A stretch of 38,481 nt of DNA from Salipaludibacillus neizhouensis (GTDB lineage Bacteria; Bacillota; Bacilli; Bacillales; Salisediminibacteriaceae): contig NZ_KZ614148.1 in assembly GCF_002886185.1 (NCBI RefSeq), positions 214,556 to 253,036 on the forward strand. The letters run 5' to 3'. The notes beneath the pieces were generated by a model. That model was not told the DNA's origin and searched no databases. It worked only from the letters and a program-made list of their open reading frames with translations. Shown in pieces: positions 1 through 38,481 of the stretch. Made by a program: the position numbers and the translations under genes. The stretch's first letter is position 1; each line of letters begins with the position of its first letter.

Positions 1-749
1 CGCACGTATTTAACCATCGCTTCTACGTGCCCTTTTTCATTTCCCTTTCCTGGATTACAAAACTCATATCGGAAACCGTAGTGTAAGACAAACCTTTCGA
101 AGGTATCGGTCAGTTTCCGTGCTCCTTTTCCCATGATTTTTGAGACCGCAGGTGACAAGTTATCGAATCGAATAGTTGTTGGAACGCCACCGATATGACG
201 AAATATACGTTGTAATCCTTCAAGTAAACATTCTGTATTTTCCGAAGGAAATACTTGAAAATAAAAGGTGTTACTAAAAGGGAAGGACACAACCAAATAT
301 GGCAAATCAATGATTTTTGATTGGTACTTAAATGATGCTGTACCAAAGTCCACTTGAGCTGTTCCTGGGAAAGACTCTAGTGGTAGAGCTACACCTTCTT
401 GATAATCTTTTAACTCCTTTTTCCGTTTCGAAACATAGTCACGGACAGATCTCTCGGAGCCTCTGAAACTATGAAATTCCCCCAACTGCTCATACATTCT
501 TTTAGCTGTTCTATGATTCTTCCTTTTCTTCTTCAGATCTTCACCAATCCATTTATCTATGATAGGTTTCACTGGATCCATCACTCTTGCTTTCCTCTTT
601 TGTGGCAACTTCACTTGAAACTCTTCTTGATTGGCATATTTCCTTACTGTACGTGGGTCCACTTCGACCCTGGTAGCTACACTGGAATAATTATTGCCTT
701 TCTGATTCACTTCGCGTCTGATATAATCTATCTGAGTCACTTCTAACAT
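1..749 (-). CDS. istA: IS21-family transposase IstA, cut by left window edge
   Basis: Read on the minus strand from the ATG at 749, the frame stays open for about 249 codons to the window edge. It begins MLEVTQIDYIRREVNQKGNN, an N-terminal HTH region typical of IstA. The DDE integrase core follows: the first Asp in QVDFGTASF, the second in TIRFDNLSPAV and the Glu in NEKGHVEAMVKYVR just before the edge. IstA is the DNA strand-transfer enzyme of IS21 elements and normally works with the ATPase IstB, whose gene would lie beyond the edge. A strong ribosome site (AGGAGG and GGAG) precedes the start. The visible part shows no frameshift, so the copy may be intact. Family membership is secure; the subtype is unknown. 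Confidence 0.9.
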   Translation of the reverse strand, partial: MLEVTQIDYIRREVNQKGNNYSSVATRVEVDPRTVRKYANQEEFQVKLPQKRKARVMDPVKPIIDKWIGEDLKKKRKNHRTAKRMYEQLGEFHSFRGSERSVRDYVSKRKKELKDYQEGVALPLESFPGTAQVDFGTASFKYQSKIIDLPYLVVSFPFSNTFYFQVFPSENTECLLEGLQRIFRHIGGVPTTIRFDNLSPAVSKIMGKGARKLTDTFERFVLHYGFRYEFCNPGKGNEKGHVEAMVKYV

Positions 750-830
750 CTCCTAATATCCTCCTGTCAAACGTTGTTGGTCCAACGAGGAGTTTAAAGT
801 TATTTTGAGAAGTTAGCAAGTGGCGTTTTT

Positions 831-866
831 TAATTTATGAGGGCCCCGCGGGGCCCTCATAAATTA
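831..866. repeat. Perfect 36-bp palindrome, GC-rich core
   Basis: Two 18-bp arms meet with no loop. The arms are TAATTTATGAGGGCCCCG and its exact reverse complement. The GC-rich centre in AT-rich surroundings is striking. It lies about 80 bp outside the istA start, near where the IS21 end should be. It could be a terminator-like hairpin, an element-end structure or a target that attracted the insertion. It lacks the T-tract of a normal intrinsic terminator. Confidence 0.85.
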
Positions 867-1530
867 ACTGCCGTCCCCTACATATTTAGTTTGCCATAAA
901 CAATTAAGTAATGGTATGCCGGATGAAGCGCTCCAAATATTTCGATATTGGTCTACATCCATGCTACCCACCTCCCCATCTGATCTCTTTGTTTGCTTAT
1001 ATCCATACTTCTCGATCTTGTTATCAAATATTTCGATTTCTTTATCTGATTAAAAACGAGCACTAATATCTTAATGATGTCCGTCTTAGATTTTCCTAAA
1101 TGATAACCATTATGGCAATAAGTTAAATGCCTGGCACTTATAATTATCTGTTCAAGAGGAAGTAAGGATGAAATGAAACGAAGTTTAATTATAAGTGACT
1201 TTTTAATAAAGAAACGAAAAATATCTACCTCATTCCTCTTTCTACAAAATAATCCAAAATCCTTCAAAACTATAAAAAAAGGAAATAGAAACAAACCAAA
1301 CCAACTGATTTATTGCTTAAGTTAACAACATTCGACAAACTCCGAGTCATTGTGACATTACCTTCTTGTTCTTTACACTTCAAGCCTACAAAATTATTGA
1401 TATTTAAGCTTAATATTTTCATTAGCACCCTATTACCTTTCCTTAACTTTTTGCCAAATAGGGTATCCAATTCAGTATTTCCTATTAAATGAATTTATTT
1501 GCATATTACGATTGATTACACAAATGTTTT
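867..1530. other. No gene recognised between the palindrome and the nuclease remnant
   Basis: The only open frames are short (113 and 66 codons, minus strand), overlap each other, have no convincing ribosome site and show low-complexity, unfamilial translations. The region is AT-rich and looks like decayed intergenic or insertion-sequence debris. Confidence 0.5.
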
Positions 1531-1539
1531 TCGACATAA

Positions 1540-2105
1540 TTCAAGCAGTGACAGCGCACTGCACACTAACCAGTTTCTGTGGAACATGCTGTGAAACAAC
1601 ATTCTGCAGGTGGTTACAGGCATTTAGCCTATAGTGGCTCACCTGCAATAAATTATAATACGAACAAAACGATTCTATGCATTCGCTGGTGGGGTCCCGT
1701 CCCCACGCTCAACCGACATGGTGATCAAGCTTATATGGAAGACGCGATCAGTAGCGGAGGTGGAGCCACTGTTTTTGAAGCAATTATCACATATCCGAAT
1801 ACGGAAACGCAAATTCCTTCAAGTTATCAGTATACCTATACTTTAATGGGCAACAAGATCGTTGATACATTTGACAATATGAACCCTGATGAAGTAAACG
1901 CGTCGCTCGGTTTAACAGGCAGTGAGCCTTCCGATTCAACTAGTTCAAACACAGACGGTGATATTTCTAGTGTTGATACAAACGGTAATGGACATGTTAC
2001 GATTAAAGAAGCAAAAGCAGCAGGTTTCAGTATGCCAATAACGAGTGATCATTGGTTATACCCCTATATGCACGATGCCATAAGGACGGTAGGGTAGGTG
2101 AGTAA
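1540..2105 (+). pseudogene. Decayed secreted DNA/RNA non-specific endonuclease with C-terminal calcium-binding motif
   Basis: The open part (1579-2097) contains LNRHGDQAYMEDAISSGGG and ATVFEAIITYPNTETQIPSS, which resemble the C-terminal half of extracellular Endonuclease_NS-type nucleases of bacilli. A tail DTNGNGHVTIKEAKAAGF, with SDHWLYPYMHDA, matches an Excalibur-like DxNxxG calcium-binding module. The gene is broken. The N-terminal signal peptide and catalytic region are missing or scrambled; fragments such as GYRHLAYSGSPAINYN look like a frameshifted RGHLIAYS-type region. Near 2079-2081 one base is missing: the shifted frame reads NKDGRVGE and stops at 2103-2105, restoring the second half of the Ca2+ motif. 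The nuclease family is inferred from memory of homologues; the broken state is seen directly. Confidence 0.6.
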
Positions 2106-2159
2106 GCCCCTAGAACTTTGAGGCAAAATAAATGAACAAAAGAATAACAATTTGCGAAT

Positions 2160-2982
2160 AGGTGTCTGTACAGGAACAACTGAAGTTAATAGTCATATCA
2201 TCTTTTCACTAACGGTGAGCTTATGTTTAACAAGAAAAATGAAGAAACAACAGATCTAGTTGTTGCGTAGTACAAGGAGTGGGACACGTTTTCCTTATAA
2301 GTGATTAATTCATGAAATGGGAGGATTACTAATTTCGTTTAGTGATTACAACTAATATATCGAGAAATGGAATGAAAGCCGTCAAGTTGAGCTGAAACAC
2401 TTCCACTAATACTCCTACATGCAAAATATGATAGTAGCCATTAATTGTATGAAACTAGGTGAAGTCGGCTGAACAATACCTAAGTGAGATTCTTTCATAA
2501 GGTAATGGATAGGTCGGGTGGCTGAAAAAATAATCATGGTGAGAATGTCCATTGTGACTGACGAATTTGCGAATGTACGGGTCTAGAACTGCACTCTTTC
2601 GAAAGACAGAGGATACAAATGTATCATGAGGTACCGAAAAGTAAAATATTCGTTGTATGAAATTCGGGATAGAAGACAATGATTCTATAATCTCATAGGC
2701 TTAAAGCAAACACCTAAAATTATTATGGATAGCTAGATATATTGGAACGTGGTAAGCAGGGAACTGTTATTTAAACATCTACTTATGGACAGTTGCATAT
2801 AAGGTTCTTCCAAACTGAAATTGCTTTATCCTTGTGAAAGTAGGGGTACAGTACCTTTGAAGCGTGTAATGAACGTGGAGGGATAGCCCCAAGTCTTGTA
2901 ATCAAAAACTAAAATCTAAATAGATGAAGTTCAAAGGGTCGGGTAGGAACGTGGGTTTAACACTTCTAGGGGGTGTCCACGA
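2160..2982 (+). ncRNA. Group II intron 5' RNA region (outer intron)
   Basis: The stretch upstream of the reverse transcriptase gene has no coding frame on the plus strand. It contains segments typical of the domain I to IV leader of bacterial group II introns, for example around 2865-2975 (GAACGTGGAGGGATAGCC, then GGTAGGAACGTGGGTTTAAC and GGGGGTGTCCACGATTG). The 5' boundary was not resolved; GTGTCTG at 2162 is one candidate for the GUGYG-like intron start. The matching 3' domains are not found next to the gene. Confidence 0.55.
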
Positions 2983-3826
2983 TTGAACGCTAATTTGCGA
3001 TATTGGGAATACTATAACATGCAGGAAACATTCGATAAGTTATATGAAGATAGCAGGCATGGTCAAAGTTTTAGTAAATTATATGACATAATCACATCCG
3101 AAAGCAATATCCTTCTAGCATATAGAACTATTAAGAGTAATAAGGGTTCGACAACAGCTGGTACTGACAACTTTATCATTGATAACTACAAAGTTATGCG
3201 TAAAGAAGACTTTGTAAAACACATAAAGAATCAATTAAAAAATTATAGACCAAAAGCAGTTAGAAGGGTTTATATTCCTAAACCCAACGGTGACAAGAGA
3301 CCTCTTGGAATCCCATCTATGCTGGACAGGTTGATTCAACAAATGGTAAAACAAGTCATTGAGCCTATTTGTGAGGCGAAGTTTTACAAACATAGCTATG
3401 GGTTTAGACCATTAAGGAGCACACATCATGCGATATCCAGAACTATGTCGCTAATTAATAGAAATAAACTTCATTACTCTGTGGATATTGATATAAAAGG
3501 ATTTTTCGATAATGTTAATCACTCGCTATTACTTAAACAACTATGGAATATTGGAATTAGAGATAAAGTGCTCTTAAAAATAATATATAAAATACTTAAA
3601 ACGCCAATAAAAGGAGAAGGAATACCTTATAAGGGAACACCGCAAGGTGGAATCCTTTCACCCTTATTATCAAACATAGTGTTGAACGACTTAGACCAAT
3701 GGGTGGCAGGGCAATGGGAAAACTTCCTAACAAAACGCACGTATGCCTATAATTATAGCAAGTGTAATGCATTAAGAGACACTTCTAAAATGAAAGAAGG
3801 GTATATAGTAAGGTATGCAGATGATT
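2983..3826 (+). pseudogene. Group II intron reverse transcriptase/maturase, interrupted after YADD
   Basis: About 281 codons of a group II intron-encoded protein are present. Recognisable are the RT0-RT5 blocks: KAVRRVYIPKPNGDKRPLGI, then RLIQQMVKQVIEPICEAKF, SYGFRP, DIDIKGFFDNVNH, GTPQGGILSPLLSNIVLNDL and finally YIVRYADD. The frame then runs into foreign sequence, so RT6-7, the thumb, maturase X and any endonuclease domain are missing. The TTG at 2983 follows GGGGGTG and gives MNANLRYWEYYNMQE; an ATG at 3019 is the alternative start. The enzyme should be inactive. The break point coincides with the 5' end of a second group II intron at about 3827. Confidence 0.9.
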
Positions 3827-4399
3827 GTGTGCCACGAAAGCAAACGAAGCTTCGTTTGCTATGCTGCACTTAAGATGAGAGAAGGCCTCTCGCAATCGCT
3901 ATACAGGTAGGGATTGCAAACCACCTTAAGGTGCTGTAGTCAAAAGCTATGGTATTGAGCGTTAGGGAAAAGGCAGTGCAAGACATTGTCAGGTAGGTAT
4001 TAAGGAGACGAAAACCATTGAACCGCTGAAGAAGTATCGAAAGCGTAGAAACGTCATCAAAACTGAGGGGGAGTCGTTAACTCAGGATAAGTTCGGAGGA
4101 AACCTGTTTACTGTCCGTTCGGTGACCGGTATAAAGGCGGCGTGAACTTAATATAGGCTTTTGTGTGGAACGTGGGAACCTACGACATGGATGCTAAGGG
4201 AGAGATTTCAAGTGGAAGCCCCACAAGAATCAGAGTACCAATGCCATGTATAGGGGCGGAATAACTCGTAGTAGCAATGAAACCTCCTAACGGAGATGGA
4301 GCAAAGGGGTTATATTATTCAGTTTTATAAACAAGTCAACCATCAAATTGGGAGGAACTTATGCATAAAACAAAGCCTTATGTGATATCTAAGCAGTAG
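3827..4399 (+). ncRNA. 5' part of a second group II intron nested in the first (twintron remnant)
   Basis: The sequence starting GTGTGCCACGAAAG at 3827 has the GUGUG-type 5' end of a group II intron. It continues with long non-coding domain I-IV sequence. The stretch GGCGGCGTGAACTTAATA near 4137, the GTGGAACGTGGGAACC segment near 4164 and GGGGCGGAATAACTCGTAG near 4252 are familiar from ltrA-type introns of Firmicutes. A ribosome site GGGAGG (4350-4355) then precedes an ATG at 4361 with the codons MHKTKPYVISKQ before a stop at 4397. That closely resembles the usual MNKTKSYVIPKQ start of such maturases. The rest of the inner maturase and domains V/VI are absent here, so the inner intron is 3'-truncated. 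Confidence 0.7.
3839..3860. repeat. Perfect 22-bp palindrome near the inner intron 5' end
   Basis: Arms AGCAAACGAAG and CTTCGTTTGCT meet without a loop, 12 bases after the proposed 5' splice site. In RNA this would make a hairpin at the start of intron domain I. It may be a normal domain I element or a later change. Confidence 0.75.
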
Positions 4400-4600
4400 T
4401 GTGAAGGATGTCTATATCATGATTAATAGGTATTCATACTGAGAGAACGGAATCGTGGTCATAATAGTAGAAGGGGTGTTTTCGGATGGGGATTATAACG
4501 GTAAAAGGAGCTAGAAAACAAGCAATCAATAAAGCACAGAAGAAAGGGTGGGCCTGTAAGATTTGAGAGTTAAAAACAATATTGTTAAAAAATTATTCTT
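4400..4600 (+). other. Unassigned segment downstream of the broken inner intron
   Basis: After the stop in the inner maturase remnant the sequence matches nothing I recognise. A 26-codon frame from the ATG at 4486 (MGIITVKGARKQAINKAQKK, then GWACKI) ends at 4566. It has no clear ribosome site and may be the tail of a lost gene. Confidence 0.3.
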
Positions 4601-4609
4601 AGATAAATT

Positions 4610-4656
4610 AAAATAGCCATCGAAAGGATCTAAACTTCCTCAACAATGGCTATTTT
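4610..4656. terminator. Bidirectional terminator hairpin
   Basis: Arms AAAATAGCCAT (4610-4620) and ATGGCTATTTT (4646-4656) form an 11-bp stem around a 25-nt loop, with A-rich and T-rich flanks on both strands. It would end transcription of the minus-strand gene 4716-5075 and block read-through from the intron side. Confidence 0.75.
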
Positions 4657-4715
4657 CAATTCTTAGAAATTCATCGTATATTTTTCATTTTAAAGGCTTA
4701 TTTATCACAAATTAA

Positions 4716-5075
4716 TTAGCTAGGTGTGCAATCCCATGAAGCTTTTACAATACCTGTGTCTAAATATGATTGATATGCCTTTTGATCAAAGAAACCATTT
4801 TTATTAGTGAACCATAATGGCGATAACAATCCATATTTTGCTTCGTAATCCTTTATCCAACTAATTTCCCCTTCACCTTGAGTGGTAGTATGACCGATAA
4901 CTTTGCCGAAATTACTTTCACAGTACTCTTTGTATTCGCTTTCATCTTTGAGCATATCATGCCATACGGAATCAATAAACTCAGACATCATACTTAAATT
5001 TGGAACATTTTCAATGCTAAGGGTAAAAAACTTATTAATTTCATCTTTTGCGGATTTTTCTAATACTGCATTCAT
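4716..5075 (-). CDS. Small protein resembling the glycine-rich-domain (DUF1399-like) family, unknown role
   Basis: This 119-residue soluble protein starts at an ATG with GGAGGG seven bases upstream. The core reads MMSEFIDSVWHDMLKDESEY, then KEYCESNFGKVIGH. That pattern (D-x-x-WH, Y-x-x-C and G-x-x-I-x-H) recalls the repeat core of plant glycine-rich-domain proteins and short bacterial relatives. The C-terminal part WIKDYEAKYGLLSPLWF ends in ASWDCTPS. No signal peptide or membrane segment is visible. It is transcribed away from the biosynthetic operon that starts at 5404, with a shared 330-bp intergenic region, so it may be a divergent cluster member or an unrelated gene. The family link is tentative and no function can be assigned. 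Confidence 0.75.
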   Translation of the reverse strand: MNAVLEKSAKDEINKFFTLSIENVPNLSMMSEFIDSVWHDMLKDESEYKEYCESNFGKVIGHTTTQGEGEISWIKDYEAKYGLLSPLWFTNKNGFFDQKAYQSYLDTGIVKASWDCTPS

Positions 5076-5307
5076 GTAATACCCTCCTAGTTTAATAGTG
5101 TTATGAATCTATTTAATTAGAGACTAAAGCGATGTTTTAGCATAGATGAAAAATCACAATTTACATTTTTACCGGTAAATAATAAAAGTTTAACCCTAAC
5201 ATCACTAATCCATGGAAATGATGTCGGTATAAATATATTAAAATTAAATCCTATATTTGTCAAATAAAATATTAAAAATTAGAATAATTGTTATTATTAT
5301 CCTTTAA

Positions 5308-5336
5308 TTGATTATTTTATGGTAATGTGATAAGAT
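5308..5336 (+). promoter_or_regulatory. Sigma-A-type promoter of the first biosynthetic operon
   Basis: TTGATT at 5308-5313 and TAAGAT at 5331-5336 are separated by 17 bp. A start near 5343 would give a leader of about 60 nt to the ATG at 5404, preceded by GGGAGTG. The first biosynthetic gene is the only gene downstream on this strand. Confidence 0.65.
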
Positions 5337-5364
5337 AAATTCCACAACTTGTAAACTATGTAAT

Positions 5365-5378
5365 TGAAAGCGTTTTAT
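5365..5378 (+). promoter_or_regulatory. cre-like operator box in the first operon leader
   Basis: TGAAAGCGTTTTAT resembles the catabolite-response consensus TGWAANCGNTNWCA, failing only at the last two bases. It sits about 20 bp downstream of the predicted transcription start, where a bound LacI/CcpA-type repressor would act as a roadblock. Similar boxes occur upstream of the exporter genes and of the phosphopantetheinyl transferase gene. Confidence 0.45.
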
Positions 5379-5403
5379 TAAAAGTGCTGGGAGTGATTAA
5401 TAT

Positions 5404-6627
5404 ATGCTAGAGAGAAATTTTGATAAATTATTTACTAGTGTTTCTTTAGCTCGAAAAAATACTATACATTACTCTAAAAATCTCCTTCATTTACCAAAAA
5501 TAGATAGCATGAAATTATTTTGTAATATCCCTTTGCTAGATAAGGAAGATATTAGAAAGGATTATAAGCTATTTCTAGCAAAAGGTAGAATAGAGAAAGA
5601 TTTAGATATAACATACACCTCTGGTTCGACGGGAGTCCCAATTAAGTACATACGCTCAAGAAGAGAGACTATAGATTTAGGAATGAGTCTAGCAATGGAG
5701 CGAAAAAAATGGATTAACGCTAACCTACCATATACCATAGCTCATTTTTTTAAGACTGTAAGACCTATTACATATAAATATTCAAAACGACAAAAGTCTT
5801 CCATGATTCTTTCTTTATATGATCATACACCTGAAAGGTTAAATTTATTTATAAGTGCCCTTAGTGAATTTAAACCAACTATTTTACAAGGCTACTCATC
5901 AACATTATATGAGATAGCAAAATATATAAAAGATAACAATGTAAAACTACCTGAAATTAAGTTGATAGAGAATCGTTCAGAGCATTTAAGTGAAAAACAA
6001 AGAAATTTTATAGAAAACACATTCGACACAAAAGTATCTAATATGTATGGAATGGCTGAGCATTATCCAATTGCTTATTCATGTCGACTTGGTAATATGC
6101 ATATCTGCGAAGGTAACGCTTTTGTAGAAATTATCTCTTCGAATACAAACAATCCAGTCGGGGATGGGGAAACAGGAGAAATAGTTATTACGAGTTTGAT
6201 AAGTGAAACAATGCCGCTTATTAGATATAAAACTGGAGACATTGGAAAAATATCAACTAATAATTGTGAATGTGGGGATACAAGGGCAATCTTGGAATTA
6301 AGTTATGGAAGAACAAACAATTACATTAAAACCCCTCATGGCAACATAAACTCTTCCGTCATAAGAAGGTTATTTAGATATATGTATGATGATGAGTTAA
6401 ATTGGATTAATCAATCCCAGATTATTCAGGAAGATTATTATACTTTTAAAGTCAATCTAGTTCCAAATAAATGGCCACTGAATAATGTAAACGTTATCGA
6501 ACGTAAAGTTGAAGAAATTGTAAAGAGTAGCTTACCGTATAATGTAAAAATAAAAATTGAGTGGGTGAGTAAATTAGAAAAAAACCCCGTTTCTAAAAAA
6601 GTAAGCGAATTCATATCGAAATGTTAG
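5404..6627 (+). CDS. PaaK-like adenylate-forming enzyme (acyl-AMP/CoA ligase family)
   Basis: This 407-residue protein belongs to the ANL superfamily, closest in style to phenylacetate-CoA ligase (PaaK)/F390-synthetase-like enzymes. They activate a carboxylic acid as acyl-AMP and pass it to a thiol. The P-loop YTSGSTGVP is at residues 71-79. SNMYGMAEHYPIAYSC carries the aromatic/Glu A5 motif and IRYKTGDIGK the Asp that binds the ribose. The short C-terminal domain has the usual position for the second half-reaction. It is first in its operon, 12 bp before a carrier protein gene, so the acceptor is probably that carrier's phosphopantetheine and not free CoA. The substrate is unknown; PaaK relatives often use aryl acids. 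Confidence 0.85.
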   Translation: MLERNFDKLFTSVSLARKNTIHYSKNLLHLPKIDSMKLFCNIPLLDKEDIRKDYKLFLAKGRIEKDLDITYTSGSTGVPIKYIRSRRETIDLGMSLAMERKKWINANLPYTIAHFFKTVRPITYKYSKRQKSSMILSLYDHTPERLNLFISALSEFKPTILQGYSSTLYEIAKYIKDNNVKLPEIKLIENRSEHLSEKQRNFIENTFDTKVSNMYGMAEHYPIAYSCRLGNMHICEGNAFVEIISSNTNNPVGDGETGEIVITSLISETMPLIRYKTGDIGKISTNNCECGDTRAILELSYGRTNNYIKTPHGNINSSVIRRLFRYMYDDELNWINQSQIIQEDYYTFKVNLVPNKWPLNNVNVIERKVEEIVKSSLPYNVKIKIEWVSKLEKNPVSKKVSEFISKC

Positions 6628-6639
6628 GAGGAGTTAGGA

Positions 6640-6888
6640 TTGAATAAGAAAAAAGAAATCATAAAGATTATTGTATCTTCAACTGATAAACAACACATTT
6701 ATGAAGATTTTATTATAAATAGTAATAATCTCATTGAAGATTTAGAAATAGATTCTTTGCATTTTATAAATCTAATTGTAGGTTTAGAAGAAAGTTTTAA
6801 AATTACCATTCCAGATGAAATACTGGTGGTGGATACATTTAATACATTCGATAAGATACATAGCCTTATAACTCAATTACAATCTTAA
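6640..6888 (+). CDS. Acyl carrier protein 1
   Basis: An 82-residue acidic helical protein. The carrier motif LEIDSLHFINLIVGLEE places the phosphopantetheine-accepting serine at Ser39, followed by the helix II sequence of PP-binding proteins. The start is a TTG at 6640 with AGGAGG nine bases upstream (6626-6631). It lies between two adenylating enzyme genes, which suggests it is the thiol acceptor for one or both. A Sfp-type transferase gene (15913-16593) in the same cluster could make the holo form. It is free-standing, not fused to a synthase, as in butirosin-like carrier pathways. Confidence 0.88.
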   Translation: MNKKKEIIKIIVSSTDKQHIYEDFIINSNNLIEDLEIDSLHFINLIVGLEESFKITIPDEILVVDTFNTFDKIHSLITQLQS

Positions 6889-6903
6889 GAAGGATGTGGT
6901 TCA

Positions 6904-8376
6904 ATGTGTGATTTTCTTGTGCATAGTTTGTTACAAAATTCTGCATTAAAAACACCTAATGAAATATGTGTTCAATATAAAAATGATAGTTGGTCATATA
7001 TAGAATTATATAATCATTGCTTAAAAATCAAAAAATATTTAGATGAAATTATTGTAGTAGAACGTCGCAATATTGGAATACATTTTAATAATGACCCGAG
7101 CTTTTTAATTTCATTTTTTGGCATTTTAATGGCAGGTCATACAGTTGTACCTATTCCTTATTATTCAACACAAACAGAAGTAGAGAGAATAATTCATTTT
7201 TGCGATATAAAGATTTTGTTTACGGATAAGAAATTTAGTTCAACACATGTAAACACTACAGATGTATCATTTGTAGTGTCAAGATATAGAAATAACACTT
7301 TAGACTTTAAAAGTCCGTTAATAAATAAAAATTCTCCTGCTTTAATCTTGCCTACATCAGGTAGCACAGGCGATCCAAAATTTGTAATGCTTTCTCATTA
7401 TAACATTTATTCTAATGCAATTGCTCATGGGAGAGAAATCCAGCACAATTCTAATGATATTTTTATTATTACAATGCCTCTAAGTTTTAGCTCTACTATT
7501 ACAACTCAAATACTCAGTTGCATTTATTCTAATGTTAAATTCCATATAGTTCCATTACCTTTGTTCCCAAGAGCAATATTAAATTACATAGAAAAATATA
7601 AAATTAATTGTTTAGCTGCAGTACCTTCTTTTTTAATGAATTTAATCGAAGCGATAGAATCATATAATTATAAAATAGATTTTAAATTATCTTTTATTAC
7701 TATTAGTGGTGCTCCAGTAACTCAAAGATTAAACAAACAACTCAAAGAAATATTCCCCAAAACTGATGTTATACAAACTTATGGATTAACTGAAGCTTCT
7801 CCTCGTGTAACCATGATGAGAAGAGGATATCAAAAACTATGTTGTGGAAAACCTGTTGATGGAGTTGAAATTAAAATAAATAAGCAAGAATCCAAAAGAG
7901 AGGGTGAAATATCTGTTCGTGGGGTGAATATTATGATTGGTTATTACAAAAACAAGAAATTAACTCAAAGCACATTTAATAAAAATTGGTTAAGGACAGG
8001 TGATATAGGTTATTTAGATTCAGATGGAGATTTACATTTGATAGGTAGAAAGAAAAATATAATTATATCCGGTGGAATTAATATTTATCCTGAAGAAATA
8101 GAAGAATTTTTTTTCAATCAAATAGGAGTGATTCAAAGTATGGTTATAGGAGAAAAACACTATATTCTTGGAGAATCACCTGTCGTTTATCTTACAATCA
8201 ATAATGAATTTAATATCAAAAATATTTATAACCAAAGTACAAAATTTCTATCAAGATATAAAATTCCTAAGCGTTGGTACAAAGTAAAGAATATTCCTCT
8301 TAACAACACAGGCAAGGTCATTAGAACATTTAAACCAGAATTATTACACAGTGAAGTAATTTTAGATCTATTGTAA
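6904..8376 (+). CDS. AMP-dependent acyl-CoA/acyl-ACP synthetase
   Basis: A full-length 490-residue ANL enzyme. The P-loop LPTSGSTGDPKFVMLSH lies near residue 149-165. QTYGLTEASPRVTMM is the A5 motif, WLRTGDIGYLDSDGDLHLIG the A7/A8 hinge region, and NNTGKVIR supplies the C-terminal catalytic lysine (A10). GRKKNIIISGGINIYPEEIE is the classical medium- or long-chain acyl synthetase pattern. It should adenylate a carboxylate and transfer it to CoA or, given its place 15 bp after the carrier gene, to carrier protein 1. The substrate cannot be read from the sequence. All catalytic motifs are intact. Confidence 0.88.
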   Translation: MCDFLVHSLLQNSALKTPNEICVQYKNDSWSYIELYNHCLKIKKYLDEIIVVERRNIGIHFNNDPSFLISFFGILMAGHTVVPIPYYSTQTEVERIIHFCDIKILFTDKKFSSTHVNTTDVSFVVSRYRNNTLDFKSPLINKNSPALILPTSGSTGDPKFVMLSHYNIYSNAIAHGREIQHNSNDIFIITMPLSFSSTITTQILSCIYSNVKFHIVPLPLFPRAILNYIEKYKINCLAAVPSFLMNLIEAIESYNYKIDFKLSFITISGAPVTQRLNKQLKEIFPKTDVIQTYGLTEASPRVTMMRRGYQKLCCGKPVDGVEIKINKQESKREGEISVRGVNIMIGYYKNKKLTQSTFNKNWLRTGDIGYLDSDGDLHLIGRKKNIIISGGINIYPEEIEEFFFNQIGVIQSMVIGEKHYILGESPVVYLTINNEFNIKNIYNQSTKFLSRYKIPKRWYKVKNIPLNNTGKVIRTFKPELLHSEVILDLL

Positions 8377-8415
8377 TAATTTAACCAAAATATAAAAAGG
8401 AGTTGGTTTTTTATT

Positions 8416-9075
8416 ATGATAGAAGGCAAACATTACGAATTAAAATTCTCAGAAGAAACAATATTTACTAACTATTTAAGATCGATTTCTAAGAGTTTCT
8501 GTCCGTTTTTAGGCCCTTCAGAAAATAAAAATTTGTTATATGCTACGCAATATTCCCTTTCTGGAAGTGATATTAAAGAATTGCAATCACAAATGTTTTA
8601 TTATGGTGTGATTCATACAGAGAAATTAAGAAAAATGAGAAGAAGTATTCCTAATAAAGGAGATAGTCTGCTGGTCTGTGAAAATGTTATTTTTAAGTTG
8701 CCAGAAGAACTTCAATGTATTGATGGTAAAGAACTATTTAGTTGGCCACACTGGACCTTGAAAACACTGTACACAGATGTCGGTGTAATGTTTGGTAAAT
8801 TTTGGGTTGGGGAAAAAGATACAAGTAGAGATAATATTCCTATTACAGAACCACCTTCTAATTTTTTTTCTATAAGATCAGCAATTAAAACAAGTGATCC
8901 ATATTTTTTTAAGAAAGCTCCACAACTATTACCTACATTAATTAATTCCTTTGATGATGTGCGGGATATTCATACTCACTTATTACCTGGAAATTGCTCG
9001 ATAGATGACTTTCAAAGTATGAATGAACATAATTACTATGACGTTGCTCTAGAGTGGGCGAAAAAATTCATCTAA
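8416..9075 (+). CDS. DUF6875-like protein of unknown function
   Basis: A 219-residue protein with no membrane segment. An early motif SFCPFLGPSENKNLLY is followed by SWPHWTLKTLYTDVGVMFGK, then FWVGEKDTSRDNIPITEPPS and FFSIRSAIKTSDPYFFKKAP. This pattern (CPF near the start, GKFW and SIRSA...D..FF later) reminds me of the DUF6875 family found in biosynthetic clusters, but I could not check it. It sits in the operon 39 bp after the synthetase gene, with AAAGGAG upstream. It may act on a carrier-bound intermediate. The function is unknown. Confidence 0.6.
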   Translation: MIEGKHYELKFSEETIFTNYLRSISKSFCPFLGPSENKNLLYATQYSLSGSDIKELQSQMFYYGVIHTEKLRKMRRSIPNKGDSLLVCENVIFKLPEELQCIDGKELFSWPHWTLKTLYTDVGVMFGKFWVGEKDTSRDNIPITEPPSNFFSIRSAIKTSDPYFFKKAPQLLPTLINSFDDVRDIHTHLLPGNCSIDDFQSMNEHNYYDVALEWAKKFI

Positions 9076-9175
9076 CCTTAACAATTCAACTTTATCAAAT
9101 AATAACTAGATGTATAAAAAACTTCTAGAAAAACTAATTATAGTTTTTTTAAATTTAACTATTGAAGGTGATGAA

Positions 9176-9922
9176 ATGAAAAGTTTAGATATTCACAATA
9201 CTATACCCTTTGAAATTAAAAATATCAAAGCTATAGTATTTGATCTTGATGGAACTATATATCCTGCAAAACAATTTGAAAATCAAATTAAACCTAATAT
9301 GGTTAAACATGCAGCAAAAACTCTAAATATTGATGAAGAGAGTGCTAGAAAAACTCTGGCTTTATATCGAAAGGAGTTCCGATCAAGTGTATTAGGTCTC
9401 CAGAAATATCATGAGATTGATCCAAAAATATTTTTAGAGAGTGTATTTAATGATATTGATACTTCCTCTGCTTTGATGTATCCAGGACTTTTGGAAGAAT
9501 TACAATTATTGTCAACGAAAAAATCTTTGAAGTTATTAACAAACTCTAATTATAGCCATGCTGAAAAGATGGTAACAAAATTCAACCTTACAAATGTATT
9601 TGACAATATTTACTCTGTTGATGATTGGAATTTTATTAGGAAACCTAATATAGAGGTATTTGATGGTCTAGTTGAACGATTAAATCTCCCTAGCGAATCA
9701 ATCTTAATTGTAGATGATTCCTATTTGAATCTTGAAATTGCACATCATAAAGGTATGAGAACCATGCTCGTATCGAATCAAATTGTAGAAGCTCCTTATT
9801 ATTGGGAAATGCATAAACGTGAAAAACATCTTCCACAATCATTTATTGATTTAGCAGCACACAATATTACAACCCTTGTAAAAGAAATTAATAATGTTCT
9901 TATAAAAAATTCTAATACCTAA
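9176..9922 (+). CDS. HAD-superfamily phosphatase
   Basis: A 248-residue haloacid dehalogenase-fold hydrolase, similar in layout to pyrimidine 5'-nucleotidase and phosphoglycolate phosphatase-type enzymes. Motif I FDLDGTIYP gives the nucleophile Asp23 and acid/base Asp25, motif II is LLTNSN, motif III has the lysine of RKPN, and motif IV is ILIVDDSYLN. A helical cap lies between motifs I and II. I chose the ATG at 9176 because AAGGTG stands five bases before it. An in-frame ATG at 9110 would add 22 hydrophobic residues but has no ribosome site. Next to a kinase-like gene it could remove a phosphate from a pathway intermediate or a phosphorylated inactive product. Confidence 0.85.
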   Translation: MKSLDIHNTIPFEIKNIKAIVFDLDGTIYPAKQFENQIKPNMVKHAAKTLNIDEESARKTLALYRKEFRSSVLGLQKYHEIDPKIFLESVFNDIDTSSALMYPGLLEELQLLSTKKSLKLLTNSNYSHAEKMVTKFNLTNVFDNIYSVDDWNFIRKPNIEVFDGLVERLNLPSESILIVDDSYLNLEIAHHKGMRTMLVSNQIVEAPYYWEMHKREKHLPQSFIDLAAHNITTLVKEINNVLIKNSNT

Positions 9923-9992
9923 ATAACTTATATAAACGATTAAATGATGGCAATAAAAGTATAAAATCTAATTAACGATAGGAGTTTATTTT

Positions 9993-10904
9993 ATGAATAA
10001 TTTTTCACAAAAGGATTTTATTAAGAAGGTAAGTGGGTTAGTAGGAATGGAACTGAGTATTATTGAACAACTTCAATCAAGAGAAGGATTTTCTTTTAGA
10101 GTAAAAGGGAATAGTCAGGAAATGCTAATAAAATTTATTGATATTAATACTAATAATGCTACACAAAGGCAACGTGTAAAATCTCTAAAAAATGAAGCGA
10201 AAATTTTAATTGAACTTGCTAAATTTAGTAATGATACTTATATATCAAGTGGTACATTGGACACAACGGTTTGGATACTTAGAAAATGGATAGATGGAAT
10301 AACTGTTTGGGAACATACTAAATACATTCGTGCTAATCCTCAATTACAAGAAAATAAACAAAAATTTATCGAATCATTAATTCACATGGTGAAAAAAGTA
10401 ATTCAACTTAATAAATTAGGATATCTTCACGGTGACCTCCAACCAAACCACTTTCTTATCGATAATAATGAGCGAGTTCATCTTATAGATTTGGAAGTTT
10501 CTGTTCAAATGGATCAGAAAGATACGGGTTATATTGGAGCTTTATTACACTTTGTATCACCAGAAACAGCTGAAGGAATGCTTAAAGAAAAACTAAACAT
10601 ACCACTAGATCTTATGTCGGAAATATATTCGTTTGGGGCTGTTTCTTTTTTTCTCTACACGGGATACACAGCCAATTCGTATGGGGAATCTCCTGCCAGC
10701 AACCAAATAAAGGGAATCGAAAAAAACGATAAATTAACTGCCATCACTTTAGGAAAAACGAGAACTTTTTCTCAAATAGATGCAGAACCCTTTCCAGATT
10801 TTGAAAGTGTAATAATGAAGTGTCTTAGTTTACAAAGAACTAACAGGTTTAAAAACTTTGAAGAATTATTAATTTCACTTGAATTAATTTTAAATGATTT
10901 GTAA
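9993..10904 (+). CDS. Divergent protein-kinase-fold enzyme
   Basis: A 303-residue single-domain kinase with no membrane helix. The VAIK-type lysine is probably Lys47 (LIKF) and the helix C glutamate Glu68 (KNEAKIL). The catalytic loop reads HGDLQPNH (146-153), so catalytic Asp148 is kept, but the usual Lys is Gln150 and the metal-binding Asn is His153. The DFG motif is DLE (166-168). The later segment SEIYSFGAVSFFLYTGY looks like subdomain IX of Ser/Thr kinases, so this is not a plain aminoglycoside phosphotransferase. It ends the first operon after the phosphatase gene. It could phosphorylate the product for self-protection, phosphorylate a pathway protein, or be a pseudokinase. Confidence 0.8.
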   Translation: MNNFSQKDFIKKVSGLVGMELSIIEQLQSREGFSFRVKGNSQEMLIKFIDINTNNATQRQRVKSLKNEAKILIELAKFSNDTYISSGTLDTTVWILRKWIDGITVWEHTKYIRANPQLQENKQKFIESLIHMVKKVIQLNKLGYLHGDLQPNHFLIDNNERVHLIDLEVSVQMDQKDTGYIGALLHFVSPETAEGMLKEKLNIPLDLMSEIYSFGAVSFFLYTGYTANSYGESPASNQIKGIEKNDKLTAITLGKTRTFSQIDAEPFPDFESVIMKCLSLQRTNRFKNFEELLISLELILNDL

Positions 10905-10969
10905 ACATTTGTATTATTACGTATATTAAAGCGTTAGAGAAGGATGACGAGAGCTTAAAATTACCTGTC

Positions 10970-10985
10970 TGGAAACGTTTTTTTA
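10970..10985 (+). promoter_or_regulatory. Second cre-like box upstream of the exporter genes
   Basis: The sequence CTGGAAACGTTTTTTTAA (about 10969-10986) has the TGNAANCG half of a catabolite-response element followed by T-rich sequence. It lies about 30 bp upstream of the exporter promoter. Confidence 0.3.
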
Positions 10986-11007
10986 ACCTGAAAAAACATT
11001 TTTCGTA

Positions 11008-11036
11008 TTGACAAGCGTTTTTAAGAATGTTAATTA
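11008..11036 (+). promoter_or_regulatory. Exporter promoter with operator-like spacer
   Basis: TTGACA (11008-11013) and TAATTA (11031-11036, with a TG one base upstream) are spaced 17 bp. The spacer contains AGCGTTTTTAAG, so TGACAAGCGTTTTTA forms another cre-like box overlapping the -35. A repressor bound there would block polymerase. Predicted start near 11043. Confidence 0.55.
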
Positions 11037-11075
11037 AAGGAGATTTTTTATATCAAAAGTATGAGAGGGTAGATC

Positions 11076-11114
11076 ATGGAATTAGACGATAAGTATTATG
11101 GGGGAATTTTGTGA
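11076..11114 (+). CDS. 12-codon leader peptide overlapping the exporter gene
   Basis: ATG at 11076 opens MELDDKYYGGIL and its TGA overlaps the GTG start of the exporter gene (GTGA at 11111-11114). GAGAGGG stands about eight bases upstream. It is short enough to be a translational-coupling leader. The acidic start and the GG near the end also recall tiny peptide precursors, but neither role can be shown. It could also be chance. Confidence 0.35.
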   Translation: MELDDKYYGGIL

Positions 11115-12883
11115 AAACAAACGCAAAAATCAGCCAAAAAAATAATGGCCTATTATCTGTTTATTTATGGTGTTTATCATTTATATGGACATATAAATGG
11201 AGATTATGTTTTTTAATCCTTACAGGAATTATTGTTACTGGAACACAATTAGTAGTGCCAAAACTTATTCAATTCTCCATCGATCATATCTTTCCGAACA
11301 AAGACTATTTACTATTTATTTACTTATTAATATTATTTCTAATCTTATTAATAATAATGTTTGTAACAGCCACAGTTCAAAATTGGCTTAAAAGGACACT
11401 ACAAGAATATGCTTCTAGGGATTTACATTTATCCATTATAAAACAAATAAGGTTGCTGGGATTTAGTTATTATGAACGCCATCCTATTGGTGAGACTTTA
11501 GCTTTTATTAATACTGAATTGACAGCAATCCAAGAGTTATATAGAATACTTTTTCCAAGAATGGTTAGACTCATCATTTTTAGTATTATAGCAGTAATAA
11601 TGATGATGTCTATAAATATAAAACTAACACTTATTTCCTCCTTAAGTCTATTATTATATTATTTTATTGGACCATATTTTGAAAAGAAAACTGCGATGTT
11701 AAGTAAGAGTCTAGCTAACAACAGAGTAGAGGAAAGTAAAAAGGTTTATGAAAGTATCTCCGGTATTAATGAACTTAGAATTAATTCGGCAGAAGAATGG
11801 GACCTATCTAATTACTTAAAAACACTTAAACTTTTGAATATGAATATGATAAGTATGTATTGGTATGCTTATTGGAGAGCATCCGTTCGAAGATTCTCTT
11901 ACTATTCTGGTGGAATAGTCTTAATCATCTATGGTACTTTCTTAATCCAAGGAAACACTCTAACTATTGGAGAGTTTGTAGGATTCTTACTATACTATTT
12001 TAGTTCTATGCAAATGATAACAAATGTAATTACGGTTATAACAGAACAAAAGGTTTTACTATATCAAGCGAAAAAAATATTCGATTTTATGCAAACAACT
12101 GCTGAAATAACAAATCCTACTTCGCCAATTAAACTATCTGAAATAAAAGGCGAAATTGAGTTTAGAAATGTGAGTTTTTATTATACTGATAATTTAAAGG
12201 TTTTAAACAAGATTGATTTACGTATTTCACCTGGTGAAAAAATTGCTTTAGTTGGTGCAAGTGGTAGTGGAAAAACTACAATGTTAAAATTAATAGGTAG
12301 ATTTTACGATCCTCAAGAAGGAGAAATAATAATTGATTCTGTTCCTCTAAAAAAAGTGTCACTTTTTCAGTTGAGAGAATCTTTAGGGTATGTGTTTCAA
12401 GAAACCTTCTTATTCGGAAGTACAGTGAAAGAAAACATCTTATTTGGAAATCCTCATGCTTCTGACGATATGGTGTATAAAGCTGCAAAAGTATCACTAG
12501 CCCATGAATTCATTATGGAATTACCACATCAATATGATACTCCTTTAGGAGAAAGGGGAGTACGATTATCAGGTGGGCAAAAACAGAGGATTGCTATTGC
12601 AAGGATGGTTCTCAAGGACCCTCCTGTTATTTTGTTAGACGAAGCAACTTCTGCATTAGACAATAACACAGAATCAGAGGTTCAAATCGCCTTTGATAAT
12701 TTATTAAAAGGACGTACTACTATTGCTATAGCTCACAGTAGAGAAACAATTAAAAAATTCGAAAAACTTGTTGTGATTAATAACGGAATAATTGTAGAGA
12801 AGGGTTCCTATAATGATTTAATTGCAAAAAAAAGATATTTTTATAATCTCATGAACAATGAGGTGGAACATGAGATACTTTAA
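11111..12883 (+). CDS. Half ABC exporter 1 (MsbA/LmrA type)
   Basis: A 590-residue membrane-domain plus ATPase fusion. The first 320 residues hold about six membrane helices (for example LCFLILTGIIVTGTQLVV and LLIILFLILLIIMFVTA-like stretches). The nucleotide-binding domain has Walker A GASGSGKT, signature LSGGQKQR, Walker B VILLDEATSALD and the switch His in AIAHS. No N-terminal C39 peptidase is present, so there is no sign of leader-peptide cleavage by this transporter. The GTG start at 11111 follows GGGGGA and overlaps the leader peptide's stop. The next gene, another half exporter, overlaps it, so the two probably form a heterodimeric exporter that moves the cluster's product out and may give self-resistance. 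Confidence 0.92.
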   Translation: MKTNAKISQKNNGLLSVYLWCLSFIWTYKWRLCFLILTGIIVTGTQLVVPKLIQFSIDHIFPNKDYLLFIYLLILFLILLIIMFVTATVQNWLKRTLQEYASRDLHLSIIKQIRLLGFSYYERHPIGETLAFINTELTAIQELYRILFPRMVRLIIFSIIAVIMMMSINIKLTLISSLSLLLYYFIGPYFEKKTAMLSKSLANNRVEESKKVYESISGINELRINSAEEWDLSNYLKTLKLLNMNMISMYWYAYWRASVRRFSYYSGGIVLIIYGTFLIQGNTLTIGEFVGFLLYYFSSMQMITNVITVITEQKVLLYQAKKIFDFMQTTAEITNPTSPIKLSEIKGEIEFRNVSFYYTDNLKVLNKIDLRISPGEKIALVGASGSGKTTMLKLIGRFYDPQEGEIIIDSVPLKKVSLFQLRESLGYVFQETFLFGSTVKENILFGNPHASDDMVYKAAKVSLAHEFIMELPHQYDTPLGERGVRLSGGQKQRIAIARMVLKDPPVILLDEATSALDNNTESEVQIAFDNLLKGRTTIAIAHSRETIKKFEKLVVINNGIIVEKGSYNDLIAKKRYFYNLMNNEVEHEIL

Positions 12884-14567
12884 ATGGATATCTTCGTTAC
12901 TAAATGGAATAAGACATATGTTTCTCTTAGGTGTTGTATTATTAATTATAGAATCCCTAAGTTTACTTTTTGCTATAGGTTTGCAAAAACAACTAATAGA
13001 TGAGGTTTTATTCAAAGAAAATTATACAAACTTTCATATAATCGTTATAAGCATGGCATTCCTATATCTTATCCATTCATTATTATTTACATTTGGTCCA
13101 CTCGCTTGCCATCATGTAGTTGCTCACATTCGTTTTACTTTGTCCAAACATTTAATGCTTTATTTGCATAAAATTCCAAAAGACAAATTACAGAAAGAAA
13201 GATCTGCGACTTTTGTACATTATTTCACTCAGGATATTAGGATGATATCCAGGTTAACAGGAGAAGAAATTCCTAATTTATTAAAAGAAATAGTGATCTC
13301 TTTATTTTTAATATTTATAGTAGGATATGCTAATATAATTCTTTTAATATCTATTTTACTATTTAGTCTTTTAAATATAGTTATAGGAAGGTACTTTGCA
13401 CCGAAGTTAAAGAAAATGGCTAAGAATGTAGAGAAAACCAAATCTGAGCTCCTAATACACTCGGAAGAAAGTATATCTTCTACACGAGAAGTTATTGCCT
13501 TTAATAGACATCAATGGGAACTTGAGAACTTTAATAGAATATATAATCGTTATTTCACCGCAGCAATGGCAGAAGGACAATTGGTTAATAAACAAATGCT
13601 AAGTAGCGAGCCAATTAGATGGGGAGCTAATTTATCAATATTAGGAATTGGTGGATTTCTTGTTTTGCAAGGTCAACTTTCAGTTGGATTATTTATAGTG
13701 GTATACCAGTATACTTCCAGGTTATTGACTTCTTTTCAAACTATATTTAATTCAATAATGCTTATTTCAAGTAGAATGAGTAATGTTGATCGTATACGAG
13801 AAGTATTAGAGGGAGAAAAATGGAATGAAGGTGATAAATCTCTACAGAGTAGCATTACTAATATAAAATTTGATCATGTTAATTTTAAATATGATGATAA
13901 CGCATCTCCAATCTTAAGGGATATAAATATAGAATTACCTATTGGAAAGAAAATCGCCTTTGTTGGTTTAAGTGGTGGCGGAAAGTCGACTATAGTTCAA
14001 CTATTAGCACGTCTTCATGAACCTACAGAAGGAAATATACTGGTAAATAATATCCCATTGAATAATATTAAAAGAAAAAATTGGATGAGTAAAATAGCAG
14101 TTGTGTTTCAAGATCCTTATTTATTCCCCGATACAATAAGAAATAACTTGTTGTTTGGAGTTGAGCACATAAGTGATGAATATTTAGACAAAATATGTAA
14201 AACAGTTAGTATTTATGATTATATTAAAAGCTTAAAAAAGGGTTACGACACTATTATAGGAGAGAGAGGTATTACACTATCAGGTGGACAAAGACAACGA
14301 ATTGCACTTGCAAGAGCATTACTTAGAAATCCTGAAATTTTAATACTTGATGAAGCAACTTCTGCGCTCGATGTCAAAAATGAGCATCTTATTCAAATTA
14401 ATATTGATAAACTTAGAAAAGATAAAACTACTATTATTATAGCACATAGATTGTCTACTATTAAAAATGCTGATGTTATTTATTTAATTAAAAAAGGGGA
14501 AGCGATTGAAGTAGAAAAGCCTAAAAACTCTGAGCAATGGGAATTTATTTATGAAAACATTCAATAA
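12870..14567 (+). CDS. Half ABC exporter 2 (MsbA/LmrA type)
   Basis: The partner half exporter, 565 residues from the ATG at 12870. That start is preceded by GAGGTGG, and an in-frame ATG four codons earlier overlaps this ribosome site. It overlaps the end of exporter 1 by 14 nt, which suggests coupled translation and a heterodimer. About six membrane helices come first, including LLGVVLLIIESLSLLFAIGL. The ATPase domain has Walker A GLSGGGKS, signature LSGGQRQR, Walker B ILILDEATSALD and IAHRLSTIKNADVIYL as the H-loop. Both ATP sites look close to canonical from these motifs. The substrate cannot be inferred beyond the cluster context. Confidence 0.92.
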   Translation: MRYFKWISSLLNGIRHMFLLGVVLLIIESLSLLFAIGLQKQLIDEVLFKENYTNFHIIVISMAFLYLIHSLLFTFGPLACHHVVAHIRFTLSKHLMLYLHKIPKDKLQKERSATFVHYFTQDIRMISRLTGEEIPNLLKEIVISLFLIFIVGYANIILLISILLFSLLNIVIGRYFAPKLKKMAKNVEKTKSELLIHSEESISSTREVIAFNRHQWELENFNRIYNRYFTAAMAEGQLVNKQMLSSEPIRWGANLSILGIGGFLVLQGQLSVGLFIVVYQYTSRLLTSFQTIFNSIMLISSRMSNVDRIREVLEGEKWNEGDKSLQSSITNIKFDHVNFKYDDNASPILRDINIELPIGKKIAFVGLSGGGKSTIVQLLARLHEPTEGNILVNNIPLNNIKRKNWMSKIAVVFQDPYLFPDTIRNNLLFGVEHISDEYLDKICKTVSIYDYIKSLKKGYDTIIGERGITLSGGQRQRIALARALLRNPEILILDEATSALDVKNEHLIQINIDKLRKDKTTIIIAHRLSTIKNADVIYLIKKGEAIEVEKPKNSEQWEFIYENIQ

Positions 14568-14681
14568 AAAAAGCCATAGATTTTACTTGATCGATTTCAA
14601 ACTTTTAACTCTTTATTTATGTAAGAGAATACTAATGAATGACTGAAAATTAACAAAGATATGAGAAAGGAGTTCCATGCC

Positions 14682-15728
14682 ATGGATGTTATATTACCAA
14701 GAGTTAAATCTCCAATTACATCTTTCCCATCACACGCTAATTTACTTTCAGTAATCTTGACAAAAGAAGAACATAAGAGATGGTATTATTCAAATTACAC
14801 TCAATTATTTAGTTTTGGTAAAGAATATAAGGGGTGTACTGTAGATTATTTTCCTCCAGATTCCTTAGAGTATTGTTCACTAATTAAAAAATATCATCTA
14901 CCAAGAGAGTTGATAAAAAAAACATTTAACGAAAATTTTAACGAATTTCTAAAAGATTGTATTGATGATGGATATTACTTATATGGTGATTTTAATGAAT
15001 ATTATAACCCAAATAATAAAACAGCATATAAAAATCAGTACTTTCCTCATAATATAATGATTTATGGTTATAATTATGGACAAAAACATTTCCTATTTTC
15101 AGGTTTTTTTAATAAAACTCCCTACAAAAATTATACTATCTCATATTCTAATATCCAAAAGTCTTTTTTTTCTATAAATACAAATGATAATAGGTATAAA
15201 AACTCTAATCGTTGTGATGGTTTAATGATGTTTAAATTAAAAGAAAACGAATGTGTATATCCTTTTGAATATAATAAATTCAAAACTTCCTTAGAAGATT
15301 ATATATATTCTAATAATTCAATCAACAAGGATCTCTTATGGAATGACTCGAAACAAATTGTTTTTGGGAGTAATGTTTACCATGTAGTTTCCTATTTTAT
15401 TGCAAATTTTTCTGAACAATTGTATTATGATTGGTTCCGAATAATAAGATCCTTACAGGTGCTTGTGGAACACAAAAAAGTGATAATTGAAAAGGTACTC
15501 TACTTGGAAAATCAAAACATATTAGGTTCATCAAAAGAAATATTATATGAATTAAAAATAATAGAGAGGAAATTGGTTTTGCTGAGAAATATTCTATTAA
15601 AGTCTTATCGCAAAAAAAGTTTTCATTTATTTAGAGATTATTCAAATAATTTATTAGATATTCAAAAAAACGAGAGTCGCTGTTTCACTGAATTATTAAA
15701 AAATTTACCTGATTCTAATAATATCTAA
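14682..15728 (+). CDS. BtrH/papain-like-fold protein 1, possible acyl transferase without the usual Cys
   Basis: A 348-residue soluble protein. The start at 14682 follows GAAAGGAG; an in-frame ATG at 14661 overlaps that ribosome site. The N-terminal half resembles uncharacterised proteins related to the BtrH_N/C39-like cysteine peptidase fold. A D-G-YYLYGDFNEYY strand is followed by YFPHNIMIYGYNYGQKHFLF, giving a candidate catalytic His123. At the place of the expected N-terminal Cys helix (TSFPSHANLLSVI, residues 13-25) there is no Cys. In butirosin synthesis BtrH moves an acyl group from a carrier protein to the acceptor; a similar role here is inference. The C-terminal half is charged and helical, possibly coiled coil. 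It follows the exporter genes by 114 bp. The fold assignment is tentative. Confidence 0.6.
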   Translation: MDVILPRVKSPITSFPSHANLLSVILTKEEHKRWYYSNYTQLFSFGKEYKGCTVDYFPPDSLEYCSLIKKYHLPRELIKKTFNENFNEFLKDCIDDGYYLYGDFNEYYNPNNKTAYKNQYFPHNIMIYGYNYGQKHFLFSGFFNKTPYKNYTISYSNIQKSFFSINTNDNRYKNSNRCDGLMMFKLKENECVYPFEYNKFKTSLEDYIYSNNSINKDLLWNDSKQIVFGSNVYHVVSYFIANFSEQLYYDWFRIIRSLQVLVEHKKVIIEKVLYLENQNILGSSKEILYELKIIERKLVLLRNILLKSYRKKSFHLFRDYSNNLLDIQKNESRCFTELLKNLPDSNNI

Positions 15729-15778
15729 ATGCTATACAATTATTTAATTATCATAGAATTAAATAATTTTTGAATTTA

Positions 15779-15806
15779 TTGACATAAATATAAAAAAAAG
15801 TATATT
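15779..15806 (+). promoter_or_regulatory. Sigma-A-type promoter of the third transcription unit
   Basis: A perfect TTGACA (15779-15784) is followed after 16 bp by TATATT (15801-15806). Transcription from about 15813 would give a leader near 100 nt before the phosphopantetheinyl transferase gene. Confidence 0.6.
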
Positions 15807-15849
15807 CTAAGAATACAAATTATAATATACAAATTTAATTTTAGTTTTT

Positions 15850-15863
15850 TGTAAACGCTTAAT
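15850..15863 (+). promoter_or_regulatory. cre-like operator box of the third transcription unit
   Basis: TGTAAACGCTTAAT matches the catabolite-response consensus at 12 of 14 positions. It lies about 37 bp downstream of the predicted start, the same roadblock position as in the first operon. This is the best of the cre-like boxes in the cluster. Confidence 0.55.
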
Positions 15864-15912
15864 ATTTGTGTTCTAAGTCTTATATCAATCTTAACCTTAT
15901 TTATATTGGGAT

Positions 15913-16593
15913 GTGATAAAAATAAAAATTTACAGATGTAAACAACCCTCGGATATTAATTTTGATGCAATAAAAGAGTTTTTATCTTTAGATAGAAAGG
16001 ATAAGTTGAAAGAAAACATAAAGCCATATAACTTTGGGGAATTTATTTCTGAGTTGTTTCTAAAGTATATTTTGATTAAAGAATATTCACTAGATTCGAA
16101 TTTCCAACTTGCTCATAATAAATATGGGAAACCAAAGCTTAAAAATAAAAATTTATTTTTTAATATTTCTCATTCTGGAGTATGGATAGTATGTGCTGTA
16201 GATTCAATTCCTATTGGCATTGATATTGAAGAAATGTCATATGTTGACTGTTCAATCGCTAAAAAATTTCTACATATAGACGAATATTATTACATTTTTG
16301 ACTGCAAAGAAAAAAGAAAACAAATAGAGAGTTTCTATAGTATGTGGACATTAAAAGAAAGTTATGTCAAGGAAATTGGTGTTGGTTTAAGTCACCGTCT
16401 CAACTTATTTAAAGTCATTAAACTAATAAATGGTAAATGGATTATAAATGATAAAGGAAATATTCATCATTTAAAGCAGTATAGATTTGCTCCAAAATAC
16501 ATTATGTCAGTCTGTACAACTAGAAATAAGTTTCCTAATACAATATCTCTTATAACATTTAATCAAATTGAAGATTTTATTAAACACCAATAA
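15913..16593 (+). CDS. 4'-phosphopantetheinyl transferase, Sfp type
   Basis: A 226-residue pseudodimeric Sfp/Gsp-type enzyme, normal length. It moves the phosphopantetheine arm of CoA onto carrier-protein serines. Motifs seen are NKYGKPKL (69-76), FFNISHSG (82-89), PIGIDIEEM with metal-binding Asp104 and Glu106, and FYSMWTLKESYVKEIGVGL with Glu149 and Lys153. The start is a GTG at 15913 with only a weak GGGA nearby, so yield may be low. It lies 35 bp before carrier protein 2, so it probably activates the two carriers of this cluster. Its presence supports the cluster being a self-contained biosynthetic unit. Confidence 0.93.
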   Translation: MIKIKIYRCKQPSDINFDAIKEFLSLDRKDKLKENIKPYNFGEFISELFLKYILIKEYSLDSNFQLAHNKYGKPKLKNKNLFFNISHSGVWIVCAVDSIPIGIDIEEMSYVDCSIAKKFLHIDEYYYIFDCKEKRKQIESFYSMWTLKESYVKEIGVGLSHRLNLFKVIKLINGKWIINDKGNIHHLKQYRFAPKYIMSVCTTRNKFPNTISLITFNQIEDFIKHQ

Positions 16594-16628
16594 ACATAAC
16601 AAATTACTCTTTATGAGGTGGGATTTAT

Positions 16629-16886
16629 ATGCAAGATGAATATATTTTAAAAGTATTACAATCTGTAGCACAATCTATTACAGGTTCTCCAAATGAACTT
16701 CCAATAGACTGTGAATTTACCTTATTAGGGTTAAATTCAATTGATATAATTACCATAATATCAAAGGTTGAAAAAGAGTTTAATATAAGGTTTGATAGTC
16801 ACGATTTGATTTTAGAAAACTTCTCATCAATTTATAAAATTAAGCATCAAGTATTAAGAAAAAAGAACAGAAAGAGTGATACATGA
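16629..16886 (+). CDS. Acyl carrier protein 2
   Basis: An 85-residue carrier protein. The motif LLGLNSIDIITIISKVEKEF places the phosphopantetheine serine at Ser37; the common Asp before it is Asn36. GAGGTGG stands upstream of the ATG. Its stop overlaps the start of the next gene (ATGA), so it is translationally coupled to the following adenylating enzyme, its likely loading partner. It differs clearly from carrier protein 1 (DSL motif), which suggests two separate carrier-bound building blocks. Confidence 0.88.
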   Translation: MQDEYILKVLQSVAQSITGSPNELPIDCEFTLLGLNSIDIITIISKVEKEFNIRFDSHDLILENFSSIYKIKHQVLRKKNRKSDT

Positions 16887-18367
16887 TGGAGGAATTACTA
16901 AAAAAACATTGTAACTTATCCCCCAATAATATAGCTTTGAAAGACAGTGAACAAACTATTACTTGGGTTGAATTATATGAAAATATAAAACATTTATCAC
17001 AAAAAATCGACTATATCCCTAATGAGAGGGTTGCTATTTCTCTTAGCAATGATGTTAGGACTATTACCTTATTAATAACATTATTAATTAATGGGTTCGA
17101 TGTTGCACTTTTAGATCCTGAAATAAGTGAAACTGATTGGGAAAATATAAAAGGGAAAATTAATTCAGATAACGTTTGTTTTGTTTCAAAGAATCATCAA
17201 ATTCTTAAATCTGTGAATTTTAATCAGTTAATTGATCTAGACATGCTGTTTAAAGATCTTAAAAAACAAAAGTTAGATAACGAATACAATTATCAAAATA
17301 AAATGAAAGGTGCTTTGCTATTTATAACTTCTGGCACTACAGGATCGCCAAAAATTGTAAAAAAAACAATTAAATCTCTTATAAATGAAGGAGCATCTCA
17401 TACAGAATCATTTAATTTAAGCTACAAGGACTCTTTATTAGTAAGTATTCCCTTATACCACGCGTTTGCCTGCGGTGCAGCCCTATTTAGCAGTATATAT
17501 AGTGGTGCAGCCCTAATTGTCTCAAAAGTTTTTTTTCCTCGATTAATTACAGATATTATTCATAAAGAAAAAATAACCATTCTATTTTTAATACCTTCAT
17601 TAGTTAAACTATTAGTTAACATAAAAATGGAAAAAAGAATAAGTTTATCTTCTTTAAAGTTCGTCATAGTTGGAACAGGGTATCCTTCAAATCAAATTGC
17701 AAAAGAGTTCTCCGAAGTTTTTAAGATTGGTTTAACAGGTCACTATGGTAGTTCAGAAACAGGAGGAGTCTCATTTTGCTTACCCAAATTTGATTCTTAT
17801 CCCACTAAGGGCTTAATCGGTAAACCTTTGGCAAGTAGGGAAATTAAAATAGTTGATGATAGAGGAAATAATTTAGAAAATGAAAAAATAGGCAAAATAG
17901 CTGTGAAGACTGACTCTTTGTTTGCCGGATATATAAACGGCAATGAATTTTTAGATAACCGGAGGAGTTTATGGTTGACTGGTGATATTGGTTACCGAGA
18001 CAACACAGGTAATTTTTTTATTGTTGGGAGAGAATCTAACGCGTTTCATCGTAATGGGAAAAAAATTTATCCTGAAGCTATAGAAAATGGGCTCTTAAAT
18101 TCTTTAAATAATATAGTTGAATTAGCAATAGTTGGGGTTACAAACAAAGATATTCAAGATGATTTTATAATTTTAGCAATAGTTACAGATAGTTCAAAAA
18201 TAGAGGAGAGTTTAATACGATCATTATTCATGAAAAAAATCGGCAAAAATTATATTCCTGATAAAATCATACATCTTAAAAGTCTTCCAAAAACTAAAAA
18301 TGGGAAAATAAATAGGAAAAAAACTAGTGAAATTGTATTTAATTATTTAACAAAAAACAAAATTTAA
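16883..18367 (+). CDS. Acyl-AMP ligase, third adenylating enzyme
   Basis: A 494-residue ANL-superfamily enzyme. It has P-loop FITSGTTGSPKIVKKT (about 148-163), A5-like GHYGSSETGGVSF, WLTGDIGYRDNTGNFFIVGR (A7/A8), and the catalytic lysine in KTKNGKINRKK near the end. The start overlaps the carrier gene stop by 4 nt, so it most likely loads carrier protein 2. The acyl-binding region LVSIPLYHAFACGAALF is typical of acyl-CoA/acyl-ACP ligases. In butirosin synthesis BtrI plays the comparable carrier-loading part. The substrate is unknown. Confidence 0.87.
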   Translation: MMEELLKKHCNLSPNNIALKDSEQTITWVELYENIKHLSQKIDYIPNERVAISLSNDVRTITLLITLLINGFDVALLDPEISETDWENIKGKINSDNVCFVSKNHQILKSVNFNQLIDLDMLFKDLKKQKLDNEYNYQNKMKGALLFITSGTTGSPKIVKKTIKSLINEGASHTESFNLSYKDSLLVSIPLYHAFACGAALFSSIYSGAALIVSKVFFPRLITDIIHKEKITILFLIPSLVKLLVNIKMEKRISLSSLKFVIVGTGYPSNQIAKEFSEVFKIGLTGHYGSSETGGVSFCLPKFDSYPTKGLIGKPLASREIKIVDDRGNNLENEKIGKIAVKTDSLFAGYINGNEFLDNRRSLWLTGDIGYRDNTGNFFIVGRESNAFHRNGKKIYPEAIENGLLNSLNNIVELAIVGVTNKDIQDDFIILAIVTDSSKIEESLIRSLFMKKIGKNYIPDKIIHLKSLPKTKNGKINRKKTSEIVFNYLTKNKI

Positions 18368-18389
18368 AGACTTAGAAGGAGAGGTTAAG

Positions 18390-19364
18390 ATGAAAAAAAA
18401 TGAGATTATAGAACTTTTACAAAGCATAGGTTCTGAGCAAAAAATGTTGTTTAGAAGAGCAAGAGACATAAAAGAAAAAGAATTCGGCAATTATATTATT
18501 TTAAGAGGTGTTATAGAAACTACCAATTTGTGTAAAGTGAATTGCGACTATTGTCCAATGAGAAAAGACAATATAAAAAACAATTCAATATTTACATTAG
18601 AAGAAAAAGAAATACTTTCAACGGCCAATATAATAAAAGATAACAACGTAAATATTGTTTTTTTTCAAGGAGGGGAAGTTCCACAAACAACAAAATTAAT
18701 AGGAAGAGTTATACCTAAAATAAGAAAACTTTTCAATGATAAAGTTGAAATTTTACTAAACTTAGGTATAAAAAGAAAGGATGAATTTCAATATCTTTAT
18801 GACCAAGGGGCGACTAGTTATATTTTAAAGCATGAAACAAGCGATGAAGATCTACATTTTAGATTGAGACATGAACACTTAAGCACAAGAATAGAAGCCA
18901 TTAAAAATTTAGTTGACATCGGATTTAAAACTGGAACAGGAATGATAGTAGGACTACCAGGTCAATCAATTTCTTCTATTGCAAATGACATTATTTTAGC
19001 TAAAGATTTAGGTGTTCATATGTGTAGCGCATCTCCTTTTATACCTGCGCCTAATACACCATTAGTAAGCAATAAGCATGGATCAGTCGATATAAGTTTG
19101 AATGCAATTTCGATCATGAGAATACTATCCCCCAATTGGTTAATTCCATCTGTTAGCGCACTGGAAAAAATAAGGAAAGATGGACAAGCTCAAGGGATAC
19201 GTGCTGGAGCAAATGTATTAACAATTAATTTTACACCTAGTATAGCAAAACAAAAATATTTAATTTACGGTCGGGAAAGGTTTGTAGTAAAAAATCATTA
19301 TGTATCTAGTTTAATCAAAAAAGAAAGATTATTAGTTTCACCGTCAGTATTTATAAAAAGATAG
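18390..19364 (+). CDS. Radical SAM enzyme, HydE/BioB/PylB-like
   Basis: A 324-residue enzyme. ETTNLCKVNCDYCPM holds the iron-sulfur cluster cysteines Cys48, Cys52 and Cys55. The rest has the BioB/HydE/PylB plan: FFQGGEVP, ILLNLGIKRKDEFQYLYDQG, then YILKHETSDEDLHFRLRHEH, GTGMIVGLPGQ, ASPFIPAPNTPL and ANVLTINFTP. It fills the whole TIM-barrel length with no SPASM extension, so it is not a peptide-modifying type. Relatives make HydE products, biotin or methylornithine. No hydrogenase, biotin or pylorrolysine genes are nearby, so it probably rearranges, methylates or sulfurates a cluster intermediate. AGAAGGAGAGG precedes the start. It is 22 bp after the ligase gene. Confidence 0.88.
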   Translation: MKKNEIIELLQSIGSEQKMLFRRARDIKEKEFGNYIILRGVIETTNLCKVNCDYCPMRKDNIKNNSIFTLEEKEILSTANIIKDNNVNIVFFQGGEVPQTTKLIGRVIPKIRKLFNDKVEILLNLGIKRKDEFQYLYDQGATSYILKHETSDEDLHFRLRHEHLSTRIEAIKNLVDIGFKTGTGMIVGLPGQSISSIANDIILAKDLGVHMCSASPFIPAPNTPLVSNKHGSVDISLNAISIMRILSPNWLIPSVSALEKIRKDGQAQGIRAGANVLTINFTPSIAKQKYLIYGRERFVVKNHYVSSLIKKERLLVSPSVFIKR

Positions 19365-19400
19365 ATGGGTATTAAAAATACTGTTGAAGGAGGAATTTTC

Positions 19401-20474
19401 ATGTCATTAAAAAAACTTAATTATAATTATATTTCAGAGGATCATGTATATCCATTAGTTAATGATTGTATAGAGCGATCTATTTATCTAGTAGCAAAGC
19501 AAAAAACGAATTTTGGGAAACATCTTTATAAATTATTTGTCTCTTATTTAAGTTATAATTTATCGATAGATCATAATGGTAAAAACCTAAGGTTAAAGCC
19601 TAGTGAAATTCAATATCCAGAATTTATTAGTCTCAGACATGAATATAACATTAAATTTGATGCAAAAACAGCTATAAACAAATTAGAAAAAACATTAAAT
19701 GAAAATAAGTTTGTTTTATTAAGAACAGTGACCAAAAGGGTTCCTTTTTTTAGTAGATACGATAAAGATTATATAGTTCAAAAAAAGGATTTAATTAAAC
19801 CTGGACATTTTATTCTACTTATTGGGCACGACCAAAAATATTTGTATTATGTAGATCGAACTGAAGACTTAAATCTAAATAATCATACTGCATATAAAAA
19901 AAATCCAGACGTTGGTATGGTAGAGAAGCGAAAGATGATTGATGCATTTAGTTATTATATTGATATTTCCACTATAAATGTAAATATACATGAATTAGAT
20001 AATTTTCTTAAACATGACAGTATAATTTATATTATGAATAATATTAATAAATCAATTGATCAGTACAAAGATACTAAGGTTTTAGAAAAAGATGACCAAA
20101 TAATATTTCCTAATAAGAAGGCTATCGAATATCTAATTAGTTTATCAAAAAAAGGGAATACATTTTTGAATACAGAATATAAAACCGCAAGTGAGAACAA
20201 AATTGTAAATGGATTAGATTGGATTTTAAAAAGAAGAAAAATTCTTAAATACTTCATCGAAACTCAAAAAATAGAATGTAACAATGAATTGATACATTTG
20301 CTAAATAAAAATATTAATAATATCGAAGTAGCAAAGAACACCTTAATTATAAACATGCTAAATAAAGATTGGCTATTTGATTTAAGATATACCTCATTAT
20401 TCAAGGATGTATTAGAATCGGAAAACACTTTAATTAATGAGTTGCAAAATTACACCAGAAAAATAAATAAGTAA
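19401..20474 (+). CDS. BtrH/papain-like-fold protein 2, candidate acyl transferase
   Basis: A 357-residue protein. The ATG at 19401 follows GGAGGAA; an in-frame upstream ATG (19365) has no ribosome site. A possible Cys-His-Asp triad of the C39/BtrH-type fold is visible: Cys23 in LVNDCIERSIYLVAK, His136 in KPGHFILLIGHD and Asp152 in YYVDRTEDL. The remaining C-terminal 200 residues are charged and helical. BtrH-type enzymes move a carrier-bound acyl chain to an amine; here such a step could join the two carrier-borne blocks or attach one to an acceptor. It is the last gene of the cluster. The fold and triad are inferred by eye. Confidence 0.6.
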   Translation: MSLKKLNYNYISEDHVYPLVNDCIERSIYLVAKQKTNFGKHLYKLFVSYLSYNLSIDHNGKNLRLKPSEIQYPEFISLRHEYNIKFDAKTAINKLEKTLNENKFVLLRTVTKRVPFFSRYDKDYIVQKKDLIKPGHFILLIGHDQKYLYYVDRTEDLNLNNHTAYKKNPDVGMVEKRKMIDAFSYYIDISTINVNIHELDNFLKHDSIIYIMNNINKSIDQYKDTKVLEKDDQIIFPNKKAIEYLISLSKKGNTFLNTEYKTASENKIVNGLDWILKRRKILKYFIETQKIECNNELIHLLNKNINNIEVAKNTLIINMLNKDWLFDLRYTSLFKDVLESENTLINELQNYTRKINK

Positions 20475-21009
20475 TGGCTTCAAGAACGTTTCGTCTAATC
20501 CAACCAACAATGTTGGAAACTCAGGAACGAAAGAGCCATCAGATGATCGCACTTGGGAATATCGCTGTTGATTAAGGACATATAGTTGGGTATTATACGG
20601 CGGCTCATCTAAATGAAATGGTGGAAGCGCAAGATTAAAAACAGCGTATACAAATAGAAAAACACTGGATGACCGCTGTTCTCGTGCTGATCGGTGAAGT
20701 CAGGTACAATCCCTAGCATCCTCTATTTGATAAACAAGTGAGTAATTATAACAAGAACGATTTGATTACACGAAAGATGTTACTTGGAAAATGCTGTTTA
20801 AGGTTGATATACCGCTGCTTTTTCTACTAAAGTGATAGATGTTACACCCTGAGGACATATGGGCGGCATGATGTAACTATTCAAAGAAAACCTTATCGGA
20901 CTTTGAACAGTTATTTATGCCTTGTTTGCATAATTTGTGCAAAAGATACTTAAATGAATTAAAGCTATTTTGGTTGTGAAACTATAATAGCTCAAATTTT
21001 GGATAATTA
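20475..21009. other. Degenerate region after the cluster
   Basis: The plus strand has broken frames, for example a 33-codon frame from the ATG at about 20474 (ending LGNIAVD) and then GHIVGYYTAAHLNEMVEAQD, interrupted by stops. This looks like a decayed gene of unknown family. No tRNA or intact gene is seen. Confidence 0.4.
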
Positions 21010-21573
21010 CTAATGGGATGCCATCACAGTATATAATGGTTTCCCTCTCAACATAGCAGCAAGTTCAGCTTGATGGATATAATCATACAGCTCGTGAGCC
21101 ATTTTCAAGGCTTCCTCGTAGGATAGAAAAGTTTCTACCATAGATTGCCGCTTTGTCATTTTAAATCCTCCAATTTGTGTTTTCTGGCCTTCTCCTTCTT
21201 CAATGATAAAGTTGAATTGCTTCCGATCAGTATATTTAATACGGAACACTCGTGATTGGGGTTTGCCGTCTTTCATGGAACCCCCGTAACTCTCAAAACC
21301 AGTATCCTTGTAGAATTGCGGGAACTTGTGATTAATCAATAAGTGTAGCATTGGTTTGATGTCCTTTTTATTTACATATGCCTTACTGTATTGTGAGGAT
21401 TGTCCCATGACAGTAATTGCAAATACTATTTTCCCTTTATAGAGTTCCTCTCCGTTTTTATGTTGAAAATGATCAAGTGCAGCTGTGACATCCATGATGG
21501 ATCTAGGAGTTACACTTTTATAAATTTTGGACCTTACTGTTTCTTGAGGATGAATCTGCATAGTCAAAATCAT
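21010..21573 (-). CDS. Conserved protein of unknown function (plasmid/ICE-like)
   Basis: A 187-residue protein. The start at 21573 follows GAAGGGA; the frame could extend to 21621 without a ribosome site. The sequence IMDVTAALDHFQHKNGEELY, then GKIVFAITVMGQSSQYSKAY and the end FLSYEEALKMAHELYDYIHQ is soluble with mixed alpha/beta pattern. I recall similar proteins from Bacillus plasmids and mobile elements but no role is known to me. A gene this well kept between decayed stretches is probably functional. Confidence 0.7.
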   Translation of the reverse strand: MILTMQIHPQETVRSKIYKSVTPRSIMDVTAALDHFQHKNGEELYKGKIVFAITVMGQSSQYSKAYVNKKDIKPMLHLLINHKFPQFYKDTGFESYGGSMKDGKPQSRVFRIKYTDRKQFNFIIEEGEGQKTQIGGFKMTKRQSMVETFLSYEEALKMAHELYDYIHQAELAAMLRGKPLYTVMASH

Positions 21574-21849
21574 CAAATCCCTTCTATTAAATATATGAAT
21601 GTATGTATACAACAAGGACATAAGGGTAATAAATATAATGCGTGTGACAGATCGTATAATAGCTATTTACTAGACTTGTAATCTGCCGGCCAGCAGAAGT
21701 CTTCGAAGTGACGGTGAACGCAACACGAGTAATCAGGCTAACAAACACCATGAGTTTTATTTGCCTGTAAGAATACTTAAAACTGTATTGTGAGCGATAC
21801 TTCTTATGAGGATTCCCAACCTTTTAAGACCAAAGGGGAAGTATTCGTT

Positions 21850-21887
21850 GCCTGGTTCTCTTTTTTCCGGAAAGAAGAGAACCAGGC
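21850..21887. repeat. Strong inverted repeat
   Basis: Arms GCCTGGTTCTCTT and AAGAGAACCAGGC form a 13-bp perfect stem with an 11- to 12-nt loop. The base composition is GC-richer than its surroundings. No T-tract follows, so it is not an obvious terminator; it could be an origin, attachment or conjugation-related hairpin. Confidence 0.6.
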
Positions 21888-21964
21888 TATTCGTGTTGAA
21901 AAAAGTAATATGCTCTTCGATGAAAATGAGTGAGTCGATATTGTGTTGCTATTTAAAATCAAAA

Positions 21965-22291
21965 TCACTCAAAATAATCATCATCCCACTTTAAAGCCGC
22001 TTCCTGTTTTTTCTTAGAACGATCTTCCAAATAAATCTCTGTTGTGGCTTGCTGTTTATGTCCCACGGCTTTCATAATATCCCTTGTGGAAGCTCCTTGG
22101 ATTTGCGAATACTCGGCGTACAGGTGACGCATCCAGTGTGGGCTGACATTGCCTTCTTTGAATTTCAGCCAATCACAACCACTATTAGCAATAATACGCT
22201 TTACATAATTAGACATGTATTTTGAGGAATACCGCTTCCCAGTTCTAGTAACCAGGAGGGGAGTATCATCATTCCGATCAATTTTTACCAA
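21965..22291 (-). pseudogene. C-terminal fragment of a tyrosine recombinase (integrase)
   Basis: The 108 codons carry the second half of a tyrosine recombinase catalytic domain: HWMRHLYAEYSQIQGASTRD (H-x-x-R), then AVGHKQQATTEIYLEDRS with His and the nucleophile Tyr. The N-terminal part with the first catalytic Arg is missing. Upstream on its strand (higher coordinates) the sequence becomes group II intron 3' sequence, so the gene was cut by a rearrangement. It was probably the integrase of a phage or integrative element. Confidence 0.8.
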
Positions 22292-22411
22292 TTGTTTTTA
22301 AAAAGAAATGTAGTATCTAAAAGAATTAAAATTAGATTCTGAACAGATGAAAAAGGTAAACCAATACCGAAAAGCATGTAATCTATTAGAAATAAGTTAG
22401 GAAACAAGATG

Positions 22412-22499
22412 GAGCGCCGTGTACTATGAAAGTGGCACGCACGGTGTGGGACAGGGGAAAAGGTGGAGATAATCTCAAAGCCTTACCTATTGTCATTAC
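22412..22499 (+). ncRNA. Orphan group II intron domains V and VI
   Basis: Domain V is GAGCGCCGTG...GAAAGTGG...CACGGTGTG at 22412-22448. It has the AGC catalytic triad, a GAAA tetraloop and the two-base bulge. A domain VI-like hairpin (GGAGAT/ATCTC with CCTTACCTAT) follows and the intron probably ends at ATTGTCATTAC near 22499. No maturase gene precedes it, so this is a 3' remnant. It has the same orientation as the 3'-less introns at 2160-4399, 18 kb to the left. Confidence 0.7.
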
Positions 22500-22583
22500 T
22501 GTGCAGTAGGATAGGATCCTTCAACAATCTGGTGCTTTTAAGTAGCAGGAAATACGTCTTTCTTTAAGAATGTTAAAGATAAG

Positions 22584-22620
22584 CCCTACAGTTTATTAAA
22601 ATAGTAATCTGTAGGGTTTT
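22584..22620 (+). terminator. Intrinsic terminator
   Basis: CCCTACAG (22584-22591) pairs with CTGTAGGG (22609-22616) and is followed by TTTT. It lies downstream of the orphan intron 3' end, so it probably ended the lost host transcript. Confidence 0.65.
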
Positions 22621-22628
22621 ATGATGAT

Positions 22629-22713
22629 TGGTAAATGCGTGGCATTGTGTGGTAAATTCAGTGGAGTACACTGGTAAAAAACATGGCAAGGCTGGTAAAA
22701 TCACGTGGCCGTA
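22629..22713 (+). repeat. Four iteron-like direct repeats
   Basis: Copies of TGGTAAA followed after 4-6 nt by TGG begin at 22629, 22650, 22672 and 22693. The spacing is 21, 22 and 21 bp, two helical turns, so all motifs face the same side of the DNA. This is the pattern of a multi-site protein binding array such as iterons or recombinase arm sites. It lies about 220 bp beyond the end of the recombinase trio. Confidence 0.6.
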
Positions 22714-22935
22714 ATCAGATGGGAGGGAAGTTGCTAGACTTATTCGTTTTTACAAGGATTCACGACAAAAGGGGAGGAATTTCCCATACGTCATGAAGGG
22801 CTGAACAATAGTAATTTTGAAAGTTGTGGAGGTGAGGAAATACAATTATATATAGACTAACTTTCAGAATTAAAATTTTATTTATATCAGCCATTAGTTT
22901 TTCTAACTTTTGATTTTAACCTTTTTTAGAAGTTT
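22714..22935. other. Non-coding stretch between the repeats and the recombinase trio
   Basis: No gene or convincing hairpin seen. It should include one end of the recombinase-in-trio element, but I could not fix the boundary. Confidence 0.4.
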
Positions 22936-23898
22936 TTAGAGATTTTTTCTGATGTGCTTATAGACTTTCTTGTTCTCTGTTATTTCGACATTTATGTTCC
23001 TTATATAGTTAGGGGATATATAATTTTGAGTAGTGCTATTTTTATCATGATTTAACAACTGTTGAATAGTAATAATATCCATACCATTTTCGGCTAAAAC
23101 AGTCGCAAAATTATGTCTTAACTGGTGAGGGGTGGAGTCAGGAAGATTGGCCTTTTCTAAAAAATAATTGAAGAGTTTTCGTAGCTCATTTCCATCAATC
23201 TTACTACCATTACTCATAAATAAATAATCATTATCTTTTAAATTATTCATTTCTATGAATTTTTTGATTGATACTCCTAAACCATCCCTTAAAGGAATAT
23301 AGTTACTTGATTTATTTTTTGTTTGTTTTCTATAAATGGTTTCATTTTCTATGTCTATTTCATTGACCTTCACGTTTAAAATTTCTGATTGCCGACTTCC
23401 TGTTGAAATGAGAAGTATGAATAATAGAGAATCCCTTTCTAAATTAGTACTATTTTCAAGTACACTGTGCATAAGTTTTAACACATCGTGTCTAGTCAGA
23501 TAATACATTTTCTTTTTCATTGGTTTATCTTTATACTTGTCTAAACTAAAAGTTATGTGATCCATGATATTAAAAAAATCATAGTTCCTGTATAGATATA
23601 AAAAGAAACTTTGTAGCGCATGTTTTGAATTTTGTAACCAATTATAACTTTTCTCAATGTTGTTGAAAAAAAAGCAATCGATAATTTTTATATCAATTTC
23701 TTTATAAAATAAGTGAGTTCCTGACACATCAGTTATGTCATACATTTTTTCTAAGTGCAATTCTTCTATTGGAGAATGAGTCAATTCTGCTAACTGAATT
23801 GCAAAATCTTTTAACCTTTTCCTATATATAGTTTTAGTTGATTCAGCTAAACGACTTAGATTATGGTATAATTCGATTTCGTTTAATAAACTTCTCAT
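22936..23898 (-). CDS. Tyrosine recombinase, third gene of a recombinase trio
   Basis: A 320-residue site-specific recombinase with an N-terminal SAM-like core-binding domain. The catalytic domain has the first Arg in STGSRQSEILNVKVNEID, HQLRHNFATVLAENG as H-x-x-R, His in LLNHDKNSTTQNY and the nucleophile Tyr in QNYI. Its ATG shares one base with the stop of the upstream gene (TAATG), so the two are translationally coupled. Three such genes in a row define recombinase-in-trio (RIT) elements; this would be ritC. Confidence 0.88.
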   Translation of the reverse strand: MRSLLNEIELYHNLSRLAESTKTIYRKRLKDFAIQLAELTHSPIEELHLEKMYDITDVSGTHLFYKEIDIKIIDCFFFNNIEKSYNWLQNSKHALQSFFLYLYRNYDFFNIMDHITFSLDKYKDKPMKKKMYYLTRHDVLKLMHSVLENSTNLERDSLLFILLISTGSRQSEILNVKVNEIDIENETIYRKQTKNKSSNYIPLRDGLGVSIKKFIEMNNLKDNDYLFMSNGSKIDGNELRKLFNYFLEKANLPDSTPHQLRHNFATVLAENGMDIITIQQLLNHDKNSTTQNYISPNYIRNINVEITENKKVYKHIRKNL

Positions 23899-24989
23899 TA
23901 TTCATTTTCCTCAATAAATATATCATTCGCTAATTTTTCAAATGGAAAGGGATAATATTTCATTGCTTCGTCTTTTAAATCATGAGGCATTAATTCCGTA
24001 TATATTTTTGTTGTTTCTGGATTTTCATGCCCTAATATTTGCATTAAGTATTCTAATCTCATGCCAGATTTTAAACACCCCACAGCAAAAGTATGACGGA
24101 AAGAATGTACGGTGAAATCTTTACCAATATCAAGTTCGTCAAATATTCCTCTTACTAAATACTGAACACTCCGATCTAAAATTTTCTTTTCTCTATTCAT
24201 CCCCTCATCATTTGAAAATAGATATCCTTTACAATCATAGTCCCATTTAGGTATACCACTCATTTTTAAATAACGTAATATCGTATCTTTAACTTCATCA
24301 TAAATAGGTATATATCTTTCTTTATTTCCTTTACCATTACGGATAAATATTAGACCCGTATCTGTATTAAAATCCTGTACTTTGAGATTTGTTGCCTCAC
24401 TAACTCGACATCCTGTTCCTAATAAGAAATAAAGCATCGCTCTTTTTCTGTAACCGTACGTTTTTTGTAACGCTAAATCCAAGACTTTTTCTATTTGAGA
24501 ATCAGACAAATATCTAGGGAGAGTTTTAGTTTTACCAATTTGAAATTTATACCTTAAGTCTTTTCCTACATACCCTCTCTCAAATGAAAATTCTAACATT
24601 TTTCGAATAATTGCTAAGTATTTATTCAATGTTCTTGTCGAAAGTTTGTTACCTTTTCGTGGAACGCTCGTACTTAATAATTCATGTAAATGGTTTTCAT
24701 TTATCTCTGAAATAAGCAACGTTGGATATTGTTTTTCTATAAATTTTTTCAATCTTTCGATAAAGTTCATGTATGTCTTTAATGTTTCAACACTTCTTCT
24801 ATTTGCAGAGTACATTTCTTTTAAATTCAAAGTAAATTCTTCAATTACTTGTAAAGTAGATAAGCATTTGATTGGTCCAACACTGTAATTATGCTTGTTT
24901 TTACTAAACTCTACCAATTCATCGATGGTAATTCCTAAATCAAGACAGACTGCATCATAATTAGCTTCCGATTGTATTTTAATAGGCAT
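23898..24989 (-). CDS. Tyrosine recombinase, second gene of a recombinase trio
   Basis: A 363-residue XerC/D-like recombinase. Catalytic residues are intact: Arg in GTGCRVSEATNLKVQDFN, HSFRHTFAVGCLKSGM, GHENPETTKIYTE with His and Tyr. It lies 4 bp after the first recombinase gene and overlaps the third, so all three should be translated from one message. In RIT elements the three proteins are presumed to act together to move the element, but individual roles are not settled. This would be ritB. Confidence 0.88.
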   Translation of the reverse strand: MPIKIQSEANYDAVCLDLGITIDELVEFSKNKHNYSVGPIKCLSTLQVIEEFTLNLKEMYSANRRSVETLKTYMNFIERLKKFIEKQYPTLLISEINENHLHELLSTSVPRKGNKLSTRTLNKYLAIIRKMLEFSFERGYVGKDLRYKFQIGKTKTLPRYLSDSQIEKVLDLALQKTYGYRKRAMLYFLLGTGCRVSEATNLKVQDFNTDTGLIFIRNGKGNKERYIPIYDEVKDTILRYLKMSGIPKWDYDCKGYLFSNDEGMNREKKILDRSVQYLVRGIFDELDIGKDFTVHSFRHTFAVGCLKSGMRLEYLMQILGHENPETTKIYTELMPHDLKDEAMKYYPFPFEKLANDIFIEENE

Positions 24990-24993
24990 TTTA

Positions 24994-26298
24994 TTATCCT
25001 TCTTTCTCCTTTAATGGATTGTACTTTAATGTATTATCTAATAATCGTTTTTTAGAACGATATAAGTATTTATTCGTGGACTTCCATGTTTCGTGCCCAG
25101 CCAATTTTGCAGCTTGTTGAAATCCATGCTCATCCATGACATTCGTAATTAAAGTGTGACGAAAAGCATATGGTGAATATTTCATCTCACCGTAAGTTTT
25201 TATATTCGCAAATCTAAAAATGCCATAAATACCGTCATATGATATTTTCCCTCCATTTCTTTTTAGAAAGAAGTGGTCACTATCTGGTTCATAAGAATCC
25301 CTCACTTCAAGAAAGTCTTTGATCACCTCTATAACTTCCTTGCTAATTTTTACTATTCTCTTTTTAGATTTCCCTGAAATTAAGCCAAGTGTTCTTTCTA
25401 CTTGATTTAGATCTCCAAGAGTTAAATTTACGATTTCAATGGGCCTGCACCCAGTATCTACTATAAGTAAAAAAATGGCTGTGTCCCGCAATACGTGATT
25501 TGAATGCTGATACAGTGAATTCAATAATTTAATTATTTCTTCGCTCGGGACATATAGATTGGCAATATTAGGTTTACCTCGAAGGTGCGCCGGGATAATG
25601 TACTTACGGCTAACCACTCCTTTATCTAATAAATATTTCACAAATAACTGAAGAGCTGATAGGTAATTTTTTACAGTGGATTTTTGTACCTCTTCTCGCA
25701 CTATTTTTAACGATAACATGTCTTCGAAAGCTATTATTTCCTGAAATAATAAATCGCTATTATTCGAATCTAAAAAAACATCGATATTCTTTCCCCTATC
25801 TTCTAAAAACTTAATAAAATAGAAAAGTTTTTTTCTATATTCATCTAAAGAATGATAATTTGAGCGTTGTAAATATTCTAGATATTGTTTCATTGCTTCG
25901 GGTAAAGGTTTTTTTATCGTTGATTTAATTTTTTTTGAGAGTTTTGATTTGGTTTTTTTAGAGGTTTTAGGTAGGTAATCAAAGTAACGAGGATCGTTTA
26001 AAATTGTAAATCGAGCAATTTTTTTTTCGTCCAAATAATTTATAAAATGATAAACTAAACTCATTTTTCTCTCCATTGATATTTTGGTTGAGAGCTTATA
26101 CAGGTGATTTCTTGTCAAATAATCAAAGTATTCAATACAATTTTGATTTCTAAGATTGCATACCTCTTTACCGTTGAATAGAAAAAAATCACGAATTGTA
26201 TTAAAGCTACTGACTCTCTTATCATTCTTTAAAATAAGAAAATCATTAATTAAGTCTTCTGGCACTAAATCTTTTTTTCTGTTATCTAAAGCTTCCAT
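24994..26298 (-). CDS. Tyrosine recombinase, first gene of a recombinase trio
   Basis: A 434-residue recombinase, the longest of the trio as is usual for RitA. It has the catalytic Arg in VDTGCRPIEIVNLTLGDL, SPYAFRHTLITNV (the first His of H-x-x-R is replaced by Tyr), and His and Tyr in LAGHETWKSTNKYLYRS. The N-terminal half is charged, with a lysine-rich stretch TSKKTKSKLSKKIKSTIKK that may bind DNA. AGGAGTGG precedes the start. It opens the trio operon. Confidence 0.88.
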   Translation of the reverse strand: MEALDNRKKDLVPEDLINDFLILKNDKRVSSFNTIRDFFLFNGKEVCNLRNQNCIEYFDYLTRNHLYKLSTKISMERKMSLVYHFINYLDEKKIARFTILNDPRYFDYLPKTSKKTKSKLSKKIKSTIKKPLPEAMKQYLEYLQRSNYHSLDEYRKKLFYFIKFLEDRGKNIDVFLDSNNSDLLFQEIIAFEDMLSLKIVREEVQKSTVKNYLSALQLFVKYLLDKGVVSRKYIIPAHLRGKPNIANLYVPSEEIIKLLNSLYQHSNHVLRDTAIFLLIVDTGCRPIEIVNLTLGDLNQVERTLGLISGKSKKRIVKISKEVIEVIKDFLEVRDSYEPDSDHFFLKRNGGKISYDGIYGIFRFANIKTYGEMKYSPYAFRHTLITNVMDEHGFQQAAKLAGHETWKSTNKYLYRSKKRLLDNTLKYNPLKEKEG

Positions 26299-26655
26299 TA
26301 AAAACCACTCCTTTATTTCACTTTTTCTACCTTTATAAGAGTTCTTAAAGTATAATCAGTCTTAAGAGAGTGGCTGATTATTATAGATTAGATCTAGAAA
26401 GGTAAAAAAAATGTTCACCAATTAGTATTGGCAAACATTTACAGAAGCATTCGTGGTTCTTCCCTTCTACGTCATTTTTTTTTGAGTATATAATGAAATT
26501 CACGTTACTTCAATACTTTTTTTACTGTTAAATGGAGTCTATACGAATTTCACTTATAGAGAGGATCTCTCAGAACATTTTGTTTTGTATAAAAGAATCT
26601 TCGGAGAGGTTGTTTAAAATCCATTTGATAAAGTACATCCCTTCAATTTATAAAG
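26299..26655. other. Intergenic region at the recombinase trio start with an inverted repeat
   Basis: No gene. Arms AAATGTTCACCAAT (26409-26422) and ATTGGCAAACATTT (26427-26440) pair at 12 of 14 positions around a 4-nt loop. This may be a recombinase site at the element's end or a terminator for convergent transcription. A second, shorter hairpin (ATAATCAG/CTGATTAT) lies at about 26351-26380. The trio promoter must also lie here. Confidence 0.5.
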
Positions 26656-26889
26656 GTGGTGATACTTATTATATTTACATGTTTTTTGAAAAAATATCTT
26701 CTATCTAAAAATCTGGATAAAATTTTATCCATTATCTTTATCGATCCTAAGATAAAATGGGTATCTCCGCCAAATAGATTGCTTTATTATCCATTTTCTT
26801 GGTTTGTTCAGACTCTGAATCAATTCCAAGATATGATGTATTTGGTGAAGCGATATGAATTCAAAAAACCCTTATTTATTAGAAATTAA
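26656..26889 (+). CDS. Possible small hydrophobic protein, uncertain
   Basis: A 77-codon frame from a GTG with AAAGGTG just before it. The N-terminus (VILIIFTCFLKKYLL) is hydrophobic. It overlaps the next gene by 35 nt in another frame. No family is recognised and it could be a chance frame. Confidence 0.3.
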   Translation: MVILIIFTCFLKKYLLSKNLDKILSIIFIDPKIKWVSPPNRLLYYPFSWFVQTLNQFQDMMYLVKRYEFKKPLFIRN

Positions 26890-27676
26890 AAAAGATTTTG
26901 CAAATGGGATTATTAGTTATCAAGATTTTTTAAAAGAACATTCTGCTCCAAGGAGTGAATGGAATGATGTGAAGATACTAGCGAGAGATACAGCCCTTTT
27001 AAAAAAATTTTTACTTAAGTTACCTATTGGACTCAGGCTTAAAGCTGCTATGTATACTCACGATTTAAACTTCCCTGATATAAAAAAGATGGGTATTGAT
27101 GGAGCGGATACGTTTATTACAGCTGAATACCCAAACAACTCAACCAGAGGTTTTTCTTATAAGTTGTTTCGATTAGCGATTATATTAGATATTCCTTTTG
27201 AATATGTCTCGTCTCCTCTTACTCATGTTTTTGAGGGTCATAATGATGGGCAAAGTTTTATTGAATATTTTACTTTTTCTGAGGTCAGCCAAATTGAAAA
27301 GTTAATAAAGGAACTTGAAAAGCCTTCATCTAGAATTATAGAAGGATATATCATTGACTATAGTCCCTTTTATATTTCTGATCTTGCTAAGGTGCGTATT
27401 GATCGACGAGTGGAATTCTTTTGTTTAGAGTTCTTTTATAATAATAAATCTTCTTTTCAAATTGGTTCTTTCGTTGATATTGCGAAGTTATTTGAACAAA
27501 GGAAACTAAAATATATAATAGAAACACCTGTTACGGGTAATCTTAGAGAAAAAACTTTTAAAATCAATTTTATAGGGCTCTATGATACAATCCCCCATAG
27601 CATTAATACACTCAAAAATCACAAAGATGAATTAATGTTGCGAACTGGAAGCAAATTAATTTATCCACTTTTCTAG
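26855..27676 (+). CDS. Protein of unknown function, 273 residues
   Basis: A complete soluble protein, no membrane segment or signal peptide. Notable stretches are APRSEWNDVKILARDTALLK, LPIGLRLKAAMYTHDLNFPD, IDGADTFITAEYPNNSTRGF and HVFEGHNDGQSFIEYFTFSE. Only a weak GGTGAAG stands before the ATG. I do not recognise the family. It sits between the recombinase trio and an excisionase-like gene, so it is probably mobile-element cargo. Confidence 0.65.
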   Translation: MNSKNPYLLEIKKDFANGIISYQDFLKEHSAPRSEWNDVKILARDTALLKKFLLKLPIGLRLKAAMYTHDLNFPDIKKMGIDGADTFITAEYPNNSTRGFSYKLFRLAIILDIPFEYVSSPLTHVFEGHNDGQSFIEYFTFSEVSQIEKLIKELEKPSSRIIEGYIIDYSPFYISDLAKVRIDRRVEFFCLEFFYNNKSSFQIGSFVDIAKLFEQRKLKYIIETPVTGNLREKTFKINFIGLYDTIPHSINTLKNHKDELMLRTGSKLIYPLF

Positions 27677-27737
27677 ATAAGAGTAACTTTTTAGTGGTAC
27701 ATGATTAACCTTCTATTAAAGAATAGGAGGTTTTTTT

Positions 27738-27875
27738 ATGGATGAAAGTAATATTAATAGAAGACAACGAGGATTAAATATTTTAAAGAAGTGGTTAAAA
27801 GAACTTGAAAATGATTCTTTAATCAAATACAAACAGAAGAGCGATCAAAAAGAAGATGCTAAAGATGATTCATAA
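27738..27875 (+). CDS. Small charged protein, 45 residues
   Basis: ATG at 27738 is preceded by an excellent AGGAGG (27725-27730). The product begins MDESNINRRQRGLNILKKWL and is highly charged and helical. Its end overlaps the start of the excisionase-like gene, which suggests a coupled pair. The function is unknown. Confidence 0.65.
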   Translation: MDESNINRRQRGLNILKKWLKELENDSLIKYKQKSDQKEDAKDDS

Positions 27876-28047
27876 AAAACAGTACGACTACCCACTAGTA
27901 TTAACAGCAAAAGAAGTCAGTGAAATCTTACAAATATCAAAACCGACAGCTTATGAGCTTATGAACCAAAAGAATTTCCCTTTAATTAAACTTGGTAGAT
28001 GCAAAAGAGTTTTGACAAGCGAATTTTTCACATGGTTAGAGAAATAA
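27856..28047 (+). CDS. Excisionase-like small HTH protein
   Basis: A 63-residue MerR/AlpA-like winged-helix protein. YPLVLTAKEVSEILQISKPT, then AYELMNQKNFPLIKLGRCKR, is the usual HTH_17 pattern of excisionases, which bend DNA next to integrases and set the direction of recombination. The ATG at 27856 or 27865 may be used; both lie inside the previous gene's end, so translation is coupled. It could serve the truncated integrase, the recombinase trio or a lost element. Confidence 0.75.
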   Translation: MLKMIHKKQYDYPLVLTAKEVSEILQISKPTAYELMNQKNFPLIKLGRCKRVLTSEFFTWLEK

Positions 28048-28063
28048 GTTTATTTATTAAAAT

Positions 28064-28105
28064 AAAAAGAGTCAGCCTCCTGTTAACAGGAAGCTGACTC
28101 TTTTT
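28064..28105. terminator. Bidirectional terminator between convergent genes
   Basis: Arms AAAAAGAGTCAGC (28064-28076) and GCTGACTCTTTTT (28093-28105) form a strong stem. An inner palindrome CCTGTTAACAGG fills the loop. T-tracts on both strands serve the excisionase-like gene and the RsfA-like gene. Confidence 0.88.
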
Positions 28106-28107
28106 AA

Positions 28108-28623
28108 TTAATTTACCTCTGGCAATTCAATATCATTATGGGCATCAATATTTAAAGAAAGTCGCAATCGATCTATGATTACGCTGACTGCAAGTATTTC
28201 CTTCTTCAGCTGCCTATTCTCTTGAAACAATGCTTCATTTTCTCTCATCACTCTGTTTATATCTTTTAGATTTAATTCATTGTTCAGTTCTGAGAAGGCT
28301 GATAATATATGTTTAACCTTTAATTGTTCAGTTTCTTTAGAAATGTCCTCTCTTTCTATGCGAGTGAAATTATTTTGATTATAATGAGTTTTTACTTTTT
28401 TCTCATTTTTTTGTTGTTTCGCTTTTTCAATTTCTTTGTTAAACTTTAATTTAACTACAGAACTCCATCTGAATGCACAAGCTGCTGCTGTCCGATTTAA
28501 TTTATAGCCCGCTTCTTTAAATGCTTGTCCTTGTGATTCTCCAAGTATAATTTTTGATTTCACTGTGTCAGCAAGTAATCGATCATCTTTTTCTGTCCAT
28601 AAAACTATACTTTTTGTAGACAT
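28108..28623 (-). CDS. RsfA-family (Myb-like) transcriptional regulator
   Basis: A 171-residue protein with an N-terminal Myb/SANT-like DNA-binding domain (LWTEKDDRLLADTVKSKII, then GYKLNRTAAACAFRWSSVV) and a C-terminal coiled coil (INRVMRENEALFQENRQLKK). RsfA is a prespore-specific regulator in Bacillus and paralogues occur on the chromosome and mobile elements. The start at 28623 has AGGAG eight bases upstream; the earlier in-frame ATG at 28629 would be too close. This gene is good evidence for an endospore former. Confidence 0.85.
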   Translation of the reverse strand: MSTKSIVLWTEKDDRLLADTVKSKIILGESQGQAFKEAGYKLNRTAAACAFRWSSVVKLKFNKEIEKAKQQKNEKKVKTHYNQNNFTRIEREDISKETEQLKVKHILSAFSELNNELNLKDINRVMRENEALFQENRQLKKEILAVSVIIDRLRLSLNIDAHNDIELPEVN

Positions 28624-28629
28624 TCTCAT

Positions 28630-29235
28630 TCTCCTCTCTATATTTTTTCATTCAAAGTATAGACAGTCATATTAACTTCTATACTTTGAAAGGAACTATT
28701 ATAGTTTAAACAGAAGAAAAAAATGGTGCATATAAGAAGAACAGATCTAGGATCTATAGATATCTAATGCTAACTATGAATGAATTCTATAAGTAAAAAC
28801 AATTAGATTCTTTACTGTTTACTGATGTTTAATCATCAACAATCGCCTTATTTGCTGAAGAAAATTCCTATTCATTCTATCCTTAATAGTATAAATTCTA
28901 TAAGCAATTGTGAATATGGTGGCGGACAGTATACTGTAATGTAAAAGTATAGAATAACACAATAGCCCCCACCGGTTTTGAAAAAAATTGATCAAAAGGA
29001 AGGCTTGATTTGCAGATGGATTTAGCTTTTATCAAAAAGTCAGATCAAAATAGCATTTGAAAGATGAAATGAGGGCTTCAGTAATTTATTACCATCTACT
29101 CTATATAATTAGCTCGAGTCTATAGATCTATAAAATCTTCATCATCATACCATACATTTCATTAAAGATTTTTCCTACTCTTTCATCTATTAATGTTTAG
29201 CCAGGTGCTACATTATGGACCACATTTTTTAAACG
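28630..29235. other. Non-coding region without recognised gene
   Basis: AT-rich with many stops in all frames. Nothing I could assign beyond the probable promoter of the RsfA-like gene at its left end. Confidence 0.45.
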
Positions 29236-29413
29236 TTATATTATTTTATCGACTTTTTGTTCTAATTTTATTTCAGTTGTAGAAGTCTTTTCTTTTAACT
29301 GCTTTTTTAGTACCTTTGTACTACTTATAATATACTAAGTCCTGTAATAATTGAGCTACATTTGAGTCAGACTCTTTTCTTAGACGTATTTTATTTGCTT
29401 TAGAGGATTTCAT
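29236..29413 (-). pseudogene. Small coiled-coil protein gene broken by a frameshift
   Basis: ATG at 29413 has GGAGAAGG just upstream. The first frame, MKSSKANKIRLRKESDSNVA and so on, stops after 30 codons at 29321. The neighbouring frame continues STKVLKKQLKEKTSTTEIKL to a stop at 29236-29238. Together they would make a charged helical protein of about 58 residues. Family unknown. Confidence 0.4.
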
Positions 29414-29848
29414 AACCTTCTCCTGCATAAATAATCGAAAATTATAACTTCAGTTTGATGAAGAAGGTGATCAAAGATTGCTGTTGTCTTACTTTGGTCT
29501 CCTAATAACCGAAGATACTAAACCACCATTTTGTATTCTAATAACACGGGACAAGTTGTTAGAGGGCTTCGTATGGATGTGAAACGGTTCTTGATCCAGT
29601 AGCAACTTAGTCTTTTGATATTTTAGACATGAGGATAAACTTGCACCAAGTGCAACGAGTTGTTAAAACGTCGTTGCCAGTGTTTCTCAGAGGCTTATCA
29701 AGAATAAATTAGCTGCAATGGCTGTCTTATGCCTATATGAATGAGATATTTGAATCTCAGAGCATTTCAAAACATGAAACGCTATTTCATAGTCAAAAAG
29801 GGGATATGAGAACCATGCCATTGCCAGAGCCAATAGAATAAATAAAAA
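29414..29848. other. Decayed region without intact gene
   Basis: Mixed, non-repetitive sequence with stops in all frames. It is somewhat GC-richer than its surroundings, so it may be the relic of a gene. I could not name it. Confidence 0.4.
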
Positions 29849-29893
29849 ACCACCATAATCTACTACATTGTAGATATATGGTGGTTTTTTATT
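29849..29893. terminator. Bidirectional terminator
   Basis: AAAAAACCACCATA and TATGGTGGTTTTTT arms surround a second small hairpin (CTAC/GTAG). It lies just downstream of the minus-strand small gene 29916-30056. Confidence 0.8.
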
Positions 29894-29915
29894 ATAGATT
29901 CATAGAGTCATTTGC

Positions 29916-30056
29916 TTATTCTTCGTAAGTAACAACTAGCCACTCTTTAGCATAAGTAGTTGATATGATTTTGATGTGTGGGTTTTTTATAATCCATTTT
30001 TCATATTTTTTAGCTGCACTCTTAAAACCCTCGTCAAATAATTCAACTTTAGTCAT
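29916..30056 (-). CDS. 46-residue protein, loosely Cse60-like
   Basis: ATG at 30056 follows GGAGGGG. The product starts MTKVELFDEGFKSAAKKYEK and ends KEWLVVTYEE. The FDEG start and beta-strand end loosely recall small sporulation protein Cse60 relatives of bacilli, but this is shorter and the link is weak. A terminator directly follows, so it is probably a real single-gene unit. Confidence 0.6.
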   Translation of the reverse strand: MTKVELFDEGFKSAAKKYEKWIIKNPHIKIISTTYAKEWLVVTYEE

Positions 30057-30259
30057 TGTAACCCCTCCTTCCTATGACTATATTACTATATTAATTCATA
30101 TTATAACAACTACTCCCCCCTTATTCCTTAATACAAAAACAAACATCCCCCCTCGATTTTTATTCGACTCAAGCTTGAATCTGATCTTAAAGTACAACTA
30201 GTTCTGGTGTTAATTTATCAGAAATAATTATTCGTTCCTCATGTAGTGGATAGATCATG

Positions 30260-30427
30260 TTCACACCGTCTAAAAGTATTAACTTCTAGATGTACATAAG
30301 AACATAGGACTTAAAAATATAGAATTACGTTATATAAGCATTTATAAAAAATGGTATTTGTCTAAAAGTTAGTCTATAATTAAGTGTATAGAAGTTAATA
30401 AACTTTAAGACAAGGTGTGAGATAGTT
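30260..30427. promoter_or_regulatory. Resolvase upstream region, possible res site
   Basis: TTAACTTCTA (about 30270) and TAGAAGTTAA (about 30386) are inverted copies about 115 bp apart. TGTCTAAAAGTTAGTCTATA lies between them near the gene. This spacing resembles the multi-subsite res regions of Tn3-type resolvases. The assignment is tentative. Confidence 0.4.
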
Positions 30428-31000
30428 ATGAAAATAGGTTACGCGAGAGTTTCAACTGTTGGACAAGATTTAGCAACACAGGAGGAAATGTTAAAAAAAG
30501 CAGGTTGTAAAAAGGTATTTGTTGAAAAAATAACCGGAGCGAGTAAAATTCATCGAGAAAAGCTTTTGGAAGCAATTGAATTTATGGATGCAGGAGATAC
30601 ATTAGTTGTTACAAAAATTGATCGACTAGCACGTTCAATTATCGACTTAAATAATTTAGTACAAGATCTGAATGCAAAAGAAATAAGCGTTCAGTTTATT
30701 AAAGATAATATGGAGTTTATGGCTGGAGAAGATTCGAATAGTATTCAGACACTTCTGTTCAATATACTCGGATCATTTGCACAGTTTGAAAGAGACTTAA
30801 TTGTAGAACGAACTACTGAAGGTAGAGAACGAGCTAAGCAGCAAGGTAAACATATGGGGAGACCAAGCCAACCCCAAAAGAATGTTGAAAGAGCTTTGGA
30901 GTTGTATAAGCAACGAGGGACTAACGGAATGAGTGTAAATGATATCGCGAAGTTGACTAGTGTTCCTCGGAGTACAATTTATGCGGAGATTAAGAAGTAA
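30428..31000 (+). CDS. Serine recombinase (Tn3-type resolvase/invertase)
   Basis: A 190-residue small serine recombinase. MKIGYARVSTVGQDLATQEE carries the nucleophile Ser9, KIDRLARSIIDLNNLV the catalytic arginines, GSFAQFERDLIVERTTEGRE helix E, and the C-terminal HTH ends SVPRSTIYAEIKK. Enzymes like this resolve cointegrates or invert DNA at res/dif-like sites. No Tn3 transposase is seen beside it, so the transposon may be lost or the gene may serve a plasmid. GGTGTGAG precedes the ATG. Confidence 0.92.
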   Translation: MKIGYARVSTVGQDLATQEEMLKKAGCKKVFVEKITGASKIHREKLLEAIEFMDAGDTLVVTKIDRLARSIIDLNNLVQDLNAKEISVQFIKDNMEFMAGEDSNSIQTLLFNILGSFAQFERDLIVERTTEGRERAKQQGKHMGRPSQPQKNVERALELYKQRGTNGMSVNDIAKLTSVPRSTIYAEIKK

Positions 31001-31079
31001 GTTAAATGTGCTACGTTGTCTTCCGCAAACGGGCCAGATGGTGGAAGATCAGTATAATTTTTATATCAAAAGATCATAA

Positions 31080-31159
31080 CAAATAAAAGTTATAATTGGA
31101 AAATTTATGTTAACATGAGACTAGAAAATATAAGAGTTTGTGAAATTTTTCACTTAAAC
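31080..31159 (+). repeat. 80-bp direct repeat, copy 1
   Basis: Matches copy 2 (34129-34208) at 73 of 80 positions with no gaps. It ends in TGTGAAATTTTTCACTTAAAC. It is non-coding and lies left of the IS110-family element. Confidence 0.85.
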
Positions 31160-31296
31160 TAAACCAGCTAATAGTTTGTCAATATTTTTCTGTAAAATCC
31201 TAAAAAATAATATGATATACTAAATTTGCGCATGCCAAATAACCCTCCATTATCACCATTATGGAAGGCTTTGGATTATTTAATTAGATATAGTTT

Positions 31297-32532
31297 TTAA
31301 TCTATATCTTGGAAAGTCGTTTTGTTTTTTAGTAAGGCATAAATCCAATGTAAGAGCTTATTTACGCAAGCAATAACTGCTACCCTAAAAGGTTTGCCTT
31401 CACTACGTTTTTTATCGTAAAACTCTCTCATTCTCTTATTTCGAGGGAGTATTTCATTACGAGTTTTCTTTTTCCGTTTATCACGTATGGCACAACGCAC
31501 AGCTAGAAATAGGGCATGTCGTAGGCGGCTAGAACCTCTTTTAGTAATACGGTTCATACTGGCTGTGAATCTACCTGATTCAAAAACGCTAGGATCAACA
31601 CCTGCAAAAGCTACAAGCTTTTTTGGATGATTAAATCGATCTATTTCCCCAATTTCAGAAATGATCGTGGCAGCGATCTTCTCTCCAATACCAGGGATAG
31701 ATTTGATAATATTATATTCTTCAATTTCTTTAGCCAGGGTATCTATCTCTGCCTCCAACTTTGATAGATGCTCTTTAAATTGAAGAAGCATATCTATATA
31801 CATATCCATGCTTAACAGATGACTTTGATATAACGTCTTTTTAAATGGGTTTCGTGATGCTGCTTCTTTTAGCTTTTGCGCCTTTTCATAAGCCCATTTT
31901 TCAGAACGACTCTTACATAAATCTGCTATACGATTTGCTAGTTTATCTTCACTAGTTTTCAAGATATCTTCGGATGCCTTAAATTCTTTGAGAATACGTA
32001 AAGAAACATATGAATATAGCTCTCCGAAGACACCTCTATATTCAGGAAATACTTGTTCCAATACAGCTTGAAACTGTAGTTTTGTGTTAATGAAATTCCC
32101 AGTAATATTCTCATGTTGCCGTGTTAGATTACGAAGGTTTAAGAGTTGAACTCCACGTTTTTTATAAGGCTCTAAATCTTCCTTATAGTAAAGTTCGCAA
32201 AGATGGTAAGCATCTACAGCATCTGTCTTAACCTTACGTAAACTAGAACTTTTCGCTCTATGTGAGACCAATGGGTTCACTATGATTAACAAATAATTAC
32301 GATCCTCCAAAAATTGAACAACGGAGGCATGATAATGCCCTGTGGATTCCAAAATAATTGCCGGATTCTGTCCTGTAGTTTCCTTTATATGCTTTAAAAA
32401 CTCGTGAAGTAACGCTAACCTATCATTGGTGTGTTCTACTTTAAAACTCTTACGATATGGCTTTTTCTTGTCCAAAAATGCTTGGACCTGACTTTCCCCT
32501 TTAGAAATATCCAGACCAACGACTGGATTCAT
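31297..32532 (-). CDS. IS110-family transposase (DEDD recombinase)
   Basis: A 411-residue full-length transposase. The N-terminal RuvC-like DEDD domain begins VVGLDISKGESQVQAF and has the Glu of ILESTGHYHASVVQFL and KVKTDAVDAYHLCELY. The C-terminal Tnp20 domain has IPGIGEKIAATIISEIG and GVDPSVFESGRFTASMNRIT, then RGSSRLRHALFLA with the catalytic Ser. These elements have no normal inverted repeats and use a structured non-coding RNA (bridge RNA) to pick both donor and target. The intact coding sequence with a 200-bp leader suggests a working copy. Confidence 0.93.
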   Translation of the reverse strand: MNPVVGLDISKGESQVQAFLDKKKPYRKSFKVEHTNDRLALLHEFLKHIKETTGQNPAIILESTGHYHASVVQFLEDRNYLLIIVNPLVSHRAKSSSLRKVKTDAVDAYHLCELYYKEDLEPYKKRGVQLLNLRNLTRQHENITGNFINTKLQFQAVLEQVFPEYRGVFGELYSYVSLRILKEFKASEDILKTSEDKLANRIADLCKSRSEKWAYEKAQKLKEAASRNPFKKTLYQSHLLSMDMYIDMLLQFKEHLSKLEAEIDTLAKEIEEYNIIKSIPGIGEKIAATIISEIGEIDRFNHPKKLVAFAGVDPSVFESGRFTASMNRITKRGSSRLRHALFLAVRCAIRDKRKKKTRNEILPRNKRMREFYDKKRSEGKPFRVAVIACVNKLLHWIYALLKNKTTFQDID

Positions 32533-32539
32533 TCAAAAT

Positions 32540-32735
32540 CTCCTCCTCCTAATAAATTGCCGGTGCCCCTAATCCTTCTTGTAATATCATAGCTTCGCTT
32601 GTTAAACGGGATCCAAAGGTCCCAACCAGCCTCAATCATGTTTTTACAAGTAGGGGGTGAACTGTTTAGTTGACGGGATCAATGTCCCACGAGCAGAGAC
32701 GTTCTACCCCGGCTACTGTTATAATAAAACCATAT
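32540..32735 (-). ncRNA. Probable IS110 bridge-RNA leader
   Basis: The non-coding strip upstream of the transposase start is where IS110-group elements encode their bridge RNA. On the plus strand it holds two related hairpins, GGGATCCAAAGGTCCC (32608-32623) and GGGATCAATGTCCC (32675-32688). In RNA both have the form GGGAC...GATCCC. They could belong to the two internal loop regions that read target and donor. Presence in IS110 leaders is established; the loop assignment here is inference. Confidence 0.55.
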
Positions 32736-32742
32736 AAAAAAT

Positions 32743-32768
32743 GGTCAACCAGAAAAATCTGGTTAACC
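32743..32768. repeat. Hairpin at the outer edge of the IS110 element
   Basis: GGTCAACCAGA and TCTGGTTAACC pair at 10 of 11 positions around a 4-nt loop. It may be a terminator relic or the hairpin target into which the element inserted. Confidence 0.5.
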
Positions 32769-32860
32769 TTATATTACGAACGAGCAGGTTAACTTAATAA
32801 GGTAATGTATGATCGGCGCGAATCACTTAGAAATACCTACTATATAAAGGGGGAAACACA

Positions 32861-33319
32861 ATGAATATTCTATTTGTTTGTACTGATAATTTCACTCGAA
32901 GTGTGATTGCAGAATTTTGTATGAAGGATTATCTGAAAACTACCAAAAATAATTCAGTAAATGTTGCATCAAGCGGCATAAGAGCTAATAGCGATATTAG
33001 TAAATACTCAAGTATTCATTTTGATATAATGAAAGAAATAGGTATAGATACTTCTGATTTTAAAAGAACACAATTTGATGAGATTTTTTTCAAGAAATTC
33101 GATGTAATTATTGGGATGAGTGAATTACATAAAGTCTATATTAAACAACGCTATAACCGTGATATATGTTTGTTTAACGAAATATTAAATGGTCAACAAA
33201 CACCAGTAAATATTGGTTCTCCCGATAGTGAGGATTTCTTTGAACAAATGAGTCAATTGGTGAGATATATAAATCATTCTGTACCTTATTTAATAAGAAA
33301 TTTAGAGAAAGTCAAATAG
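32861..33319 (+). CDS. Low-molecular-weight protein-tyrosine-phosphatase-like protein
   Basis: A 152-residue protein with the LMW-PTP/arsenate-reductase fold. The P-loop FVCTDNFTRS keeps nucleophile Cys7 and Arg13 in C-x5-R form; the acid Asp is probably in GSPDSEDFF. The usual C-x-G-N pattern is changed to C-T-D-N. Members act on phosphotyrosine or phosphoarginine of proteins or on small molecules. GGGGGAAAC precedes the ATG. It lies between the two 80-bp repeats with a GNAT gene, probably as cargo. Confidence 0.8.
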   Translation: MNILFVCTDNFTRSVIAEFCMKDYLKTTKNNSVNVASSGIRANSDISKYSSIHFDIMKEIGIDTSDFKRTQFDEIFFKKFDVIIGMSELHKVYIKQRYNRDICLFNEILNGQQTPVNIGSPDSEDFFEQMSQLVRYINHSVPYLIRNLEKVK

Positions 33320-33404
33320 ATTCTTATTCCACTCACGGGCAGGTTAATGAAAGAAGAAATTGAACCAATTAGGAACGAGAATAGATTTCGGAGTTGATTA
33401 GACA

Positions 33405-33923
33405 ATGTTTAATATAAGAATATCTACATTAGAGGACATGCCATCAATAGCGAAAGTTCATGTTGAGAGTTGGCGAACAACCTATAAAGGTATAGTTGAT
33501 TCTCAATTTATTGAAAATTTAACATACGAGTGGTCTGAGAAACGTCACTTAAATGTATTGTCTAATAAAGACATGTTTATTTATGTGGTGGAAGACAAAC
33601 AAGGTAATATTATTGGGTTTACTTCAGGTGGACCAGAAAGGACTAATGACCCTTTATATGATGGTGAACTTCATGCAATTTATCTTTTAGATGAATACCA
33701 AGGACTAGGCTTAGGTAGAAAGCTGTTTACTGCTGTGACAAGGCGATTGAGAGAAGACGGTTTTAATTCTTTAATTGTCCTCGTACTTGAAAACAATATA
33801 TCAGCCAGAGAGTTTTATAAATCCCTTGGAGGAAAAGAAGTACGAGAAGGGATGTTAGAATTAAAAGGGCAAAAGTATAAAGACATTGCTTATGGATGGA
33901 CGGAGATAGCATCTTTAATATAA
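33405..33923 (+). CDS. GNAT-family N-acetyltransferase
   Basis: A 172-residue single-domain acetyltransferase. It starts MFNIRISTLEDMPSIAKVHV, and the acetyl-CoA binding motif A is LLDEYQGLGLGRKLFTAV. Motif B is LVLENNISAREFYKSLGG. Such enzymes acetylate amines of small molecules, peptides or antibiotics; the substrate is not readable. It follows the phosphatase-like gene by 85 bp, with a short repeated motif between them. Confidence 0.88.
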   Translation: MFNIRISTLEDMPSIAKVHVESWRTTYKGIVDSQFIENLTYEWSEKRHLNVLSNKDMFIYVVEDKQGNIIGFTSGGPERTNDPLYDGELHAIYLLDEYQGLGLGRKLFTAVTRRLREDGFNSLIVLVLENNISAREFYKSLGGKEVREGMLELKGQKYKDIAYGWTEIASLI

Positions 33924-34031
33924 AGTCTTATTCCATTAACGGGTTAGCATTAGTTGAACAAGCAAGCTACCTTTAAGTACCTAATTCCTATCGATACTAT
34001 CTTCAACAAACAGGCGCTTTTCTTGAGTAAC

Positions 34032-34083
34032 GAAAAAGCCCAATTTCTCAATTTTAATGCTGAGAAATTGGGCTTTTTATTTT
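34032..34083 (+). terminator. Intrinsic terminator of the GNAT unit
   Basis: AAAAAGCCCAATTTCTCA and TGAGAAATTGGGCTTTTT form an 18-bp stem around a short loop, with T-rich tails on both sides. Confidence 0.88.
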
Positions 34084-34128
34084 GGGGATTTCCTTAACGT
34101 TGTAATTCCGCATTTTCCTGACGCACCC

Positions 34129-34208
34129 CAAATAAAAGTGATAATTGGAAAATTTATATTAATATGATAATAGAAAATATAAGAGTTTGTGAATTTTTTT
34201 ACTTAAAC
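34129..34208 (+). repeat. 80-bp direct repeat, copy 2
   Basis: Direct, ungapped match to 31080-31159 (73 of 80). Together the copies bracket about 3 kb holding the IS110 element, the phosphatase-like gene and the GNAT gene. Confidence 0.85.
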
Positions 34209-34365
34209 ACCCTCAGTGATATGTAGGATTCTTCTTGATCAGCAAATGGGCCATACAATTGAAGATGATTAAAAAGGAACTCTCTTCTACTTAACAGTAT
34301 ATTGTGTTATCATTCTATAGATTTAACTATATACAGTATATACAGATGAATGAGTGAGCTCTTAG

Positions 34366-34660
34366 ATGGAAGCAAAAGAATTTCAAAAATGGGTTGCTGA
34401 ATACTACAAATCGAGAGGTTGGGCTGATTTAAATATTTTTGTACGTATCGGCTTTTTATCAGAAGAGACTTGAGAAGTGGCTAGAGCTATAAGAGCCCTT
34501 GAAATTGGACGAGATCGTCCGGGTGAATATGCTAGTTCATTCAGTGAGGGTAAGAAACATTTAACAGAAGAACTTGGAGATGTATCAAAAATCTAGCTGT
34601 ATTTTGTGGATCGAGTTAGGTACTGACAGTATTTATATTGAAAATGCAGAAAAGCTTGGA
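34366..34660 (+). pseudogene. MazG-like nucleotide pyrophosphohydrolase pseudogene
   Basis: From the ATG at 34366 the translation MEAKEFQKWVAEYYKSRGWA runs on to IGFLSEET, then a TGA at 34471, where a Gly codon is expected. It resumes as EVARAIRALEIGRD and KKHLTEELGDV, the E-E-x-x-E and ELGD metal-site motifs of MazG enzymes, followed by further stops and a frameshift. The intact protein would hydrolyse abnormal NTPs. Confidence 0.75.
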
Positions 34661-34879
34661 GAAGAATTAGCGATTAGAAATAGGACTCTGATTTATGGGA
34701 GCTCAAGTTGGATGTATGGGTGCTTTGGCTGATAGATCTCTATACTATGGAGGTAGTGTAGTGGGTGTGTTCCCTAAAAAACTGAAGGATGTGGAAATCC
34801 CCATGAGCAATTAACGGAACTTAATGTAGTTAAAACAATGCACGAACGCATGAAAATGGCGGAGTTAGCTGATGAATAA
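34661..34879 (+). pseudogene. LOG-family (TIGR00730-type) pseudogene fragment
   Basis: Translation in shifting frames gives LIYGSSSWMYGCFG-like and GALADRSLYYGGSVVGVFPK, then LTELNVVKTMHERMKMAELA. These are the mid-part motifs of LOG/lysine-decarboxylase-like proteins (cytokinin riboside phosphate hydrolase type). The gene ends after AELAD, before the nucleotide-binding PGG motif, and has frameshifts, so it is inactive. Confidence 0.6.
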
Positions 34880-35015
34880 TCAGTATTACCTGCTCAATGC
34901 CAGTCTCAGACGATTTCTATCGGATGAGAATAATCGTGGTAACACGGTTATTTGGATGAGTTAATTTAAGATAGGAGAGGAGTCTGGGAAGAATGGATAT
35001 AGTGGAAACTACGTA

Positions 35016-35062
35016 AGCCTCATTTATTGACGAATGTCGATAAATGAGGCTTCTTATTTTTA
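35016..35062. terminator. Terminator hairpin
   Basis: AAGCCTCATTTATTGAC and GTCGATAAATGAGGCTT form a long stem with a 4-nt loop, followed by a T-rich tract on the plus strand. Confidence 0.8.
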
Positions 35063-35143
35063 TTTTTTTATTCAAAAAACTGATGACGATTCTACACAAC
35101 TTCAGTCAGTAAAATTTTCTTTGCTTAGTTCGTTATTCTTTAA

Positions 35144-36397
35144 TCATCTTTGATCGGATATTGTAGCATCACTATTATTTCTCGATAGCTCAGATAGCGG
35201 ATCATACGGAGGTCCTGTTTGAGTCCCCACTAACAGAGCAATATCTACAGCATTAGCAGGAATACCCCATGAGTTGCCTGAGAATACAAAAACAGCTCCA
35301 TCTACTACCCATCCACGTGTATTATACACAACGTTGTTAAGGATATCACCCGTTGTATTTGGATTTAAATATGCAGGTTGACGAAGTGAATAGAAGGTAT
35401 TATTCCTTATTAATAGGTTTGACATATTACCAGCTTGTGTAACTACGGCACGATTTACTACCCATCCAGTTGATGGAGGCGCTTGCTCAGGACCAAAAAT
35501 AGTGTTATTTAATAGCCTATGGTTACTACCACCAATTTGAATAAATTCACTAGGATACGGGATATCACTGGTCATCGTTAATCCTTCAAGAGTGATTCCA
35601 CTTCCTGTTACCATAAAAGGAATGACATTCGCTTGTAACTCGATTATATTTCCTGGGTAGCCACGTAAAGTGATTCCTTGTTTGTTAACATTCATTTGGG
35701 ACACTACAGGGTACGTGCCTTCAAAGATATGAACTGTACCCGTTGGCGCTACAGCTGCAATCCCCTGCTGGATAGTACCGAATGGATTTTCTTGGCTTCC
35801 GTCTCCACCAACTGCTCCTGCTCGGACATAAATGTTAAATGGGTCAACAGTAGGCTGGGCTTCTCCACTTAATTGCGTAATAACTAGGTGTGCTGAAACA
35901 GGTTCTGTTCCCCCAGCGACAGGAGTAATGGTGAGTGCTGTTGTATTGTTGGCAGGATTTCGTACAGTAAGGACGGAATCTGTTTCGGTTGTAGTCACAA
36001 GTGCCTCGCCGACGATCTGAGTTGTACCTGTTGCCCGACCGACCACTGTATAATCTAGCTCATTTCCGTCGAGAGTTAAAACAAGTTGGCCCGGTTCATC
36101 CACACTCACTTGAAAAAAGACCTGATAAGTTCCTATTTCAGCTAAATTGAATGAACTGTCATCAATACGTGTAATCACATCTGCACTTGTAGGCCCATCC
36201 TGCGGAAACTCTACGTCTGTACCGGGAGCAACAGTTGCAGTATTATCAGGAGGCATTAACGCATAAAAATCTGCAAAGCCTAATACACTTCCCGCTGGCC
36301 CCGGAGGTCCAGGTTCCCCTTGCTCTCCTTGTGGCCCTTCTGGTCCTTCTGGCCCTTCTGGCCCTGGAGGACCTGGAGGACATATACATCTTCCCAT
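35144..36397 (-). CDS. Collagen-like spore-surface protein with BclA-like and beta-helix domains
   Basis: A 417-residue protein. It starts MGRCICPPG and has nine Gly-X-Y triplets (about residues 9-35, mostly GPE and GPP). Next comes a C1q/TNF-like BclA C-terminal domain: FADFYALMPPDNTATVAPGT, ITRIDDSSFNLAEIGTYQVF and so on to ITQLSGEAQ. The last 220 residues begin NIYVRAGAVGGDGSQENPFG and continue with a DUF1565/right-handed parallel beta-helix pattern (GITLEGLTMTSD, NNTIFGP, RNNTFY). In Bacillus, BclA-type proteins trimerise into hair-like filaments on the exosporium. The tandem fusion to a beta-helix tail is unusual. AAGGAGAG precedes the start. Confidence 0.88.
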   Translation of the reverse strand: MGRCICPPGPPGPEGPEGPEGPQGEQGEPGPPGPAGSVLGFADFYALMPPDNTATVAPGTDVEFPQDGPTSADVITRIDDSSFNLAEIGTYQVFFQVSVDEPGQLVLTLDGNELDYTVVGRATGTTQIVGEALVTTTETDSVLTVRNPANNTTALTITPVAGGTEPVSAHLVITQLSGEAQPTVDPFNIYVRAGAVGGDGSQENPFGTIQQGIAAVAPTGTVHIFEGTYPVVSQMNVNKQGITLRGYPGNIIELQANVIPFMVTGSGITLEGLTMTSDIPYPSEFIQIGGSNHRLLNNTIFGPEQAPPSTGWVVNRAVVTQAGNMSNLLIRNNTFYSLRQPAYLNPNTTGDILNNVVYNTRGWVVDGAVFVFSGNSWGIPANAVDIALLVGTQTGPPYDPLSELSRNNSDATISDQR

Positions 36398-36481
36398 AAT
36401 CTCATCTCTCCTTATATTTGATTTAATCTATCATATTAAAAGTTTGTTTGATAAGACATACTGTAAACGCCTGTTTAACTT

Positions 36482-36519
36482 AAAAAAGGCGAATGGAGTA
36501 ACACATTCGCCTTTTTTAG
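36482..36519. terminator. Terminator-like hairpin in a divergent intergenic region
   Basis: AAAAAAGGCGAATG and CATTCGCCTTTTTT pair perfectly around an 8-nt loop, with A and T tracts on both sides. It lies between divergent genes, where no upstream transcript should end. It may be an attenuator for the ATP-grasp gene or a relic of an older gene order. Confidence 0.8.
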
Positions 36520-36602
36520 ATTCTGATTTGTTATTTGTACAAACAATTATTTCTATCTTTTCATTAGATAATAAAAATGGCAAAATCCAGGGAGTGATAA
36601 GA

Positions 36603-37640
36603 TTGGAGAATCGTCCATTAATAGGTATTCTAGTGGACTCAAAGAAGAAAAGAAAAAAAGTATTGGGGCTATATGAACGATATCATGGTAACCCTGTTCA
36701 GCTCTTCATCTTTACTGCGCCCGATATTTTGTGGAATAAGCAATGCATTATCGGTCTTTACCGAGAAGGAAAAAGGTGGAAAGAAAAAAAATTCCCTTTC
36801 CCAATGGTTGTTTATAACCGGAGCTATAACAGAGAAAATAGTTCGATACGTCGTATTGAGAAAGTGATTGGTAAGGACAGGTGTTTCAATAAAATCAACC
36901 GATTTAATAAATGGGAGATCTATCACTCAATAAAACAATCAAGTCTTAAACCGTATGTCCCAGACACTTTTTTATATAATGAAGTAAATATAGCTGAATT
37001 ATTAGAAAAGTATAAACTAGTATACATTAAGCCCCAATGCGGTTATAAGGGGAAGTCTGTGTATCGAATTGAACAGATGGATCATGGAGATATTTACATT
37101 GCTTTGCACAGCTTGGCTCCAAGATACATTTGTAGAAAAAATGAATCGGTTCAAGGAAAACTGGATGAACTTTTTGGACGAAGGAAATACATCGTTCAGC
37201 AAGGAATTCGTGTGAGTCAATTTAATCACAAGTACTTTGATATACGAGTCCTTGTTCAAAAAGGGAGTCTTGGGAAATGGATGGTTTCCACCATAACATG
37301 CAGAGTGGCTCACGAAAATTACTTTAACATGAGTATGTATGAAGACATGTACAGAGTGGAAGAAGTTCTTCCAAGATTATTTTCATCGGGGAAATGGAAC
37401 GAAATACGTAAATCCTTGTATCAGTTAAGTGTGCAGGCCGCACATGAAGCAGAAACTCATTTGGGGTTAATGGGAGAATTAAGTGTTGATTTTGTATTAG
37501 ACGAACAAACAAAACTATGGATAATTGAACTTAACGGTAAACCACAAAAAAATATATACAAAGACCTTAAAGGTTTTAAACATAATAAACTCATATATAG
37601 TCAACCAATGAAATATGCATACTATCTTTCTCAAAAATAA
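36603..37640 (+). CDS. YheC/YheD-family ATP-grasp spore-coat-associated protein
   Basis: A 345-residue ATP-grasp-fold protein of the YheC/YheD family, found on endospore coats of bacilli. It begins LENRPLIGILVDSKKKRKKV. The ATP-grasp core has YKLVYIKPQCGYKGKSVYRI, then FDIRVLVQKGSLGKWMVSTI and GELSVDFVLDEQTKLWIIEL with NGKP, which carry nucleotide and metal ligands. I chose the TTG at 36603: GGGAGTG stands eight bases upstream, and homologues start at this point. The frame is open back to an ATG at 36444, but this extension would span the terminator hairpin. The substrate is unknown. Confidence 0.85.
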   Translation: MENRPLIGILVDSKKKRKKVLGLYERYHGNPVQLFIFTAPDILWNKQCIIGLYREGKRWKEKKFPFPMVVYNRSYNRENSSIRRIEKVIGKDRCFNKINRFNKWEIYHSIKQSSLKPYVPDTFLYNEVNIAELLEKYKLVYIKPQCGYKGKSVYRIEQMDHGDIYIALHSLAPRYICRKNESVQGKLDELFGRRKYIVQQGIRVSQFNHKYFDIRVLVQKGSLGKWMVSTITCRVAHENYFNMSMYEDMYRVEEVLPRLFSSGKWNEIRKSLYQLSVQAAHEAETHLGLMGELSVDFVLDEQTKLWIIELNGKPQKNIYKDLKGFKHNKLIYSQPMKYAYYLSQK

Positions 37641-38130
37641 TGGATAGTATGCTTTTAGATTTTAGAGATTTCGCTCTAAAAACCTTAATACTCATGGTTC
37701 AGTTGTACAAAATATCGCTAAATAATTGTTTTGAAGGATTTCCTCTAGATTTTGCATAGTAATATGCAGCGATAGCTAAATCGCTACATTTTTTGGTGGT
37801 GTAATTACTTCCACCTAACCTATCAGACCTTTCATTATTTCTTAAACCTGATGATGTAGATATGGGGAAAGTGTATTTGAAAATCAATACATAGTCGATT
37901 AATTTGATGGTGGTGTGCAACGAATTAGCGGTTAACAGAATTATAAATGTCTGAAAGAGGAATTGATAAGAGACCAAATAGGAGAGATAAGAAGTACTTC
38001 AAGTGAATAAAAGTTTATATATATATAAATTATTCATAAAGCTCATCTCCGTTAGCTCATGTAATGCTCCCGAAGAAGGAAAGTGATATTTGATGATGAG
38101 TGATGTTAGCCTAAATAATGGACACGGTAA
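37641..38130. other. Intergenic region after the ATP-grasp gene
   Basis: A short hairpin TAGAGATTTCGCTCTA near 37667 may terminate the ATP-grasp gene. A minus-strand 92-codon frame (37699-37977) includes SDRLGGSNYTTKKCSDLAIA but has no ribosome site or family I recognise. The right part should contain the left end of the IS3-type element (TGGACACGGTAAATTGG near 38119). Confidence 0.45.
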
Positions 38131-38184
38131 ATTGGGAGAAATTCTAGTATAATCATACCTAACAATTTAACGGGAGTGTCCAAC

Positions 38185-38472
38185 ATGAGAAAAACGTATG
38201 ATAAGAAATTTAAAGTTCAAGCCGTTCGCATGGTTAAGGAGGACGAAAAAAGAATAGCGGAAGTCGCTAGAGAATTAGATCTGGCAGAACAAACGCTGCA
38301 TAACTGGATAAAGAAATACGAGATCGGTAATGAAGCAGCCTTTGTAGGTAGTGGGAATGTAAGTGCTGAAGACAAGGCTGAACGTGACTTTAAGAAACGT
38401 ATTCGAGATTTAGAAGAGGAAAATGCCATCTTAAAAAAAGCTATGGGCATCTTCGCCAAAGACCAGAAGTAA
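38185..38472 (+). CDS. IS3-family transposase OrfA
   Basis: A 95-residue HTH_Tnp_1 protein. MRKTYDKKFKVQAVRMVKED is the HTH start and AEQTLHNWIKKYEIGNEAAF its recognition part. The C-terminal leucine zipper is RDLEEENAILKKAMGIFAKD. OrfA binds the element's ends and, by -1 frameshifting with OrfB, forms the OrfAB transposase; OrfB would begin beyond the window. I prefer the ATG at 38185 (GGGAG nine bases upstream) to a GTG at 38176. A promoter-like TAGTATAATC lies at about 38145. Confidence 0.9.
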   Translation: MRKTYDKKFKVQAVRMVKEDEKRIAEVARELDLAEQTLHNWIKKYEIGNEAAFVGSGNVSAEDKAERDFKKRIRDLEEENAILKKAMGIFAKDQK

Positions 38473-38481
38473 TTTATGACT

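Follow-up and report, generated by a model that had tools for sequence, protein, structure and literature searches.

How acyl groups could be joined in a gene set rich in ligases and carrier proteins, and whether such a set forms a single pathway, are the questions raised by this segment of the Salipaludibacillus neizhouensis genome. In the 38,481-nucleotide stretch analysed (the window), 14 genes at positions 5404–20474 occupy ~15 kb of the + strand with gaps of −26 to 206 bp between adjoining genes. An earlier note, made from the sequence alone, had listed their families and the lack of ketosynthase and condensation domains. Pfam and NCBIfam agree with this description (Table 1), neither domain being present in the Pfam results (E up to 0.01) of the 14 genes. 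The GC content of the gene set is 0.284 versus 0.356 for window positions 1–4600 plus 27701–38481 (a 20-kb flank was left out of the comparison because it contains runs of N). This lower GC and the lack of a radical SAM relative in near relatives (see below) point to horizontal transfer as the probable origin of the cluster. The reading that we favour, with moderate confidence, is that of a horizontally acquired mosaic natural-product cluster, in which a carrier-protein pathway would operate with BtrH-type acyl transfer. No matching characterised cluster was found in the open-access literature, in which the gene set as such was not queried. A fifteenth gene, divergent from the one at 5404 and overlooked in the first reading, goes with the genes at 8416, 9110 and 9993.

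Table 1. Genes of the locus, their positions in the window and the evidence for their assignment
Feature	Position	Strand	Evidence
WDC protein, 119 aa, ends ASWDCTPS	4716..5075	−	tblastn; name coined in this analysis
PaaK-like short ANL ligase, 407 aa	5404..6627	+	Pfam AMP-binding
ACP1, free acyl carrier protein	6640..6888	+	Pfam PP-binding, E 2.5e-4
ANL ligase 2, FadD/MenE-like	6904..8376	+	Pfam AMP-binding, NCBIfam
DUF6875-like protein	8416..9075	+	Pfam DUF6875, 23.6 bits (cut-off 24.5)
HAD hydrolase, pyrimidine 5'-nucleotidase-like	9110..9922	+	Pfam, NCBIfam
Protein-kinase-like phosphotransferase	9993..10904	+	Pfam Pkinase
Half-ABC exporter 1	11111..12883	+	Pfam; 47% identity to one gene of the G713 and G579 pair
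Half-ABC exporter 2	12858..14567	+	Pfam; 46–47% identity to the other gene of the G713/G579 pair
Btr1, BtrH_N-type family protein	14661..15728	+	Family-profile hhalign, 21-sequence alignment
Sfp-type phosphopantetheinyl transferase (PPTase)	15913..16593	+	Pfam ACPS, E 1.5e-13
ACP2, free carrier protein	16629..16886	+	Pfam PP-binding, 34.6 bits
ANL ligase 3	16883..18367	+	Pfam AMP-binding, NCBIfam
Radical SAM enzyme, HydE-like but not HydE itself	18390..19364	+	Pfam Radical_SAM, NCBIfam
Btr2, BtrH-like protein	19365..20474	+	hhalign; conserved Cys35 and His148

Each of the two carriers has a ligase as its neighbour: ligase 2 begins 15 bp downstream of ACP1 and ligase 3 shares a 4 bp overlap with ACP2. 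The PP-binding score of ACP1 is 21.7 bits (cut-off 20.8), and several NCBIfam ACP models match it below their cut-offs. The 5404 ligase is matched by the NCBIfam models of the DVU1553 family, PaaK and FlxY, all below cut-off. The discrete carrier chemistry with BtrH-like proteins that had been proposed for this locus is supported. Kinship to BtrH is firm for Btr1 and weak for Btr2.

The Btr1 family profile aligns with BtrH_N proteins at an hhalign E of 2.8e-10, and one relative (genome G687) reaches the Pfam BtrH_N cut-off with 29.7 bits; the window protein alone gives a weak match (E 0.047). Btr2 alone has no Pfam match. Its alignment with a BtrH profile (hhalign E 1.3e-5 over 265 columns) places Cys35 and His148 on the Cys and His of BtrH, and a smaller profile built from three BtrH-like NRPS domains did not reproduce the match (E 0.17). 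Btr1 can thus be assigned firmly to the kin of BtrH by sequence comparison, while the assignment of Btr2 is weaker because of the disagreement between these two profiles. Cys35 and His148 are kept in the four sequences of the Btr2 family (4/4). No Cys is conserved across the 21 aligned Btr1-family sequences, and hhalign found no match between Btr1 and Btr2. Sequence searches of the PDB with the Btr1, Btr2 and DUF6875-like profiles returned nothing at E < 0.8, and a structure model of Btr2 computed without an alignment (pLDDT 38.8) was discarded. Besides the first ATGs, the earlier-proposed starts at 14682 (Btr1) and 19401 (Btr2) are plausible. In the column of residue 112 the window Btr1 carries Asn in place of the Asp that is almost invariant in its family, a point against the favoured reading.

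Passages of PMC2922099 describe predicted operons in which papain-like transacylases of the BtrH family are proposed to accompany acyl-CoA ligases and ACPs. The BtrH-family proteins are themselves the likely acyl-transfer enzymes, and the description of the locus as being without condensation enzymes has to be amended. The arrangement of such domains in single proteins also bears on this point: in L007 a Pfam carrier domain is followed by a Btr2 relative, and in L124 and L125 a carrier motif, judged by eye, precedes BtrH-like domains. L126 and L142, inspected only C-terminal of the carrier serine, resemble the latter two.

The PaaK-like ligase, a second ANL ligase, an ACP and Btr1 recur jointly in three other Bacilli genomes, with two clusters in G695 and one each in G713 and G579. 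This core is not unique to the window. A Btr2 relative is also present in G695 cluster 1, and the exporter pair, in which the start of the second gene overlaps the end of the first, is shared with G713 and G579. The best plasmid record for exporter 1 has only 32.9% identity, compared to 47% in those genomes. The clusters differ in other genes: G695 cluster 1 and G713 add an SDR, G695 adds an FkbH-like gene (named by eye), and G713 adds a PLP decarboxylase and a class-II aaRS-like gene. In the regions read in G695, G713 and G579, no homologue of the DUF6875-like or HydE-like genes of the window was found.

Carriers or ANL ligases accompany Btr1 relatives in 18 of the 20 loci scored (each ~20 kb, from 17 genomes) and were found in 0 of 20 fixed-position stretches from 10 control genomes, eight of which are also among the 17. 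The figures obtained by the ligase model alone, built from window sequences only, are cleaner (12 Btr1 loci versus 0 control stretches, 20 each), since the carrier model was seeded partly from Btr1 loci later scored with it. It counts against the favoured reading that, where the neighbourhood of Btr1 was read in 20 other genomes, only three had PaaK-like genes nearby; ten of 20 Btr1 loci have NRPS-size ligase frames (>600 aa) instead. Two of the three PaaK-bearing genomes belong to one genus and have similar clusters. Full-length Btr2 relatives are rarer, being found in 4 of 398 genomes of the class, the source genome included; 20 of the 24 genomes with a Btr2-profile match were excluded as partial and weak (E 3.6e-8 or worse). 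The G149 match was dropped as weak and with stops. Also against the favoured reading, in G679 the other cluster genes are not near Btr2; the closest match to a ligase, 16 kb off, is a giant frame of NRPS size. Distant Btr1 relatives occur on two Paenibacillus plasmids, and no Btr2 relatives were found in plasmids or viral contigs. These results outline a family of Bacilli carrier-protein clusters in which joining seems to rest on BtrH-like proteins, not on condensation domains. It includes a branch without the conserved cysteine, which is also found near carriers and NRPS-size genes.

The WDC, DUF6875-like, HAD and kinase genes have a different distribution. WDC, for which Pfam, NCBIfam and PADLOC gave no family, is 40–44% identical to proteins encoded beside DUF6875-like genes among the tblastn matches listed. 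Of 48 named DUF6875-like loci, 44 have a kinase gene downstream of the gene that names them and 40 a small protein of WDC type ending W[D/N/R]C. Such operons, alike in WDC, DUF6875-like and kinase genes, are present in Streptomyces, Kitasatospora, Lihuaxuella, Seinonella and Priestia. The HAD gene is common to the modules of the window, G617 and Priestia megaterium (45% and 47% identity to the latter two, respectively). Btr1 was not found in the P. megaterium genome that holds the module. Elsewhere the operon is compact and carriers or ligases were detected in only two of the 48 loci, whereas the copy in the window is split and interleaved with the ACP genes. The four genes are members of a second module woven into the cluster, a module that is thereby brought to light as common to Bacilli and Streptomyces. 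Since no carriers or ligases were detected beside this module in 46 of 48 loci, the 15 kb cannot be treated as one co-inherited unit, as had been supposed. By the earlier note, a lack of co-occurrence in other genomes would speak against its proposal; the core does recur, and for it the proposal is not refuted. The DUF6875-like, HAD and kinase genes belong to the other module.

These data raise the alternative that two unrelated systems, an ACP/BtrH-type cluster and the WDC/DUF6875-like/HAD/kinase module, were interleaved by insertion and share no product. The 46 loci mentioned above speak for it, as do the BLAST searches around the module in G606, G795 and G617, which gave no carrier or ligase, and the core regions read, in which no DUF6875-like homologue was found. 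Yet the module is split in the window, WDC lying left of the PaaK-like gene, and the genes at 8416–10904 follow ligase 2 and precede the exporter, all on one strand. This interleaving, with gaps of 34–206 bp, suggests one transcription unit, and we rate the existence of two independent systems as rather unlikely. A role in defence was considered and rejected: the PADLOC kinase models PD-T4-6, MkoA and mad6 match the 9993 protein (best E 2e-17), a result read as reflecting a shared kinase fold. PADLOC gave no match for the seven other proteins submitted. An origin from viruses or plasmids was rejected as well, on the Btr1 and Btr2 results given above and the lack of relatives of the DUF6875-like set in viral contigs. 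TPR-HTH regulators accompany the WDC module in three genomes; tblastn found no counterparts of them in the window or in either 20-kb flank (one flank contains runs of N).

Of the 30 members of the DUF6875-like family alignment, window included, 27 match DUF6875 (E up to 0.01), and four of seven Streptomyces plasmid homologues are annotated as such. The structure model of the window protein is of high confidence (pLDDT 93.4), and a fold search with it retrieved nothing from the PDB at E up to 0.001. Passages of PMC13307353 report DUF6875 proteins as heme enzymes of tryptophan oxidation; the single paper found on DUF6875 concerns another member of the family than that of the module. The window protein is probably a "P422"-type heme oxygenase. 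Of 43 aligned WDC rows, 42 retain both the Trp and the Cys of the tail, the exception being a wrong-frame fragment. Twenty proteins chosen by their W[D/N]C motif served as seeds of the underlying model, and 18 of these came from the 48 loci then scored; the 22 non-seed genes found by it likewise keep both residues. This conservation, taken with the reported tryptophan oxidation, speaks for a peptide hybrid, in which WDC would serve as precursor or scaffold: the DUF6875-like enzyme would oxidise its C-terminal Trp, and the ACP/BtrH machinery would acylate it. However, WDC is conserved along its whole length like a folded domain, whereas most precursor peptides are not, and no separate protease or leader-binding domain was found by Pfam among the 14 genes. 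Such a hybrid is improbable. Its most specific form is slightly more doubtful: the Trp-[Asp/Asn]-Cys tail would be oxidised by the DUF6875-type heme enzyme and WDC, as a conserved genome-encoded scaffold, acylated from the free carriers by the BtrH-like pair, of which just one member has a nucleophile. If true, ribosomal-peptide chemistry would meet carrier-protein chemistry; we know of no system of this make-up.

The best named match of the 18390 radical SAM enzyme in NCBIfam is HydE (228.3 bits, cut-off 254.6), followed by PylB and BioB. This ranking would suit an ordinary HydE in an island serving [FeFe] hydrogenase maturation. However, PF02906, the [FeFe] hydrogenase domain, was not found in the genome, the Thermotoga maritima control being positive. 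Moreover, the window enzyme has CPM, QGGEV and VSAL in place of the motifs CG[L/I], Q[S/G]GED and TT[A/S]L, which 31, 31 and 29 of the 32 HydE-like sequences keep. In a FastTree phylogeny, read without branch support, it clusters with a Bradyrhizobium protein. A function in hydrogenase maturation is extremely improbable, and the changed motifs together with the absence of a hydrogenase-domain match assign the enzyme, at the sequence level, as HydE-like and not HydE. No relatives at E up to 1e-30 were found in 99 other near relatives searched, nor by BLAST in the Btr1, Btr2 and DUF6875-like loci examined; the BLAST result weighs against the favoured reading. A scan of the genome contigs gave 56 pattern matches and 0 true relatives.

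A putative scheme for the mosaic carrier-protein pathway can be proposed from gene content and kinship. The PPTase would arm ACP1 and ACP2, and the adjacent ligases would load acids onto them (ligase 2 onto ACP1, ligase 3 onto ACP2), a third acid, perhaps aromatic, being activated by the PaaK-like ligase. The HydE-like and DUF6875-like enzymes may rearrange or oxidise a building block. Btr2 would then accept the acyl group from a carrier via its Cys-His pair for transfer to an amine, Btr1 being a putative Cys-less partner or docking subunit. The kinase may add and the HAD hydrolase remove a phosphate, perhaps for self-protection, and the ABC pair would export the product. The cluster family and the module both give predictions testable with purified proteins.

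The butirosin side-chain pathway, to which the locus had been likened, shares with it a BtrH-family protein, free ACPs and the presumed acyl transfer from a carrier. The analogy is limited to the BtrH step, because no PLP decarboxylase (BtrK-like) or ATP-grasp (BtrJ in the butirosin side-chain pathway) was found among the 14 genes (Pfam, E up to 0.01). The window differs further in having three ANL ligases, a PPTase, a radical SAM enzyme, an exporter pair and a second BtrH-like protein without a conserved Cys. Closthioamide-type assembly is unlike the window, whose 14 genes include no AANH enzyme or ATP-grasp, and resembles it in its discrete carriers and in the stand-alone transferase proposed, in passages of PMC6772006, to join carrier-bound pieces.

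The 14 plus-strand genes between positions 5404 and 20474 of the window (G000:C3:214556-253036, in a 5.5 Mb genome) belong to the families named in the earlier note and are spaced by −26 to 206 bp. Their GC content is 0.284, compared with 0.356 for window positions 1-4600 plus 27701-38481. They form a genuine cluster, recurrent in type and unusual in make-up, and a mosaic with a second module described below. Calling it undescribed would rest only on searches of the open literature, none aimed at this gene set as such. The cluster is flanked by a mobile neighbourhood (see table). The recombinase triplet on its right resembles a “recombinase in trio” element.

Features of the window and of compared loci
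Feature	Position	Strand	Remark
Reverse transcriptase	2983-3873	+	around cluster
WDC protein, window copy	4716-5075	-	divergent from PaaK-like gene, 328 bp away
DUF6875-like gene to kinase	8416-10904	+	second module
Btr1 (BtrH-like)	14661-15728	+	
Btr2 (BtrH-like)	19365-20474	+	
Three adjacent tyrosine recombinase genes	22936-26298	-	right of cluster
Resolvase	30428-31000	+	around cluster
IS110-type transposase	31297-32532	-	around cluster
Carrier domain fused to Btr2-like domain	L007 15220-19999		beside gene with weak PP-loop matches and AAT-like gene
Class-II aminoacyl-tRNA-synthetase-like gene and PLP decarboxylase, G713 cluster	L055 2794-3972; 7952-9229		near carriers
Bradyrhizobium plasmid radical SAM protein	L168 8866-10086		region with gene annotated coproporphyrinogen-III oxidase family and glycosyltransferases

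Relatives of Btr1 occur in 24 of 398 Bacilli genomes, the host included, representing 10 of 146 genera. In 18 of 20 loci with a Btr1 relative (~20 kb each; 17 genomes) there was a carrier or ANL ligase, compared with 0 of 20 control stretches; the controls lay at fixed coordinates in 10 genomes, 8 of them shared with the 17. The ligase model was built from the window and the carrier model was seeded in part from the tested loci. The ligase model alone matched 12 Btr1 loci and no control stretch. NRPS-size ligase frames were found in 10 of a set of 20 Btr1 loci. The surroundings of Btr1 were read over 20 to 80 kb in each of 20 other genomes, and three of these carry a PaaK-like ligase, an ANL ligase, an ACP and Btr1 together: G695, in two clusters, and G713 and G579, which belong to one genus, have like clusters and are counted as one type. 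The exporter pairs of G713 and G579 are 46-47% identical to that of the window, while for exporter 1 the top-ranking plasmid record, out of at least 5000, has 32.9% identity. Only 4 of 398 class genomes, including the host, encode a full-length Btr2 relative. Btr1 lies near one in G695 and G022; in G679 the cluster-like match that lies nearest is an NRPS-size frame 16 kb off. In G312 the Btr2 relative is C-terminal to a carrier domain within a single protein, and a neighbouring gene gives weak, sub-cut-off PP-loop matches. The fusion at L007 has an arrangement that we take to be reminiscent of closthioamide clusters. The earlier note would have given up a single pathway had homologues not co-occurred elsewhere; the core genes do recur near one another in other genomes.

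As single sequences, window Btr1 matches BtrH_N only below threshold (E = 0.047) and window Btr2 does not match it at all. Compared as family profiles with hhalign, Btr1 aligns with BtrH at E = 2.8e-10 (96.8%) and Btr2 at E = 1.3e-5 (80.8%), with Cys35 and His148 of Btr2 placed on the BtrH Cys and His. With a smaller profile, made from three NRPS-borne domains, Btr2 reached only E = 0.17, and hhalign gave no match between Btr1 and Btr2. Near-invariant positions in an alignment of 21 Btr1 sequences are Asp at residue 112, where the window protein has Asn, and His at residue 130; the alignment shows no conserved Cys. In our reading by eye, Ala or Gly occupies the BtrH Cys site in a segment that hhalign left unaligned. 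Several BtrH_N matches in 12 genomes land on Btr1 relatives, one of them reaching the cut-off (G687). At two Bacilli loci (L124, L125) a BtrH-like domain follows a carrier motif, seen by eye, at the C-terminal end of large proteins, where it is possibly a release or joining domain; L126 and L142 probably have the same order. In the available text of PMC2922099, BtrH-family papain-like transacylases are proposed beside acyl-CoA ligases and ACPs, and in that of PMC10318531 BtrH is an ACP:aminoglycoside acyltransferase. The BtrH kinship, the carrier fusions and these two reports together indicate that joining enzymes are probably present in the cluster. The proposed absence of elongation or condensation enzymes thus holds for ketosynthase and condensation domains, none of which is among the Pfam results for the 14 genes, but probably not for joining enzymes; the proposed likeness to butirosin holds for one step, as an analogy for that step only.

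From the gene kinships observed we infer the chemistry of the cluster. The order ACP1-ligase 2 and ACP2-ligase 3, nearly gapless, suggests paired loading, in which ligase 2 would charge ACP1 and ligase 3 ACP2. The PaaK-like and DUF6875-like families hint weakly at an aromatic or indole building block.

The radical SAM enzyme (starting at 18390) scores 228.3, below the HydE cut-off of 254.6. In a HydE-like comparison set of 32 proteins (three annotated hydE and 29 unannotated matches), CG[L/I] after the cluster cysteines and Q[S/G]GED are each found in 31 and TT[A/S]L in 29; the window enzyme has CPM, QGGEV and VSAL at these sites. The Bradyrhizobium plasmid protein shares CPM with it, lacks TTAL and keeps QSGED, and a FastTree tree (support values not given) groups the two apart from all others except L210. 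No [FeFe] hydrogenase domain was matched in the host genome, the control being positive in Thermotoga maritima. At a threshold of E up to 1e-30, the radical SAM enzyme has matches in 149 of 279 phylum genomes including the host, the best others being 38% identical; none was found at this threshold in the other genomes of 100 near relatives.

The second module comprises the WDC protein and the DUF6875-like, HAD and kinase genes. DUF6875-like relatives occur in 4 of 398 class genomes, namely the host, Lihuaxuella thermophila, Seinonella peptonophila and G617. In the latter three, as in Priestia megaterium, the DUF6875-like gene has a small protein gene upstream and is followed by the kinase, with the HAD gene between them in G617 and P. 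megaterium. A contig scan retrieved 48 loci: 44 of them include the kinase and 1 a HAD gene, and 2 have a carrier or ligase beside the module. The WDC model matched in 40 (38 under a strict position rule, reading frames merging in L105 and L120), its 20 seeds having been chosen by the W[D/N]C motif and 18 of them coming from the same 48 loci. The W[D/N/R]C tail is found in 42 of 43 aligned rows (30 WDC, 11 WNC, 1 WRC), the 43rd being a wrong-frame fragment, and Trp and Cys are retained in 22 of 22 non-seed genes. The WDC protein matched no named family in any library searched. DUF6875 proteins are reported to bind heme and to be capable of tryptophan oxidation in the available text of PMC13307353, which cites bioRxiv work on a “cytochrome P422” family. 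The predicted structure of the window protein is confident (pLDDT 93.4), and a PDB fold search with it gave no match at E up to 0.001. Among the residues shared by all 30 sequences compared are C29, C88 and W110-P111-H112, any of which could be a heme ligand. The kinase/HAD pair might, at a guess, serve self-protection; the G713 cluster has its own APH-like kinase, at most a parallel to that pair. The module with a W[D/N]C-tail small protein, DUF6875-like protein and kinase (L075-L122) is common to Bacilli and many Streptomyces/Kitasatospora. A TPR-HTH regulator adjoins it in three Bacilli copies, two of the three regulators being named by similarity only.
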